The translations under genes and the position numbers were made by a program. Below the pieces are notes generated by a model that searched no databases, had not been told where the DNA came from, and worked only from the letters and a program-made list of their open reading frames with translations. A DNA stretch of 64,000 bases, taken from assembly GCF_002300555.2 (NCBI RefSeq), contig NZ_NTHN02000004.1, forward strand, positions 1 to 64,000, written 5' to 3'. This stretch comes from Alloyangia mangrovi. GTDB lineage: Bacteria > Pseudomonadota > Alphaproteobacteria > Rhodobacterales > Rhodobacteraceae. Shown one piece after another: positions 1 through 64,000 of the stretch; within the stretch, counting starts at the first letter, position 1; every line of letters starts with the position of its first letter.

Positions 1-85
1 CATGCCGCCGCCCAACGCCATCCAGATGGACCCGGCAGCCCGCCGCGAAATCGTGCAATGGTACCGCGCCGCCACGAAAGGCTGA
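1..85 (+). CDS. C-terminal fragment, possibly urate hydroxylase PuuD-like cytochrome domain (partial)
   Basis: Only the last 27 codons or so lie in the window, in the frame that ends with TGA at 83-85. The visible tail has an MPPPN motif followed by a short charged helix. This resembles the end of a cytochrome c domain (Met ligand region, then the last helix), as in PuuD-type urate hydroxylases. A uraH gene lies at 36 kb, which would fit purine catabolism, but the two are far apart. The identification rests on a short motif and is tentative; the reading frame itself is convincing because a terminator-like hairpin follows directly. Confidence 0.4.
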   Translation, partial: MPPPNAIQMDPAARREIVQWYRAATKG

Positions 86-94
86 GCGGAAGCC

Positions 95-123
95 GGCCCT
101 GACCTGAGGGAGAAGCCAGGGCC
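95..123. terminator. Hairpin between convergent genes
   Basis: GGCCCTG at 95-101 pairs with CAGGGCC at 117-123 across a 15-nt loop, just after the stop at 85 and just before the stop of the converging gene at 133. There is no clear T tract. The position suggests a shared, bidirectional terminator. Confidence 0.45.
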
Positions 124-132
124 TGACCCGCC

Positions 133-627
133 TCAGTGCAGCGCCTGCCGCTCCACCGAAGGTCTCAGCGGCGCCGAGGGCAGCGCCGCACATAGTTCTC
201 CCATCGCCGCGATCAGCCCCTCGGAGCAATTGCCCTCGCAGAGCAGCATTGCATGCGCCTCGGCATCGGCGATCCGCCCCCGGCGCACCGACCGGAAGGT
301 GTTGAGAAAGAGCCGCTCGTGCCCGCAGAGCCGCGCCGCGCAGCCAGGGCAGTCGGGGTTGGAGAAGTGGAAATGGTTACGCCGGGCGGCCCGCATCTGC
401 TGCACCGTGCGCAGCACCGCGCAGACCACCTGCGGCCCGACCTCGCGCCCCATCACCTGCTCTGCCCCCGAGATCGCGCGCAGCCAACCCTCGGCCTCGG
501 GCTGGGCGAAGGACTGGAAGAAATAGCGGGCAATCATCAGCACCACCAGATCACTCTGCCCCAGCCCGGTCAGATCCGAGAGCCCCGCCGGTCCCTTGCC
601 GCAACGGCCATGTCCCGCGCCGCTCAT
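133..627 (-). CDS. Hypothetical protein with cysteine pairs
   Basis: I do not recognise this 164-residue protein. The chosen start is the internal Met at 627; the extended frame upstream to 774 has the low-complexity Arg/Gly/Ser composition of non-coding GC-rich DNA. The central part is helical and hydrophobic (around MIARYFFQSF). The second half carries a CPGC pair, a further Cys in LCGHE and a CEGNC motif, a pattern that could bind a metal or Fe-S cluster. It sits at the edge of the formate dehydrogenase and Mo-cofactor region, but nothing in the sequence ties it to that function. Confidence 0.6.
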   Translation of the reverse strand: MSGAGHGRCGKGPAGLSDLTGLGQSDLVVLMIARYFFQSFAQPEAEGWLRAISGAEQVMGREVGPQVVCAVLRTVQQMRAARRNHFHFSNPDCPGCAARLCGHERLFLNTFRSVRRGRIADAEAHAMLLCEGNCSEGLIAAMGELCAALPSAPLRPSVERQALH

Positions 628-939
628 GCCTCGCACGCCATCGTGTATCGCGTGCCGTATCCCGTCTGAACCTGTGCCATGTCGCCTCCGGCTTCCGAAG
701 GCAGCCCGTGCCTTCAAATGTGGACTTGGATCGCTCTGGCTGGCGCGCTGCTGGCCGCGCGCTTTACATGACAAAAATAGTAAGATTAATCAAGCCCCCC
801 CGATTTCCCGCACGCGCCGCGCCACTGCCGCGTGATCACGGCATTGTTATGACGCCGGCGCATGGCGGGATCTCCGATTTGTCGGTAGTGCGACAGGCCG
901 CGCATCTCTATCTCACCGCCGGTGCAGAAAGGATGAGCC
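628..939. other. Divergent intergenic region, no gene seen
   Basis: This 312-bp spacer separates the minus-strand Cys-rich gene from the plus-strand acetyltransferase gene, so it should hold both promoters. An AT-richer patch lies around 765-795. A perfect 10-bp palindrome, CGTGATCACG, is at 831-840. I see no convincing -35/-10 pair. Confidence 0.5.
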
Positions 940-1404
940 ATGGCAACCGCAGAGGCAGTGCTGACAACCGTTTCGACCGAGGGCTCCGTCCATCGGGCGG
1001 CGGCGCTGCTCTATGGCCATTGGAAACGCCTCAGCGCCGCGGCGATCCGTAGCCGCTTCCACAGCCGCGTCGGCGACGAGTGGCTGCAGCGCCGCGCCGA
1101 GTCGTGCCGCCCGGACCTGGTGCTGGGGCTTGACGCAGAAGGCGACACCCGCGCGGTGCTCGAGGTCTACCGCGTCGGCCGGACCCATGCCGAGATCGCG
1201 CTGTCGGTCGAGGACGCCTACCAGGGGCGCGGCTACGGCCGGAAACTCTTTTCCGCCGCGCTCGGCCATGCCCGCGACATGGGAATCGAGACCGTCGAGG
1301 CCACCTTCTCCCATGACAACCGCGCCATGCTGCAGATCGCGCTCGGTGCCGGCGCCAAGATCATCGCCGAGAGCGGCAACCGCTGCGCGACGATCTGGCT
1401 CTGA
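940..1404 (+). CDS. GNAT-family N-acetyltransferase
   Basis: This is a 154-residue protein of typical GNAT size. The acetyl-CoA pyrophosphate-binding motif A is clear near residues 90-108 (YQGRGYGRKLF), followed by the helix and the strand that end the fold (HDNRAMLQIALGAGA). Substrate cannot be told from sequence. An AAAGGATGAG Shine-Dalgarno sequence stands just before the ATG at 940, which fixes the start. It is convergent with the DUF2478 gene, with only 4 bp between the stops. Confidence 0.85.
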   Translation: MATAEAVLTTVSTEGSVHRAAALLYGHWKRLSAAAIRSRFHSRVGDEWLQRRAESCRPDLVLGLDAEGDTRAVLEVYRVGRTHAEIALSVEDAYQGRGYGRKLFSAALGHARDMGIETVEATFSHDNRAMLQIALGAGAKIIAESGNRCATIWL

Positions 1405-1408
1405 GCCG

Positions 1409-1924
1409 CTAGGCTGCTTGCGCCTCGCGGATCCGCGCGCGGCACCAGTCCGTCACCGCATCGGCGTCGGTCGGAAGGGGTTCCGCCAAATCCTCGGCAA
1501 AGGCGAGGAAGGCTCCGAGGTTGCCCGCATTCACCGCCACCAGCACCGGCACGCCGGACGAGATCGCCTCGCCGATCACCGGGCGGAACCCCCGGCCATC
1601 GACCTCCTGCTTGCCGAACTTGTTGACCAGCAGCAGCGCCGCGCCCTTCTGCAGCCCGGCGCTCACCAGCCCGACAACCCGCTCGAGCCCCTGCGGGTCG
1701 AGCCGGCAGCCGCGCGACAGCGCCCCGAGGTCCTGGCTGATGCGCACCACCTCGGTGCCGCTCAACACCTGCAGGTCCATGTGGCACTTGCTGGCGGGAC
1801 CGGTCTCGATGTTGTGCTGAACGGCACCGGCGAGCGGCATCCCCTCTGCGCGCAGGCGGTCCGCCACCTCGCGCATCAAGCGGTCTACCTCGCCGCGACC
1901 CAGACCCGTTACGTACCCTAGCAT
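1409..1924 (-). CDS. DUF2478 family protein (Mo/W-cluster associated)
   Basis: This is a 171-residue protein of the DUF2478 family, which is often encoded beside molybdate transport and molybdoenzyme genes. A glycine-containing N-terminal segment (YVTGLGRGEVD) stands where related THEP1-type NTPases carry a P-loop, but a canonical GxxxxGK[ST] is absent. A later LLLVNKFGKQE segment is characteristic of the family. AGGGGACGAG precedes the ATG at 1924. It is divergent from fdhD with 78 bp between them, so a shared regulatory region is likely. Biochemical role unknown. Confidence 0.75.
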   Translation of the reverse strand: MLGYVTGLGRGEVDRLMREVADRLRAEGMPLAGAVQHNIETGPASKCHMDLQVLSGTEVVRISQDLGALSRGCRLDPQGLERVVGLVSAGLQKGAALLLVNKFGKQEVDGRGFRPVIGEAISSGVPVLVAVNAGNLGAFLAFAEDLAEPLPTDADAVTDWCRARIREAQAA

Positions 1925-2002
1925 GCTCGTCCCCTTGAAACTCCCCGACGCAGGTTACAAGATGCCCAACGCGCAGGCCAGAGGAGGCGCAAGATCATCC
2001 GC

Positions 2003-2879
2003 ATGCCCGAATTCCCCCTGCTCCCCACCCCCGCCGACCCGCGCCTGACCCGGCGCATCTCGGGCACCGACCAGACCGGTGCCGAGACCGAGATCTCGGT
2101 GGTCGAGGAGCGCCCGCTGACCATCTATCTCAACCGCCAGGAAATCGTCACCGCGATGACCATCGGTGACTATCCCGAGTATCTGGCGCTGGGGTTCCTG
2201 CGCAACCAGGGGATGCTGCACGCCGATGACGTGGTGACCGGCGTCGATTACGACGAGGAGATCGAGACCGTGGTGGTCCGCACCGAGCGCGAGACCTCCT
2301 ACGAGGAGAAGGTGCAGAAGAAGACCCGCACCTCGGGCTGCGCCGTCGGCACCGTCTTCGGAGACATGATGGAGGGGCTCGAGGGGCTTACGCTGCCGCA
2401 GGTCGAGGTGCGCACCTCGTGGCTCTATGCCTTGGCGAAAGAGATCAACACCACCCCCTCGCTCTATCTCGAGGCCGGGGCGATCCACGGCACGGTGCTG
2501 TGCCAGCAGGACAGGCCCTTGGTCTACATGGAAGATGTCGGGCGGCACAACGCGGTCGACAAGATCTCGGGCTTCATGTTCCGGCACGGACTGGGGGCCG
2601 AGGACAAGATCCTCTACACCACCGGGCGGCTGACCTCCGAGATGGTGATCAAGACCGCGCTGATGGGCATTCCGGTGCTGGCCTCGCGCTCGGGCTTCAC
2701 CGCCTGGGGGGGTCGAGATCGCCCGGCAGGTCGGCCTCACCCTCATCGGGCGGATGCGCGGCCAGCGCTTCGTGTGCCTGTCGGGCGAAGAGCGGCTGGT
2801 GCGCGATGTCGATCCTTCGTCCGTCCCCGAAGAAGACCGCAAGTCCCGCCGGAAGTCCGCTGACGAGGCCGCCGAATGA
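2003..2879 (+). CDS. fdhD: FdhD formate dehydrogenase accessory sulfurtransferase, frameshifted
   Basis: FdhD passes sulfur to the bis-MGD cofactor, as the sulfido ligand needed for formate dehydrogenase activity. The first ~236 codons match the family: SGCAVG with the sulfur-carrying Cys region, EDVGRHNAVDK, TTGRLTSEMV and ASRSGFTAWG. At 2706-2712 a run of seven G shifts the frame, and the as-sequenced product reads nonsense to a stop at 2863. Removing one G restores VEIARQVGLTLIGRMRG and a normal C-terminus ending at TGA 2877-2879, which overlaps the mobA ATG (ATGA). Corrected length is about 291 residues. The sharp restoration and intact overlap argue for a recent indel or a sequencing error, not an old pseudogene. 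The Shine-Dalgarno site is weak. Confidence 0.85.
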
Positions 2880-3526
2880 GCCGCCCGATGCAGCAGCCGC
2901 TGGGGGTGATCCTCGCGGGCGGCCTCGCCACGCGCATGGGCGGCGGCGACAAGGGCCTGCTGGAGATCGGCGGCGCGCCGCTGCTGCAGCGGGTCATCGA
3001 CCGGATCGAGCCGCAGGTGGGGGCGCTGGCGCTCAATGCCAACGGCGATCCGGGGCGCTTTGCCCGCTACCGCCTGCCGGTGCTGCCCGACACGATCCCC
3101 GGCTTCCCCGGTCCGCTCGCGGGGGTTCTCGCCGGGCTCGACTGGGCCGCCGAACAGGGTGCCGACAGCATCGTCACCGTGGCTGCCGACACGCCCTTCT
3201 TCCCCTGCGATCTGGTGCCCCGCCTGCTGCTCGCCGCCGAGGAGGCGCCGCACCTGCTGGCGCTGGCCTGCACGCCGCGCTCCGGGGACGAGGCGCTGAA
3301 ATCCGGCGGCGGCAAGAAGATCAACCGGCACCCCACCTTCGGCCTCTGGCCCGTTTCGCTGCGAGACGACCTGCGCGCGGCGCTCGAGGGCGGGCTGCGC
3401 AAGGTGGTGCTCTGGACCGACCAGCACGGCGCCGGCGAGGCGCTCTTCCCAGCCGAGCCCTTCGACCCCTTCTTCAACGTCAACACGCCCGAGGATCTGG
3501 CGCGGGCACAGGCGCTCGCCTCGTGA
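2876..3526 (+). CDS. mobA: Molybdenum cofactor guanylyltransferase MobA
   Basis: MobA transfers GMP from GTP to Mo-molybdopterin, giving the MGD/bis-MGD cofactor used by formate dehydrogenases. The 216-residue protein has the nucleotidyltransferase signature LAGGLATRMGGGDKGLL near residues 11-27 and the typical ADTPFFP segment around residue 100. Its ATG overlaps the (frame-corrected) fdhD stop by 4 nt, and its TGA overlaps the mobB GTG by 3 nt (GTGA), so translation is probably coupled through the operon fdhD-mobA-mobB-moeA. Confidence 0.93.
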   Translation: MSRPMQQPLGVILAGGLATRMGGGDKGLLEIGGAPLLQRVIDRIEPQVGALALNANGDPGRFARYRLPVLPDTIPGFPGPLAGVLAGLDWAAEQGADSIVTVAADTPFFPCDLVPRLLLAAEEAPHLLALACTPRSGDEALKSGGGKKINRHPTFGLWPVSLRDDLRAALEGGLRKVVLWTDQHGAGEALFPAEPFDPFFNVNTPEDLARAQALAS

Positions 3527-4014
3527 AGGTCTACGGCGTCACCGGCAGCAAGAACTGCGGCAAGACCGGGCTGATGGAACGGCTGGTGGCGGAGGTCTGC
3601 GCCCGCGGTCTTTCGGTCTCGACGCTCAAGCACGCGCATCACAGCACCGACGTCGACCAGCCCGGCCGCGACAGCTACCGCCACCGGCAGGCCGGGGCGC
3701 GCGAGGTGCTGCTGGCCTCGCCGCACCGTTGGGCGCTGATGCACGAGTTGCGCGATGCGCCCGAGCCACCGCTGGAGGAGCTTCTGACCAAGCTGAGCCC
3801 GGTCGATCTGGTGCTTATCGAAGGCTACAAGTCCTCGCCGCACCCGAAGATCGAGGCACATCGGGCCGAGACCGGAAAACCGCTGCTGTCCCCCGCGAAC
3901 GCCAGCGTCCGCGCGGTGGCCGCCGACAGCGCGGTGGAAACCACGCTGCCTCGGTTCGACCTCGACGACACCGTCGCCATCGCCGATTTCATCCTGCGCG
4001 AGGTGGGCTTGTGA
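3523..4014 (+). CDS. mobB: Molybdopterin-guanine dinucleotide biosynthesis protein MobB
   Basis: MobB is a GTP-binding partner of MobA. The protein (163 residues from a GTG start at 3523) begins KVYGVTGSKNCGKTGLM, a P-loop of the MobB type. HAHHSTDVDQPGRDSYRHR and LVLIEGYKSSPHPKIE follow, all family hallmarks. The GTG overlaps the mobA stop, and the stop overlaps the GTG of the next gene at 4011. GTGA couplings at both ends point to tight co-expression. Confidence 0.92.
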   Translation: MKVYGVTGSKNCGKTGLMERLVAEVCARGLSVSTLKHAHHSTDVDQPGRDSYRHRQAGAREVLLASPHRWALMHELRDAPEPPLEELLTKLSPVDLVLIEGYKSSPHPKIEAHRAETGKPLLSPANASVRAVAADSAVETTLPRFDLDDTVAIADFILREVGL

Positions 4015-6173
4015 GCTTCGACACCTTCGTCGTCGTGGACTGGTCGGGAGCCTCGAAACCCTCGCCCGCCAAGCCTTCGAAGGACGCGATCTGGATCGGC
4101 ATCGCCCGCGAAGGCGGCGTCGAGGCCAGCTACCACCGCACCCGCGCAGACGCGACCGACACCCTCGCCACCCTCTTCGAGACCGAGCGCTCTACCGGGC
4201 GGCGGGTGCTGGCGGGGTTCGACTTCCCTTTCGCCTATCCGAAGGGCTTCGCCGAGGCGCTCACCGGTACCTCCGAGCCGCTGCGGCTCTGGCAGGCGCT
4301 GGCGCAGCGCATCGAGGATGCGCCGGACAATGCCAACAACCGCTTCCAAGTCGCCGCCGAACTGAACGATCTCTTCCCCGGGATCGGGCCCTTCTGGGGC
4401 TGCCCCGACACCTTTGGCGATCCGCGCTTGCCGAAGAGGGGCACGCAGCGGGACGGTCACGGGATGCTTGAACGGCGCAAGTGCGACGCCACCCCCGGCG
4501 CGCAGACGGTCTGGAAGCTATTTACCACCGGCTCGGTCGGCTCGCAGGCGCTGCTCGGCATCCCCCGGCTGCTGGCCCTGCGCGAGAGGTTCGGGGCCGA
4601 TCTCTCCGTGCGTCCCTTCGAGCAGCAGGACACGCCGATCACGCTGGTCGAGCTCTTTCCCTCACTCATCGCCCACACCGTCGCCGCGCTGGCCGAGCCG
4701 GACGAGATCAAGGACCGGGCGCAGGTCCGCATCCTCGCCGGGGCGCTGCGCGCGCTCGACCCGCAACGGCTTGACGCCATGACCCGCGAGGGCCACCCCG
4801 AGGAAGGATGGATCCTCGGTCTTGGTCACGAGGAGGCTCTGATCCGGGCCGCGCATCGCGCCATCCCCCAACCCTGCGAGGCCCCCATGCGCTCCGATCC
4901 CGACAGCCCCCTCCTTCCGCCGCGCCTGCGCGACGATTGTTTCGCCATGCCGCAGGGCGTGAGCTGGGTGCCCGTGGACGAGGCGCTGGCCAAGCTGCGC
5001 GCCGCACTCAACCCGGTGACCGGGACCACCACCATCGCCACCGCCCGCGCCGCGGGCCGGGTGCTGGCGGCGGATGTGGCGGCCAGGCGTTCCAACCCGC
5101 CGATGCCGAACTCGGCTGTGGATGGTTACGGCTTTGCCCATGCCGCCACCGACAGCGGCGTGCAGCGCCTGCCGCTGGTCGCGGGCCGCGCGGCCGCCGG
5201 GCAGCCCTATCCCGACGCCGTGCCTGCGGGCCATGCGGTGCGCATCCTCACCGGTGCGATCCTGCCCGAGGGCGTCGATACGGTCGTGCTCGAAGAGGAC
5301 ACAAATACCAACGGCACAACGGTGGTCTTCGACGGACCGATCAAGCCGCGTGCCAACACACGCAAGGCCGGCGAGGACATGGCCGCCGGTGAACTTGCCC
5401 TGGCCAAGGGCCGCCACCTGCGCGCGCCCGATCTGGCGCTGGCCTCGGCGCTCGGCATCGCCGAGCTGCCGGTGCACCGGCCTTTGCGCGTGGGGGTGCT
5501 GTCGACCGGCGACGAAATCATCGCTGCCCCCCAACTGCGCGCCGCGCCGCACCAGATCTGGGACGCCAACCGCCCCATGCTGCTGTCGCTGGCGCAGGGC
5601 TGGCACTACGAGCCGGTGGACCTCGGCCACGTCGGCGACGATGCCGAAGAGATCGCGGAGCGCCTGCACGAGGGGGCGCGCGAAGCGGATGTGATCCTGA
5701 CCTCGGGTGGCGCCTCGGCGGGGGACGAGGACCACGTCTCGGCCCTGTTGCGCGCCCGCGGCACCCTGTCGAGCTGGCGCATCGCGCTGAAACCCGGGCG
5801 TCCACTGGCACTGGCGATGTGGGAAGGCGTGCCGGTCTTCGGGCTGCCGGGCAACCCGGTGGCGGCGCTGGTCTGCGCGCTGGTCTTCGCGCGCCCTGCC
5901 CTGTCGCTGCTCTCGGGCGCGGGCTGGACCGAGCCGCAGGGGTTCACCGTCCCCGCCGCCTTCGAGAAGCGCAAGAAGCCGGGACGCCGGGAATACCTGC
6001 GGGCCCGGCTGAACGAGGCGGGCGCGGCGGAAGTTTTCGGCTCCGAAGGCTCGGGCCGGATCAGCGGGCTGTCGTGGGCACAGGGGCTGGTGGAACTGCC
6101 GGACGGGGCGCTCGAGGTCACCCCGGGCACACCGGTGCGCTACATCCCCTACGCGTCCTTCGGGCTGGTCTGA
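4011..6173 (+). CDS. moeA: Fusion: N-terminal DUF429-like/unknown domain plus MoeA molybdopterin molybdenumtransferase
   Basis: A single uninterrupted frame of 720 codons starts at a GTG that overlaps the mobB stop. Residues 1 to about 290 form an unknown domain starting VVVDWSGASKPSPAKPSKD, which recalls RNase-H-like DUF429 proteins. Residues from about 293 on are a complete MoeA: NSAVDGYGFA, the AVRILTGA region, LSTGDEI, TSGGASAGDEDH and GLPGNPVAA. MoeA inserts molybdate (or tungstate) into adenylylated molybdopterin. An internal ATG at 4887 would give a stand-alone 428-residue MoeA, but only a poor Shine-Dalgarno precedes it. I favour a true fusion because there is no stop between the parts; two separate polypeptides by internal initiation remains possible. 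Confidence 0.88.
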   Translation: MSFDTFVVVDWSGASKPSPAKPSKDAIWIGIAREGGVEASYHRTRADATDTLATLFETERSTGRRVLAGFDFPFAYPKGFAEALTGTSEPLRLWQALAQRIEDAPDNANNRFQVAAELNDLFPGIGPFWGCPDTFGDPRLPKRGTQRDGHGMLERRKCDATPGAQTVWKLFTTGSVGSQALLGIPRLLALRERFGADLSVRPFEQQDTPITLVELFPSLIAHTVAALAEPDEIKDRAQVRILAGALRALDPQRLDAMTREGHPEEGWILGLGHEEALIRAAHRAIPQPCEAPMRSDPDSPLLPPRLRDDCFAMPQGVSWVPVDEALAKLRAALNPVTGTTTIATARAAGRVLAADVAARRSNPPMPNSAVDGYGFAHAATDSGVQRLPLVAGRAAAGQPYPDAVPAGHAVRILTGAILPEGVDTVVLEEDTNTNGTTVVFDGPIKPRANTRKAGEDMAAGELALAKGRHLRAPDLALASALGIAELPVHRPLRVGVLSTGDEIIAAPQLRAAPHQIWDANRPMLLSLAQGWHYEPVDLGHVGDDAEEIAERLHEGAREADVILTSGGASAGDEDHVSALLRARGTLSSWRIALKPGRPLALAMWEGVPVFGLPGNPVAALVCALVFARPALSLLSGAGWTEPQGFTVPAAFEKRKKPGRREYLRARLNEAGAAEVFGSEGSGRISGLSWAQGLVELPDGALEVTPGTPVRYIPYASFGLV

Positions 6174-6195
6174 GGCGGGCCGGAGGAGTCGGGCC

Positions 6196-6423
6196 TCAGC
6201 CCTTGCGGATCAGGTAGACCTGCGTCTCGCCCTCGTCGACCTGACCGACCAGCGCATGGCCGGCCTCGTTGCAGAAATGCGGCACGTCGATCACCGCCGC
6301 GGGATCGGTGGCGACCACCCGCAGCACCTCGCCCGATCCCATGCCCTGCAGGCGCTTGCGCGCCTTGAGCACCGGAAGCGGACAGAGCAGCCCGCGCGCA
6401 TCGAGTTCCTGATCCCAAGTCAT
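6196..6423 (-). CDS. TusA-family sulfurtransferase
   Basis: This is a 75-residue protein with the TusA signature DARGLLCPLPVLKARKRL, in which Cys14 would carry the persulfide. A second Cys sits in PHFCNEAGH. TusA-like proteins deliver sulfur for tRNA thiolation and, in several bacteria, for Mo-cofactor and formate dehydrogenase maturation. The place between moeA and the FDH1 genes, and near fdhD, suggests a dedicated sulfur relay here (inference). It is divergent from the FDH1 operon. Confidence 0.88.
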   Translation of the reverse strand: MTWDQELDARGLLCPLPVLKARKRLQGMGSGEVLRVVATDPAAVIDVPHFCNEAGHALVGQVDEGETQVYLIRKG

Positions 6424-6434
6424 GCGCCCTCAAT

Positions 6435-6467
6435 AGCAGACGGCCCGGCACTGTCCATCCGTCTGCT
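6435..6467. promoter_or_regulatory. Inverted repeat in the tusA/FDH1 divergent promoter region
   Basis: AGCAGACG at 6435-6442 is the reverse complement of CGTCTGCT at 6460-6467, with a 17-nt spacer. It lies 12 bp upstream of the tusA start and could be an operator half-site pair or a leader hairpin of tusA. Confidence 0.4.
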
Positions 6468-6474
6468 GCCTCCC

Positions 6475-6495
6475 TTGATAGAGAACCCCTATCAA
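6475..6495. promoter_or_regulatory. LysR-type operator-like dyad upstream of FDH1 operon
   Basis: TTGATAG at 6475-6481 and CTATCAA at 6489-6495 form a perfect dyad with a 7-nt spacer. This is the T-N11-A layout of LysR-type regulators, which are known to control fds formate dehydrogenase operons in other proteobacteria (FdsR). It is 80 bp ahead of the FDH1 start. No LysR gene is in this window, so the cognate regulator would be encoded elsewhere. Confidence 0.5.
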
Positions 6496-6575
6496 CTGAC
6501 GGCACAGCGATATTGACCGGCAATGACCGGATGCCCCAAGAACGGATACCCACCGCGACGACAGGGAGGCATTCG

Positions 6576-8270
6576 ATGGCACTGGATCAGCAGCAGGGGA
6601 TCTGGAAATCCGGCCGTAAGGGCGGCAAGGGCCGCGCCACGCCGAAGGGTCGCCAGCTCGACGACCGCGCCTGGGACGAGGTGAAGGCGCTGCTCGGCGA
6701 CCGGCCACGGCGGCGCGACCTGCTGATCGAATTCCTGCACCTGATCCAGGACCGCTACCACCACCTCTCGGCGGCCCACCTGCGCGCCTTGGCCGAGGAG
6801 ATGCGGCTGTCGATGGCCGAGGTCTGGGAGGTCGCCACCTTCTATGCCCATTTCGACCCCGTGAAGGAAGGCGAGACGCCGCCGCCCGACCTGACCATCC
6901 GCGTCTGCGACTCACTCTCCTGTGAGATGGCGGGCTCGGAGGCGCTGTTCGACGCGCTTTGCGCCGGGCATGACCCCGCCCGGGTCCGCGTGCTGCGCGC
7001 CCCCTGCATGGGCCGCTGCGACACCGGCCCGACGGTCGAGATCGGCCACCTGCACGTCGATCACGCCACCCCCGCGAAGATCAAGGCCGCGCTCGACCAG
7101 GGCGATTTCGAGCCGGTGATCCCTGCCTACGAGACCTTCGAAGCCTATCGGGCGGGCGGCGGCTACGACAAGCTGCTGACGCTGCGCGAGAGCGGCGACT
7201 GGGAGAAGGTGCAGGAGGAGATCTTTGCCGCCGGCCTGCGCGGCATGGGCGGCGCGGGCTTCCCCTCGGGCAAGAAATGGGGATTCGTGCGCGCCAATCC
7301 CGGCCCGCGCTACCTTGCGGTGAACGGCGACGAGGGCGAGCCCGGCACCTTCAAGGACCGCTTCTACCTCGAACGCACCCCGCACCTGATGCTCGAGGGG
7401 ATGCTGATCGCCGCCTGGGCGGTCGAGGCCGAGACCTGCTACATCTACATGCGCGACGAGTATCCGGCGATCCACCACATCCTGCACGAGGAGATCGCAG
7501 CGCTCGAGGCCGCCGGGATCGTGGCGCCCGGCTACATCGACCTGCGCCGCGGCGCAGGCGCTTATATCTGCGGCGAAGAGTCGGCGATGATCGAGTCGAT
7601 CGAGGGCAAGCGCGGCATGCCCCGTCTGCGCCCGCCCTTCGTGGCGCAGGTGGGCATCTTCGACCGCCCGACGCTGGTGCACAACGTCGAGACGCTGCAC
7701 TGGATCGGCCGCATCGCCCGCGAGGGGCACCGGATCAAGTCGGAGATCGCGCATAACGACCGCAAGGGGATGCGCAGCTACTCGCTCTCGGGGCGGGTGG
7801 CCATTCCGGGCGTCTACGTGCTGCCCGCCGGCAGCACGATCAACGATCTCATCAAGGCCGCGGGCGGCATGGCCGAGGGCCATGTGTTCAAGGCCTACCA
7901 GCCGGGCGGACCCTCCTCGGGGCTGCTGCCCGCCTCGCTGGGTGACGTGGCGCTGGATTTCGACACGCTGCAGCCGCATGGCACCTTCATCGGCTCGGCC
8001 GCCGTGGTGGTGCTCTCGGACAAGGACAGCGCCCGCGGCGCAGCTCTCAACATGCTGAAGTTCTTCGAGAAGGAGAGCTGCGGGCAATGCACGCCCTGCC
8101 GTGTCGGCTGCGAAAAGGCGGTCAAGCTGATGCAGGACGAGAGCTGGGATGCGGAGCTTCTGGAGGACCTCTGCCAGGTGATGACCGACGCCTCGATCTG
8201 CGGCCTCGGCCAGGCCGCACCGAACCCGATCCGGCTGGTGATGAAACACTTCCCCGAGGAGGTGAAATGA
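6576..8270 (+). CDS. NAD-linked formate dehydrogenase, fused gamma-beta subunit (FDH1 beta, NuoE/NuoF-like)
   Basis: The protein passes electrons from the alpha subunit to NAD+. Residues from about 30 to 160 form the NuoE-like thioredoxin-fold [2Fe-2S] domain (cysteines in CDSLSCEM and APCMGRCDTGP). A NuoF-like part follows with the FMN/NAD glycine loops (GLRGMGGAGFPSGKKW, GDEGEPGTFKDR, GAGAYICGEESA) and the [4Fe-4S] motif ESCGQCTPCRVGCEK. The 564-residue fused form matches the Methylorubrum FDH1 beta subunit, not the separate FdsG/FdsB of Rhodobacter capsulatus. ACAGGGAGG precedes the ATG at 6576, so the in-frame ATG at 6513 is rejected. Confidence 0.93.
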   Translation: MALDQQQGIWKSGRKGGKGRATPKGRQLDDRAWDEVKALLGDRPRRRDLLIEFLHLIQDRYHHLSAAHLRALAEEMRLSMAEVWEVATFYAHFDPVKEGETPPPDLTIRVCDSLSCEMAGSEALFDALCAGHDPARVRVLRAPCMGRCDTGPTVEIGHLHVDHATPAKIKAALDQGDFEPVIPAYETFEAYRAGGGYDKLLTLRESGDWEKVQEEIFAAGLRGMGGAGFPSGKKWGFVRANPGPRYLAVNGDEGEPGTFKDRFYLERTPHLMLEGMLIAAWAVEAETCYIYMRDEYPAIHHILHEEIAALEAAGIVAPGYIDLRRGAGAYICGEESAMIESIEGKRGMPRLRPPFVAQVGIFDRPTLVHNVETLHWIGRIAREGHRIKSEIAHNDRKGMRSYSLSGRVAIPGVYVLPAGSTINDLIKAAGGMAEGHVFKAYQPGGPSSGLLPASLGDVALDFDTLQPHGTFIGSAAVVVLSDKDSARGAALNMLKFFEKESCGQCTPCRVGCEKAVKLMQDESWDAELLEDLCQVMTDASICGLGQAAPNPIRLVMKHFPEEVK

Positions 8271-8312
8271 TGCGCGCAGGCTCCTCCCGCCCCCCCTGCC
8301 CGCGCGCATTTT

Positions 8313-8355
8313 CCCGGGCCGCAGCCGTCCTCCGCTCGATCGGACGCGGCCCGGG
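8313..8355. other. Perfect 10-bp hairpin between FDH1 subunit genes
   Basis: CCCGGGCCGC at 8313-8322 pairs with GCGGCCCGGG at 8346-8355 around a 23-nt loop, within the 148-bp spacer between the beta and alpha genes. It could stabilise the mRNA or attenuate transcription to set subunit ratios. The spacer has no supported gene. Confidence 0.45.
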
Positions 8356-8418
8356 ACCGAAATCGCCGCATGCTTTTCTGCGCTTCGCCCAAGACCTTGA
8401 CCCCCGGAGCTGCCCGCC

Positions 8419-11187
8419 ATGGCTGACGGATCGAACGTTCCCCAGACCTCCTTCATCCTCGACGGGCAGGAGGTCAGCGCCTTCCCCGGAGAGACCATCT
8501 GGCAGGTCGCCAAGCGGCTTGGCACCACCATTCCGCACCTGTGCCACAAGGACGCGCCGGGCTACCGGCCCGACGGCAACTGCCGCGCCTGCATGGTCGA
8601 GATCGACGGCGAGCGCACGCTGGCCGCCTCGTGCTGCCGCGCGCCCGCCGAGGGCATGAAGGTGACCACCGACAGCGCCCGGGCAAAGAAATCGCGCGAG
8701 ATGGTAATGGAGCTGCTGCTCGCCGATCAGCCCGCCCGCGCCGAGGCGCATGACCGCGGCTCGCACCTCTGGGACATGGCCGAAGCGGTCGGCGTTTCGG
8801 AGAGCCGCTTCCCCAGACTCGAAACCAACCGCATCCCGCTGCTCGACGACAGCCACGTGGCGATGAAGGTCAACCTCGACGCCTGTATCCAGTGCAATCT
8901 CTGCGTCCGCGCCTGTCGCGAAGTGCAGGTCAACGACGTGATCGGCATGGCGGATCGCGGGCATGACGCCTTCCCGGTCTTCGACATGGACGATCCGATG
9001 GGCGAAAGCTCCTGCGTGGCCTGCGGCGAATGCGTGCAGGCCTGCCCCACCGGCGCGCTGATGCCCGCAACCGTGGTGGATGAGCAGCAGCACGGCGACA
9101 GCCGCGACTTCGACGAGGCGGTGCAATCGGTCTGCCCGTTCTGCGGTGTCGGCTGCCAGGTCTCGCTGAAGCTGAAGGACGGTAAGGTCAAATACGTCGA
9201 GGGGATCAACGGCCCCGCCAACGAGGGACGGCTCTGCGTCAAGGGGCGCTTCGGCTTCGACTACATCCACCACCCGCACCGGCTGACCAAACCGCTGATC
9301 CGTCTGGACGGGGCCGAGAAGGGGCTGAACGTCGATCCCGCCAATCCCTTGACCCACTTCCGCGAGGCGTCGTGGGATGAGGCGATGGAGGTCGCCGCCA
9401 GCGGTCTGGCGAAGCTGCGCGATCAGGGCGGCGAGACGGTCGCGGGCTTCGGCTCGGCCAAATGCACCAACGAAGAGGCCTATCTTTTCCAGAAGCTGAT
9501 CCGGCAGGGGTTCGGCCACAACAACGTCGACCATTGCACGCGCCTTTGCCATGCATCGTCCGTCTCGGCGCTGATGGAGAACGTGGGCTCGGGCGCGGTC
9601 TCGGCCACCTTCAACGAGATCGAACACGCCGACGTGGCCATCGTCATCGGCGCCAACCCAATCGAGAACCACCCCGTCGCCGCGACCTTCTTCAAGCAAT
9701 TCGCCAAGCGCGGCGGCAAACTCATCGTCATGGACCCGCGCGGCCACGCGCTGAAGCGCTTCGCCAGCCACATGGTGCAGTTCCGCCCCGGCGCCGACGT
9801 GCCGCTGCTCAACTCGATCATGTCGGTGATCGTCGAGGAAGGGCTTTACGATCAGGCCTATATCGACCGCTTCACCGAGAACTGGGAGCACGAGAAGCAG
9901 CACCTCGCCGGTTTCGCCCCCGAGACGCTCGAGGACCTGACCGGCATCGACGCCGCCACGGTGCGCGACGTCGCCCGCACCTTCGCCAAAGGCAAGGCGG
10001 GGATGATCTTCTGGGGCATGGGGGTCAGCCAGCACATTCACGGCACCGACAATTCGCGCTGCCTGATCAGCCTCGCGCTGATGACCGGCAACGTCGGCAA
10101 GCCCGGTGCGGGCCTGCACCCGCTGCGCGGGCAGAACAACGTGCAGGGGGCGTCCGATGCGGGCCTCATCCCGATGTTCCTGCCCGACTACCAGGATGTC
10201 ACCGACGACGGGGTGCGCTCGGCCTTCACCGAGATCTGGGGCTCGGGCGACTTCAGCGACAAGAAGGGTCTGACGGTCACCGAGATCATGGACGCTGTCC
10301 ATGATGGGACGATCCGCGGCATGTATATCCTCGGCGAGAATCCGGCCATGTCGGATCCGGATGTGACCCATGCCCGCGCCGCGCTCGCCAAGCTCGAGCA
10401 CCTCGTGGTGCAGGACATCTTCCTCACCGAGACCGCCAATTACGCCGACGTGATCCTGCCCGCCGCCGCCTTCTACGAAAAGACTGGCACGGTAACGAAC
10501 ACCAACAGGCAGGTGCAGATGGGCCGCGCCGCGGCCACCCCGCCGGGTGACGCGCGCGAGGACTGGCAGATCACCATCGAGCTTGCGCAGCGGCTCGGGC
10601 TCGGCTGGGGCTATACCCACCCGCGCGAGATCTTCGCCGAAATGGCCCGCGGCATGCCCTCGCTCGACAATATCACCTGGGAGCGGCTGGAGCGTGAGGA
10701 TGCGGTGACCTATCCGTCGCTCTCGCCCGAGGATCCGGGGCAACCGATCGTCTTCGCCGACGGCTTCCCGCGCGAAGGCGGCCGGGCACGCTTCACCCCT
10801 GCCTCGGTGATCCCGCCGGACGAGACGCCCGACGCCGACTATCCGATGATCCTGACCACCGGGCGGCAGCTCGAGCATTGGCACACCGGCTCGATGACCC
10901 GGCGCTCGAAGGTGCTGGATGCGGTGGAGCCGGGGGCCAACTGCTCGCTGCATCCCGCAACCCTGCGCAAGCTGGGCGTGGAGCCCGGCGGCATGGTCAA
11001 GCTGCAGACAAGGCGTGGCGAGATCGAGGTCATGGCCCGTGCCGACCGCGCAGTGGCGCCGGACATGGTGTTCCTGCCCTTCGCCTATGTCGAGGCGGCG
11101 GCGAACATCCTCACCAACCCGGCCATCGACCCCTACGGCAAGATCCCCGAGTTCAAGTTCTCGGCGGTGCGGGTGACAGCGGCGTAG
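8419..11187 (+). CDS. NAD-linked formate dehydrogenase alpha subunit (FDH1 alpha, bis-MGD, NuoG-like)
   Basis: This is the catalytic subunit oxidising formate to CO2 in the cytoplasm. The 922 residues begin with a NuoG-like [2Fe-2S] domain (CHKDAPGYRPDGNCRACMVE). A His-Cys cluster region and two [4Fe-4S] ferredoxin motifs follow (CIQCNLCVRAC, CVACGECVQAC). The bis-MGD domain opens with a cluster motif (CPFCGVGC). The metal ligand is Cys377 in RLCHASS, so the enzyme uses Cys, not selenocysteine. It is very close in plan to FDH1 of Methylorubrum, a tungsten enzyme; with tupABC nearby, W may be the native metal (inference). Confidence 0.94.
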   Translation: MADGSNVPQTSFILDGQEVSAFPGETIWQVAKRLGTTIPHLCHKDAPGYRPDGNCRACMVEIDGERTLAASCCRAPAEGMKVTTDSARAKKSREMVMELLLADQPARAEAHDRGSHLWDMAEAVGVSESRFPRLETNRIPLLDDSHVAMKVNLDACIQCNLCVRACREVQVNDVIGMADRGHDAFPVFDMDDPMGESSCVACGECVQACPTGALMPATVVDEQQHGDSRDFDEAVQSVCPFCGVGCQVSLKLKDGKVKYVEGINGPANEGRLCVKGRFGFDYIHHPHRLTKPLIRLDGAEKGLNVDPANPLTHFREASWDEAMEVAASGLAKLRDQGGETVAGFGSAKCTNEEAYLFQKLIRQGFGHNNVDHCTRLCHASSVSALMENVGSGAVSATFNEIEHADVAIVIGANPIENHPVAATFFKQFAKRGGKLIVMDPRGHALKRFASHMVQFRPGADVPLLNSIMSVIVEEGLYDQAYIDRFTENWEHEKQHLAGFAPETLEDLTGIDAATVRDVARTFAKGKAGMIFWGMGVSQHIHGTDNSRCLISLALMTGNVGKPGAGLHPLRGQNNVQGASDAGLIPMFLPDYQDVTDDGVRSAFTEIWGSGDFSDKKGLTVTEIMDAVHDGTIRGMYILGENPAMSDPDVTHARAALAKLEHLVVQDIFLTETANYADVILPAAAFYEKTGTVTNTNRQVQMGRAAATPPGDAREDWQITIELAQRLGLGWGYTHPREIFAEMARGMPSLDNITWERLEREDAVTYPSLSPEDPGQPIVFADGFPREGGRARFTPASVIPPDETPDADYPMILTTGRQLEHWHTGSMTRRSKVLDAVEPGANCSLHPATLRKLGVEPGGMVKLQTRRGEIEVMARADRAVAPDMVFLPFAYVEAAANILTNPAIDPYGKIPEFKFSAVRVTAA

Positions 11188-11268
11188 CGGGGTGGGCGCG
11201 CCGTCGGGACCAAGGCGAAGCCGCAGGGCGAGCGCCTGCCCGTCCCGACGCACTGGCGCTCACCCCGC
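11187..11268. repeat. Nested inverted repeat / dispersed intergenic element, copy 1
   Basis: The outer arms GCGGGGTG (11187-11194) and CACCCCGC (11261-11268) enclose inner arms CGTCGGGAC (11202-11210) and GTCCCGACG (11242-11250). The core between them contains CAAGGCGAAGCCGCAGGGC. A close relative of the core lies at 34901-34937. It sits where two genes converge (FDH1 alpha and a histidine kinase), so it may act as a bidirectional terminator. Confidence 0.6.
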
Positions 11269-13224
11269 CACCGGCAACCACACCGTGAACACCGCCCCGC
11301 CATCCGGCGCGTTGGCGGCGGTGATCAACCCGCCCGCCCGCTGCACGATGCTCTGCGAGATCGAGAGGCCCAGCCCGGTGCCCTCGCCGCGGCGGGTGGT
11401 GAAGAAGGGATCAAAGAGCGACGGCAGGTTCTCCGGCGCGATGCCCGGCCCGTTGTCCCGCACCACCAGCGCCACGCCCGGCACACCATCCCGCGCCTCT
11501 TCGGCGAGCGACAGGGAAAGACGCCCCGCCTCTCCCATCGCCTGCGCCGCGTTGAGGATGAGGTTGATCACCACCTGCTGCATTTCGCCCGCGTCGATGG
11601 CGACCTGCGGCAGGGCGGGCAGATCGGTTTCGACCGCGATCGCCCCTTTACTCAGCGCGTGCTCGACCAACAGCAGCGAATCCTCGACCAGCGGCGCCAG
11701 ATCCACCGTCTCGCTGCAGTCCGAGAACTCGGCCGGGCGGGCAAATTTCAGCAGTTTGCCGACGATGGCTTCCATGCGCAGGATCTGCCGGTCGATGAGC
11801 CGCAGCTCGGTCTCGACCCGTGCGGCCTCCTCGCCCAGCTCCATGCGGATCACCTCGACGTTGCCCTGAATCACCGCCATCGGATTGTTGATCTCATGCG
11901 CGACCCCGGCAGTGATCTCGCCGATCGAGGCAAGCTTCTCGCTCATGACGAGCTGGCGATAGGTCTCCTCGAGCTTGGCATTGGCTTCGCGCAGCTCGGC
12001 GGTACGCACATCCACCCGGTCCTCGAGCTCTTCGGCCCAGGCCCGCAGTTTCAGGTCGCGGTCCTGCACCTGGTCGAGCAGCCCGTCGAGATGCGCCGCC
12101 ACCTGGCCGATCTCGTCCGGCCCCACCGGGCCGATCCGCGCCGAGAGGTTGCCGCGCCCGACGCGCCGCATGGTATGGGTCATCCGCTCGAGCGGCGCGA
12201 AGATGCCCTTGGCCAGCCACAGGAAGACCGGCACCGAGAGCGCCAGCACCGCCGCGAAGGCCGCCATCATCCACAGGTAGGCGGCGCGCTTGGCCTCGGC
12301 GAAGGGCGCCTCGAGGAAGCCGACGTAGAGCATTCCGACCCGCTTGCCGAAGCTGTCGCTGAGCGGCAGGTAGCCCGAGATGTACCAGTCGTTGACCACG
12401 AAGGCGCGGTCGAGCCAGGTCTGCCCCTCGCCCAGCACCGCCTGCCGCACCGAGGCCGAGACCCGCGTACCGAGCGCCCGCACGTCCTCGAACAGCCGCA
12501 CGTTGGTCGAGATGCGCACATCGTCGAGAAACAGCGTCGCCGTGCCCTGCCTCGCGCCGCCGGTGACCGGGTTGAGGTAGACCAGCGTGTTGATCGCATC
12601 GATGAAGCCGAGGTTGCTGTTGAGCAAGATGCCCCCGACCAGCACGCCCTCGTGACCCGGCAGCGAGACCGGGCTGGCGGCATGAACCACCATGCCGCGG
12701 TCCTCGACGCGGCGCTCTGTGGGCACGGCGGCCTGCGTCTTGATCAGGTCGATCCGCGCGCGCGCGGCGAGGTTGCGCGGCAGCGCCGCGAGCGCCTCGG
12801 CCGGGAAGATGTCGATGGCTGTCCGGGTCTTGCCCTGCCCCGCCGCGGCAATCACCGGCCATTCGGCAGCGGCTTCGGGCACCTCGGCGGCGGGCAGATA
12901 ATAGAGGAAATCCAGCAGCAGTTCCGAGCGCTTGTTGAGCAGGAACTGCCGGTCGGGGACGCCGTCCGCAAAGGCTTCGGCAAAGGCGACCGAGCCAGAA
13001 ACCCCCGACAGCTCCTCGCCGGTGCGCGCCATGAGCTGCGACAGGTACTGCTCGGCGATGCGCAGGTCGCTCTGCACGTTGGCCGCCAGCACGTTGTCGT
13101 AATCCTCGGTCCAGCGGGTCATGCCGAGCAGCAGCAGGAGCGGCATCAGCACGACCAGCGGCGCAAGCGCAAGGATCAGCAGGCGCAGGCGGACGGAGAT
13201 CATCGGGCGGGTCTTGGCTTTCAT
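11260..13224 (-). CDS. Membrane sensor histidine kinase (cache-HAMP-HisKA-HATPase)
   Basis: This 654-residue kinase has a first membrane helix (about 12-34), a periplasmic sensor region of roughly 270 residues resembling double-cache domains, and a second helix near 315-338. HAMP, a coiled coil and HisKA follow, with phospho-acceptor His443 in GVAHEINNP. The ATPase domain has N box NLILNAAQA, DNGPGIAP and GTGLGLSIS. No response regulator is adjacent. The NtrC-like regulator at 26611, on the far side of the FDH block, is the only candidate partner in the window. The sensed ligand is unknown; a small carboxylate such as formate is a guess from context. Confidence 0.9.
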   Translation of the reverse strand: MKAKTRPMISVRLRLLILALAPLVVLMPLLLLLGMTRWTEDYDNVLAANVQSDLRIAEQYLSQLMARTGEELSGVSGSVAFAEAFADGVPDRQFLLNKRSELLLDFLYYLPAAEVPEAAAEWPVIAAAGQGKTRTAIDIFPAEALAALPRNLAARARIDLIKTQAAVPTERRVEDRGMVVHAASPVSLPGHEGVLVGGILLNSNLGFIDAINTLVYLNPVTGGARQGTATLFLDDVRISTNVRLFEDVRALGTRVSASVRQAVLGEGQTWLDRAFVVNDWYISGYLPLSDSFGKRVGMLYVGFLEAPFAEAKRAAYLWMMAAFAAVLALSVPVFLWLAKGIFAPLERMTHTMRRVGRGNLSARIGPVGPDEIGQVAAHLDGLLDQVQDRDLKLRAWAEELEDRVDVRTAELREANAKLEETYRQLVMSEKLASIGEITAGVAHEINNPMAVIQGNVEVIRMELGEEAARVETELRLIDRQILRMEAIVGKLLKFARPAEFSDCSETVDLAPLVEDSLLLVEHALSKGAIAVETDLPALPQVAIDAGEMQQVVINLILNAAQAMGEAGRLSLSLAEEARDGVPGVALVVRDNGPGIAPENLPSLFDPFFTTRRGEGTGLGLSISQSIVQRAGGLITAANAPDGGAVFTVWLPVAG

Positions 13225-13295
13225 GTCGGGGGGGAGCCTAGCACGGCCCCTTTCCCCGGTCAGTCCGGATCGTCGGGCGGGATTTTCGGCCCGGA

Positions 13296-13793
13296 TCAGT
13301 GGTGATGATCGTGCGGATCGTCAAGCGAGCCATGGATGGCGAACTGCTCGAGCCCGGCATCGCTGGCCTCGATCACCCGGTAGCTCTCCCGAACACCGGC
13401 GTCGGTCAACTCCCGGGCGACGGTGAGCAGCGTGTTGGGTGCATGGTCCTCGCAGAGCTCGACCATCTGCGCCAGTTCCTCGGCGGCGACCGGACGCGCG
13501 GCCTCGATCGAGGGCGCGCCATAGTAGGTCACGAAGTGCTCGGCCAAGAGGTCGGTCAGCGCCTGCAGCTCGGCGGGTTCGGCGTTGGTCACCGCGACGA
13601 AGGTCACCCGGCCAAAGGTCTCGAGCCCCAGCCAGCCGTTGGCAAAGGCCTGCCGCGCCTTGCCGGTGAGATCGCCCTCGGTCCAGTTGGAGAACTCGAA
13701 ACCGCCGGAAATGCACCATTCCCCGGTGCGGGCGGGCGAGGCGAAGACGCGGGTGTCGCTCTCGTCGAAATGGATGGCGCGGGCGAGCTTCAT
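13296..13793 (-). CDS. DUF6505 family protein
   Basis: This 165-residue protein starts MKLARAIHFDESDTRVF, the conserved opening of DUF6505, and ends in a His-rich tail (DDPHDHHH) that could bind metal. An AAGGA Shine-Dalgarno site lies ahead of the ATG at 13793, so the upstream in-frame start at 13820 is rejected. Function is unknown. It is the last gene of a minus-strand run, polyferredoxin, DUF6494, apbC, BPL-like, DUF6505, that recurs beside formate dehydrogenase genes in alphaproteobacteria. Confidence 0.75.
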   Translation of the reverse strand: MKLARAIHFDESDTRVFASPARTGEWCISGGFEFSNWTEGDLTGKARQAFANGWLGLETFGRVTFVAVTNAEPAELQALTDLLAEHFVTYYGAPSIEAARPVAAEELAQMVELCEDHAPNTLLTVARELTDAGVRESYRVIEASDAGLEQFAIHGSLDDPHDHHH

Positions 13794-13803
13794 GCAAAAT
13801 CCT

Positions 13804-14510
13804 TCAAGGGGCGGGCTCAAGCAGGGTGGTGAGCGGGATGAGGTGGGTTGTCTCGCCGTTGCGCAGCAACATGCCGAAGTCCTCGTCGACGCCGAGGAAG
13901 GTGCCGGAATGCCCGTCCTGCGTGACCTCCTCGCCCATGTCCTGCGCCAGCGTGCGCCACTCGGCGTGCAGCGCGCGGCTGCCCTCGCCTTCCCAGCGGT
14001 TGACCCAGTTCAGCGTGTGCCGCGCCCAGGCTTCCAGCAACGCAGGCGGCTGCACCTCGGCGCAGCCCTCGGCGAAGAGCGAGGTCTGGTCGGGCGTGTC
14101 GCCGGGGCGGTCGCTTTCCGGGATGAGCGGCAGCGTGAAGCCGATGACCAGCCAGTCCGGCAGCTGCGCAGGATCGGTGGTCGAAGCCATGCAGCGGAAG
14201 CGCCCGCAGGCGGCGCCGTTGACCCGGATGCCGCCGTCCCAGTCCAGATGCACCGAGACCTCTGGCGGGGCCATGACGCCAAGCGCGTTCTGGAAGCCGA
14301 CGCCGCAGAGCGGCAGCATGGCCATGGCCTGCTTGAGCGGCACCTCGGGGGCGAAGACCAGCGCCCCCTGCAGCACGTCGGCGGTGATGCGATAGGCGAC
14401 CAGCCCGGCATCGCAGCCCAGAAGGGCGCGCTGGCAGGCGTGATCGAAGGCATCGGTGGTCACCTCCTCGCCCCAGAGAAGGGGCGGGAAGGCGAGTTCT
14501 TCGGTGGAGC

Positions 14511-14514
<4 letters not shown>
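13804..14514 (-). CDS. Biotin/lipoate-protein-ligase-like protein with DUF4444-type C-terminus
   Basis: This 236-residue protein has the core of the biotin/lipoate ligase fold (strand-rich segment ALVFAPEVPL, later VSVHLDWDGGIRVNGAACG). It lacks the usual GRGRxGR biotin-binding loop, so a true ligase activity is doubtful. The C-terminal ~60 residues (GTFLGVDEDFGMLLRNGE) look like the DUF4444 beta barrel. Its start overlaps the apbC stop by 4 nt. It probably serves maturation of the FDH complexes, but this is inferred only from position. Confidence 0.7.
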
Positions 14515-15575
<1,061 letters not shown>

Positions 15576-15578
15576 GGT

Positions 15579-15770
15579 TTACTCCTGTCCCTTGATCTCG
15601 CCCGTGACCTCATGGGTCAGACCGAGCTCTTCGATGGTGATTACGGCCTTCACCGCGAATGTCTTCCCGCCGGTTTCATTGCCGCGCATGGCTTCCTCGA
15701 TCGCCTGCTGCGAGGTCACCCCCACCTGCTTGAGAAACTTGCGCATGGACATATTGAAATCGTCGCTCAT
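15579..15770 (-). CDS. DUF6494 family small protein
   Basis: This 63-residue protein carries the motif FNMSMRKFLKQVGVTSQQAIE of the DUF6494 family, which is conserved in alphaproteobacterial FDH-associated clusters. It is soluble, without cysteines, and fits closely between the polyferredoxin (23 bp) and apbC (3 bp), so it is operonic. No function is known. Confidence 0.75.
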   Translation of the reverse strand: MSDDFNMSMRKFLKQVGVTSQQAIEEAMRGNETGGKTFAVKAVITIEELGLTHEVTGEIKGQE

Positions 15771-15793
15771 TCGGGCCTCCTGTGGCTCTGAAC

Positions 15794-17740
15794 TCAGTGA
15801 TCGCGCCGTTTGCTGAGGTAGTCGTCCGTGGTCCGGGGACGCGGACGCTCGCCTGCGGCAAACGGGTTGTCCTGCGCATGGTACTGCGCATTGACCCGGC
15901 AGTCGTCACACATCTGGATCATCCGCAGCTTGTCGCCGCTGAACATGGCGTGGGACTGAAGCTTTTCGGTGATCCGGTCAATGGTCGACTTCACGCCAAA
16001 GAGCGAGCCGCACTCGATGCAGGCAAAGGGCTCTTCCTCGTTGATCACGCGCTGCTCCAGCGCCTCGTCGCTGAGCAGCAGGCGCGGCTCGTAGGTGATC
16101 GCATCCTCGGGGCAGACGTTGGCGCAGAGCCCGCACTGCAGGCAGGCATCCTCCTGGAAGCGCAGCTGCGGCAGGTCGGGGTTGTCACCCAGCGCGCCCG
16201 AGGGGCAGAGCGAGACGCAGGAAAGGCAGAGCGTGCAGGCGTCGGTGTCGACCAGCACGGCACCATAGGGCGCGCCCTCGGGCAGCGGCAGGCTCTCGGT
16301 GCCGGGGTGCAGCGCGCGCGCAGCCTGGCGGGTGATCTGGCGGCGGGTGCCCATGGGCCGCACCGGCGTGGCGACCCGCGCGGGAGCAGCCTCGACGTAG
16401 AGCGCCTCGGACATGGCGTCGGGATCGGAGGTCTGCAACAGGGTGACCCTGCCGCCGCCCGCGATCGCATCGGAAAGCGCCACCTGCGCCTCGAGCGCCG
16501 GAAGATCCGCCCCCGGCCCCGGCAATACGGTCACCGAGGCAAAGCCCGCCGCCAGCGCCGCCACGGTCTCGGCATGGCCGAAGGCACCGATCGCGCGGAT
16601 CTCGAGCGGCACAACGTCGGCGGGCAGCCCGTCGCCGTGGCGGGCGGAGAGGCGGATCATTTCGGCGCCATGCGCGTCGTGCACCAGAAGGCGCGGCGCA
16701 TGGCCACCGGCATCAAGGAATGCCTTCGCGAGGGTCTGCGCCCGGCGCATGGTCAGATCGACCGGCGGCGCATCGTAGCTGATCGCCCCCGAGGGGCAGG
16801 CCGACGAGCAGGCACCGCAGCCGGCGCAGATCATCGGATCGACCGTCACATGCTCGCCGTCGGGCGAGATCGCCCCGGTCGGGCAAAGGTCGAGGCAGTT
16901 GGTGCAGCCGGTCTTGCCCGCGCGTGAATGCGCACAGAGCAGCGACTCCAGCCGCACGTAGAGCGGCTTCTCGAAGGTGCCGACGAGGTGCGAGGCGGCC
17001 ATGACCGCCGCCGCCACGGCCTGTGGACGGCCGGGATCGGCGCGCAGGTAGCCCTCGCGCTTTTCATGCGCCGGGAAGAGCGGCGGCTCACGGCGCAGGT
17101 CTAGGATCACGTCGCATTGCGACAGGCCGCCGTCGCGCGGCTCGGTCAGGGTGAAGCTCCCGCGCCCGCCCGGCTCGACTTGGCGCAACGCGTCAATCGT
17201 CACCTTGAACTGGCCGAGCGCGCCCTGAGCCTTGCGCAACCGTCCCGTGATCACGTCGAAGGCCCGTGTGTCGGGCAGGTCTTCGGGACTTTCGAGCAGT
17301 ACCGTCACGCCAAGATGCGGGGCCAGTTGCGCGGCCGCCTCAAGAGCAACCTCGGGCGCACCAAGGATAAGGCAGAGCCCCTCGGAGAGGACGTCGAGGG
17401 TCTTCTCCGGCACGGCGGGCAGCATCGCCTCGGCGGCCAGCGCGGACATTTTGGGTAGTTTGGACGCTCGGTCGGCACTCCATCCGGCGCGGTCGCGCAG
17501 GTCGAGCAACGGTGCGGGCTCCACCTCGAGCTCCTCGGCCAGCGCCTCGAAGGTGCGGCTCTCTTGGGTGCAGCAGAGGACAACATTCCCCTGCGTCAAT
17601 CCCTTGGCGGCGCGCTCGATCTGGCTGGTGCAGAGCGCCTTGCAGGGGGGCGCGACCTCGAATCCCGTGGCTTTGGCGAGCGCCTCGGCATCGATGGACT
17701 GCGAGCCCATACAATCACATGTAATCAAGGTCTTGGTCAT
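15794..17740 (-). CDS. 4Fe-4S polyferredoxin (FDH-cluster associated)
   Basis: The protein has 648 residues. The N-terminal third contains scattered Cys (CDCMG, CKALC, LCC) and resembles HdrA/CoB-like adaptor domains without a clear nucleotide site. Paired ferredoxin modules follow: CTNCLDLCP with CAGCGACSSACP in the middle, then CTLCLSCVSLCP and CLQCGLCANVCP near the C-terminus. CIECGSLFG and CDDC are at the end. It can carry at least four [4Fe-4S] clusters and should be cytoplasmic (no signal peptide). It is divergent from the DUF3305-FDH operon and probably relays electrons to or from the formate dehydrogenases or supports their maturation; the partner is not shown by the sequence. Confidence 0.82.
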   Translation of the reverse strand: MTKTLITCDCMGSQSIDAEALAKATGFEVAPPCKALCTSQIERAAKGLTQGNVVLCCTQESRTFEALAEELEVEPAPLLDLRDRAGWSADRASKLPKMSALAAEAMLPAVPEKTLDVLSEGLCLILGAPEVALEAAAQLAPHLGVTVLLESPEDLPDTRAFDVITGRLRKAQGALGQFKVTIDALRQVEPGGRGSFTLTEPRDGGLSQCDVILDLRREPPLFPAHEKREGYLRADPGRPQAVAAAVMAASHLVGTFEKPLYVRLESLLCAHSRAGKTGCTNCLDLCPTGAISPDGEHVTVDPMICAGCGACSSACPSGAISYDAPPVDLTMRRAQTLAKAFLDAGGHAPRLLVHDAHGAEMIRLSARHGDGLPADVVPLEIRAIGAFGHAETVAALAAGFASVTVLPGPGADLPALEAQVALSDAIAGGGRVTLLQTSDPDAMSEALYVEAAPARVATPVRPMGTRRQITRQAARALHPGTESLPLPEGAPYGAVLVDTDACTLCLSCVSLCPSGALGDNPDLPQLRFQEDACLQCGLCANVCPEDAITYEPRLLLSDEALEQRVINEEEPFACIECGSLFGVKSTIDRITEKLQSHAMFSGDKLRMIQMCDDCRVNAQYHAQDNPFAAGERPRPRTTDDYLSKRRDH

Positions 17741-18084
17741 GATTTCCTTCCTGGCGAACGGCGCGGATTCGGGCCATTTCCCGCTCGGTTAGGGGGGTAG
17801 CTAGCCCCGATTCGCCCCGCCCCACAACTCAATTCCGCGAGCGGAAAGCCGCCCATCCCCTGGTCTGCGCCCCGCCGCGGATCGGGGTGATTCGCATGCC
17901 GCGCCGCAGCACCTTTCCGGAGTAAAAAAGTCAGATTGGACAGTTTGACCCTGCCGCATTTTTGCCCCCTCCGTGACTAGCCAAAATGTCCATCATCGGT
18001 CTCAGAATACCGCTGTGCACCGATTGGCCCTTCCCCGATGCGCTCTACTTGTTTCAATCACAGTGGGAGGAAGGATACATCACT
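17741..18084. other. Divergent promoter region of the polyferredoxin and membrane FDH operons
   Basis: This 344-bp spacer contains no supported gene. It ends in a run of lower-GC sequence (17920-18000) with a TTGACC at 17945-17950. I could not assign a matching -10. An in-frame ATG at 17986 lies within it but lacks a ribosome site, so transcription of the DUF3305 operon probably starts here and includes a leader. Confidence 0.45.
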
Positions 18085-18087
18085 GTG
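18066..18087 (+). promoter_or_regulatory. Strong Shine-Dalgarno and GTG start of DUF3305 gene
   Basis: GGAGGAAGGA at 18066-18075 stands 9 nt ahead of GTG 18085-18087. This makes the GTG a better start than ATG 17986, which has no such site and would add 33 residues not typical of the family. Confidence 0.65.
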
Positions 18088-18648
18088 ACAGGTCATCCGA
18101 GCAACGATCAATACATGCCCGTGGGCGTGGTTCTGCGCCGCACTCCCGGTGTCACCCGTTGGGCCAGATGGGCCTGGCGGGCCGTTGCCGTGCTGCCCGG
18201 TGCCGGCCCCGCGGACTGGCGCGAACTGCGCCGCGAGGGCGAGGCGGTCGAATACCACGCCGCCACCGTCTCGCTTGAGCTCTACCGCGCCGAGACCGAG
18301 GCTTACCTGCACGGCATCACCGCCCGCGAGCCCTCGGTCTACGTCGTCATGCGCAAGACCTTCGGCGAGCATCCCTTCGAGATCGTGCTGATAACCGCCT
18401 CGCCTTACGAGGCCCAGGACTATTGCGACAGCGGCGAGGACATCGTCGAGAAGGTGCCGATGCCCGCGGGGCTGCTCGCCTGGGTTGGCGATTTCGTCGA
18501 GCGCTACCACGAGGAAGAAGAATTCGTGAAACGCCGCCGGGATCGTGCCAAGGTGGACGGCAAGCAGGACGGCATCGGCGATCCGCGCATCTCCAAGCCC
18601 GCGGATATCTACGCCTCGCCTGGCCTGAAGAGAGGGAGGCTGCAGTGA
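18085..18648 (+). CDS. DUF3305 domain protein (FDH accessory)
   Basis: This 187-residue protein includes the family opening MPVGVVLRRTPGVTRWARW at residue 11 and a central EPSVYVVMRKT segment. DUF3305 genes stand at the head of alphaproteobacterial membrane-FDH operons, and the product is thought to help assemble or regulate the enzyme; no activity is established. The C-terminus is rich in charge (FVKRRRDRAKVDGKQD). Its stop overlaps the GTG of the DUF3306 gene (GTGA), so translation is coupled. Confidence 0.8.
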   Translation: MTGHPSNDQYMPVGVVLRRTPGVTRWARWAWRAVAVLPGAGPADWRELRREGEAVEYHAATVSLELYRAETEAYLHGITAREPSVYVVMRKTFGEHPFEIVLITASPYEAQDYCDSGEDIVEKVPMPAGLLAWVGDFVERYHEEEEFVKRRRDRAKVDGKQDGIGDPRISKPADIYASPGLKRGRLQ

Positions 18649-19280
18649 AGGATTTCTGGTCCCGCAGGAAAGCCGCCGTCGAGGCCGAGACCCGCGCCGA
18701 AGAGCAGGTGCAGGAAACCGCCCGCCGTGCCGAGACCGAGGCGCAACTTGCCGAGCGCAGCGACGAGGAGCTGCTGGCCGAGGCTGGGCTGCCCGCGCCG
18801 GAAGAGGTCACCGACGGCGAGATGGTCCGCAAGTTCCTCGAGTCGCAGCTGCCGAAGCGCCTGAAGAACCGGGCGCTGCGCACGCTCTGGCGCTCGAACC
18901 CGGTGCTGGCCTGCCTCGACGGGCTGAACGACTACGACACCGATTTCACCGGAGTCACGCCTGCCGCCGACTTCAAGACGACCTACCAGGTCGGAAAGGG
19001 GCTGCTGGCGCATCTCGAATACGTCGGCCGGCAGCAAGCCGAGACCGAGATCGCCGAAACCGAAGCGGAGGAGACTCCGGCGGAACCCGTTGACGCCGGA
19101 ACCGCCTCGATCCGCGCTCCCGAAACCCTCGGCCCGACCGTCGAGGCGCAGCCGGAGATCCCGCCGCTGCAGCCGCTCGAGACGCCGGTCGTACAGACCG
19201 CCCAATTTGACCCCGAGCCCGAGGAAAGCGCCCTGCCCGCCAGCTCGCGACGCATGCGCTTTTCCTTCGAGGCCAGCTGA
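18645..19280 (+). CDS. DUF3306 domain protein (FDH accessory)
   Basis: From a GTG overlapping the DUF3305 stop, the gene encodes 211 residues starting VKDFWSRRKAAVEAE. The first ~60 residues are a charged probable coiled coil. The conserved block FLESQLPKRLKNRALRTLWRSNPVLACLDGLNDYDTDF follows, interspersed here to show the family core. The last ~60 residues are acidic and Pro-rich, likely disordered. Its partner is presumably the DUF3305 product. Its stop overlaps the torD start by one base (TGATG). Confidence 0.8.
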   Translation: MKDFWSRRKAAVEAETRAEEQVQETARRAETEAQLAERSDEELLAEAGLPAPEEVTDGEMVRKFLESQLPKRLKNRALRTLWRSNPVLACLDGLNDYDTDFTGVTPAADFKTTYQVGKGLLAHLEYVGRQQAETEIAETEAEETPAEPVDAGTASIRAPETLGPTVEAQPEIPPLQPLETPVVQTAQFDPEPEESALPASSRRMRFSFEAS

Positions 19281-19912
19281 TGACGGACACGCCTGACATG
19301 ACCGCAGCCGCACAAGCCACTGCCCCGAAGATCGCCGAAGAGGATCGCCTGCGCGCCGATCTCTACAATTTTCTCGGACTGATCCTCGCCCGGCCCGCCG
19401 ACCAGGGGTTGATCGACCAATGCGTCGGGCTGACCGGCGACGCCAGCCCGATCGGCGAGGCGGTGACAACGCTGGCCAAGGTGGCGAAGATCTCCAAACC
19501 CAAGGCGGTGGAGAGCGAGTACAACCGCCTCTTCATCGGCCTCGGCCGCGGCGAGCTGCTGCCCTATGCCTCCTATTACCTGACGGGCTTCCTGAACGAG
19601 AAGCCGCTCGCGCTGCTGCGACAGGACATGACCGCCCGTGGCCTTGCCCGCGCCGAGAACGTCTTCGAGCCCGAGGACAACATCGCCAGCCTCATGGAGA
19701 TGATGGGCGCGATGATCGTCGGCCGCTTCGGCACCCCGGCCACGGTTGGCCAGCAGAAGAGTTTCTTCAACAAGCACATCGCCCCCTGGGCGAGCCATTT
19801 CTATTCGGATCTCGAGGGCGCCAAGAACTCGGTCTTCTACGCCCCGGTCGGACGTCTCGGCCGGGCCTTCATGGAGATCGAGACCGAAGCCTTCCGGATG
19901 AGCGCGGAGTGA
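19280..19912 (+). CDS. TorD/DmsD-family chaperone for FDH alpha maturation
   Basis: This 210-residue all-helical protein has family signatures RADLYNFLGLILARP and ESEYNRLFIGLGRGELLPYASYYLTG. The E-x-x-x-LF-x-G motif is the TorD hallmark. Such chaperones bind the Tat signal peptide of a molybdoenzyme and hold it until the cofactor is inserted. The Tat-dependent alpha subunit two genes downstream is the obvious client. The gene overlaps DUF3306 by one nucleotide. Confidence 0.9.
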   Translation: MTDTPDMTAAAQATAPKIAEEDRLRADLYNFLGLILARPADQGLIDQCVGLTGDASPIGEAVTTLAKVAKISKPKAVESEYNRLFIGLGRGELLPYASYYLTGFLNEKPLALLRQDMTARGLARAENVFEPEDNIASLMEMMGAMIVGRFGTPATVGQQKSFFNKHIAPWASHFYSDLEGAKNSVFYAPVGRLGRAFMEIETEAFRMSAE

Positions 19913-19962
19913 TCCGCAGTATGGCGGGCAACCGCCACAACCCTGAGAGAGGAGGTCTCTCG

Positions 19963-20157
19963 ATGAAGAGGAAAGACGAGGAGGCGACCAGCCGCCGCGA
20001 CTTCCTGAAACTGGCCTCGACGGCAGCGCCGCTCGCGGCGGTCGCCGTGGCGACCAGCACCGGGACCGAGGCCGAGGCCGCCGAGCCCGACCTGTCGTCG
20101 AACAAGATGCAGGACACCGCGCACACGCGCGCCTACTACGCCGCCGCCCGGTTCTGA
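19963..20157 (+). CDS. Small Tat-signal protein of the formate dehydrogenase region
   Basis: This 64-residue protein has an SRRDFLKLAS twin-arginine signal near residues 10-20, an Ala-rich hydrophobic stretch, and a short mature part ending in AYYAAARF. Proteins of this kind (formate dehydrogenase region Tat target) are found just before membrane FDH alpha genes. GAGAGAGGAGG lies ahead of the ATG at 19963, favouring it over the in-frame ATG at 19921. It could escort the FDH complex through Tat; the role is unproven. Confidence 0.8.
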   Translation: MKRKDEEATSRRDFLKLASTAAPLAAVAVATSTGTEAEAAEPDLSSNKMQDTAHTRAYYAAARF

Positions 20158-20281
20158 CCGGACGAGGCACTTCCCGCCAAGGACGACTGGTTGCGTGACG
20201 CCCGACTGTCCAAGGCACCCGATCAACACCAAGCAAGCCAGGCACCATGCGGGGGCCTAGCGCGCAAGGGGAGAGAGAAAC

Positions 20282-23260
20282 ATGTTGAGGAAAAAGACCA
20301 ACGGGGTTGCGCGACGCCCCCAGCGGACAAGTATCCTTTCCGAAGTGGCGAACACTTCGGTTGACCGTCGCGCCTTCCTGCGCGGGTCCGGTCTGGCGAT
20401 CGGCGGCCTCGCGGCCGTGGCCGCCACCGGGGGAACGGTAACCCAGGCCACCGCGGCCACCGCCACCGGCGGCGAGATCAAGACGGTGAAATCCGTCTGC
20501 ACCCACTGCTCGGTCGGCTGTACCGTGATGGCAGAGGTGCAGGGCGGCGTCTGGATCGGCCAGGAGCCCGGTTGGGACAGCCCGTTCAACCTCGGGTCGC
20601 ACTGCGCCAAGGGTGCCTCGGTGCGCGAGCACGCGCATGGCGAGCGCCGCCTGAAGTATCCCATGAAGAAGGTGGGCGGCGAATGGCAGCGCATCTCCTG
20701 GGAGCAGGCGATCAACGAGATCGGCGACCAGATGCTTTCGATCCGCGACAGCTCGGGCCCTGACTCGGTCTACTGGCTCGGCTCGGCCAAGCACAGCAAC
20801 GAGCAGGCCTACCTGTTCCGCAAGTTCGCCGCCTACTGGGGCACGAACAACGTGGATCACCAAGCGCGGATCTGCCACTCGACCACCGTTGCGGGCGTTG
20901 CGAACACATGGGGCTACGGCGCCATGACCAACTCCTACAACGACATCCACAACTCCAAGGCGATCTTCATCATCGGCGGCAACCCGGCCGAGGCGCACCC
21001 CGTCTCGCTGCAGCACGTTCTGAAGGCCAAGGAACAGAACAACGCGCCGCTGATCGTCTGCGACCCGCGCTTCACCCGCACCGCCGCCCATGCGGACGAA
21101 TACGTGCGGTTCCGTCCGGGTTCGGACGTGGCGCTGGTCTGGGGCCTGCTGTGGCACATCTTCGAGAACGGCTGGGAAGACAAGGACTTCATCCGCAGCC
21201 GCGTCTGGGGGATGGATCAGATCCGCACCGAGGTCGCCAAGTGGACCCCGGACGAGGTCGAGCGTGTCACCGGCGTGCCGGGCGGCCAGCTCGAGCGCGT
21301 GGCGCGGACGCTGGCCAACAACCGTCCGGGCACCGTGATCTGGTGCATGGGCGGCACCCAGCACACCAACGGCAACAACAACACCCGCGCCTATTGCATC
21401 CTGCAGCTTGCACTGGGGAACATGGGCACCGCCGGCGGCGGCACCAACATCTTCCGCGGCCATGACAACGTGCAGGGCGCAACCGACCTCGGCGTGCTCG
21501 CCGACACGCTGCCGGGCTACTATGGCCTGACCGCGGGGGCCTGGGCCCACTGGGCCCGCGTCTGGGAGGAAGACCTCGACTGGCTCAAGTCCCGCTTCGC
21601 CATGCTGAAAGGCAAGGACGGCAAGGACAAGGAGATGATGGGTCTGACCGGCATCCCGGTCTCGCGCTGGATCGATGGCGTGCTCGAGGCGAAGGAAAAC
21701 CTCGAACAGCCCGACAACACCCGCGCGATGGTGTTCTGGGGCCACGCCCCGAACTCGCAGACCCGCCTCAAGGAAATGAAGACGGCGATGGAGAAGCTCG
21801 ACCTGCTGGTCGTGGTCGATCCCTATCCCACCGTCTCGGCGATCCTGCACGACCGCACCGACAACACCTACCTGCTGCCGGCGGCCACGCAGTTCGAGAC
21901 CTACGGCTCGGTCACCGCGTCGAACCGCTCGCTGCAGTGGCGTGAAAAGGTCGTCGACCCGCTCTTCGAGTCCCTGCCCGATCACATCATCATGCACAAG
22001 TTCGCCACCAAGTTCGGCTTTGCGGATCGCCTGTTCCGCAACATCGAGGTGAACGGCGAAGAGCCCCTGCTCGAGGATCTGACCCGCGAGTTCAACAAGG
22101 GCATGTGGACCGTGGGCTATACCGGCCAGTCGCCGGAGCGGCTGCGGATGCACATGGAGAACCAGCACACCTTCGATCGCACCACGCTGCGGGCGAACGG
22201 TGGGCCGGCGGATGGCGACTTCTACGGCATGCCTTGGCCCTGCTGGGGCACGCCCGAGATGAACCACCCGGGCTCGGCCAACCTCTACGACCTGTCGCTG
22301 GCGGTGAAGGATGGCGGCCTGCCGTTCCGTGCTCGCTACGGCGTGGAATACGAGGGGCAGAACCTGCTGGCCGAGGGCTCCTACACCGTCGGATCAGAGA
22401 TCGAGGACGGCTATCCCGAGTTCACCATGCAGATGCTGATCGATCTCGGCTGGGACAAGGACCTCACCACCTACGAGCGTCGGATGATCGAGTGGGTGGC
22501 CGGCTACATCGACTCGCGCCCGGACACCGACACCGAGGTCGGCGAGCAGTCGCAGACCGGTCCCTACCCGTCCGACTTCGCCGAGCAGATCGGCGGCGTG
22601 AACTGGAAGACCGACCTTTCGGGCGGCATCCAGCGCGTGGCGATCCTGCATGGTTGCGCCCCCTACGGCAACGCCAAGGCCCGCTGCGTGGTCTGGACCT
22701 TCCCGGATCCGGTCCCGCTGCACCGCGAGCCGCTCTACACCAACCGACGCGATCTGGTGGCCGACTACCCGACCTACGAGGACAAGTCCTTCTGGCGGGT
22801 GCCGACCATGTATGCTTCGATCCAGAAGAACGACTTCTCGAAGGACTACCCGATCATCCTCACCTCCGGCCGTCTGGTCGAATACGAGGGTGGCGGCGAC
22901 GAGACCCGGTCCAACCCGTGGCTCGCCGAGCTCCAGCAGAACATGTTCATCGAGATCAACCCGCGCGACGCCAACAACCTTGGTGTGCGGGACGGGGCGG
23001 ACGTCTGGGTCGAGGGCCCCGAGGGCGGCAAGGTCAAGGTCATGGCCATGGTCACCCCGCGGGTCGGAGAGGGCGTTGCCTTCATGCCCTTCCACTTCGG
23101 TGGCCATTTCGAAGGGGTCGACCAGCGGTCGAAATACCCTGAGGGGGCGGACCCGATCGTGCTGGGCGAATCCACCAACACCGCGCAGACCTATGGCTAC
23201 GACTCCGTCACGCAGATGCAGGAGACCAAGGCCACACTCTGCAAGATCATGCCGGCGTAA
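20282..23260 (+). CDS. Periplasmic formate dehydrogenase alpha subunit (FDH3/FDO type, Tat-exported)
   Basis: This 992-residue catalytic subunit has a twin-arginine signal VDRRAFLRGSG (Arg29-Arg30) and Ala-rich h-region. The [4Fe-4S] motif is CTHCSVGC, completed by the CAKG Cys. Bis-MGD domains follow, with the metal ligand Cys198 in ARICHSTT; there is no in-frame TGA, so it is not a selenoprotein. Shortly after, GYGAMTNS and IIGGNPAEAHP match the family. It oxidises formate in the periplasm and passes electrons to the adjacent beta and gamma subunits. AGGGGAGAGAG precedes the ATG. Confidence 0.95.
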   Translation: MLRKKTNGVARRPQRTSILSEVANTSVDRRAFLRGSGLAIGGLAAVAATGGTVTQATAATATGGEIKTVKSVCTHCSVGCTVMAEVQGGVWIGQEPGWDSPFNLGSHCAKGASVREHAHGERRLKYPMKKVGGEWQRISWEQAINEIGDQMLSIRDSSGPDSVYWLGSAKHSNEQAYLFRKFAAYWGTNNVDHQARICHSTTVAGVANTWGYGAMTNSYNDIHNSKAIFIIGGNPAEAHPVSLQHVLKAKEQNNAPLIVCDPRFTRTAAHADEYVRFRPGSDVALVWGLLWHIFENGWEDKDFIRSRVWGMDQIRTEVAKWTPDEVERVTGVPGGQLERVARTLANNRPGTVIWCMGGTQHTNGNNNTRAYCILQLALGNMGTAGGGTNIFRGHDNVQGATDLGVLADTLPGYYGLTAGAWAHWARVWEEDLDWLKSRFAMLKGKDGKDKEMMGLTGIPVSRWIDGVLEAKENLEQPDNTRAMVFWGHAPNSQTRLKEMKTAMEKLDLLVVVDPYPTVSAILHDRTDNTYLLPAATQFETYGSVTASNRSLQWREKVVDPLFESLPDHIIMHKFATKFGFADRLFRNIEVNGEEPLLEDLTREFNKGMWTVGYTGQSPERLRMHMENQHTFDRTTLRANGGPADGDFYGMPWPCWGTPEMNHPGSANLYDLSLAVKDGGLPFRARYGVEYEGQNLLAEGSYTVGSEIEDGYPEFTMQMLIDLGWDKDLTTYERRMIEWVAGYIDSRPDTDTEVGEQSQTGPYPSDFAEQIGGVNWKTDLSGGIQRVAILHGCAPYGNAKARCVVWTFPDPVPLHREPLYTNRRDLVADYPTYEDKSFWRVPTMYASIQKNDFSKDYPIILTSGRLVEYEGGGDETRSNPWLAELQQNMFIEINPRDANNLGVRDGADVWVEGPEGGKVKVMAMVTPRVGEGVAFMPFHFGGHFEGVDQRSKYPEGADPIVLGESTNTAQTYGYDSVTQMQETKATLCKIMPA

Positions 23261-23272
23261 GGAGAGCGAGAC

Positions 23273-23866
23273 ATGGCAAGAGCTAAATTCCTCTGCGATG
23301 CCGAGCGCTGCATCGAGTGCAACGCCTGCGTCACCGCGTGCAAGAACGAGCACGAGGTTCCGTGGGGCATCAACCGACGGCGGGTGGTGACCATTCAGGA
23401 CGGCCAGCCGGGCGAACGCTCGATCTCGGTCGCCTGCATGCACTGCTCGGACGCGCCCTGTATGGCCGTCTGCCCGGTGGACTGCTTCTACCAGACCGAA
23501 GAAGGTGTGGTGCTGCACTCCAAGGACCTGTGCATCGGCTGCGGCTACTGCTTCTACGCGTGCCCCTTTGGCGCGCCGCAGTACCCGCAGGCAGGCAACT
23601 TCGGCTCCCGCGGCAAGATGGACAAGTGCACCTTCTGCAACGGCGGCCCGGAAGAGAACAACTCCGCGGCCGAGTTCCAGAAGTACGGGCGCAACCGGAT
23701 CGCCGAGGGCAAGCTGCCCATCTGCGCCGAGATGTGCTCGACCAAGGCCCTGCTGGCCGGGGACGGCGACCAGGTGTCGGCGATCTACCGCGAGCGCGTG
23801 GTCGCCCGCGGCTTCGGCTCGGGCGCCTGGGGCTGGGGCACTGCCTACGACGAAAAGGCCAACTGA
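23273..23866 (+). CDS. Formate dehydrogenase beta subunit (FDH3-type ferredoxin)
   Basis: This 197-residue protein has four [4Fe-4S] cluster motifs: CIECNACVTACKNEH, CMHCSDAPCMAVCP, CIGCGYCFYACP, and the dispersed set CTFC with CAEMC. It lacks its own signal peptide, as usual, and would be co-exported with the alpha subunit. It wires electrons to the gamma subunit hemes. It is shorter than E. coli FdoH because the C-terminal membrane anchor is absent, the FDH3 form. A 12-bp gap and AGGAG site link it to the alpha gene. Confidence 0.94.
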   Translation: MARAKFLCDAERCIECNACVTACKNEHEVPWGINRRRVVTIQDGQPGERSISVACMHCSDAPCMAVCPVDCFYQTEEGVVLHSKDLCIGCGYCFYACPFGAPQYPQAGNFGSRGKMDKCTFCNGGPEENNSAAEFQKYGRNRIAEGKLPICAEMCSTKALLAGDGDQVSAIYRERVVARGFGSGAWGWGTAYDEKAN

Positions 23867-23874
23867 GCCAAGCA

Positions 23875-23896
23875 CGGCGGGCTCTCGGGCCCGCCG
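23875..23896 (+). other. Intercistronic hairpin between FDH beta and gamma genes
   Basis: CGGCGGGC at 23875-23882 pairs with GCCCGCCG at 23889-23896, with a 6-nt loop, 9 nt after the beta stop. There is no T tract, so it more likely protects the upstream mRNA or causes partial termination than ends transcription. Confidence 0.5.
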
Positions 23897-23979
23897 ACAA
23901 CGCAACGAAGTCCCGCGCGGGGCGGCGCCTGCCGCCGTTCCGCGCGATTCTCGCGTGACCCTACTTCATGGAGACGACC

Positions 23980-25188
23980 ATGCTGCGCCACCTGCTGGCA
24001 CTTTTCGCACTGGTCCTGATGACCGCCGCCCCCTTGGGCGTCGCGGCGCAGGGCACTCTTCTTCCGCCCGAGCCCGACCGCTCCGCCACCGGCGGCGCGC
24101 AGACGCTCGAGGACATCATGCGCAGGCAGGCGGGCATCAAGGTCGATGACAGCTTCCGGCGCGAGAACATCGGCGGCGACGCCACCAACGTTCCGGGCAT
24201 GGGTCCGCTCGGCGGTGCCTCCGACCCCGAGCTCTGGCGCGCCCTGCGCTACAACGAGGCCGACGTGCGCGCCTCGACGATTAACCCCAACGGCAAAGTC
24301 CTGATCCAGGACGGCGGCATGTGGTGGCTGAGCTTCCGCCGCGGCCCGCTCGCCACCTATGGCGGCTGGCTGCTGCTCGGCACCATCGGCCTGCTCGCGG
24401 TCTTCTTCCTGCTGCGCGGCCGCATCAAGATCGACGGCGGCAAGGCCGGCAGCACCGTGCAGCGCTTCAAGTGGATCGAGCGTTTCGCCCACTGGACGCT
24501 GGCCGGCTCCTTCCTGCTGCTCGGCTTCACCGGGCTCTTCACCCTCTTCGGGCGCAAGTACCTGGTGCCGCTGCTGGGCCATGAGTTCAACTCGACGCTG
24601 CTGCACTATTCGAAGTTCATCCACAACAACGTCAGTTGGGCCTTCATGCTCGGGCTGATCATGGTCTTCGTCATGTGGGTCTGGCACAACATCCCCGACC
24701 GCACCGACATCACATGGTTCGCCCAGGCCGGCGGCATCATCGGCAAGAAGCACCCTCCGGCGAAGAAGTTCAACGCCGGCCAGAAGATCATCTTCTGGGG
24801 GGTGATCCTGCTCGGAGCCTCGGTCTCGGTCTCGGGGCTGTCGCTGCTCTTCCCCTTCGACATGCCGCTCTTTGCCCACACCTTCTCGGTGCTCAACGAC
24901 TGGGGCGTGCCGGGATGGTTCGGTATGGACGCCTTCCCGGTCCAGCTTGCCCCGCAGGAAGAGATGCAGTTCGCCCAGCTCTGGCACGCCATCGTCGCCT
25001 TCCTGCTGATGGCGGTCATCATCGGCCACATCTACATCGGCACGATCGGCATGGAGGGCGCCTACGACGCCATGGGCTCGGGCCAGGTCGACGAGAACTG
25101 GGCGCATCAGCACCACTCGATCTGGTACGAAAAGGTCAAGGAGCGCGAGGCCGCAGAGGCCGGCAAGTCGGCCACCCCGGCGGAGTGA
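23980..25188 (+). CDS. Formate dehydrogenase gamma subunit (cytochrome b membrane anchor)
   Basis: This 402-residue protein starts with a signal peptide (MLRHLLALFALVLM) and a ~90-residue periplasmic part. Five hydrophobic segments follow; conserved His residues such as those in RFAHWTLAG and LWHAIVAF are the expected heme b ligands. It takes electrons from the beta subunit and reduces quinone. I prefer ATG 23980 because GGAG lies 6 nt before it; ATG 23968 adds only four residues. It is larger than E. coli FdoI, as usual for the alphaproteobacterial FDH3 gamma. Its stop overlaps the next GTG. Confidence 0.9.
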   Translation: MLRHLLALFALVLMTAAPLGVAAQGTLLPPEPDRSATGGAQTLEDIMRRQAGIKVDDSFRRENIGGDATNVPGMGPLGGASDPELWRALRYNEADVRASTINPNGKVLIQDGGMWWLSFRRGPLATYGGWLLLGTIGLLAVFFLLRGRIKIDGGKAGSTVQRFKWIERFAHWTLAGSFLLLGFTGLFTLFGRKYLVPLLGHEFNSTLLHYSKFIHNNVSWAFMLGLIMVFVMWVWHNIPDRTDITWFAQAGGIIGKKHPPAKKFNAGQKIIFWGVILLGASVSVSGLSLLFPFDMPLFAHTFSVLNDWGVPGWFGMDAFPVQLAPQEEMQFAQLWHAIVAFLLMAVIIGHIYIGTIGMEGAYDAMGSGQVDENWAHQHHSIWYEKVKEREAAEAGKSATPAE

Positions 25189-26468
25189 CCGAGGTGGGCC
25201 GCCTGGCCTTGATCCTGAGCCTGATGCTCTGCGCCGCCCCTGCGGCGGCGCAGGACTTCGCCACGCTCAAAGGCCACGGCGGGCCGATCATGGGTATCGC
25301 CGTCTCGCCCTCGGGGCAGGTGGCGACCGGCAGCTTCGACAATTCCGTGGGTCTCTGGACCGGCACCACCCCGCATTGGCTCGAGGGCCATGCCGCGGCG
25401 GTGACCGCCCTGGCCTGGGGGCCCGAGGGCATGCTGGTCTCGGGCGGCGACGATTTCGCCGTGCGGGTCTGGGGCGATGCCCCGCGCGTGCTGGGCAAGC
25501 ACCAGGGCAAGGTCGCGGCGCTGGCGGTCTCGCCGGATGGCGCGACCGTCGCCAGCGGCAGCTGGGACGGCTCTGTCATGCTCTGGCCGCTGGACGGCGC
25601 CGATGGCACCGCCCTGCCCGCCCCCGGCGCAGGGGTGAACGCCTTGGCCTGGGACGGTCCCGAAACGCTCTACGCCGCGACCATGGCTGGTGCGCTGCTG
25701 CGCTACGACCTCGGCACCGGTGAGGCTCCCGTCGCCCTCGTCCAGCACGGCTTCGGCATCAACCGGCTGGCACTCGGCCCCGGCTGGATCGCCTATGGCG
25801 CGGTCGATGGCGGCACCCGGGTGCTCGATCTGCAGACCGGTGCAGAGATCGCCGATCTGACACTCGACCGCCGGCCGATCCTCGCCCTGTCCTACAACAC
25901 CCCCACGCATCAGCTCGCCGTGGGCGATGGCGAGGGCTACATCATGATCGTCGACACCGAAAACTGGCAGATCACCAGAGACTTCCGCGCCACCCGGCAG
26001 GGGCCCGTCTGGGCGCTCGCCTTTTCGCCCGACGGCAAGGTGATCCACGCCGGCGGGCTCGACGACGTGGCCTACTCATGGCCGGTCGAGGCGCTCGACG
26101 TCTTCGAGCCCGGCATCACGGGCGAGCGCAGCTTCCTGCGCGCCGCCGAGACCATGCCCAACGGCGAGCGGCAATTCATGCGCAAATGTTCGATCTGCCA
26201 CGCCCTTACCCCCGGCCCCTCGCGCAAGGCCGGGCCCACGCTGCACGGCGTCTTCGGCCGCCGCGCCGGCACCGTGCCGGGCTACAGCTACTCCGACACG
26301 CTGGACGGATCCGACATCACATGGAACGCGGCCACGATCGACGCGCTTTTCGATCAGGGCCCGGACCACTACATTCCCGGCTCGAAGATGCCCATGCAGG
26401 TGATCGCGGGCGGCAGCGACCGGGCCGATCTGATAGACTACCTTAAACAGGCCACCAAAGGAGAGTGA
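25185..26468 (+). CDS. WD40 beta-propeller fused to a C-terminal cytochrome c domain
   Basis: This 427-residue secreted protein starts at a GTG that overlaps the FDH gamma stop. It has a signal peptide (LALILSLMLCAAPAAAQ) and about seven WD40-like blades from residue 25 to about 310, each with GH...AVSPxG...SW-type repeats. A mono-heme c domain follows with CSICH at 335-339 and a Met ligand in SKMPM. Fusion of a periplasmic propeller to cytochrome c within an FDH operon suggests an electron exit from the FDH complex toward periplasmic cytochromes, or an assembly scaffold. This is inference; the domains are plain. Confidence 0.85.
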   Translation: MTEVGRLALILSLMLCAAPAAAQDFATLKGHGGPIMGIAVSPSGQVATGSFDNSVGLWTGTTPHWLEGHAAAVTALAWGPEGMLVSGGDDFAVRVWGDAPRVLGKHQGKVAALAVSPDGATVASGSWDGSVMLWPLDGADGTALPAPGAGVNALAWDGPETLYAATMAGALLRYDLGTGEAPVALVQHGFGINRLALGPGWIAYGAVDGGTRVLDLQTGAEIADLTLDRRPILALSYNTPTHQLAVGDGEGYIMIVDTENWQITRDFRATRQGPVWALAFSPDGKVIHAGGLDDVAYSWPVEALDVFEPGITGERSFLRAAETMPNGERQFMRKCSICHALTPGPSRKAGPTLHGVFGRRAGTVPGYSYSDTLDGSDITWNAATIDALFDQGPDHYIPGSKMPMQVIAGGSDRADLIDYLKQATKGE

Positions 26469-26474
26469 CCGCAT

Positions 26475-26600
26475 ATGAAAGCCATGTTCACAGGCTTCGC
26501 CGCCATCATCGTCATCGGCATCGCCGCCTATTTCGGGCTGCACGAGATCGGCATGTCCTCTGCCGAGGTCTATTCCAGCCCCAACGTCCGCCACGACTGA
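26475..26600 (+). CDS. Small single-pass membrane protein (41 residues)
   Basis: An ATG 6 bp after the cytochrome gene opens a 41-residue frame with one membrane helix (FAAIIVIGIAAYFGLHEIG) and a polar tail ending NVRHD. Shine-Dalgarno AAAGGAGAG lies before it, overlapping the preceding stop. It is too small for most gene finders. Position in the operon suggests a subunit or assembly peptide of the membrane FDH, as with small anchors of other respiratory complexes. Confidence 0.65.
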   Translation: MKAMFTGFAAIIVIGIAAYFGLHEIGMSSAEVYSSPNVRHD

Positions 26601-26610
26601 TCGTGCACGG

Positions 26611-27987
<1,377 letters not shown>

Positions 27988-28027
27988 GCTGCGGCAAGTC
28001 CCGAGCCGAGCAGCCCCCGGAGTCCCC

Positions 28028-29294
28028 ATGAACAGCACCCTCAACTTCACAGGATGGCGCAAGGCCGTCGCGGCCGCGCTCCTGGCCTGCGGCTGCCTCG
28101 CCTCCCCTGCCGTCGCCCTCGACCGCGGCGCCGTCGAGGGCCAGTTCCGCGGCTGGCTCGAACAGACGGTCTGGCCGCAGGCGGCGCGCAAGGGCGTGAC
28201 ACGCGGCACCTTCGAGGCGGCCTTTGCGGGCGTGCATCTCAACTGGGATCTGCCGGACCTCGTGCCCCCCCGGCACCAAGCCACAGACTCCCAAGGAGCA
28301 GCGCCAGGCCGAGTTCGGCCAGCCCGCGAAATACTTCAACCGCGGCTCCATCGACAGCGCGACCGCGATCGGGCGGCAGATGGCCCGGCAGCACGCCCCG
28401 GCCCTCGCGGCGACCGAAAGGGCCACCGGCGTGCCCGGCCGGATCATCCTCGGCATCTGGGGGCGCGAGAGCGGCTATGGCCGCGTGGCGATCCCGCACA
28501 GCGCCTTCGAGGTGCTGGGCACCAAGGGCTTCATGTCGACCCGCGCCGACTACTTCACCGCAGAGCTGATCGCGGCATTGCAGATCGCGCAGGCCGGGCA
28601 CGCCCCCGCCGGGGCGATGAAAAGCTCTTGGGCCGGGGCGCTGGGGCAGCCGCAGTTCATGCCGTCGAACTTCCTGAAATACGCCGCCGACGGCAATGGC
28701 GACGGCCACGCGGACATCTGGCGCTCGGAGTCCGACACCATCGCCTCTATCGGCAGCTACCTCGCCAAACACGGCTGGCAGAGCGGGCGCGACTGGGGCT
28801 TCGAGGTCCGCGTGCCGGCCTCGGTCTCCTGCACGCTGGAAGGCCCCGATCAGGGCAAGCGGATCTCGGACTGGGAGAAGATGGGCATCACCCGCGTCTC
28901 CGGGCGCCCCTTCCCCGAAAACGAACGGCGCGGCGAGGGCTTCCTGCTGATGCCCGCCGGGCGGCACGGGCCTGCGTTCATCGTGACGCCGAATTTCTAC
29001 GTGCTGAAGGACTACAACATGAGCGATCTCTACGCGCTCTTCGTCGGCCACGTGGGCGACCGCATCCAATACGGCTCAGGCGATTTCAGCGCGCCATGGG
29101 GCAAGGTCGGTGGGCTCTACCGCTCGGACGTCGCCGCCATGCAGCGGGCGCTCGAGCGGCAGGGCCATGACGTCGGCGGCGCCGACGGGCTGCCGGGATT
29201 CAAGACCCGCCGCTCGATCGGCCGCTGGCAGGAGGCGCAGGGGCGTCCCGCCACCTGCTTCCCCGAGGCCGCGATGAAGGCGGCGTTGCGCTAG
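28028..29294 (+). CDS. Lytic murein transglycosylase (MltB-like) with C-terminal PG-binding domain, frameshifted
   Basis: The gene encodes a periplasmic peptidoglycan lyase. The first ~80 codons give a signal peptide and the family N-terminus (FRGWLEQTVWPQAARKGV). At 28265-28271 a run of seven C shifts the frame. Removing one C lets the frame continue as GTKPQTPKEQRQAEFGQPAKY and on through the catalytic domain (IILGIWGRESGYG with the catalytic Glu, GALGQPQFMPSNF). The end is a peptidoglycan-binding domain (MQRALERQGHDVGGADG). Corrected length is 421 residues. Its TAG shares 4 nt with the converging regulator's TAG. Confidence 0.85.
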
Positions 29295-30202
29295 GCGTTC
29301 CAGACCACCTCGCCGAGCCGCGACAGGTCGTATCCGCCAAGGCTGCCCGCACGGGCGCGGAAGGTCTCGGAGCGGCAGAAGGCCATGAGCGTCTGCAGCG
29401 GCGCGTCGAAATAGGCCTTGCGGTCGATGAGCAGGTCGAAGCGTTCCTCGATCACCGGCACGAACGGCAGCCCGTAGGCGCGCGCCACCGACTCGAGGCC
29501 AAAGGTCACATCCGCCTCGCCGCGCCGCACGCTCTGCACCGCCTCGTCCTCGGTGCGCTCGAGCGGGGTCAGCGTGACGGTGCCCAGGTCGAGCCCCACC
29601 TCTGCGGCGAGATCGCGCAGCAACCCGGCGGTGCCGGAGCTCTCCTGCCGTGGCGCCAGCCGCAGCCCCGCAAGACCCGCCAGCCCGTGCGGAGAAGGCC
29701 CGTCCTCGCGCAGCACCAGCCCGCGCCGCCGCGCCGCGAACCCGACCAGCACCGCGTTCTGCCCCGAGACCGCCTCGCGCGCCGCAGCGATGTTCCAGCC
29801 GCCCTCCGCATCGCGCACATGCAGACCCGAGGCCACGCCCTCGCCTGCGGCAAAGCGCGTCAGCCCGTCGAGCGAGCCGTCGAAATAGGTGGCAAGCCCG
29901 CAACGCGACTGGCGGATCGCCCAGTCAAGCAGCGGATCGTGGGAGCCGAGGAAGACCCCGGGCCGCACCAGAGGCGCCGTGGCAGAGCCGCCGCGCTGCG
30001 CGCCCTCGATCCAGGCGCGGATCTCGGCGGCGGGAAAGAGCAGCTTTCCGGTGGCACGCGAACAGGGCACCTCTCCCGAGGCGGCAAGATCGTAGACCTT
30101 GCGCTCCTTCAGTCGGAGCAAATCGGCCAGCTCGCGGACGGTGAGGTATTCGTGGGGGTGGTCTGGGGACGGGCTCTGCAGGTCAGTCATTGTCTCGGGC
30201 AT
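29291..30202 (-). CDS. HTH (excisionase-type) regulator with periplasmic-binding-fold sensor domain
   Basis: This 303-residue protein has an N-terminal MerR/excisionase-like helix-turn-helix (YLTVRELADLLRLKERKVYDLAASGEVPC, split here at its turn) and a C-terminal PBP-like domain (SHDPLLDWAIRQS, VRRGEADVTFGLESVARAYGLPFVP). This plan, DNA-binding domain plus a substrate-binding fold, is used by oxyanion regulators next to molybdate or tungstate importers. It is the last gene after tupBCA, so tungstate (or molybdate) sensing is the likely role. A hairpin separates it from tupA. Confidence 0.85.
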   Translation of the reverse strand: MPETMTDLQSPSPDHPHEYLTVRELADLLRLKERKVYDLAASGEVPCSRATGKLLFPAAEIRAWIEGAQRGGSATAPLVRPGVFLGSHDPLLDWAIRQSRCGLATYFDGSLDGLTRFAAGEGVASGLHVRDAEGGWNIAAAREAVSGQNAVLVGFAARRRGLVLREDGPSPHGLAGLAGLRLAPRQESSGTAGLLRDLAAEVGLDLGTVTLTPLERTEDEAVQSVRRGEADVTFGLESVARAYGLPFVPVIEERFDLLIDRKAYFDAPLQTLMAFCRSETFRARAGSLGGYDLSRLGEVVWNA

Positions 30203-30205
30203 GTT

Positions 30206-30228
30206 GGGGGCGGCACCGTACCGCCCCC
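30206..30228 (-). terminator. Hairpin between tupA and the HTH regulator gene
   Basis: GGGGGCGG at 30206-30213 pairs with CCGCCCCC at 30221-30228 around a 7-nt loop, 10 nt after the tupA stop. Without a T tract it could be an attenuator that lowers regulator expression, or a site that shields the mRNA. Confidence 0.5.
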
Positions 30229-30237
30229 CGAACCCTA

Positions 30238-31059
30238 TCAGTTCTTCGGCGCGTTGGGGAAGAACAGCTGCTGGCCCTCGATCTTGTACTCCGCGATCAC
30301 CTGCTGGCCTTCGTCAGAAAGCAGCCAGTCGGCGAAGTCCTGCGCCGCGTCGATCTTCACCGAGGGGCATTTCTCGGGGTTCACCGGGATCACGCCATAC
30401 TGGTTGAAGAGATCCTCGTCGCCCTCGACCTCGACCGCATAGTCCTGCTTGTTCTTGAAGCTGATCCAGGTGGCGCGATCGGTCAGCACATAGGCGCCCA
30501 TGCCGATGCCGGCGTTCAGCGTCGCGCCCATGCCCGAGCCGGTCTCGCGGTACCACTCGCCCGAGGCGGCGCTGGGGTCGATGCCCGCGGCCTTCCAGAG
30601 CGCGACCTCTTTCTTGTGGGTGCCGCTGTCGTCGCCGCGCGAGGCAAAGAGCGCCCCCGCCTCGGAGATCTTGGTCAGCGCCGCCTCGACATCGTCCATG
30701 CCCTTCACGCCGGCCGGGTCAGCCTCGGGGCCGACGATGACGAAGTCGTTGTACATCAGGTCCGTGCGCGTGGTGCCGAAGCCCGCCTCGACGAATTTCT
30801 CTTCCGACGGCTTGGCGTGCACCAGCAACAGGTCGCCGTCGCAGTTCTCGGCGTTCTTGATCGCCTGGCCGGTGCCCACGGCGACCACGTTGACGGTGAT
30901 GCCGCTCTCGGCGGTGTAGATCGGCAGCAGGTAATCGTAGAGCCCCGAGTTGGCAGTCGAGGTGGTCGACTGCACGATGATCGACTGCTCCTGCGCGAGG
31001 GCGCCGCCGGCCAGGCCGAGGGTCAGCGCGGTCGAGGCAATCAGTCTTGCGATGGTCAT
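30238..31059 (-). CDS. tupA: Tungstate ABC transporter substrate-binding protein TupA
   Basis: This 273-residue periplasmic protein has a signal peptide (LIASTALTLGLAGGALA). The TupA ligand motifs are present: VQSTTSTANSGLYDYLLP near the N-terminus and FASRGDDSGTHKKE in the middle. The TTTS-like STTSTA and the SRGD segment distinguish tungstate-binding TupA from molybdate-binding ModA. AGAAGGA precedes the ATG at 31059. It is third in the tupB-tupC-tupA order. Confidence 0.94.
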   Translation of the reverse strand: MTIARLIASTALTLGLAGGALAQEQSIIVQSTTSTANSGLYDYLLPIYTAESGITVNVVAVGTGQAIKNAENCDGDLLLVHAKPSEEKFVEAGFGTTRTDLMYNDFVIVGPEADPAGVKGMDDVEAALTKISEAGALFASRGDDSGTHKKEVALWKAAGIDPSAASGEWYRETGSGMGATLNAGIGMGAYVLTDRATWISFKNKQDYAVEVEGDEDLFNQYGVIPVNPEKCPSVKIDAAQDFADWLLSDEGQQVIAEYKIEGQQLFFPNAPKN

Positions 31060-31116
31060 GAGGAACGTCCTTCTGTCCTGGTAATCAATAACTTTGTGAG
31101 AGCGTGGGACGGGCGG

Positions 31117-31884
31117 TCAGAGCACGATCCGGCCCGCGAGATAGTCCCGCGCCGCCGGGCTCCGGGGTTCGGGGAAGAAGACATCGGCGCGGCTGTGCTC
31201 GGCGACCCGGCCGCGGTGCAGGAAGATCACCTCGTCGGCCATGCGCCGGGCCTGCCCGACGTCATGAGTGACGAAGATGATCCGCGTGCCACGGTCACGG
31301 GCGGCGGCGACGATGCGCTCGATCACCAGCACCGAGGCGGGATCGAGACTGGCGGTGGGCTCGTCGAGGAACATAACCTCGGGATCGGTGGCCAGCGCAC
31401 GGGCTAATGCCAGCCGCTGTGCCTCGCCGCCCGAGAGCAGCCGCGCGGGCTGGCGCGCCTTGTGCAGCAGGCCGACCTCGCGCAGCAGCGCATCGCGGCG
31501 CGCGCGATCGCGGCCTCGGGCCTTCAACACGAAGTCGAGGTTGGCGGCGACCGAGCGGCGCAGCAGCACCGGCTTCTGGAACACCAGCGCCTGCCGCGCG
31601 GTGGCCTGCGCGGCGGGGGTGCCGTTCCAGCTCACCTCGCCGCCGCCGGGCACCAGCAACCCGTGCAGCATCTTCAGCAGCAGGCTCTTGCCCGCCCCGT
31701 TTGGCCCCATGATCACCGTGCAGCCGCCGGGCGCTAGGCTCAGCTCCACCCCGTCGAGCAGCGCCGCGCCACCCGACGCAAGCCGCAGGCCGGAGACCCG
31801 CAGGGGCAGGAGCGGGCGTTTCATCACAGCCTCGTCGCGGGGGCGCGCCACGGGCGGCACGGCGGTGATCGGCAGGTCAGACAT
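31117..31884 (-). CDS. tupC: Tungstate ABC transporter ATP-binding protein TupC
   Basis: This 255-residue ABC ATPase has Walker A GPNGAGKS, a Q loop in VFQKPVLL, the signature LSGGEAQRLALARAL, Walker B VMFLDEP and the switch His in FVTHD. The KPVLLRRSV sequence after the Q loop is typical of TupC. I chose ATG 31884; a GTG at 31896 would add four residues. It has no C-terminal TOBE domain. A 57-bp gap precedes tupA. Confidence 0.92.
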   Translation of the reverse strand: MSDLPITAVPPVARPRDEAVMKRPLLPLRVSGLRLASGGAALLDGVELSLAPGGCTVIMGPNGAGKSLLLKMLHGLLVPGGGEVSWNGTPAAQATARQALVFQKPVLLRRSVAANLDFVLKARGRDRARRDALLREVGLLHKARQPARLLSGGEAQRLALARALATDPEVMFLDEPTASLDPASVLVIERIVAAARDRGTRIIFVTHDVGQARRMADEVIFLHRGRVAEHSRADVFFPEPRSPAARDYLAGRIVL

Positions 31885-31890
31885 GCGTTT

Positions 31891-31920
31891 TCTCACACAT
31901 GGGCGCTCTCACACATGGGC
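31891..31920. repeat. 14-bp direct repeat at the tupB/tupC junction
   Basis: TCTCACACATGGGC occurs at 31891-31904 and again at 31907-31920. The second copy covers the tupB stop (TCA 31909-31911). The duplication separates the tupB stop from the tupC start and could have arisen by slippage; it may affect translational coupling. Confidence 0.7.
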
Positions 31921-32616
31921 CTGCCTCGCGGCGGTCATGCGCAAGCTCTGCACCCCGGCGTTCACGCCAAGCGCCAGCACCAGCAGGATGATCCCCAGCG
32001 CCAGCGCCAGCGGCAGGTCGCCCTTGGAGGTCTCGAGCGCGATGGCGGTGGTCATCACCCGTGTCAGGTGGTCAATGTTGCCACCGACGATGATCACCGC
32101 GCCGACCTCGGCCACGGCCCGGCCGAAGCCCGCCAGCCCCACCGTCAGCAGCGCGTAGCGCCCGTCCCAGAGCAGCGCACCGATGCTCTGCCAGCGCGTG
32201 AGGCAGAGCGAGCGGAACTGCTCGGCATATTCGGCGTGAAGGTCTTCGAGCACCTGCCGCGACAGGGCGGCGACGATGGGCACGATGAGGATGGTCTGCG
32301 CGAAGATCATCGCGCCCGGCGTGTAGAGCAGCCCCAGAAAGCCGAGCGGCCCGGAGCGGGAGAGGTAGAGATAGACCAGCAGGCCGACGACCACCGGCGG
32401 CAGCCCCATCAGCGCGTTCATCACGATCAGCACGAGGCCGCGCCCGCGGAACCGGCTCACCGCGATCAGCGCCCCGATGGGCAGGCCGAGGGCGCAGGCG
32501 AGCAGCGTGGCGCTCAGGCTGACCTGCAGCGAGAGGCCGACGATCTCGTATAGATCGGCCTCGCCGGACAGGACCAGCGACAGCGCCAGGTGGAAGGCCT
32601 CCCCGATACTTTGCAA
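31909..32616 (-). CDS. tupB: Tungstate ABC transporter permease TupB
   Basis: This 235-residue inner-membrane permease has about five or six helices and the ABC coupling loop EYAEQFRSLCLTRWQSIGALLW (EAA-like region). The segments GLPPVVVGLLVYL and AEVGAVIIVGGNIDHLTRVMT are conserved in TupB. Translation appears to start at TTG (32616), with GGGAGAG 6 nt upstream; no ATG gives a better fit. The start codon lies inside a GCAAAATTT motif that is repeated upstream. Confidence 0.92.
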   Translation of the reverse strand: MQSIGEAFHLALSLVLSGEADLYEIVGLSLQVSLSATLLACALGLPIGALIAVSRFRGRGLVLIVMNALMGLPPVVVGLLVYLYLSRSGPLGFLGLLYTPGAMIFAQTILIVPIVAALSRQVLEDLHAEYAEQFRSLCLTRWQSIGALLWDGRYALLTVGLAGFGRAVAEVGAVIIVGGNIDHLTRVMTTAIALETSKGDLPLALALGIILLVLALGVNAGVQSLRMTAARQAHV

Positions 32617-32755
32617 AATTTACTCTCCCTGCGGAAATTTTGCCTCATTTGGACTATGCACCCTCTCGCCCATGACGCAAGGGGCGTCAATGGCCTGAAT
32701 GAAATACGGCCCGCTCCGGGGAGCGGGCCGTGGTCTGATCTATACTGCAAAATTT
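32613..32755. promoter_or_regulatory. tup operon control region with three GCAAAATTT motifs
   Basis: GCAAAATTT occurs at 32613-32621, as its complement at 32635-32643, and again at 32747-32755. The first two form a 9-bp dyad with a 13-nt spacer that covers the tupB ribosome-binding site and TTG start. Three AT-rich copies in 143 bp of otherwise GC-rich DNA suggest operators, perhaps for the linked HTH/PBP regulator (inference). Confidence 0.55.
32706..32731 (-). terminator. Terminator of pobA
   Basis: ACGGCCCGCTCC (32706-32717) and GGAGCGGGCCGT (32720-32731) form a perfect 12-bp stem downstream of the pobA stop. On the minus strand it is followed by ATTTC, a short T-rich tail. Confidence 0.75.
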
Positions 32756-32777
32756 CCCGGAGTGCCGGGAGGGGGCC

Positions 32778-33947
32778 TCAAAACGGCAGGCCGACGTAGT
32801 TCTCGGCGAGGTCCTTGCGTGCGGTCTCCGAGTCTGCGAGGTGCCGCAGCGTGGCGCGGCGCATCTCCTCGGCGAAGCTGTCCTCCCCCTCGAAGCGGTG
32901 CAGCATCGTGGTCATCTGCCAGCTGAAGCGCATCGCCTTCCAAATTCGCGCCAGCGCGCGCTCGGAATAGCCATCGATGCCCGCGGTCTGGCCCGCCTTC
33001 AGCGCCGAGATCAACGCCTCGTGCAGGTAGTAGACGTCCGAGACCGCGAGGTTCAGACCCTTGGCCCCGGTCGGCGGCACGATATGTGCGGCATCGCCGA
33101 CAAGGAACAGCCGGCCCCAGCGCAGCGGCTCCGATACGAAGCTGCGCAGCGGCGCGATGGACTTCTCGATCGACGGGCCGGTGACCAGCCGCTCCGCGGC
33201 CTCCGAGGGGATGCGCCGCTTGAACTCTGTCCAGAAGCGCTCGTCCGACCAGTCCTCGACCTTGTCCGTCAGCGGCACCTGCACGTAGTAGCGCACCAGG
33301 TTCTCGTTGCGCATCGAGGCCAGCGCGAAACCGTGCGGCGAGTTGGAGTAGATCAGCTCGTCATGCACCGGCGGCGTGCGCGAGAGGATTCCCAGCCAGC
33401 CGAAGGGGTAGACCCGCTCGAACGCGCGGCGCTTCTCCTCGGGGATGGTCTTGCGGCTGACGCCGTGGAAGCCGTCGCAGCCCGCGACATAGGCGCAGGA
33501 GATGCGCTGCCGCTCGCCGTTCAGCGTGTATTCGACCGCGGCCTCCGAGGCGTCGAGGTCATGAATGGTCACGTCCTCTACCCCGTGGATCACCGTGGTG
33601 CCCATGGCGTCCTGCGCGTCGTAGAGGTCCTGCGTCACCTCGGTCTGGCCGTAGACCATGACCTGCTTGCCGGTGAGCGCCTTGAAGTCGATATGCACCA
33701 TCAGCTCGGCATCCGTGAGGTAGGTGCCGTCATGCGGGTAGCCCTCGGCGTCCATGCGCGCGCCGACGCCTGCCTCGCGCAGCAGCTCGACGGTGCCCCA
33801 TTCGAGAATGCCCGCCCGGATCCGCGACAGCACGTGCTCGCGGCTCGAGCGCTCCAGCACCACGGTTGCGACCCCGGCCTTGTTCAAGAGCTGCGAGAGC
33901 AGCAGGCCCGAGGGGCCTCCGCCGATGATCACGACTTCGGTTTTCAT
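32778..33947 (-). CDS. pobA: 4-Hydroxybenzoate 3-monooxygenase PobA
   Basis: This 389-residue flavoprotein converts 4-hydroxybenzoate plus NADPH and O2 to protocatechuate. It has the FAD dinucleotide motif VVIIGGGPSGLLLSQLL, the mid-region AGCDGFHGVSRK (DG motif), and the second FAD motif LFLVGDAAHIVPPTGAKGLN. Length equals the family norm. GGAGGAG stands before the ATG at 33947, so the longer upstream frame is rejected. It is divergent from its likely regulator, 89 bp away. Confidence 0.95.
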   Translation of the reverse strand: MKTEVVIIGGGPSGLLLSQLLNKAGVATVVLERSSREHVLSRIRAGILEWGTVELLREAGVGARMDAEGYPHDGTYLTDAELMVHIDFKALTGKQVMVYGQTEVTQDLYDAQDAMGTTVIHGVEDVTIHDLDASEAAVEYTLNGERQRISCAYVAGCDGFHGVSRKTIPEEKRRAFERVYPFGWLGILSRTPPVHDELIYSNSPHGFALASMRNENLVRYYVQVPLTDKVEDWSDERFWTEFKRRIPSEAAERLVTGPSIEKSIAPLRSFVSEPLRWGRLFLVGDAAHIVPPTGAKGLNLAVSDVYYLHEALISALKAGQTAGIDGYSERALARIWKAMRFSWQMTTMLHRFEGEDSFAEEMRRATLRHLADSETARKDLAENYVGLPF

Positions 33948-34036
33948 GCAATCTCCTCCGATCTTTGCCCGCAGCCTACGCCCCGGAAAGCCGCGCGCGA
34001 ATAGACGGGGTCCGCATAGGCTGGTACTATTCCGGC

Positions 34037-34882
34037 ATGACCCTACGTCCAGACATCCCCCTCTTCGACCTTTTCGGCGAGACCGGAGGTTTCCCCGACA
34101 CCGTGCATTGCGAGCGTATATGGGACCGGGCAAGACTTCACGACTGGGTGATTTCCCCGCACAGGCACGCCGAGATCACCCAGGTCTTCTTCATGCGGCA
34201 GGGCCATGCCGAGGTGCGGATCGACGGGCAGGATGCAACGCTCGACGACGGGCAGTTCCTGCTGATCCCGGTACAGATCGTGCATGGATTCGAATTCCAG
34301 AAGCTGAGCGAGGGGCTGGTTCTCTCCTTCCCTGCACCGGTGCTCGCGGGCATGCGGCCCGCTTCGCCGGGGCTCGCCGCCCGGCTCTCGCGCCCGGTGG
34401 TCGGCACGGCATCGGACACGCTGGTTACCCTCTCGGACCAGCTCGTCGCCGCTTTTGCCCGTCCCGGCCCCTACCGTGCCAACCTGCTGGTGGCGCTGGC
34501 GCAGGCGCTGCTTGCCGAGATATGCGCGCTGGTCCCGGCCGAGGAGGCCGCCGCCCCCGGCGGCGCCAAGATGATGGCCCTCGACGCGCTCATCGCCGCG
34601 CATCTGGCCGAGGGCTGGCGCGCCGGCGACTACGCCGCGGCCCTGTCGATCACCCCCGGCCATCTGACCCGGCTCTGCCACGCCGCCACCGGGCTCAGCG
34701 CCTCGCGCTATATCGAGGGCAAGGTGATGACCGAGGCAAGCCGGATGCTCGCCTTCACCCAGGTGCCCGTGGCCGAGGTCGGCTACCGGCTGGGCTTTTC
34801 CGACCCCGCCTATTTCTCACGCCGCTTCCGCGCGCTGCGCGGCCAGAGCCCGAGCGACTACCGCGGCCGCTTCGTGGGATAG
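34037..34882 (+). CDS. pobR: AraC-family regulator, probable PobR
   Basis: This 281-residue protein has an N-terminal cupin sensor (HRHAEITQVFFMRQGHAEV) and a C-terminal double helix-turn-helix of the AraC type, ending with VAEVGYRLGFSDPAYFSRRF. It is transcribed away from pobA, the usual pobR arrangement in alphaproteobacteria, so it probably activates pobA in response to 4-hydroxybenzoate. The start at 34037 is preferred because the frame upstream overlaps the shared promoter region. Confidence 0.88.
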   Translation: MTLRPDIPLFDLFGETGGFPDTVHCERIWDRARLHDWVISPHRHAEITQVFFMRQGHAEVRIDGQDATLDDGQFLLIPVQIVHGFEFQKLSEGLVLSFPAPVLAGMRPASPGLAARLSRPVVGTASDTLVTLSDQLVAAFARPGPYRANLLVALAQALLAEICALVPAEEAAAPGGAKMMALDALIAAHLAEGWRAGDYAAALSITPGHLTRLCHAATGLSASRYIEGKVMTEASRMLAFTQVPVAEVGYRLGFSDPAYFSRRFRALRGQSPSDYRGRFVG

Positions 34883-34900
34883 CAAGGGCCCGTCCCGCCC

Positions 34901-34937
34901 GGACCCAAGGCGACGCCGCAGGGCACGCGCCCGTCCC
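34901..34937. repeat. Dispersed intergenic element, copy 2
   Basis: GGACCCAAGGCGACGCCGCA, then GGGC, an ACGCGC stretch and CCGTCCC, matches the core at 11206-11248 with a few substitutions and one short gap. Like copy 1, it lies right after a stop codon (pobR, 34882). The outer GGGCCCGTCCC in front can fold back on part of it. Confidence 0.55.
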
Positions 34938-35002
34938 CACCCGCTTGACCCCGCGGCGCAGAGGCGTATCGCTTGCCCCGTCAGAGACCGCACGGAGGCG
35001 CC

Positions 35003-36004
35003 ATGACCCGCATCATGATCAACGGCTTCGGCCGCATCGGCCGCACCCTGCTGCGCCAGCTGCTCACCGACCCGGCCCATGCCGACCTCGAGCTGGTGGC
35101 GATCAACGACATCGCCTCGCCCGAGATGTGCGCCTATCTGTTCCGCTACGACAGCGTCTTCGGCCCCTATCCCGGCACGGTCACCGAAGAGCCCGGCGCG
35201 CTGGTCATCGATGGGTGCCGCATTCCCTTCCACACCACCCGCGACCTGCGCGAGCTTGACCTGAGCCATGTCGACGTGGTGCTCGAATGCACCGGCGCCG
35301 CCTCGAACCGACCTCATGCCGAGGCCGGGCTGCTGGCCGGAGCGAAGTCGGTGCTGCTCTCTGGCCCTTCCGAGGCTGCCGACGTGACCTGCGTGCTCGG
35401 CGCCAATGAGGATGAGATCGGCGACGCGCGCATCGTCTCCAATGCGTCCTGCACCACCAACGCCATCGCGCCCATGCTGAAGGCGCTCGACGCCCGCTTC
35501 GGCATCGACCGCGCGCATGTCACCACGATCCACTGCTACACCGGCAGCCAGCCAACGGTGGACGCGCCCGGCGCCAGCTACGAGCGCAGCCGCGCCGCGG
35601 CCGTGTCGATGGTCCCAACCAGCACCAGCGCCGCGAAGCAGGTGATCAAGGTGCTGCCCGGCCTCGACCATAGGCTCAGCGTGACCGCCGTGCGCGTGCC
35701 CTGCATCTCGGTCTCGGCGGTGGACGCGGTGCTGCAGCTCGACACGATGCCCGAGGATGCCAATGCCGCGCTTTCCGACCTCTTCACGGGATCCCCGCTC
35801 GTTGGCCTGACCGGGGATCCCTGCGTCTCGACCGACCTGCGCGCCCGCCCCGAGTCGCTGGTCCTGTCGACCCGCGAGACCCGCGTGGTCGAGGGAGGCC
35901 AGCTCAGGCTCTTTGGCTGGTACGACAACGAATGGGGCTTCTCGGCGCGGATGCTCGACATGACGCGGCGCATGGCGGCGCGCCGATCTTCAAACCGCGT
36001 TTGA
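35003..36004 (+). CDS. Glyceraldehyde-3-phosphate dehydrogenase-like protein
   Basis: This 333-residue protein of the type I GAPDH fold has the NAD motif [15 protein letters not shown], the active-site loop [12 protein letters not shown] with the nucleophilic Cys, and the catalytic His in [18 protein letters not shown] is near the end. Residues such as ASCTTNA (not ASCTTNC) and a divergent N-terminal half suggest a paralog, possibly for erythrose-4-phosphate or another aldehyde. ACGGAGGCG precedes the ATG at 35003. It has no clear operon partner. Confidence 0.85.
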
Positions 36005-36083
36005 AACTGCCTCCGTCGGGTGGGTCTTTACCCGACCCCCGCTTCTGCCACTATGTCCCGCGATACCTCATGGAGACCCGCCG

Positions 36084-36437
36084 ATGACCGGATACCTGAC
36101 GACCCACGTGCTCGACACCGCCCGCGGCTGCCCCGCCGAGGGGCTGAAGATCGAGCTCTTCCGGATCGAGGGCGAGACCCGCAGCCTTCTCAAGACGCTG
36201 GTCACCAATGACGACGGGCGCACCAACGAGCAGATCCTGCCCGCCGCCGAGTTCGCGCCCGGCACCTACGAGCTGGTCTTCCACGCCGGGGCCTATCTCG
36301 ACGCCAGCGGCACGCCGCCCGAGGAGCCGCGCTTCCTCGACGTGGTGCCGATCCGCTTCGGCATGTCCGAGGCGGCGCATTACCACGTGCCGCTGCTGCT
36401 CTCGCCCTTCGGTTACTCGACCTACCGCGGCAGCTGA
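36084..36437 (+). CDS. uraH: 5-Hydroxyisourate hydrolase (transthyretin-like)
   Basis: This 117-residue protein converts 5-hydroxyisourate to OHCU in the urate pathway. [17 protein letters not shown] at the start carries the active-site His, and the protein ends with the family's exact C-terminal tetrapeptide YRGS, preceded by [11 protein letters not shown]. No other purine gene is adjacent. A terminator-like hairpin follows. Confidence 0.95.
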
Positions 36438-36461
36438 TCCCCTGATCCCGCACTGACCCGG

Positions 36462-36485
36462 ACGGCGCCACTTCGCGGGCGCCGT
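36462..36485 (+). terminator. Terminator of uraH
   Basis: ACGGCGCC (36462-36469) and GGCGCCGT (36478-36485) form an 8-bp stem with an 8-nt loop, 24 nt after the uraH stop, followed by TTG. Confidence 0.65.
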
Positions 36486-36569
36486 TTGCCGTTGCGAGGG
36501 CAGATTTCACCAATCTGTCATGCACATGTCGCCCCGCTGTCGCAGCCCGCGGCCAGAGATCGCAGCGAC

Positions 36570-36587
36570 GCTGCACAGCTGTGCAGC
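36570..36587. promoter_or_regulatory. Perfect 18-bp palindrome, probable operator
   Basis: GCTGCACAGCTGTGCAGC equals its own reverse complement over all 18 bases. It ends 20 bp before the ATG of the ABC-ATPase remnant, the normal place of a repressor site. The stretch 36438-36607 otherwise holds only the uraH terminator and no gene. Confidence 0.6.
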
Positions 36588-36607
36588 CCGGCAAGACAGG
36601 GCAGACC

Positions 36608-36667
36608 ATGCGCGACATCCGCATCCCGGGGATCGACAAGAGCTACGGCCAGACAAAGGTGCTGCGG
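36608..36667 (+). pseudogene. N-terminal remnant of an ABC transporter ATPase gene
   Basis: The first 20 codons read MRDIRIPGIDKSYGQTKVLR, a classic opening of an ABC ATPase (strand, then the K-S-Y-G aromatic A-loop region, then K-V-L-R). After this the frame turns into Arg/Ala-rich nonsense with no Walker A. An intact two-domain permease follows, so a deletion has probably removed most of the ATPase gene and fused its start to other DNA. The upstream palindrome and start region survive. Confidence 0.55.
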
Positions 36668-36668
36668 C

Positions 36669-36884
36669 ATGATCGGCATGCCCGCGCCGCCCCGACTTGG
36701 CGCTGCGCTGAACCACCTGCAGGCGCGGCTGAACGCCGACGGCATCGGCTCGGGCAGGATCGGCCCGGGCGTGGCGAAATACGCGATCATCTTAGGTGCC
36801 AACGCGCTGCGCGCCGAGGCCTTAGCCGCGCTCGAGACCTGCGAGGCCATACGCGCGCAGGGCGCCACGCCCTTTGGGCGCTGA
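36669..36884 (+). CDS. Small open frame, possible 3' fragment of an unknown gene
   Basis: This frame of about 71 codons begins at the deletion junction (GAALNHLQARLNADGIGSG, then AKYAIILGANALRAEALAAL). It looks protein-like, with amphipathic helices, but I cannot name a family. It uses TTA leucine codons, which are rare in the neighbouring genes. It may be the 3' end of a gene truncated by the same event that removed the ATPase, or a spurious frame. It ends 4 nt before the permease start. Confidence 0.3.
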   Translation: MIGMPAPPRLGAALNHLQARLNADGIGSGRIGPGVAKYAIILGANALRAEALAALETCEAIRAQGATPFGR

Positions 36885-36888
36885 GCGC

Positions 36889-38625
36889 ATGAGCCTCGTG
36901 CAAGACCAACCGGCGCGCCCGCCTCGGGCCCGTCTCATGCCCAGACTCTTCGGCAACGAACGCGCGCTGACGTTTGTGCTGATCCTCTTCGTCGGGCTGC
37001 TCGCCATCGCGCCGCTCGCCCGGCTGCTGCATGCCGCGCTATTCCCGCAGGGCAGCTTCGACGCCGCCCGCATCGCGGACATCCTCGGTGGCCGCCGGGT
37101 GCTGGAGGCGACGCTCAACACCCTCTGGATCGCCTGCGCCGCGACGCTGCTCGCCACGGCGGTCGGCACACTGGCCGCGCTGCTGATCGCGCTCACCGAC
37201 ATGCGCCGCCGCACGCTCTGGGTCTTCGGCTTCGTGCTGCCGCTGATGATCCCGCCGCAGGTCACGGCGCTCGCCTGGGTGCAGGCCTTCTCGCCCGCGA
37301 GCCCGATCCTCGGCCCGCTCGGCCTCGCGCTGCCTCCCGGCACGCGCCACCCGCTCTATTCCATGGGCGGCATCATCTTCCTGCTCGGGCTCTACAACGC
37401 GCCGCTCGTGTTCCTGTCGGTCCGCGCCTCGCTGCAACGCCTCCCGGCCTCGCTGGTCGAGGCCGCCCATGCAAACGGCGCCGGCGCCGGACAGGTCACC
37501 CGCGACATCATCCTGCCGCTGATCCGAGGCGGCATCTTCGCCGGGGCCGCCCTGGCCTTCGTCTCGTCGATCGGCAACTTCGGCATCCAGGCCATGCTCG
37601 GCATCCCCGCCCGCGTGCCGACGCTGATCACGCTGATCTACCAGAGGCTCAACGCCTATGGCCCCTCGGCGCTGAACGACATGGCCCTGCTGGCGCTGCT
37701 GCTGGCCCTGCTGACGGTGACGGGAATGACCCTCACCGCCTGGCTCGGACGCCGCGGCGACCAACGCGTCGATGCCGCGCAGCGCCCGCCACGCATGGTG
37801 CTCGGAGCCTGGCGCCTGCCGGTCACGACCCTCGCCTGGCTCTACCTCGCGCTCTGCCTCGCCCTGCCGCTCTCGGCGCTCTTCGGCACGGCGCTGGTGC
37901 GCGGCTACGGACAACCCCTGACGCCGGAGACGATCACCTTCGAGAATTTCGCCAACGCCCTCTTCCACCACGAGGGCATCCGCAGTGCCTTCCTCACCTC
38001 GCTCTGGCTGACGCTGCTCACCGTGGCGGTGCTGATCCCGGCGGCGGTCGCCCTCGGCTACGTGCTGAGCTGGCGCCGCGGTTGGGTGGCCCGGCTGCTG
38101 CGCCTCGCCGCGGAGCTGGCCTACGCGCTGCCAGGCATCATCATCGGCGTCGCGATGATCCTCTTCTTCCTGCGCCCGCTGCCCTTCCTCGGCAGCGGGC
38201 TCTACGGAACGGTCTGGGTGATCCTCGCCGCCTACCTGTCGAACTTCCTGGCCCTTGCGCTGCGCCCCATCCTAGGGGGCTACGCCCAGATCGACCGGGC
38301 GCTGGACGAGGCGGCGCAGCTTGCCGGCGCCGGGGTCTTCGCCCGGCTGCGCGACATCGTGCTGCCCGCGCTCGCCCCCTCGGCCATGGCGGCGGCGATC
38401 CTCGTCTTCATGACGGCGGTCAACGAAATCCAGGTCTCTGTTCTGCTGGTCAGCTCTCGCGCCACCACCATCGGCCCGATGATCATTTTCCTCGAAGAGG
38501 CGGGCTCCTCGACCCTCGCCGCTGCCGTCGGCTGCCTGATGGTGCTCATGGTGCTGGCGCTCATGGGGCTGTCGCTGCTCGTCGGCCACCGCCTGCCCGA
38601 GGGGGTGCTGCCATGGCGCGACTGA
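36889..38625 (+). CDS. ABC transporter permease, two fused membrane domains (iron/phosphonate-like)
   Basis: This 578-residue inner-membrane protein has about twelve helices in two homologous halves. Each half has an EAA-type coupling loop: ASLVEAAHANGAGAGQVTRDIILP in the first (split at its turn) and RALDEAAQLAGAGVFARLRDIVLP in the second, likewise. This plan is that of FbpB/ThiP-type permeases for iron, thiamine or 2-aminoethylphosphonate. ATG 36889 is chosen over the in-frame ATG at 36874. The ATPase gene upstream is only a remnant and no binding protein is present, so the transporter is probably inactive unless it borrows partners. Confidence 0.85.
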   Translation: MSLVQDQPARPPRARLMPRLFGNERALTFVLILFVGLLAIAPLARLLHAALFPQGSFDAARIADILGGRRVLEATLNTLWIACAATLLATAVGTLAALLIALTDMRRRTLWVFGFVLPLMIPPQVTALAWVQAFSPASPILGPLGLALPPGTRHPLYSMGGIIFLLGLYNAPLVFLSVRASLQRLPASLVEAAHANGAGAGQVTRDIILPLIRGGIFAGAALAFVSSIGNFGIQAMLGIPARVPTLITLIYQRLNAYGPSALNDMALLALLLALLTVTGMTLTAWLGRRGDQRVDAAQRPPRMVLGAWRLPVTTLAWLYLALCLALPLSALFGTALVRGYGQPLTPETITFENFANALFHHEGIRSAFLTSLWLTLLTVAVLIPAAVALGYVLSWRRGWVARLLRLAAELAYALPGIIIGVAMILFFLRPLPFLGSGLYGTVWVILAAYLSNFLALALRPILGGYAQIDRALDEAAQLAGAGVFARLRDIVLPALAPSAMAAAILVFMTAVNEIQVSVLLVSSRATTIGPMIIFLEEAGSSTLAAAVGCLMVLMVLALMGLSLLVGHRLPEGVLPWRD

Positions 38626-39640
38626 CCGCCCTCAGCGGCCTCGGCCGCAAGAGCGCCGCGCTCTTCCTGCTCGAGATCGAGGGCCGCAGGCTGCTGCTCG
38701 ACATGGGCGGCGGGCTGGAAGTCGGCGAACGCCCGGACCTCTCGCAGGCGGGGCGCATCGACGCGGTGCTGCTGAGCCATGCCCATGTCGATCACGTCGG
38801 CGCGCTCGACCGGCTGGCCGAAGATCGGCGCTCCGCCGGTCTATGCCACGCGAGAAACCCAACGCCAGCTCCCCGCAGCCCTGCGTCCCCTGCGCCTCGC
38901 CGAGCTGCCGGACCGCGGCTCTGCCGAGGTGCTGGGCCTCCGCCTCGACACCGGCCGCTCGGGCCATGCGCCCGGCGGAATCTGGATGCGCTTTCCGACC
39001 CTGCGCGGCGGATTTCTCTACACCGGCGATTTCAGCACCGAAGCCCCGCTCCTGCGCTGCGATCCCTTCCCGCGCAGCGCCACAGTGCTCGCCGATGCCT
39101 CCTACGGTGACCGCGACGAGTCGCTCGCCTTCCAGATCGCCGCCCTGACCGGCGCCGTGTCAGGCGGCGCGGTGCTGCCCTGCCCGCTCGGCGGACGCGG
39201 CCCCGACATGGTGACCGCGCTCGCCGCAGCGGGACTCTCCGTAAATGCCTGCCCGCAGGTCGCGGCCGAGACCGAACGGCTCACCGGAACCCGCCCGCCC
39301 GTCGCCACCCCAGAGAGCGCCAGCCCCACGCAGATCATCGTCGCCGACGGGCCCAATGCCGAGCATGGTCTCGCCGCCGCGCTGCGCGAGCGCCCGGGCT
39401 TCCGTTTCATCTTCTCCGGCCACGTACCGCGCAGCAGTCCCGCCCGCGCCCTGCTCGACGCGGGCCACGCTCGCTGGATGGGCTGGAACGTGCATCCGCG
39501 GCTCTCGGATCTGCTTGCCATGGCCGAGACCACCCGCGCAGAACGGGTGCTGCCTGCCTTCGTCGACCTGAGGGCCGCCCCCCCGCCTGACCGCCGCGCT
39601 CGGCCCGCGCCTGCGGCAGTGCACCAGTCTCGAAGTCTGA
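38613..39640 (+). pseudogene. MBL-fold metallo-hydrolase, interrupted by two frameshifts
   Basis: The frame starts at ATG 38613, overlapping the permease end by 13 nt, and reads LFLLEIEGRRLLLDMG and LSHAHVDHVGALDRL (HxHxDH metal motif). Near 38815-38825 one extra base moves the good frame to IGAPPVYATRETQRQ, continuing through FLYTGDFSTEAPLL and FIFSGHVPRSSPAR. At 39578-39584 a run of seven C shifts it again; deleting one C gives LTAALGPRLRQCTSLEV and TGA at 39638-39640. Corrected, the product has 341 residues. The first shift is not in a homopolymer, so real decay is plausible here. Confidence 0.75.
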
Positions 39641-39643
39641 GCC

Positions 39644-39760
39644 ATGCGCCCTCACCACCTTCCCGACGCGGTTCCAGCAAGCGAGGCCACCGAGGGCTAC
39701 CTGCTGCTGCTCCGGCAGATGGCGGCGGACGGCTCGGAGCGCGCGCCGCTCAGACCTTGA
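39644..39760 (+). CDS. Short open frame (38 codons), possible truncated gene start
   Basis: An ATG 3 nt after the corrected MBL stop opens 38 codons (MRPHHLPDAVPASEATEGYL, then an LLLRQMAADG helix), ending inside the 3' end of the converging toxin gene. Its place suggests the next gene of the transport operon, cut off shortly after its start. No family can be named. Confidence 0.25.
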   Translation: MRPHHLPDAVPASEATEGYLLLLRQMAADGSERAPLRP

Positions 39761-40148
39761 ACGGGTTGAGGATGCGCAGCCGGCCTTCGACCAGCAGCCC
39801 GTGGTGCATGTCCTCGGACCAGAGCGTCTCGCAGCCCGTCTCCAGCGCAGCGCCGACGATCATCGAGTCGTAGACCGAGAACCCGTAGCGCATCCCGAGC
39901 GCCCGGCCGACGTCATGGGTCCGCTCGGTCAGCGGCACCACATCGCAAAGCGCCCGGATCCCGGCGAGGAACTCGCCCGCCTCCTCGGCGCTCAGCTTCG
40001 CCTTGCGCAGACAGTTCACCAGCGCCTCGTTCAGCACCTGCACGCTGATCACCCCGCCCTGCTGCAAGAGCGCCTCGGCACGGTCCGCCTTCGGCCCCTC
40101 GCCCAGCAGGTAGAGGATCACGTTGGTGTCGAGAAAAGGCCCCGCCAT
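39750..40148 (-). CDS. vapC: PIN-domain toxin, VapC family
   Basis: This 132-residue ribonuclease has FLDTNVILYLLG with the first catalytic Asp at the N-terminus, NEALVN, and YGFSVYDSMIVGAAL plus LWSEDMHHG with the remaining acidic residues. The order antitoxin then toxin, 15 bp apart, is normal. ATG 40148 is chosen; a GTG at 40157 would add three residues. Confidence 0.88.
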   Translation of the reverse strand: MAGPFLDTNVILYLLGEGPKADRAEALLQQGGVISVQVLNEALVNCLRKAKLSAEEAGEFLAGIRALCDVVPLTERTHDVGRALGMRYGFSVYDSMIVGAALETGCETLWSEDMHHGLLVEGRLRILNPFKV

Positions 40149-40163
40149 GGATCGCACCCGGGA

Positions 40164-40388
40164 TCAGCGCGCGTTGGCCTCGTCGCGCGACAAGGGCCGC
40201 TCGGGCATCCGTCCGCGGAAGCGGCGCAACCCGGCGAGGATCTCCTCGGGCCGCGCGGCGCGGCTCACCGCAAGCCCCCGGTTGTCGGGATGCAGCTCGA
40301 TCCGGTCGCCCTCTTTCAGCCCCAATTCGCGCACGAGTTCGGCAGGCAGGCGGACCGCCAAGGAGTTTCCCCATTTCGAGATCTGCAT
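40164..40388 (-). CDS. vapB: AbrB/MazE-type antitoxin of the VapBC pair
   Basis: This 74-residue protein has the swapped-hairpin DNA-binding motif MQISKWGNSLAVRLPAELV and GLKEGDRIELHP. The C-terminal half would wrap the toxin. GGAGG lies before the ATG at 40388, so longer upstream starts are rejected. It should repress its own promoter. Confidence 0.88.
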   Translation of the reverse strand: MQISKWGNSLAVRLPAELVRELGLKEGDRIELHPDNRGLAVSRAARPEEILAGLRRFRGRMPERPLSRDEANAR

Positions 40389-40484
40389 CGGTGCCTCCTG
40401 TCCGCAGGATATACTTTTCAAGAATGTATATCCACGGGCGGCACTGATCAAGGCTGCCCCAAACCGCGGGACCGCAAGAAAATA

Positions 40485-40512
40485 GGCACCCGGAGATTTC
40501 TCTCCGGGTGCC
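40485..40512 (-). terminator. Strong intrinsic terminator with no assigned gene
   Basis: GGCACCCGGAGA (40485-40496) and TCTCCGGGTGCC (40501-40512) form a perfect 12-bp stem with a TTTC tetraloop. On the minus strand the stem is followed by TATTTTCTT, so it should end transcripts coming from 40.5-40.9 kb. No convincing gene lies there, which hints at a small RNA. Confidence 0.7.
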
Positions 40513-41068
40513 GAACATAATTATCAAAAGATAAAGGACACTTAGGCCGAATAGCCTTCCCCCCTTCACCTGAACGAAAGTCGCCGCCCTGCAAAAACGG
40601 GCGCGAAGCTGCCATCAGGAGAGAAAACTCCGATTTGCTCAGTCATGGCAGCACCACCAGGCAGATTTACAGTAGCGCGATTTCGCCGGTCGCGCGCAGT
40701 TTTTTTGGGCCCGCGCAGCAGGATTCGCGCAAGCCCCTGCAAGGACGAAATTTTTCCACAATCTGTCCACAGGCTCAATTCAACCCTCGCGCGAACGACT
40801 CGGGCGCGGGTACCACGCCGCCGAGAAGGCAAGGCAGAATCACTTGCAAACGAGCGGATTTCTTCGCGCTCGAATTGATTAACATACTGTTACTATTAGA
40901 GTTTTACCGAAATCATAGGGGACACCCACCACATGCGGTAGGTAACCGTTAAGCAGCCACACTCAGCGGTATACCCTCGCAGAGACCGCCCACGGCGAAC
41001 TGTCGGCTTGTGGACAAAAGGTTGATAAGTACAGCCGCGGCCCCAAGGGCACCCTCCGCAAACGAAAA

Positions 41069-41095
41069 CGCCCCCGGCCTTTCGGACCGGGGGCG
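41069..41095 (-). terminator. Terminator of icd
   Basis: CGCCCCCGG (41069-41077) and CCGGGGGCG (41087-41095) form a GC-rich stem just after the icd stop. The minus strand continues with TTTTCGTTT, a good uridine tail. Confidence 0.8.
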
Positions 41096-41119
41096 CCTTT
41101 CACGTCAGCCGAAGCGATC

Positions 41120-43324
<2,205 letters not shown>

Positions 43325-43534
43325 GATGCGATGCCTTTCCTGGGGGTTTCGCCCCCTTTAGCCGTTCTGCATACAAAGGTCTACAGTCGCGGTGCCGCAT
43401 CGGATCGCCGCACCGCGCCCCCCCTGCCCTAGCGCGGATTTCAAGGGATTTCCACGCCGCGCTAGATGATTGCGCGACCATGCGCCGGTCGCGAGTTTGG
43501 CCTGCCGCGAGCCGGGCGCGGACAGGCCCCCGGC

Positions 43535-44659
43535 CTAGTCCTCTTCCCGCAGGCTCGAGCCCTCCGGCAGCGGCCTCCGGATGTTGCGCTGCATGTCCAT
43601 GACATAGCCGATGATCGCCGCCACGGCCTCCCAGTGCTCGATGGGGATCTGCTTGTCGATCTCGGCCACGTCGTGCAGCGCCCGCGCCAGCGGCTTGTTC
43701 TCGATGATCGGCACCTCGGACTCGCGCGCCAGCTCGCGGATGCGCGCGGCCAAAAGGTCGGCGCCCTTGGCAACGCAGACCGGTGCCATGTCGACGCCGC
43801 TCTCGTATTTCAGCGCCACCGCGAAATGCGTCGGGTTGGTCAGCACCACCGTCGCGCGCGGCACCGCCTGCGCCATGCGCTGGCGCGCCCGCTCGCGGCG
43901 AAGCTGCATGCGTTTGCCGCGGATCTGCGGGTCGCCCTCGGTGTCCTTGTGCTCGTCCTTGATCTCCTGCAGCGACATGCGCTGCTTGCGCCGGTGCTCG
44001 AAACGCTTCCACAGCACGTCGGCCACGGCGATCACCACGAGGATCGACAGCACCACCATCAGCATGCGCGAGGCCGCGCGCCGGGCGAAATCCGTCACCA
44101 TCTCGGGCAGCAGCCCCTGCACCTGCCACAGCTCGCGCACCCCGTGGTAGGTGATCCAGAGGCCGATCCCGCCGACCACCAGCACCTTCAGCATGCTCTT
44201 GCCGAACTCCACCATGGCGGCGAGCGAGTAGATCTTCTTGAACCCCGACATCGGAGAAATCTTCGACAGTTTCGGCCGGATCCGCTCCGCCGCCACCACG
44301 ATGTCGCCCTGCAGCAGCGCGCCGGCGACCGCCCCCAGCACCATCAGCGCCAGCAGCGGTGCCAGCAGCAGGCCGACCCCGCGCAGCAGGCCCCAGCTCA
44401 CCCCGCCGATATCGCGCATGCCCTGCACGTCCTCGCCGATGCTCACCTGCCCCGCGGTCTCGAAGACCCCGCGCAGCACCCCGGCAAAGGGCGCCGAGAC
44501 ACCGGGCATGACAAAGGCGGTGATCGCAAAGAGCGAGAGCACGGCGGTGACATTGCCGACCTCCTTGGAGCTCGGCACGTCCCCCTTCTCGCGGGCCTTT
44601 CGGAGCTTTCGCTCTGTCGGCTCCTCGGTCTTGTTGTCCTTGTCCTCGCCCTCGGCCAT
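43535..44659 (-). CDS. flhB: Flagellar export switch protein FlhB
   Basis: This 374-residue inner-membrane protein of the flagellar type III export gate has an N-terminal EEPTERKLRKAREKG motif, four membrane helices, and the cytoplasmic autocleavage site NPTHFAVALKYE. Cleavage between N and P switches export from rod/hook to filament substrates. ATG 44659 (MAEGEDKDNKTEEPTERK) is the natural start; upstream in-frame codons overlap fliR. It is the last gene of the flgB-flhB minus-strand run. Confidence 0.96.
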   Translation of the reverse strand: MAEGEDKDNKTEEPTERKLRKAREKGDVPSSKEVGNVTAVLSLFAITAFVMPGVSAPFAGVLRGVFETAGQVSIGEDVQGMRDIGGVSWGLLRGVGLLLAPLLALMVLGAVAGALLQGDIVVAAERIRPKLSKISPMSGFKKIYSLAAMVEFGKSMLKVLVVGGIGLWITYHGVRELWQVQGLLPEMVTDFARRAASRMLMVVLSILVVIAVADVLWKRFEHRRKQRMSLQEIKDEHKDTEGDPQIRGKRMQLRRERARQRMAQAVPRATVVLTNPTHFAVALKYESGVDMAPVCVAKGADLLAARIRELARESEVPIIENKPLARALHDVAEIDKQIPIEHWEAVAAIIGYVMDMQRNIRRPLPEGSSLREED

Positions 44660-44669
44660 GTCCCGTGCC

Positions 44670-45425
44670 TCAGAACACCAAGAGGCCGAGCCACTCGGAG
44701 AAGCGCTCGGCAAACTCGCGCAGCATCATCGGCGCGGCCATGACCAACACCAGGAGTCCCGAGAAGATCAGCACCGGCCCGGCGACGAAGAACACCGGCA
44801 GCGTCGGCATCATCCGCGCGGTCAGGCCCATCGCGAGATTGAGCAGCAGCCCCATGACGAAGAACGGCGCGGCGATCGACAACCCCATGTAGAAGCTCGC
44901 GCTCACCGCCTTGACGATTTGCTGTGCGAGATCGCCGGTAAGGATCCGTCCCGGCGGGAAGACATCGTAGCTCATCACCATGGCGCCGATGATCAGGTGG
45001 TGCAGGTCGGTGGCAAAGATCACCGCCACCGCCGCCATCATCAACGCGGTCGAGATGAGATCGGCCCCTTCGAAGGAGCCGAGGCTCGGCGAGAAGGCGT
45101 TGGCGAGCCCCGATATCGTGCCGATCTGGTAGCCGGCGAACTGCAGCCCCGACAGGAGGATCCGCGCGCTCACACCGATCCACACCCCGAGCGTCAGCTC
45201 GATGGCGAGGATGCCGAGGAAGGCGGCGGTATTGTCGAAATCCACCGGCCCCAGCGGTGCCAGAGGGTAGAGCGACAGCGACAGGACCAGAGCCATGGCC
45301 AGCCGGTGGCGCACCGGGAAGAGCGCCTCACCGAGACCGGGCATGAACATCAGGATGCCGCCGATCCGGGCAAAGACCAGCGCCACCCCAAGGAACTCGA
45401 CGGTGATCAGCGCCGAGACGTTCAT
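44670..45425 (-). CDS. fliR: Flagellar export protein FliR
   Basis: This 251-residue protein has six hydrophobic segments, FARIGGILMFMPGLG near the N-terminus and the family's PFFVMGLLLNLAMGLTARMMP. It forms the FliPQR pore complex of the export gate. It directly abuts flhA (one base between stop and start) and precedes flhB by 10 bp. Confidence 0.94.
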   Translation of the reverse strand: MNVSALITVEFLGVALVFARIGGILMFMPGLGEALFPVRHRLAMALVLSLSLYPLAPLGPVDFDNTAAFLGILAIELTLGVWIGVSARILLSGLQFAGYQIGTISGLANAFSPSLGSFEGADLISTALMMAAVAVIFATDLHHLIIGAMVMSYDVFPPGRILTGDLAQQIVKAVSASFYMGLSIAAPFFVMGLLLNLAMGLTARMMPTLPVFFVAGPVLIFSGLLVLVMAAPMMLREFAERFSEWLGLLVF

Positions 45426-47525
45426 CTACTTGCCGATGGTCGCGACGGTGCGCAGCGCCGCCTTGCGGTGGATCTCGTTGTGCGACAGCACGGTGGTCAT
45501 CGGGCTCACCCGCTCCAGCATCGAGCGCACGAAGCTGCGCACCTCGGGGCTGACCAGCAGCGCCGGCCATTCGTCGCGCTCGGCAAACTGCTGGATCTCG
45601 CGCCGGGTCTGCAGCACGAAATCCTGCACCCGCTGCGGCGACATGACGAAGTTGCGCTCGTCGCCGCTGACCCGCAGCGCCTCGAGGAATTCCTTCTCCC
45701 AGGCCGCACCCATGGTGATCACGGAAATGAAGCCCGAGCCGTCCATCATCGACTTGCAGATCTGGTTGGAAAGGCGGCGGCGCACCTGCTCGGTGATCTG
45801 CGTGACGTTCGAGGTGCTGCGCTTGGCCTCGGCGATGGCCTCGATGATCAGCGGCAGGTTTCGCACCGAAACCCGCTCCGCCAGCAGCCCCTGCAGCACC
45901 TGCTGGATCAGCACCATCGGCGCGTTGCCGGGGATCTCCTTGGCCAGCTTCTGGTACTCGCGATCGAGCCCCTCGATCAGATCCTGCGTGGCGCCATAGG
46001 TCATCAGCTCGGGCAGGTGTTCCTTCACCACCTCGGTCAGATGGGTGATGATCACGCTTTCCGGGTCGACCACGGTCAGCCCCATGCCCTCGGCGATCTT
46101 GGCGGTCTCGGGATCGACCCAGAGCGCATCGAGGCCGAAGGTCGGATCCTTGCCCTTTTCGCCGCGCAGCCCGCAGTCGCCGGGGTTGACCACCATCATG
46201 CCGGTCGGGCGCACCTCGCCGCGGGCCACCTCGACCCCCTGCACCATGAGCGCGTAGCTCTGCGAGGGCAGCATCGGCTCATCCTTGATCCGCACCGTCG
46301 GCAGCACGAAGCCGAACTCCCGCGCAAACAGCCCGCGCAGGCTCTTGATCTTGCCCGCCAGCGCCGCGTCGGGGCTGGAGATCAGCGGCACCAGCGCCTG
46401 CCCCAGGTCGAGCCGCAGCGTGTCGAGCTTCAGCGTCTCCTTGATGCTGTCCTCGGCGGGTGCCGCCTCGGCCTTCTGCCGCTGCGCCTCCTCGCGGGCG
46501 GCACTGCGGGTGGCCTCCTCGGCGCCGCGCTGCACGGTGATCCCGAGGAAGATCATCAGCCCCGCAAGCGCGGCAAAGACCAGCGACGGAAAGCCCGGCA
46601 GCAGCCCGATGGCAAAAAGCAGCGCCGCGGCCATGAACAGTGCCTTGGGGAATTTCGAGAGCTGGCCAAGCACCGCCTCGTTGGCCGCGCCCTCGGTGCC
46701 GCCCTTGGTCACGATGAGACCCGCCGCCAGCGAGACCACCAATGCCGGAATCTGCGACACCAGCCCGTCGCCGATGGTCAGCACGGTGTAGAAGTTGGCC
46801 GCCTCCGACAGCGACAGCCCGTGCTGCGCAACGCCGATCAGCATGCCGCCGATGACGTTGATCAGCGTGATGATGATCCCCGCCACCGCGTCGCCGCGGA
46901 CGAATTTGCTGGCACCGTCCATCGCCCCGAAGAAACCGCTCTCATCCTCCAGCTCCTTGCGGCGCGAGCGGGCCTGTTCCTCGTCGATCAACCCGGCGCC
47001 AAGATCGGCGTCGATGGCCATCTGCTTGCCGGGCATCGAATCCAGCGAGAAGCGGGCCGAGACCTCGGCGATCCGGGTCGAACCCTTGGTGATCACCACG
47101 AAGTTGATCACCACGAGGATGGCAAAGATCACGATGCCGATGATGAAGTTGCCGCCGACGATGAAACGCGAGAAGCCCTCGATCACCCCGCCCGCGGCGC
47201 TGGGACCGGTGTGCCCCTCCGACAGGATCAGCCGGGTCGAGGCGACGTTGAGCGACAGCCGCAGCATGGTGACCATCAGCAGCAGCGAGGGGAAGGAGTT
47301 GAACTCCAGCGGCTTGGGGATCCAGAGCGCCACCATCAGGATCAGCACCGAGACCGAAAGCGACACCGCGAGGCCGAGATCGAGGATCACCGGCGGCAGC
47401 GGCACGAAGAGCATGCCGAGGATCAGCGTCACGCCGATGGCGAAGGCGACGTCGCGGTTGGCCAACCCCCGGGCCTTCAGGCTGGGGCGTTTGCGCGATG
47501 CGGTGAAGGGATCGGTCAGGGCCAT
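45426..47525 (-). CDS. flhA: Flagellar export gate protein FlhA
   Basis: This 699-residue protein has an N-terminal half of about eight helices (FVVITKGSTRIAEVSARFSLDSMPGKQMAIDADL is the conserved FHIPEP-type loop, given here as two pieces: FVVITKGSTRIAEVSARF and SLDSMPGKQMAIDADL). A large cytoplasmic nonamer-ring domain follows. It drives proton-coupled export. Its start overlaps the stop of the transglycosylase gene by one base. Confidence 0.96.
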   Translation of the reverse strand: MALTDPFTASRKRPSLKARGLANRDVAFAIGVTLILGMLFVPLPPVILDLGLAVSLSVSVLILMVALWIPKPLEFNSFPSLLLMVTMLRLSLNVASTRLILSEGHTGPSAAGGVIEGFSRFIVGGNFIIGIVIFAILVVINFVVITKGSTRIAEVSARFSLDSMPGKQMAIDADLGAGLIDEEQARSRRKELEDESGFFGAMDGASKFVRGDAVAGIIITLINVIGGMLIGVAQHGLSLSEAANFYTVLTIGDGLVSQIPALVVSLAAGLIVTKGGTEGAANEAVLGQLSKFPKALFMAAALLFAIGLLPGFPSLVFAALAGLMIFLGITVQRGAEEATRSAAREEAQRQKAEAAPAEDSIKETLKLDTLRLDLGQALVPLISSPDAALAGKIKSLRGLFAREFGFVLPTVRIKDEPMLPSQSYALMVQGVEVARGEVRPTGMMVVNPGDCGLRGEKGKDPTFGLDALWVDPETAKIAEGMGLTVVDPESVIITHLTEVVKEHLPELMTYGATQDLIEGLDREYQKLAKEIPGNAPMVLIQQVLQGLLAERVSVRNLPLIIEAIAEAKRSTSNVTQITEQVRRRLSNQICKSMMDGSGFISVITMGAAWEKEFLEALRVSGDERNFVMSPQRVQDFVLQTRREIQQFAERDEWPALLVSPEVRSFVRSMLERVSPMTTVLSHNEIHRKAALRTVATIGK

Positions 47526-48328
47526 CAGAACATCTTTCGGAAGGCGGGCAGGACGGGTTGCATCACCTCGCGCCCGTAGAGACTGCGCGCGCCCTCGTCG
47601 GCGGCGCCGCTGCGCGTGGTCAGCCAGCTGGTCCAGAAATGCCCCTCGGGCAGCGGCTCGGCGGCGACCATGGCGACCGGCGCAGTGATCCCGCCCCCGG
47701 CCCCCGCCGCCAGCGTGCGGAAGATATCCAGCCGATCATTGGCGATGGCGACGTTCTGCTTCAGCCGCCCGAGATAGGCCTGCTGGTGCTCCGGCGTCGC
47801 CGAATGGTAGCGCCCCGCCGCCTCGACCCAGTCGCCGGTCTGCTCGTAGAGCCCCACCAGCAGCCGCGCCGCATAATCGACGTTGCGCGCCGGGTCGAAG
47901 CCATGCTCGAGCGAGATGAAGGCATCGGGATGCCAGCGCAGGTTCACCTGCATGCAGCCCACGTCGACCGAGGCCACCCCATCCGCCTGCCGCGCCCGCA
48001 CCCAGCTCGCGGCGGTCTCAGGATTGGTGAAATAGCGCCCGTCGCCCTCGGCGTTGGCGGTCCAGGGCCAGATGGTCAGCTCGCCCTCGTGCATCATGCC
48101 CGATTCCTGCAGGCCGATGCCCAGCAGGAGGTTGCCCGGGATCTGATGGCGCAGCTGCGCGCGCAGGATCTCGCGGATGCAGACGCCCGAGGGGGCTGCC
48201 TGCGCCGGCAGCGCCGGACCCGGCTCCACCGCGCGCGCGGCCGGCCGGTAGAAATCGCTCCAGTCGGCCTGCGCCCCCTGCCCCGTCATCAGCAGCAGCG
48301 CCACCAGCATCACCGCGAGCCCCCGCAT
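47525..48328 (-). CDS. Flagellum-associated lytic transglycosylase (SltF-like)
   Basis: This 267-residue periplasmic protein has a signal peptide (MRGLAVMLVALLLMTGQGAQA) and an SLT domain: LLLGIGLQESG with the catalytic Glu, then GCMQVNLRWHP and YHSATPEHQQAYL. Embedded between fliQ and flhA, it corresponds to SltF of Rhodobacter sphaeroides, which opens peptidoglycan for the rod because FlgJ there lacks a muramidase domain. Start and stop overlap the neighbouring genes by one base. Confidence 0.88.
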   Translation of the reverse strand: MRGLAVMLVALLLMTGQGAQADWSDFYRPAARAVEPGPALPAQAAPSGVCIREILRAQLRHQIPGNLLLGIGLQESGMMHEGELTIWPWTANAEGDGRYFTNPETAASWVRARQADGVASVDVGCMQVNLRWHPDAFISLEHGFDPARNVDYAARLLVGLYEQTGDWVEAAGRYHSATPEHQQAYLGRLKQNVAIANDRLDIFRTLAAGAGGGITAPVAMVAAEPLPEGHFWTSWLTTRSGAADEGARSLYGREVMQPVLPAFRKMF

Positions 48329-48597
48329 CAGAAGCCCCCGCTGATGATCAGGTCAAACGCCGTGTCCGACAGCTTCTTGACCATGGCATACATGAACGGA
48401 AGGAACGCCAGCAGCCCGAGGAAGATCGCCACGATCTTCGGCACGAAGGTCAGCGTCATCTCCTGGATCTGCGTCAGCGCCTGGAAGAAGGCGACCACGA
48501 GCCCGATCACCAGCGCGATCCCCATGATCGGGCCGGATGCGTAGAGCACGGTCAGGAAGGCCTCCGACAGGATCGTATGCGTATCGGCTTCGGTCAC
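48328..48597 (-). CDS. fliQ: Flagellar export protein FliQ
   Basis: This 89-residue protein has two membrane helices and the FliQ blocks GPIMGIALVIGLVVAFFQALTQIQEMTL (two pieces: GPIMGIALVIGL, VVAFFQALTQIQEMTL) and FVPKIVAIFLG. It is a pore subunit of the export gate. Confidence 0.94.
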   Translation of the reverse strand: MTEADTHTILSEAFLTVLYASGPIMGIALVIGLVVAFFQALTQIQEMTLTFVPKIVAIFLGLLAFLPFMYAMVKKLSDTAFDLIISGGF

Positions 48598-48616
48598 CCC
48601 GCCCCCACTCGCCGGA

Positions 48617-48946
48617 TCAGACCGGCATGCGCATGATTTCCTGGTAGGCCTCGACCAGCTTGTCGCGCACCGCCACCGCGGTGTTCACCGTGGTTTCCAG
48701 CTCGAGCGTGGCCAGCACCACCTGCTGCGTGTCGACATCTCCGCGCATGCCGTTCTGCGCGACCGCCTCGGCCTCGCGGATGGTCTGCACCGTGTCGGCG
48801 CCCGCCTTGGTGATCATCTCGGCGAAGCTGGGTCGCTCGGCCTGCTCCGGCGCGATCGCCGGCATCTTCTCGGCCACCATGTCGCGCGACGCGCGATAGG
48901 CGCCGCTGGCCGAATTCAGCGAAAGGAGCGAGGAAGGTCCCGCCAT
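48617..48946 (-). CDS. fliE: Flagellar hook-basal body protein FliE
   Basis: This 109-residue protein has a C-terminal core typical of FliE (QVVLATLELETTVNTAVAVRDKLVEAYQEIMRMPV, recognised by its VRDKLVEAYQEIMRM end). It links the MS ring to the rod. It lies 11 bp after flgC. Confidence 0.92.
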   Translation of the reverse strand: MAGPSSLLSLNSASGAYRASRDMVAEKMPAIAPEQAERPSFAEMITKAGADTVQTIREAEAVAQNGMRGDVDTQQVVLATLELETTVNTAVAVRDKLVEAYQEIMRMPV

Positions 48947-48957
48947 ACGTCAAAGTC

Positions 48958-49368
48958 CTATTTCAGCAGGTCGAGAAGCTGCGTGCGCATGGTGCGCCCG
49001 GTCTCGAACATGTTCAGGTTGGCCTGGTAGCTGCGCGAGGCCTCGCGCATGTTGGCCAGCTCGAGGATGGTCTTCACGTTCGACACCTTCACGAAGCCGT
49101 CCTGGTCGGCGGCCGGATGTGCTGGGTCGAAGCGCAATTCGAAATCGGCATCGTCGCGGGTCACGTCCGAGACCCCGACCATGGAGGCGCCGGTCTCCCG
49201 GTCCACCAGCTCCTCGAAGGAGATCACCTTGCGCCGATAGGGCTCGCCGCCCTCGGTGTTGCCGGTGGAGCTGGCGTTGGCGACGTTTTCCGACACGACC
49301 TTCAGGCGCTCGCCCTGGGCGCGCATGCCGCTCGCGGCGACGTTCAGGATGGATTTCAGCGGATCCAT
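48958..49368 (-). CDS. flgC: Flagellar proximal rod protein FlgC
   Basis: This 136-residue protein opens ILNVAASGMRAQGERLKVV with SENVANASSTGNTEGGEPYRR, the rod-protein N-terminal heptad. It ends with NMREASRSYQANLNMFET, the matching C-terminal helix. The ATG is at 49368, 11 bp after flgB. Confidence 0.94.
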   Translation of the reverse strand: MDPLKSILNVAASGMRAQGERLKVVSENVANASSTGNTEGGEPYRRKVISFEELVDRETGASMVGVSDVTRDDADFELRFDPAHPAADQDGFVKVSNVKTILELANMREASRSYQANLNMFETGRTMRTQLLDLLK

Positions 49369-49379
49369 GGTGCGCTCCC

Positions 49380-49781
49380 TCAGCGAATGCCGGTGACCGC
49401 GACGGTCAGCAGGCTGTGGCCCTTGCGATACAGTTCGGCCGCCAGGCGGTAGCTGCCCGCCACCTCCGCGGCCTTGATGGTCTGCTGCTCGACCGACACG
49501 GTGTTGCCGTCGAGGCTGGCCTCCCAGGCGGTCTCGTCGCGCTCGATTCGCACGCCGTCGGGCGTGGTATTGCCGCTCTGGATGTGCTGCGCGTCGGTCA
49601 CCGCAAGGCCGCTCATCTCGCGCGCACCGTCCAGCGCCTGGGCAAAATCGTTCACCTCGCGCGCCTTGTAATTGGGCGTATCCGCGTTGGCGATGTTCTC
49701 GGAAATCACACTCTGCCGCGCTCCGAGCCACGTCATGCGCTCGGAGGCCAACTGGAAAAAGGACATACCATCAAGTTTCAT
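49380..49781 (-). CDS. flgB: Flagellar proximal rod protein FlgB
   Basis: This 133-residue protein carries the motif SVISENIANADTPNYKAREV of FlgB near the N-terminus and an axial helix at the C-terminus. It is the first gene of the eight-gene minus-strand flagellar run. AGGGAA lies before the ATG at 49781. A 67-bp spacer separates it from divergent fliI and must hold both promoters. Confidence 0.94.
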   Translation of the reverse strand: MKLDGMSFFQLASERMTWLGARQSVISENIANADTPNYKAREVNDFAQALDGAREMSGLAVTDAQHIQSGNTTPDGVRIERDETAWEASLDGNTVSVEQQTIKAAEVAGSYRLAAELYRKGHSLLTVAVTGIR

Positions 49782-49848
49782 GAAGAGTTCCCTTTCGGCT
49801 TAAACAAGGATAGCATGAATAAAACGGACACATCAATGGATAGTGACC

Positions 49849-51195
49849 ATGCACACCGCGTTTTCGGAGCTTTCAAGTCTTACACGGACCATTGAAAGGT
49901 CAAGCATAACCGGCGAGGTGAAATCCGCGCTCGGGCTGGTCCTGACGGTCTCGGGCCTCGAGCGCGCGGTCGGCATCGGCGCGCATTGCCTCGTGCAGGG
50001 CCGCGAGGGACCGGTTCTCGCGGAAGTTGTGGGGATCGACGAAAGCGGCACGCGCCTCCTTCCCTTCGGCAGCTGGGACGGGGTGCGCACCGGCGATCCG
50101 GTGCAGGTCAGCCACAGCGCCAACGAAATCCGCCCCGACGACGCCTGGATCGGCCGGGTGGTGAACGCGCTTGGCCAGCCGCTCGACGGCAAGGGCCGCC
50201 TGCCCGAGGGCAACAGGCCGCGCAAGATCCGCGCCGCGCCCCCGCCCGCCTTCGAGCGCCGCCGCGTTGGCGAGCGGCTCAACACCAAGGTCAAGGTGAT
50301 GGACGTCTTCACCCCGCTCTGCCGCGGCCAGCGCATGGGGGTCTTCGCCGGCTCCGGCGTCGGCAAGTCGACAATGATGGCCATGCTCGCGCGCGGCGCG
50401 CAGGCCGATGTGATCGTTGTCGGCCTCGTCGGCGAGCGGGGCCGCGAGGTGCAGGACTTCCTTCAGGAAGACCTCGGCGAGGAAGGCATGGCGCGCTCGG
50501 TGGTCGTCGTCTCCACCGGCGACGAGCCGCCGCTGATGCGCCGCCAGGCCGCCTGGACCGCCACCGCCGTGGCCGAGCATTTCCGCGACCAGGGCAAGCA
50601 GGTCCTGCTGCTGCTCGACAGCGTCACCCGCTTCGCCATGGCGCAGCGCGAGATCGGCCTTGCCGGGGGCGAGCCGCCCACCGCCAAGGGCTACCCGCCC
50701 ACCACCTTCGCCGAGCTGCCGCGGATGATGGAACGCGCCGGCCCCGGCTCGGGCGCAGCCGGCGACATCACCGCGCTCTACACTGTGCTGGTCGATGGCG
50801 GCGACATGGAGGACCCGATCGCCGACGCGGTGCGCGGCATCATGGACGGGCACATCGTGCTCGACCGCAAGATCGCCGAGCAGGGCCGCTTCCCGGCGGT
50901 GAACCTGCTGCGCTCGATCTCGCGGATGCTGCCCGACTGCCACCACCCGGACGAATACGCGATCTACAAGGCCGCCCGCCGCGCCGCCGCGCGCTACGCC
51001 GACATGGAAGAGCTGATCCGCATCGGAGCCTACCGCCGTGGCAGCGACCCCGAGGTCGATTCCGCCATCGACCTCGCCGAGCCCCTCGACAAGCTGCTCA
51101 GCCAGGGCAAGCGCGAGGCCATGGACGCCTCCGAGACCTTCGCCCGGCTGCACGGCGCCCTCTCCGACGCGGACATCGTTGTCGAAGCGCCCTGA
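49849..51195 (+). CDS. fliI: Flagellar export ATPase FliI
   Basis: This 448-residue export ATPase has Walker A GVFAGSGVGKSTMMAM, GLVGERGREVQDFL, Walker B LLLLDSVTRFAMAQREI and the ALYTVLVDGGDMEDPIAD segment, all F1-beta-like. The start may be ATG 49849 or GTG 49843, two codons upstream; GGAT favours 49849. It is alone on the plus strand; fliH and fliJ are not next to it. Confidence 0.95.
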   Translation: MHTAFSELSSLTRTIERSSITGEVKSALGLVLTVSGLERAVGIGAHCLVQGREGPVLAEVVGIDESGTRLLPFGSWDGVRTGDPVQVSHSANEIRPDDAWIGRVVNALGQPLDGKGRLPEGNRPRKIRAAPPPAFERRRVGERLNTKVKVMDVFTPLCRGQRMGVFAGSGVGKSTMMAMLARGAQADVIVVGLVGERGREVQDFLQEDLGEEGMARSVVVVSTGDEPPLMRRQAAWTATAVAEHFRDQGKQVLLLLDSVTRFAMAQREIGLAGGEPPTAKGYPPTTFAELPRMMERAGPGSGAAGDITALYTVLVDGGDMEDPIADAVRGIMDGHIVLDRKIAEQGRFPAVNLLRSISRMLPDCHHPDEYAIYKAARRAAARYADMEELIRIGAYRRGSDPEVDSAIDLAEPLDKLLSQGKREAMDASETFARLHGALSDADIVVEAP

Positions 51196-51610
51196 GCTCG
51201 CCTTCTTCTCACCCAAGGCCGGGCCGCCCCGATCGGGCGGCCCGCTCTGCCTGCCCCGCGCCGTTTTGACCCGGACGCAAAGGCATTCCCGCGCGCCCGC
51301 ATCGGGATTCCTGGGCCTATTTCATAAGATCTTTGCAGAAGCGTCGCCTTAATCTTTCCTTAACTAAATCGTTGAAAAAGCGAACATCCGCCGACCCAAT
51401 TTCCCGGAATTGATGTGCATTCGGATATACCCTTACTCTCTGGGTTGACTCGTGATTAAAGCTGGATAAACAAGCCGAATATGACCAATTCGTGTCCTGG
51501 GACGCGGTCAAGGCCACCCAGAGTGGCCAAGAGCGCAGATTGTCGCCGTTCAAGTGTCCAGACGGGCCGGACTGTGTCGCATAACAGTGAAGAGTTCTTG
51601 GGGTTAACCA
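51196..51610. other. Intergenic region upstream of the sugar transferase gene
   Basis: In this 415-bp spacer, the fliI terminator comes first. From about 51310 the GC content falls. A possible promoter is TTGACT (51445-51450), 16 nt, TAAACA (51467-51472), which would leave a leader of about 130 nt before the GTG at 51611. No gene is supported. Confidence 0.4.
51221..51243 (+). terminator. Hairpin after fliI
   Basis: GGGCCGCCC (51221-51229) and GGGCGGCCC (51235-51243) form a 9-bp stem with a 5-nt loop, 25 nt after the fliI stop. There is no real T tract. Confidence 0.55.
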
Positions 51611-52300
51611 GTGTTTGACGCAGCATTTTATTCCGCAGAAGCCGGGTTTCTCGGCGAGCAGCGCCGTCTCTACCGCAAAAAGGCGCAAGGCATTTATCGC
51701 CAATTCGCCAAGCCGATTTTGGACACAGTTCTCGCCCTCGCGCTCCTGCCCCTTCTTGCCCCGGTGATCGCGATCCTGTGGCTGTTGGTCCGCCTCGAAG
51801 GCGGACCCGGCTTCTTCGGCCACCGCCGGATCGGCAAGAACGGCAGGGTCTTCCGCTGCTGGAAGATCCGCACCATGGTGCCCAACGCCGAGCAGAAGTT
51901 GCAGCAGTATCTCGCCAGCAACCCTGCCGCCCGCGCCGAATGGGCCCGCGACCACAAGCTGACCAACGATCCGCGCATCACCCGCCTCGGCCGTTTCCTG
52001 CGCGAGACCAGCCTCGACGAGCTGCCGCAGATCTGGAACGTGCTGACCGGCGAGATGAGCTTCGTCGGCCCCCGCCCGGTGGTCCGCGCCGAGATGACCA
52101 AATACGGCATGCACCGCACCGCCTACCTGCTGATGAAGCCGGGGATCACCGGGCTGTGGCAGGTCTCGGGCCGCAACGACGTCACCTACGACGAGCGCGT
52201 CGAGATGGATGTACGCTACCTCTGCGAGCAGTCCTTCGCCACCGACAGCCGGCTGCTGCTGCTCACCGCGAAGACCGTGCTGGACCGTACCGGCCGCTGA
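51611..52300 (+). CDS. Exopolysaccharide-type sugar transferase (undecaprenyl-phosphate glycosyl-1-phosphate transferase)
   Basis: This 229-residue membrane enzyme of the bacterial sugar transferase family (ExoY/PssA/WcaJ C-terminal type) starts lipid-linked sugar assembly. One membrane segment lies at about 35-62 (LDTVLALALLPLLAPVIAIL). The catalytic core follows: GGPGFFGHRRIGKNGRVF, CWKIRTM, SLDELPQIWNVL and SFVGPRPVVRAE, with KPGITGLWQVSGR near the end. The start is GTG. It is a close paralog of the gene at 63446, and a terminator follows. Confidence 0.93.
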   Translation: MFDAAFYSAEAGFLGEQRRLYRKKAQGIYRQFAKPILDTVLALALLPLLAPVIAILWLLVRLEGGPGFFGHRRIGKNGRVFRCWKIRTMVPNAEQKLQQYLASNPAARAEWARDHKLTNDPRITRLGRFLRETSLDELPQIWNVLTGEMSFVGPRPVVRAEMTKYGMHRTAYLLMKPGITGLWQVSGRNDVTYDERVEMDVRYLCEQSFATDSRLLLLTAKTVLDRTGR

Positions 52301-52328
52301 GCGACCCCGATCCCACCACCGACGAAGA

Positions 52329-52357
52329 GACACCCCGGCCCCAAGGTCCGGGGTGTC
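52329..52357 (+). terminator. Terminator of the sugar transferase gene
   Basis: GACACCCCGG (52329-52338) and CCGGGGTGTC (52348-52357) form a perfect 10-bp stem with a 9-nt loop, 29 nt after the stop, followed by TTC. Confidence 0.7.
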
Positions 52358-52440
52358 TTCGCATCTGCGCCCGGCGATTGCGCGCGACCCGGCGCTCCGG
52401 CAGAGTGCCGCGCAACACTCTCAAGACGAAAGACCCGCGC

Positions 52441-53679
52441 ATGAGCCGCCAGACCGCCGCCCTCCCCCCTCCTGCCCCGGGCCGCTGGTCCATGCTGGCG
52501 CTGATCTGCCTCGGCGTCGTCGGCGTGCTCTGTACCTGGTTCTCGGCCACCGCGATCATCCCCGAGCTGGTCACCGACTGGCAGCTCAGCTCCACGCAGG
52601 CCGCCTGGCTGACCAATGCCGTGCAGCTCGGCTTCGTGGTCGGCGCCGTCGGCTCGAGCCTCGTCAACCTGCCCGACATCCTGCCGATGAGGCGGCTGAT
52701 GACCGCCGCCGCGGTGATCGCCGCACTCGCCAATGCCAGCCTGCTGATCTCCGGCCCGACCACGGCGATCCTCGCCCGTTTCGTCACCGGCATCGCGCTG
52801 GCCGGGGTTTACCCGCCGGCACTCAAGCTCATGTCCACCTGGTTCTCGCGCGGCCGCGGCCTGGCCCTCGGCTTCCTGATCGGCGCGCTGACCCTCGGCT
52901 CGTCGATGCCCCACCTCATCCGCGCCCTGACCACCGGCATCAACTGGCAGGCCGTGGTCTGGGGCACCTCCGCCGCCGCCCTCGCCTCGGCCATCCTGTT
53001 CGCGGGTACCTTGCGCGAAGGCCCCTACGGGTTCGGCCGCGCCGCCTTCGACCCGCGCCAGTCGATCGCGGTCTTCAAGAGCCGCCCGCTGATGCTCGCC
53101 AACCTCGGCTATTTCGGCCACATGTGGGAGCTTTACGCCATGTGGGCCTGGTTCCTCGCCTTCGCCACCGCGGCGCAGGACAGCGGCCTCGCGCCCTTCC
53201 CCTTCGGCACTGCCTCGATGCTGAGCTTCGTGGTGGTCGCCAGCGGCGTCATCGGCTGCCTGCTCGGCGGTTGGCTGTCGGACCGCATCGGCCGCTGCCT
53301 GACCTGTGCCGGGATGATGATCGTCTCCGGCGCCTGTGCTGCGCTTATCGGCTTTGCCTTCGAGGGCCCGACCCTGCTGCTCGCCGTTCTCGCGCTTATC
53401 TGGGGCATCAGCGTGATCGGCGACAGCGCGCAGTTTTCCGCCGCGGTCACCGAGCTTTCCGAGCCGCATTTTGTCGGCACCGCCCTCGCGCTGCAGCTCG
53501 GCATCGGCTTCGCCCTGACCGTCGTGGCGATCTGGCTGCTGCCGATCTTCGCAAGCCTGATCGGCGGCTGGCACTGGGCCTTCTTGATGCTGCTGCCCGG
53601 CCCGGTGATCGGCGCCCTCTCCATGCTCGCCCTGCGCCGCGATCCGGCCGCGGCTCGGCTCGCCCACGGCGCACGCTGA
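52441..53679 (+). CDS. Major facilitator superfamily transporter
   Basis: This 412-residue protein has twelve predicted membrane helices. The first half shows WQLSSTQAAWLTNAVQLGFVVG (typical MFS helix 2 region) and RFVTGIALAGVYPPALKLMS. The cytoplasmic loop after helix 8 has GGWLSDRIGRC, the MFS motif A of the second half. The substrate is unknown; the closest general look is to NarK/CynX-like and small-organic-acid carriers. The ATG is at 52441. It converges with repB, with only 4 bp between the stops. Confidence 0.87.
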   Translation: MSRQTAALPPPAPGRWSMLALICLGVVGVLCTWFSATAIIPELVTDWQLSSTQAAWLTNAVQLGFVVGAVGSSLVNLPDILPMRRLMTAAAVIAALANASLLISGPTTAILARFVTGIALAGVYPPALKLMSTWFSRGRGLALGFLIGALTLGSSMPHLIRALTTGINWQAVVWGTSAAALASAILFAGTLREGPYGFGRAAFDPRQSIAVFKSRPLMLANLGYFGHMWELYAMWAWFLAFATAAQDSGLAPFPFGTASMLSFVVVASGVIGCLLGGWLSDRIGRCLTCAGMMIVSGACAALIGFAFEGPTLLLAVLALIWGISVIGDSAQFSAAVTELSEPHFVGTALALQLGIGFALTVVAIWLLPIFASLIGGWHWAFLMLLPGPVIGALSMLALRRDPAAARLAHGAR

Positions 53680-53683
53680 GCGC

Positions 53684-54901
53684 CTATTCCGACCCGGCGT
53701 CCTCGGCGAGACCGTCGAAGGCGCCGGGAGACAGCTCCTCCCAAAAGGCGACGATGGCCTCGGCGTTCAGCGCCGACATCCAGCCATGCCGTTCGAAATC
53801 ATCCCGTGCCGCGCCCGAGAGCCGGCCAATGAACAGCAGCTTGTCTGCGTCCCGCTGGGTCGGCTTGCGGCTCGCGGCAAGATCCCTAATCCGCTCCAAA
53901 CGCCGCGCCCGCAGTGTTGACGGTTTGGCAGGGTTTCGCCGCGAAACCTCCGGCGCCTTCACCGGCTCGCCCCGGGCGAAATCCTCGCGCAGCGCCTTGG
54001 TCAGGTAGCCGACGGTGTTCTTCACCCCCTCTTGGCCTTCGACATACTCCAGTTTCTCGGCGACGTATTCCTCGCCATGCTCTGCCAGCCACTGCCGCGC
54101 AAGCCGGTCCGAGACGCCAAGCTCGCGCAACCGCCCGTAAAGCTCGGAATTGCGCAGTCCCTCGCCATCATCGAGATCGAGGATCGCCAGCTGCGGGTTC
54201 TCGGAGATCAGGAAGCGGATCTCGGTCACCGTCCGTCCCATCTTGCGGGTCTCCGGCGTCAGGATGATGTTCGAGGTCTTGTTCACCTCGGCCACCGCGG
54301 GCTTGATGATCTTGGCGTTGAGCTGCTTGTAGACCTCGTAATAGGGGCTGTCCGCGACGCCCATCAGCCGCCGGAACAGGTCAAGCGACCACCAGCCGGT
54401 CGACCCGGTGCGCACGAAGCGGTAGCAGTTCTCGTAGAGTGCAAGCGCGTGGCCCGAGGTGAAACGCCGCTGGATGTTGAGATTGATCAGGGCAAAAACC
54501 TTAGGGTCGTGCAGTTTCTCGGCCAACGCCGGCGAGTAGGCATATTCGCAAATGCCCCCCTTGAGCTTGGCGTAGCTGAGCAGCGAGCTAACGCCCCACT
54601 CCTGCTGGCCCTTCTCGTCGAGCATGTCCCATTCAGCCACGGTCTCTGCAAGGCCGCGCAGAGACTGTTTCAGGGTCTCCATGTCGTTCGAATTGTAGCC
54701 GATCATTAGGCTCAGCGTCCGCGCATCGATCTGGTGCCGGGACTGCGAGGTGAGCGTGTCATAGGCGTTGAGCAGCAGCACGTTCGACAGTTTGCGCTGC
54801 AGCAGCGTGAGCTTGCCCGAGACATGGATCGCCGCCACGTGCTTCTTCACTGCACCGCGGCGCAGGGGGCCGCTCAGCCGGTCGCGCGGGATATCGTCCA
54901 T
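53684..54901 (-). CDS. repB: RepB-type plasmid replication initiator
   Basis: This 405-residue protein has two winged-helix domains of the Rep_3 class. The block HVSGKLTLLQRKLSNVLLLNAYD begins the first, and YSPALAEKLHDPKVFALINLNIQRRFTS with LYENCYRF (kept here as separate motifs) continues the family pattern, as does MGRTVTEIRFLI. This is the replicase of RepB-type replicons in roseobacters. It should bind iterons in the adjacent spacer (54902-55515) and open the origin. It is divergent from parA-parB, the expected module. Confidence 0.9.
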   Translation of the reverse strand: MDDIPRDRLSGPLRRGAVKKHVAAIHVSGKLTLLQRKLSNVLLLNAYDTLTSQSRHQIDARTLSLMIGYNSNDMETLKQSLRGLAETVAEWDMLDEKGQQEWGVSSLLSYAKLKGGICEYAYSPALAEKLHDPKVFALINLNIQRRFTSGHALALYENCYRFVRTGSTGWWSLDLFRRLMGVADSPYYEVYKQLNAKIIKPAVAEVNKTSNIILTPETRKMGRTVTEIRFLISENPQLAILDLDDGEGLRNSELYGRLRELGVSDRLARQWLAEHGEEYVAEKLEYVEGQEGVKNTVGYLTKALREDFARGEPVKAPEVSRRNPAKPSTLRARRLERIRDLAASRKPTQRDADKLLFIGRLSGAARDDFERHGWMSALNAEAIVAFWEELSPGAFDGLAEDAGSE

Positions 54902-55515
54902 TCTGCTCTCGCTTTCCCGGGGTCTTGCCCCACTTGCCGGTCCTCATGCGTCCCGGCCTTATGGAAACGACTCTGCAAAGCGAGTCGCCGCGGCCGGGTT
55001 GTCCATATGATCCGCGAAAAGGTATCCGTAAGCAAGAACTTCGCTGGCACCTCAAGGCACCTCCGGCCCCGTCCTGCACATGGGTACCTAAGTTTCTCGG
55101 GGTACCCGGAAAGGTATCCATTTCCGGGATACCGACTCACCAGCGCTGCGCCCGTCGAGTCCGATTCGTTGCGCCTAGACCCTAATCCGACGAAAACAGG
55201 CTCTAACGCGCCGTCTTTCCTGGGCTGCCCCGAGAATCGGAGCCCTTGATCCCGCAAACGGGTGCCTTCAGCCCCGTATCGAGGCACCCTTCCGCCCGGA
55301 AGCAGGCACCCATACCGCGGTATCCATGCGAATTTATTGGGTTTTTATTAACCTAAAGATCTTAAAAGGACTCAAAGAAACTCAAACAAACCGGCTGTCT
55401 GCGTGGTATCTTCCATATTTAGAGAGGGATAAGCGCCCCGACGCTTCCACTCTGCCCCCAGCATGTGCCATAGTTCTGAGGATATCGCGGCGAACAGCGA
55501 ACATGGTGAGGCGAC
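54902..55515. other. Candidate replication origin / partition control region
   Basis: This 614-bp spacer between repB and parA has a short word, GGTATCC, at 55021-55027, 55113-55119 and 55319-55325, and inverted as GGATACC at 55127-55133. A 12-bp palindrome, ATACCGCGGTAT, lies at 55312-55323. An AT-rich stretch (55330-55430) includes two tandem 10-mers, ACTCAAAGAA and ACTCAAACAA, at 55370-55389. Repeats plus an AT-rich element next to an initiator gene are what a plasmid origin looks like. The exact iterons and the parS site cannot be assigned by eye. Confidence 0.6.
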
Positions 55516-56920
55516 ATGGCACATAAACCCGGCACTCCGCCGAAGGCAGACCTTCCCCCCTACTTCAACATCGACCCGGCCGAGGCGGCCGCCAAGCTGG
55601 CCGATCCGATCGACACGGCACGCTTCGCAAAGGCGGCGTCCTTCGCAATGCGCGGCCGCGATGATCTCGCCCGCCGCGGCTATGCGCCCGACGGCGCCAA
55701 GCGGTTGCGGCGCTTCTCGACCTGGGAGGTTTGCCGCTACCTGATCCCGGTGAACCCCGCCCACTTGCGCCGCGTGCTGCGGCAGAACCCCGACCTGCCT
55801 CAGGGCGAAGGCGAGGGAGGGTCGAAGTGGTTCACCCTCGAAGAGGTCCTGCGCCTGCGCGACCATTTCGCCGAGGAAGGCGCCAAGGACCGCGAGTACC
55901 GCGCCTGGCGCCCCGAGGGTCTGCCGGCCAAGGTTGTCGCCGTGGCCAACTTCAAGGGCGGCGTCGGCAAGACCTCGACCTGCGCGCATCTGGCGATGTC
56001 GGCCGCGCTCGATGGCTACAAGGTGCTGGTGATCGACCTCGACAGCCAGGGCTCGATGACCTCGATCATGGGCGGCAAGGTCGAGGACGAATGGCAGACT
56101 GTCTTCCCGATGCTGGCGCGCGACTACGCGCGTCACCTGCAACAAGAAAACAAGGTCCGCGAGGCGGCCGGGCAGAAACCTTTCCAATTCGATGAGACAC
56201 TGACCGCCGCGTTAGAGGTTTCGCCACGAAACCTCGTGCAGAAGACCCACTGGCCCAACATCGATCTCATCGGCGCGCAGCTCAATCTTTATTGGGCCGA
56301 GTTCCAGGTGCCGGTCTGGCGCATGCAGATGCTGAGCTGGCCGCTCTGGGACGCGTTGACCAATGCGCTAGAAGAGGGGGGGGATGCTGGATGACTATGA
56401 CATCATCCTGCTCGATACCCCGCCGGCGCTTGGCTACCTGACGATCAATGCGCTGTCGGCGGCCGACATCCTGCTGGTGCCGCTGGGGGCGTCCTTCCTC
56501 GAGTTCGACTCGACCGGGCGGTTCTTCGACATGATCTACTCGACCTTCGCCTCGATCGAGGAAGGGGAGAACCGGGTGCGGCGGGCGGACGGCTTGCCGG
56601 AGATGCGGTTCGAGTGGGATGCGGTTCGCGCGCTGGTGACGCGGTTCGACGCGGCGCAGCAGACCGATCTGGCGAATGTCATCCAAGCCTATTTCGGCGA
56701 CTTCATGACTACCTACCGGCAGGAGCTGACGGCGATGGTCGGGCAGGCAGGGGAGCAGGTCTCGGGGATTTACGAGACCGATTACCGGGACTTCAATCGC
56801 GACACCTACGTGCGCGGGCGCGAGACCTTCGACCGGACCTGGGCGGAGGTGAAGGAGGTGATCCTCGGGACATGGTGGCGCGACGCGCAGATGGAGCAGG
56901 CTGAGAGGGAGGCCGTCTGA
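55516..56920 (+). CDS. parA: ParA partition ATPase, frameshifted in a G8 run
   Basis: ParA moves plasmid copies together with ParB. The first 289 codons include an N-terminal DNA-binding region (FSTWEVCRYL, WFTLEEVLRLRDHF) and the deviant Walker A NFKGGVGKTSTCAHLA near residue 140. At 56376-56383 eight G shift the frame, and as sequenced translation ends at 56394. With seven G it continues as MLDDYDIILLDTPPALGYL (Walker B) and on to the C-terminus; corrected length 467 residues is normal for this plasmid class. The end overlaps the parB start (TGATG). A replicon of this size should need ParA, so an error or slippage is likelier than loss. Confidence 0.88.
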
Positions 56921-57996
56921 TGGCAAAGAGACGCAAGCTGGAGGCGCCCTCGGCGGAGGACCTGACCCGATACGAGGAGGAATTCCACCGGGAGAGCTCG
57001 TCACGGGGGCTCATGTCGGCGCCGATCGCGCAGGTGGCGGCCGAGGCGGCGACGCTGCATGACCCGCGGCCGGCGGAGCAGCGCGCCGAGGCGGCGAAGG
57101 ACAAGGCCGATGCCGAGCGGCTGCGCGACGCCGAGGGGCGCGGGCTGGTCATGCTCGAGCTGGCCGTGGACGACATCAACGCCGATGCACTGGTGCGCGA
57201 CCGGGTGGTGCTGGACGCCGAGGAGATGGAGGAGCTGAAGGCCTCGATCGCCAAGGGCGGGCTGCGGCTGCCGATCGAGGTGTTCCCGACGCCGGGAGAC
57301 GGGCAGGGGTTCGGCTACGGGCTGCTCTCTGGGTACCGGCGGTTGAAGGCCTTCCGCGATCTCTACGCACTGACCAAGGACAGTCGTTACCAAAAGATTA
57401 AGGCGGTGATCCGCGATCCCGAGGCCATGGGTGGCACCTTTGCCGCGATGATCGAGGAGAACGAGATCCGCGCCTCGCTGAGCCATTACGAACGCGGGCG
57501 TATCGCGGTGATCGCGGCGCAGCAGGGCGCCTTCGTCAATGCCGAGGAGGCGGTGAACGCGCTGTTCCCGCTGGCGTCGAAGGCCAAGCGGTCGAAGATC
57601 CGCTCCTTTGCGCTGATCTTCGAGGAGCTGGGGGACATGCTGACCTTCCCCGACCTGCTCAAGGAAAAGGATGGGCTGCGCATCGCCGCGGCGCTGCGCG
57701 ATGGCGCCGAGGTGCGGCTGCGCGAGGCGCTGGCCGAGCGGGTGCCGGAGACGGCCGCAGAAGAGGCAGAGCTGATCGCGGCGGCGCTCGACGGGGTCGA
57801 CGTGACATCCGACCCGAAGAAGGGCGGGCGGCCGAAGAAGGCCGCGGCGCCCGCCAAGGCACTGTCCTCGGGGTTGACGGTGCAGCTCGGCGAGGATGCG
57901 CAGGGCTGGGTGATCCGGGTGCGGGGCAAGCGCGTCGGGCGCGAGCTGATGGAGGCGGCCATGCTGGAGCTGGAGCGACTTCTGGACGCGCCGTAG
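56920..57996 (+). CDS. parB: ParB partition protein
   Basis: This 358-residue ParB/RepB/Spo0J-family protein has a ParB-N domain at about 60-160 (AVDDINADALVRDRVVLD, GLRLPIEVFP, YGLLSGYRRLKAF). A helix-turn-helix region follows (NEIRASLSHYERGRIAV). A Lys/Pro linker (GGRPKKAAAPAK) leads to a C-terminal dimer domain. It binds parS and spreads as a CTP clamp. Its ATG overlaps the parA stop by one base. Confidence 0.92.
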   Translation: MAKRRKLEAPSAEDLTRYEEEFHRESSSRGLMSAPIAQVAAEAATLHDPRPAEQRAEAAKDKADAERLRDAEGRGLVMLELAVDDINADALVRDRVVLDAEEMEELKASIAKGGLRLPIEVFPTPGDGQGFGYGLLSGYRRLKAFRDLYALTKDSRYQKIKAVIRDPEAMGGTFAAMIEENEIRASLSHYERGRIAVIAAQQGAFVNAEEAVNALFPLASKAKRSKIRSFALIFEELGDMLTFPDLLKEKDGLRIAAALRDGAEVRLREALAERVPETAAEEAELIAAALDGVDVTSDPKKGGRPKKAAAPAKALSSGLTVQLGEDAQGWVIRVRGKRVGRELMEAAMLELERLLDAP

Positions 57997-58030
57997 TGAA
58001 TTAAATAAATATTATCAATGAGTTGGTAGT

Positions 58031-58068
58031 GAATATGGCGCGCCTTGGGGGCAAGGCGCGCCATATTC
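58031..58068. repeat. Perfect 17-bp hairpin between parB and the antiporter
   Basis: GAATATGGCGCGCCTTG (58031-58047) and its exact complement (58052-58068) enclose four G. It sits 34 nt after the parB stop and 27 nt before the stop of the converging antiporter gene. It may be a bidirectional terminator, though no T tract follows, or a partition/recombination site of the replicon. Confidence 0.65.
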
Positions 58069-58095
58069 ATGTGGCTCGGGGCGATCGGGGAGTGC

Positions 58096-60618
58096 TCAGG
58101 CCTCCTGCGAAATCTCCGGGGCCTCGCCCAGGAACTCCGACACATCGAGGCCGCGGCGCTTGGCACTCTGGCGGACCGCCTCGCGCAGCTTCTCGGAGCG
58201 TTTCAGCAGGCGCTTGAAGCGGCTCTCGTCGAGGCGCAGCAGGGTCGAGGGGGCGATGGCGCGGACCTCGGAGCGGCGGCGTTTGGGCATGAGCAGCGCA
58301 AGCTGGCCGCACATCTCGCCGCGCCCGAGGCGGATGCTCTGTCCGCCGACCTGCTGCTCGAGCGCGCCGGAGGCGATGAACCACACGGCACGGGCGCTGC
58401 TGTCGCGGCGGATGATGATATCACCGGGCGCGGCATAGCGGGTGCGCAGGGCGCGGGCGAGGGGGCGGATCTCCTTCTCCTCGAGATCGGCGAAGAGCGG
58501 GAACTGGCGGACCAGCTCGGCGCGCTGAACCGACAGATCGAGCGCCGGGCGCTCCTCGGCCATGGCACGGCGTCGGGCGAGGTCCTGCTTGAGCGCGGTG
58601 TAGAGCTCGGCGCCGATCAGACCATCGTCGTGCATCGTGTCGTATTCGCCCTCTTCGAGCCGCAGCGCGGTGCGGCGGATGAAGCGGCGTTCGAGCTCCT
58701 CGGCGTAGCCGGGATATTGAAGGCGCAGGCCCTCGAGCGAGGTTTCGATGGCCTCGCGGCGGCGCGAGAGCAGCTCGCGCAGCAGGTCGGCGACGCGGCG
58801 GCCATGGATGCGGCGGATGCGGCCGTCGATGAACCCCTCGAGGTCGCGCAGGATCTGCCGCTGCGAGAGCAGCAGGTCGAAGCGGTCGGCGGTCATGCGC
58901 GCCAGGGGCCCAGAGACGCGCAGCCGGTTGTGGGCGAAGAGCGCCGTGCGGAAGGGCATGCCGTAGCGGGCGCTGGCGCGGGCAGCGCGCTGGTAGCCGG
59001 TCCGGCCGTCACTGCGCGCGCCTTCGATCAGCTGGTCGCAATCCGACAGGGCCTTTTGCGCAAGGCGCAGCGACAGGGTGCGCTCGCGGATACGCGCGGT
59101 GGTGGCGTCGCGCTCGGCCCCGGCAAGCGCGATGAGCCCGAGGGTGATGCGGTCGCGGTCGAGGATCTCGTCGCCTTCCTCGGCGGCCTTGACCGCCTTG
59201 TTGAGGCGGGTGCCGAAGCGCTTGGCCTCGGAGCGGACGATCTCGCGGTCGAGCCCGTAGGTGTCGGTGGTGGTGGAGACCTGCTCGCGCACGGACTGCA
59301 GCGCCACGGCGACCACCTGGTTGGAGAGCGCCTGGTCGAGCGGGGCGAGCTTGTCGAGACCAAGCTTCTTGATCACCCAGGTGAGCGTGGTGCCCTGCAC
59401 CAGAAGGGTGAAGAGGGTGAAGCCGGTGGCAAGGATGCCGACCACGCGCTTGACCTCGATCGGCACGCGGAAGCTCTCGGTCACTGCAAGGGCCAGCGCG
59501 AGGGTCAGCGCGCCGCGCAGCCCGCCCCAAAGGATGGCGACGCGGTAGGGGCGTTCGATCTTCGGCGAGAGGCGCAGCACGCGCAGGATCGGCAGCAGGC
59601 CGGAGAGGATCGCGCCGCGGGCGGCGATGGCGGCGGCGACCACCACGAGGATCAGCAGGAAGTCACGGAAGTTCGTGTCCTCGAGCAGCCGCGGAATCAA
59701 GAGCGCGGCGAGGATGAAGATCAGCGCCCCGGCCCAATGCGCGAGGATGTCCCAGACGTCCTTGAGGTTGGCCCAGGCGGTGGGCGGGATCTTTCCGGGG
59801 CCGACGAGGTTGAGCGTGAGACCCGAGACCACCACGGCGATGACGCCGGAGGCGCCGAAGATCTGTTCAGAGCCGATATAGGCAAGATAGGGCAGGGCGA
59901 TGGAGACCGAGAGCTGGGCCTTCTCGTAGCGTTCGAGCAGGGCCATGGCGCCGATGGCACCCTGCGCCGCCAGCCAGCCGGCCAGCGCACCGCCGCCGAG
60001 CAGCATCGGGAATTGCGTGAGCGCGCCGAGCGGCGTGGGGTTCGGCACGCCCTCCATCACGAAGCCCATGAAGAGGCCGAAGAGCGCGATGGCGGCGGCG
60101 TCGTTGAGCAGGCTCTCGCCCTCGATGATGCGCACCAGCCGGCGTGGCGCGGCGATGGAGCGGAAGATGCCGACCACCGCCGAGGGGTCGGTTGTCGAGA
60201 CGATCGCGCCGACGAGGAAGCAGGCCATGAGCGGCAGCGAGCTGGTCCACGACAGGGCCAGGCCGACGAAGAGCGTGGCGGCGACCACCGCGACGATGGC
60301 CAGTACCAGGATCGGCACCCAGTCGTCGAGCATCCGCCTCAGATTCATGCCGAGCGTTGCCTGGAACAGCAGCGTCGGCAGGAAGACATAGAGGAAGACG
60401 TTGGACCTTATGGGGAAGTTGATGATCGCCGCGGCCACGGGATTGAGCGCATCGGTGATGTTGGTACGCAAGAGGAAGATCGCCGCGGCGCCGATGAAAG
60501 TGCCGAGTAGCGCGAGGATCGCGCTGTAGGGCAGGCGGAGACGGGCCGCCAGCGGTTCGGCCGCGGCGATGACGAGAAAGAGTGACGCGATGACCGCGGT
60601 GACGAGAATGACATCCAT
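58096..60618 (-). CDS. CPA1-family Na+/H+ antiporter with C-terminal cyclic-nucleotide-binding-like domain
   Basis: This 840-residue protein has about twelve membrane helices in the first 400 residues, with NhaP/NHE features: FLPTLLFQATLGMN, GESLLNDAAAIALF (the ion-binding acidic pair) and WGGLRGALTLALAL. A long cytoplasmic helical region follows. At about 690-810 there is a CAP_ED-like beta roll (FPLFADLEEKEIRPLARAL, YAAPGDIIIRRDSSARAVWFI with its regulatory turn, GEMCGQLALL). ATG 60618 is chosen over 60666. Ligand control of the antiporter is likely; the phosphate-binding Arg-Ala-like motif is not obvious. Confidence 0.9.
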   Translation of the reverse strand: MDVILVTAVIASLFLVIAAAEPLAARLRLPYSAILALLGTFIGAAAIFLLRTNITDALNPVAAAIINFPIRSNVFLYVFLPTLLFQATLGMNLRRMLDDWVPILVLAIVAVVAATLFVGLALSWTSSLPLMACFLVGAIVSTTDPSAVVGIFRSIAAPRRLVRIIEGESLLNDAAAIALFGLFMGFVMEGVPNPTPLGALTQFPMLLGGGALAGWLAAQGAIGAMALLERYEKAQLSVSIALPYLAYIGSEQIFGASGVIAVVVSGLTLNLVGPGKIPPTAWANLKDVWDILAHWAGALIFILAALLIPRLLEDTNFRDFLLILVVVAAAIAARGAILSGLLPILRVLRLSPKIERPYRVAILWGGLRGALTLALALAVTESFRVPIEVKRVVGILATGFTLFTLLVQGTTLTWVIKKLGLDKLAPLDQALSNQVVAVALQSVREQVSTTTDTYGLDREIVRSEAKRFGTRLNKAVKAAEEGDEILDRDRITLGLIALAGAERDATTARIRERTLSLRLAQKALSDCDQLIEGARSDGRTGYQRAARASARYGMPFRTALFAHNRLRVSGPLARMTADRFDLLLSQRQILRDLEGFIDGRIRRIHGRRVADLLRELLSRRREAIETSLEGLRLQYPGYAEELERRFIRRTALRLEEGEYDTMHDDGLIGAELYTALKQDLARRRAMAEERPALDLSVQRAELVRQFPLFADLEEKEIRPLARALRTRYAAPGDIIIRRDSSARAVWFIASGALEQQVGGQSIRLGRGEMCGQLALLMPKRRRSEVRAIAPSTLLRLDESRFKRLLKRSEKLREAVRQSAKRRGLDVSEFLGEAPEISQEA

Positions 60619-60822
60619 GGCTCCAGATAAACCGCAAATGACGTCGGGAGAACGGCAGTTGGTCAAATTTTTTCGTGCTTTGCGTTACATCGCCGATGCG
60701 GGGCGCTGGGGTGGGGATGAATTGCGCAGCGTGGAGGGCTTGAGCCTTGAGATGTGGGGGCGCCCGCGCTATCAGCCTCGGCAATGACGGGAGGGCGGTT
60801 CCCCATGCGAAGGAGACACTCG

Positions 60823-61920
60823 ATGACCCTGGATCGGAGACATTTCATCACGGCGGGTGCGGCCCTTGCGCTGTCGCCGCTGTTGCCGCGCGGCGCGCGG
60901 GCTGCCTTCAGCCCGACGCCCGCCGAATGGCGGCACTTCGAGGTGACCACCCGGCTCGCGATCCCGGCCGGCGGCAAGCCGGTGCAGGCCTGGATCCCGG
61001 TGCCCTCGGTGAACGAGGCGGAGTGGATGCAGGCCGAGGCGCCGAGCTTCTCGGGCAATGCCGACAGCGCCGAGCTGGTGACCGATGCCGAGAGCGGCGC
61101 GCAGTTCGTCCACGCGGTCTGGACCGGCGGCCAGGAGAGCGCAGAGATGGAGATCGCCGCCGAGGTGTCGACCCGCGACCGCGCCATCGACCTTGGCGCA
61201 CCGGGGCAGGGGGCGACCCTCTCGGACGCGGACCGCGCGCTCTACACGGCGCCGACGCGGCTCATCCCGACGGACGGCATCGTCAAGGCGACCGCCGACA
61301 TGATCACCGCCGAGATGGACAGCGACCTCGACAAGGCGCGGGCGATCTACGAGTGGGTGGTCGAGAGCACCGAGCGCAACCCCGAGACCCGCGGCTGCGG
61401 CATCGGGGACGTCGCCGCGATGCTGGAAATGGGCGATCTGACCGGCAAATGCGCCGACCTCAACGCGCTCTATGTCGGGCTCGCCCGGGCCGCCGGCCTG
61501 CCGGCGCGCGATGTCTACGGTCTGCGCGTGGCGCCCTCGGCCTTTGGCTACAAGAGCCTCGGCGCAGGCTCGTCCGATGTCAGCAAGGCGCAGCACTGCC
61601 GCGCCGAGGTCTTCCTGTCCGACTACGGTTGGGTTCCGGTCGATCCGGCAGACGTGCGCAAGGTGATGCTCGAGGAGCCGCCGAAGAACCTCGCGCTCGA
61701 CGATCCCAAGGTGCGCGCGGTCCGCGCGGCGCTCTTCGGCGCTTGGGAAGGCAACTGGGTCGGCCTCAACTTCGCGCATGATGTGGCGCTGCCGGGCTCG
61801 GCGCGCGACGAAGTGGGCTTCCTGATGTACCCGCAGGCCGAGATCGACGGCGTCGAGCAGGACGAACTCGACCCGGGCAGTTTCTCCTATTCGATCACCG
61901 CGACCGAACTGGGCGCCTGA
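60823..61920 (+). CDS. Tat-exported transglutaminase-like protein
   Basis: This 365-residue protein has a twin-arginine signal (TLDRRHFITAGAALALSPLL). A transglutaminase-type cysteine-protease-fold domain follows: TRGCGIGDV, then GKCADLNALYVGLARAAGLPAR (split at its helix) with the probable catalytic Cys, and AQHCRAEVFLSDYGWVPVDPADVR with the His/Asp pair. AAGGAGA stands before the ATG at 60823. Bacterial members act on proteins or as peptidases; the substrate is unknown. Confidence 0.88.
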   Translation: MTLDRRHFITAGAALALSPLLPRGARAAFSPTPAEWRHFEVTTRLAIPAGGKPVQAWIPVPSVNEAEWMQAEAPSFSGNADSAELVTDAESGAQFVHAVWTGGQESAEMEIAAEVSTRDRAIDLGAPGQGATLSDADRALYTAPTRLIPTDGIVKATADMITAEMDSDLDKARAIYEWVVESTERNPETRGCGIGDVAAMLEMGDLTGKCADLNALYVGLARAAGLPARDVYGLRVAPSAFGYKSLGAGSSDVSKAQHCRAEVFLSDYGWVPVDPADVRKVMLEEPPKNLALDDPKVRAVRAALFGAWEGNWVGLNFAHDVALPGSARDEVGFLMYPQAEIDGVEQDELDPGSFSYSITATELGA

Positions 61921-62080
61921 GCCGAGCCCTGACGCGCGCGCCCTGGTCGGCGCGCGCGATCTCCGACACGACACCCGAAACCACCCCAGGCGCGGTTTTC
62001 GGGGCGCGGGTTGCCTGACCTTGTGTCAGGTTCCGCATTGTCCCTTGGCACTGCAATCCTTTGCTTTTACCTCACCCCCC

Positions 62081-62839
62081 ATGAAGTTCCTGTTCAAACG
62101 CCGCAAGCCGCCCGCGCCCGTCTTTGATGCCCCGTTCCGCCCGGCCGACAGATGTATCGTCATCGGTGACGTGCACGGCTGCGACGCGCTGCTCGCCAAG
62201 CTGCTGGGCCGCCTCGAGGGGCGCTCGTCGCCGGAGACCAAGCTGGTGCTGGTGGGGGATTACGTCGACCGGGGCGACGAGAGCGCTGCGGTGCTGCGCC
62301 GCCTGCAGCAGATGCAGGCGCGGCTCGGGACCGAGCAGGTGATCTGCCTGCGCGGCAACCACGACCAGATGATGCTGGACTTCCTCGACGATCCCAAGAC
62401 CGCGGGCGCGCGTTGGTTCAAGTACGGCGGGCTGCAGACGCTGGCGAGCTACGGCCTGGCCGGGGTGGCGCATACGGCGCCCGACGAGGAGTGGATCAAG
62501 CTGCGGGATCGCCTGCGCGCGGCGATGGGCCCGGAGATCGAGACCTGGCTGCGCGGGCTGCCGCTGAGCTGGCAGACCGGCAATGTCTTCATCTGCCATG
62601 CCGGCGCCGACCCGCTGCGCCCGCTCGAGGCGCAGAGTTCCCGGGACCTGATCTGGGGGCCGCCCGGTTTCGAGACCACGGCGCGGACGGATGGCGTCTG
62701 GGTGGTGCATGGACACACCATCACCGACCACGCGCGGCCGAACGCGGGGCGCGTGCCGGTTGACACAGGCGCCTATGCCACTGGCCGCCTGACCGCGGCG
62801 CTGCTGAGCTCCGGCAAGGTGGAGTTCGTCTCGACCTGA
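62081..62839 (+). CDS. Metallophosphoesterase (serine/threonine phosphatase type)
   Basis: This 252-residue protein carries all phosphoesterase metal motifs in order: GDVHGCDALL, GDYVDRGDES, RGNHDQMML, a later His in FICHAG, and VVHGHTIT. It belongs to the calcineurin-like PrpA/ApaH group. ATG 62081 is chosen; the in-frame start at 62021 lies in a non-coding-like stretch. No Shine-Dalgarno of strength is visible. Confidence 0.88.
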   Translation: MKFLFKRRKPPAPVFDAPFRPADRCIVIGDVHGCDALLAKLLGRLEGRSSPETKLVLVGDYVDRGDESAAVLRRLQQMQARLGTEQVICLRGNHDQMMLDFLDDPKTAGARWFKYGGLQTLASYGLAGVAHTAPDEEWIKLRDRLRAAMGPEIETWLRGLPLSWQTGNVFICHAGADPLRPLEAQSSRDLIWGPPGFETTARTDGVWVVHGHTITDHARPNAGRVPVDTGAYATGRLTAALLSSGKVEFVST

Positions 62840-63445
62840 GGGGAAACCCTTATTGGTGTCTTGGGGGCCGGCTTGCTCGGTATGGTTGATTCGCGCTGTG
62901 CCGGGAATCTGGCGCTTTCTTGCGCGAACCTAGTCGCCGCAAGGGCGAAAAAGCCCCGAAATTGCCGCTGTTTGTGCCCTTCTTGGCGGTCCGATCCGGA
63001 AGGGCGGTGCCAGGGCGTTCGGGCGCGCCTTTGCCTGACGCCCGTTCTTTCAGCACCTTCGCCACACTCGGTGTTTTTCGCGAGCACAAAACCGGATTTC
63101 CAAAAATCGCCTGTGTGGCGAAGCGCTCCGAGGACAGGGAAGGCTCGGCCCCGAGACGGGACGCTCAAGCTACTGTTTCTATAACGTTAATCTTGATGAA
63201 AGGTTTTGAGCGGGCTTCTGGAGACGGTCAAACTGTATAAAATCTGTTACGAAATCGTCTTGGGGCCGTGGCTTGAAGCGCACCAGCGTCACGTGTATCA
63301 GCAAAATGTACCTAATGTTTGACGGGAGCAATCAGTCAGCTCCGTTCAATATCTGGCAAAAAATGTTTCGCAATGTATCCGGTACGTCCGGCAGATCAGC
63401 GGTCGAACCAAAGTATTTGGCCAATTCGTTTGGAGGATTCAGCCG
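62840..63445. other. 606-bp intergenic region, no gene seen
   Basis: The stretch has normal GC up to about 63160 and is clearly AT-richer from 63170 to 63440. This is similar to the leader of the other sugar transferase gene. TATAAA at 63235-63240 could be part of a promoter, but no well-spaced -35 is seen. Short frames on both strands look spurious. Confidence 0.45.
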
Positions 63446-64000
63446 ATGAGGTCCATTGATTTCAGGGCAAGCGAAGAAGACGCTCTCTCCAATCTCCCCT
63501 CTCAAGCCCGTTTCCGCCGCTGGAGCGACAGGGTTTATGCTCAGGTCCTGAAACGGTGGTTCGACCTTGCGGTCGCGGTCCTGCTAATACCGGTCCTGCT
63601 TCCTGTGATCGCCGTCCTGTGGGCGATCGTGCGGGCCGATGGCGGTCCGGGGTTCTTTGGCCACAAGCGTGTCGGCATGGACGGCAAGGAGTTCCGTTGT
63701 TGGAAGATCCGCACCATGGTGCCAAATGCCGAGGAAAAGCTGCAGGCCCTGCTGGCGCGTGACGAGGCCGCCGCGGCGGAATGGGCGCGCGACCACAAGC
63801 TGACCAAGGATCCGAGGATCACCCTGATCGGAAAATTCCTTCGGCAGACCAGCCTCGACGAGCTGCCGCAGCTCTGGAACGTGCTCCTCGGGGATATGAG
63901 CTTTGTCGGGCCGCGCCCCATCGTGGAGGCGGAGCTCGAGAAATATGGCGCCCATCAAGCCGCTTACCTGTCGATGAAGCCGGGGGTCACCGGGCTCTGG
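63446..64000 (+). CDS. Exopolysaccharide-type sugar transferase, second copy (partial, runs off window)
   Basis: The frame is open from ATG 63446 (TGGAGGATTC upstream) to the window end, 185 codons so far. It has the same plan as the enzyme at 51611: a membrane helix (FDLAVAVLLIPVLLPVIAVL), GGPGFFGHKRVGMDGKEF, CWKIRTMVPNAEEKL, SLDELPQLWNVL, SFVGPRPIVEAE and KPGVTGLW. Only the C-terminus is missing. The N-terminal ~30 residues differ from the first copy, so the duplication is old. It may be the first gene of a polysaccharide operon beyond the window. Confidence 0.92.
   Translation, partial: MRSIDFRASEEDALSNLPSQARFRRWSDRVYAQVLKRWFDLAVAVLLIPVLLPVIAVLWAIVRADGGPGFFGHKRVGMDGKEFRCWKIRTMVPNAEEKLQALLARDEAAAAEWARDHKLTKDPRITLIGKFLRQTSLDELPQLWNVLLGDMSFVGPRPIVEAELEKYGAHQAAYLSMKPGVTGLW

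What the first reader, a model, noticed from the sequence alone, without database searches (positions are those of the whole stretch)
2706..56383. Four genes broken by one extra base, each in a G/C run of seven or eight
fdhD (G7 at 2706-2712), the MltB-like transglycosylase (C7 at 28265-28271), the MBL hydrolase (C7 at 39578-39584) and parA (G8 at 56376-56383) are all restored by removing one base from the run. In each case the restored frame reaches a natural C-terminus. All are insertions, and I noticed no intact coding sequence with such a run; other 7-mers I found lie between genes (for example 8290, 13228, 43418). The pattern means either systematic over-calling of homopolymers or contingency loci that slip. 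Either way the annotation of these four genes as dead would be wrong.
Basis: seen in the sequence. Interest (0 to 1): 0.75.

Follow-up and report, generated by a model that had tools for sequence, protein, structure and literature searches.

The report
Miscounted G/C runs in draft genome
Four genes look broken because this draft assembly writes long runs of G or C one base too long, elsewhere in the sampled genome as well and even in a gene no bacterium is thought to live without, so this is most likely a sequencing artefact and not biology.

Summary
The four long runs and the frame breaks are in the deposited sequence, at the stated coordinates. They are not peculiar to these genes. In 826 kb sampled from the same assembly, 54 of 59 classifiable coding G/C runs of seven or more shift the frame by +1; none of 36 classifiable runs of six does, and in five congeners 21 of 21 classifiable runs of seven are in frame. 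The run-length spectrum is distorted: sixes are scarcer and sevens roughly fivefold commoner than in three relatives. In the region aligned to those relatives, lineage-specific small indels in runs of six or more are 13 insertions and no deletion; the relatives have none. Aligned relatives are one base shorter at all four sites, bar two divergent parA rows. One affected gene is the housekeeping sigma factor rpoD, with no second copy found; 12 of 12 congeners searched are one base shorter there. mutS and mutL frames are open. Systematic over-calling of runs is the best explanation; contingency loci are not supported. Correction: the MBL gene also carries an extra A at 38821-38822, outside any long run. 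No reads were available, so the technical cause is inferred.

The parts
2706..2712 (+). G7 run in fdhD (gene about 2003-2879); orthologues hold GGGGGG or GGGGCG there
   Evidence: 16 of 16 orthologues (14 congeners, 2 from other families) one base shorter; 4 further rows (L001, L021-L023) are not orthologous there and were dropped
28265..28271 (+). C7 run in the MltB-family lytic murein transglycosylase gene (about 28028-29294)
   Evidence: TIGR02283, E 7.9e-93, downstream piece; 10 of 10 aligned rows, 7 relatives, one base shorter
39578..39584 (+). C7 run near the 3' end of the MBL-fold metallo-hydrolase gene
   Evidence: (6 of 6 aligned rows, 5 relatives, one base shorter); name from the annotated orthologue CEW88_RS20985
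38821..38822 (+). Second frame change in the same MBL gene: AA where relatives have a single A; not a long run and not explained by the run-length effect
   Evidence: (8 of 8 aligned rows, 5 relatives)
56376..56383 (+). G8 run in parA (about 55516-56920), which is followed by parB (56920-57996)
   Evidence: 15 of 17 aligned rows one base shorter, one equal (G008), one two shorter; rows include paralogues on other replicons. The complete relative G009 holds an in-frame G7 there
13228..13234 (+). Intergenic G7; two of three aligned relatives have G6, the third GGGGGCG of equal length
43418..43424 (+). Intergenic C7; 4 of 5 aligned rows one base shorter, one two shorter
40700..40706 (+). Intergenic T7; 5 of 5 aligned rows (4 relatives, flanks only 73-84% identical) one base shorter
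795..801 (+).
8290..8296 (+). Intergenic C7; flanks too divergent to compare

Best explanation
The extra bases are errors of the deposited consensus. The base-calling or consensus step of this assembly reads runs of about six or more identical bases, mainly G/C, one base too long. Estimated from coding G/C runs, true fives are not lengthened (0 found, against 646 in frame), true sixes are lengthened in about half of cases (40 lengthened, 34 right) and true sevens mostly (10 lengthened, 2 right). Each lengthening inside a gene makes an apparent +1 frameshift. In the living strain fdhD, MltB and parA are probably intact; the MBL gene is open because of its second frame change. Shown: the distorted length spectrum, the one-way shift, its spread through the sampled genome, and its presence in rpoD. 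Inferred: that the cause is technical. The sequencing platform is not known to me.
For: Per 100 kb the assembly has 10.6-12.1 G/C sixes and 10.6-13.2 sevens; G005, G013 and G015 have 17.8-19.8 sixes and 1.6-3.1 sevens. Whole genome: 881 GGGGGGG windows, against 119-409 in 18 of 19 congeners and 821 in G002; less 221 eight-base windows this makes 660 runs of seven or more. Frame test on 826 kb: 105 G/C runs of seven or more, 46 not classifiable; of 59 classified, 54 are +1, 3 in frame, 2 the other way. Runs of six: 36 classified of 105, 34 in frame, 0 at +1, 2 the other way. Five congeners: 36 such runs of seven or more, 15 not classifiable, 21 of 21 classified in frame, G002's 11 among them. 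Orthologous segment lengths: 8 of 8 runs of seven or eight on which the relatives agree are +1 here, 4 of 4 sevens in relatives are neutral. Lineage-specific 1-2 base indels in runs of six or more: 13 insertions, 0 deletions here, none in three relatives. rpoD is hit, is one base longer than in 12 of 12 congeners searched, and no second full-length match was found. lysA is hit too. Intergenic runs that can be compared are mostly longer too. MutS and MutL frames are open.
Against: No raw reads or platform record were available. The profile (lengthening, onset at six, mostly G/C) does not match what I read of common platforms: 454 errors lean to A/T (PMC3277595, passages) with insertions and deletions about equally likely, and Ion PGM tends to shorten long runs (both PMC3623719, passages). 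The frame test has a background: runs of four and five show a shift in 3.2% and 6.8% of classified cases here and in 1.5-4.3% and 3.5-8.3% in the five congeners, probably gene borders. Three classified runs of seven or more are in frame; they may be called right, but I did not resolve them. One of the 13 insertions, at 30224, is equal in length to the closest relative, so 12 are firm. Lengthened and unlengthened sixes differ in context, for example A at the second base to the right in 4 of 40 against 16 of 34, so length may not be the only factor; codon constraints could also cause this. A few A/T runs also look lengthened, from five on (5 against 39 right). The extra A at 38821 is not explained.
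Confidence: 0.95

Rival explanations
1. Contingency loci: the runs slip during replication and switch the genes on and off by phase variation.
For: Each of the four breaks sits in a homopolymer of seven or eight, and one base flips the frame.
Against: The runs are not maintained: in fdhD 6 of 14 congeners have GGGGCG, and MltB orthologues show CCTCCCGG, CCACCGGG and CCGCCCGG. Genes hit include rpoD, lysA, a MotA-like protein, PEP synthase and transporters. 13 insertions and no deletion. About half of all coding sixes would have to be switched off at once.
Confidence: 0.01
2. A mutator strain: defective repair lengthened runs by real mutation, giving true pseudogenes.
For: Homopolymer indels are the usual signature of mismatch-repair defects (general knowledge).
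Against: MutS and MutL frames are open (function not tested). 13 insertions against 0 deletions, and no excess of indels outside runs: 8 here against 13, 18 and 33 (this genome was held against up to three references, the others against two, so these counts are only roughly comparable). rpoD would be dead.
Confidence: 0.02
3. Ordinary pseudogenes: the four genes decayed independently in this lineage.
For: The MBL gene has a second frame change outside any long run, so it alone could be a true pseudogene.
Against: In fdhD, MltB and parA the one frame change seen lies in a run of seven or eight; fdhD and parA are 97-98% identical to G015's proteins on both sides of it; the same pattern occurs at 51 further sites in the sample.
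Confidence: 0.02

Closest known systems
Homopolymer-length errors in assemblies (454, Ion Torrent and others)
   Same: Single-base indels in homopolymers, rising steeply with run length, producing false frameshifts in assembled genes (PMC3045373, PMC3277595, PMC3623719, PMC3695873; passages read).
   Different: Here the errors are almost all lengthenings, mostly in G/C, and hit about half of the coding sixes; the passages read describe A/T bias, equal insertions and deletions, or shortening of long runs.
Singleton frameshifted genes of the GeneTack survey (PMC3711429, passages read)
   Same: Frame transitions not shared by orthologues but confirmed by protein similarity, which that paper expects to be sequencing errors rather than genuine indels.
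   Different: Here they are concentrated in one assembly and tied to run length.
Phase-variable homopolymer tracts
   Same: Frame depends on the length of a G or C run.
   Different: Tracts are short, often interrupted in relatives, lie mostly in housekeeping or metabolic genes, and differ one way only.

Membership tests
Systematic homopolymer over-calling | Frameshifting indels confined to homopolymers above a threshold length | tested here: met
   No lineage-specific frameshift in clearly coding runs under six by the automatic test on C114; the AA at 38821, which that test did not flag, is an exception
Systematic homopolymer over-calling | Independent of gene function and of coding status | tested here: met
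   54 coding sites; 37 of the 50 pieces searched had a family match, of varied functions; comparable intergenic runs mostly longer too
Systematic homopolymer over-calling | Distorted run-length spectrum against close relatives | tested here: met
Systematic homopolymer over-calling | Raw reads or a second assembly of the strain disagree with the consensus | not testable with these tools
   No reads held; records of the window's own genome may be left out of the collections (notes)
Phase-variable contingency locus | Tract maintained in orthologues, or variable in both directions among close strains | tested here: not met
   tract often interrupted in relatives and in no aligned row longer than here at the four sites (one parA row of equal length, G008); no deletions. 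Strains of the same species were not available
Phase-variable contingency locus | Gene set enriched for surface, modification or other switchable functions | tested here: inconclusive
   rpoD, lysA, fdhD, MltB, plasmid partition proteins, enzymes, but also transporters and an RTX-repeat protein; no formal enrichment test
Programmed frameshift or transcriptional slippage gene | Frame transition conserved in orthologues | tested here: not met
   Orthologues of the four genes read in one frame (single CDS, and three of the four)
Mismatch-repair mutator | Loss of MutS or MutL | tested here: not met
   One match each, open frames of 879 and 821 residues, no stops inside; function not tested

The most novel reading that the evidence does not exclude
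A real strain in which replication or repair lengthens G/C runs of six or more by exactly one base across the genome, while RNA polymerase slippage or ribosomal frameshifting on those runs keeps essential genes such as rpoD working.
Probability: 0.01. Interest if true: 0.9.

Novelty: not a real feature. Interest (0 to 1): 0.1.

Why it matters
Extrapolated from the sample, which is not random but made of large contigs (54 classified coding sites in 826 kb of 5.53 Mb), some 360 coding sites in this assembly would be falsely frameshifted. Anyone reading gene loss, pseudogenes or phase variation from it would be misled. The test used here (coding frame on either side of each run, by run length, against relatives) needs no reads and could flag other such assemblies.

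Tried and rejected
Contingency loci, a mutator and ordinary decay were each tested and are set out as rivals.

A fifth candidate, C6 at 30224-30229, was rejected: it lies between a substrate-binding protein gene and a helix-turn-helix gene, and the closest aligned relative has the same length.

G002 looked like a second affected genome (821 GGGGGGG windows), but its classified coding runs of seven are in frame in 11 of 11 cases, so its excess looks real.

A first codon model was contaminated by antisense frames and was replaced; no count is used. A test on runs conserved in two relatives gave only 3 comparable G/C sixes (2 lengthened, 1 equal).

I could not name the strain or its platform: the genome-contig scan listed no record that I could take for it, and says that such records may be left out; paper searches listed no paper that I could tie to it. 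The context around lengthened and unlengthened sixes gave no clear rule.

A recount was made.
Full report
What is there. The window is the first 64 kb of contig C114 (169,136 bases) of a 5.53 Mb, 169-contig draft genome. The closest named relatives are Salipiger and Alloyangia, and the syntenic region lies on large plasmids in Alloyangia pacifica YSBP01 and T6124.

The breaks are in the text. Stop-to-stop ORFs of relatives, aligned by tblastn to the window, split into pieces that change frame at each run. With G015 the last pieces of fdhD, MltB, MBL and parA all reach the final residue of the relative's protein. With G005 and G013 the same holds for fdhD and MltB; G005 shows it for the MBL gene and G013, to within a residue, for parA; G013 gave no MBL match across the sites, and G005's best parA match is only about 30% identical. 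In the complete plasmid of YSBP01 all four genes are annotated as single CDS; in T6124 the three that lie in the stretch looked at are single CDS.

Two corrections. First, the MBL gene changes frame twice: besides the C7 run there is an extra A at 38821-38822, one base more than in all 8 aligned rows from five relatives. It is not in a long run and remains unexplained; it may be a true mutation or another error. Second, a C6 at 30224-30229, flagged by the alignment scan, is intergenic and equal in length to the closest relative, so it is not a fifth case.

Comparison at the sites. fdhD is one base shorter in 16 of 16 orthologues (four rows that are not orthologous there were dropped). In one search, which aligned all non-own loci held at that point, the fdhD (20 of 20 rows), MltB (10 of 10) and MBL (6 of 6) rows are one base shorter; some relatives appear twice. 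For parA 15 of 17 rows are one shorter, one is equal (G008, 84% identity) and one two shorter (a G009 paralogue, 78%); I did not resolve these two. G009's orthologue holds an in-frame run of seven in parA where this assembly has eight.

Sampled-genome test. I held 826,186 bases of the same genome (contigs C114 and C81 whole; parts of C11, C22, C33 and C44). On C114 and C81 the length spectrum is odd: sixes 10.6-12.1 and sevens 10.6-13.2 per 100 kb, where G005, G013 and G015 show 17.8-19.8 and 1.6-3.1. G002 has 51.7 and 15.8, G009 (40 kb only) 37.5 and 2.5. A codon model trained on three relatives assigned the coding frame on each side of every run (recounted). Of 105 G/C runs of seven or more, 46 could not be classified (19 no clear frame, 26 one side only, among them the MBL run of the finding, and 1 strand change). 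Of the 59 classified, 54 are +1, 3 in frame and 2 the other way. Of 105 runs of six, 36 were classified: 34 in frame, none +1, 2 the other way. In G002, G005, G009, G013 and G015 together there are 36 runs of seven or more; 15 could not be classified and 21 of 21 are in frame. For length seven alone, 40 of 44 against 0 of 21 has Fisher p = 2e-13. The test has a background: runs of four and five show shifts in 3.2% and 6.8% of classified cases here and in 1.5-4.3% and 3.5-8.3% in the five congeners, which I put down to gene borders.

Direction. In the part of C114 aligned to three relatives, lineage-specific indels of 1-2 bases in runs of six or more number 13 insertions and no deletion. Nine of them were flagged as coding frameshifts; one of these is the intergenic 30224 and one is a T6 run. 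The three relatives, each taken as focal, have no event in such runs. Outside such runs this genome has 8 events against 13, 18 and 33; it was held against up to three references and the others against two, so these numbers are only roughly comparable. Where the relatives agree, 8 of 8 orthologous runs of seven or eight are one longer here (two further runs of seven or more, where the relatives disagree, are left out).

Which genes. NCBIfam was searched with the longer findable piece at 50 of the 54 sites; the pieces of sites 16, 21, 31 and 32 were not sent. 37 of the 50 had a match at E 1e-8 or better, many below the curated cut-off because they are pieces. Above cut-off are, among others, the housekeeping sigma factor RpoD (E 4.2e-251), diaminopimelate decarboxylase and phosphoenolpyruvate synthase; below it, among others, FdhD, MotA and plasmid partition protein RepA. 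In rpoD the run is one base longer than in 12 of 12 congeners searched, and the DNA search found no second full-length copy in the genome; a divergent copy could have been missed. That RpoD is essential is established knowledge and was not tested here. A cell with the sequence as written would not be expected to live.

Why not biology. The tracts are not kept as tracts, since relatives carry interrupting changes. MutS and MutL have open frames. No deletions accompany the insertions. Of the five intergenic runs of seven looked at, three can be compared with relatives, and these are longer here in most aligned rows. All this follows from a consensus step that adds a base to long runs, with an estimated frequency of about zero for G/C fives, 54% for sixes (40 of 74) and higher for sevens (10 of 12). 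A few A/T runs look lengthened as well, from five on (5 against 39 right).

What remains open. I could not learn the platform. Published profiles that I read in passages do not match well: 454 errors are reported as biased to A/T (PMC3277595) with insertions and deletions about equally likely, and Ion PGM as shortening long runs (both PMC3623719). So the technical cause is inferred from the pattern, not shown. Context may matter besides length. Three runs of seven or more that stay in frame (C81:209509, C33:4874, C44:10812) were not resolved.

Verdict. Most likely an artefact of the assembly, with intact genes beneath it in fdhD, MltB and parA, and an open case in the MBL gene. Interest is low for biology; the practical value lies in flagging the assembly, where by extrapolation some 360 coding sites would be affected.

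Noticed in passing
38821-38822: Extra A in the MBL gene outside any long run; none of the five relatives aligned there has it. True mutation or isolated error.
   Followed up: partly
G002 (L156-L161): A congener with 821 GGGGGGG windows whose classified coding runs of seven are in frame (11 of 11): a seemingly real abundance of long G/C runs, unlike the window's genome.
   Followed up: partly
G000:C81:14487-15200 (L001): A second, unbroken FdhD-family frame in the same genome.
   Followed up: no
G000:C81:242943-243911: Three long G runs within about 1 kb, each with a +1 shift, in or beside a sugar ABC transporter ATP-binding gene.
   Followed up: no
G000:C81:209509, C33:4874, C44:10812: Runs of 7, 7 and 9 classified as in frame, the exceptions to the rule.
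   Followed up: no
window 55516-57996: parA-parB pair; the syntenic region is on large plasmids in Alloyangia pacifica, so the contig is probably part of a plasmid or chromid.
   Followed up: partly
G000:C81:11015: A RepA-type partition gene on another contig also has a long C7 run with a +1 shift.
   Followed up: no
L243 (G008:C28): The parA relative of G008 aligns at equal length to the window's long run, unlike other relatives, and its match is split over two contigs.
   Followed up: no
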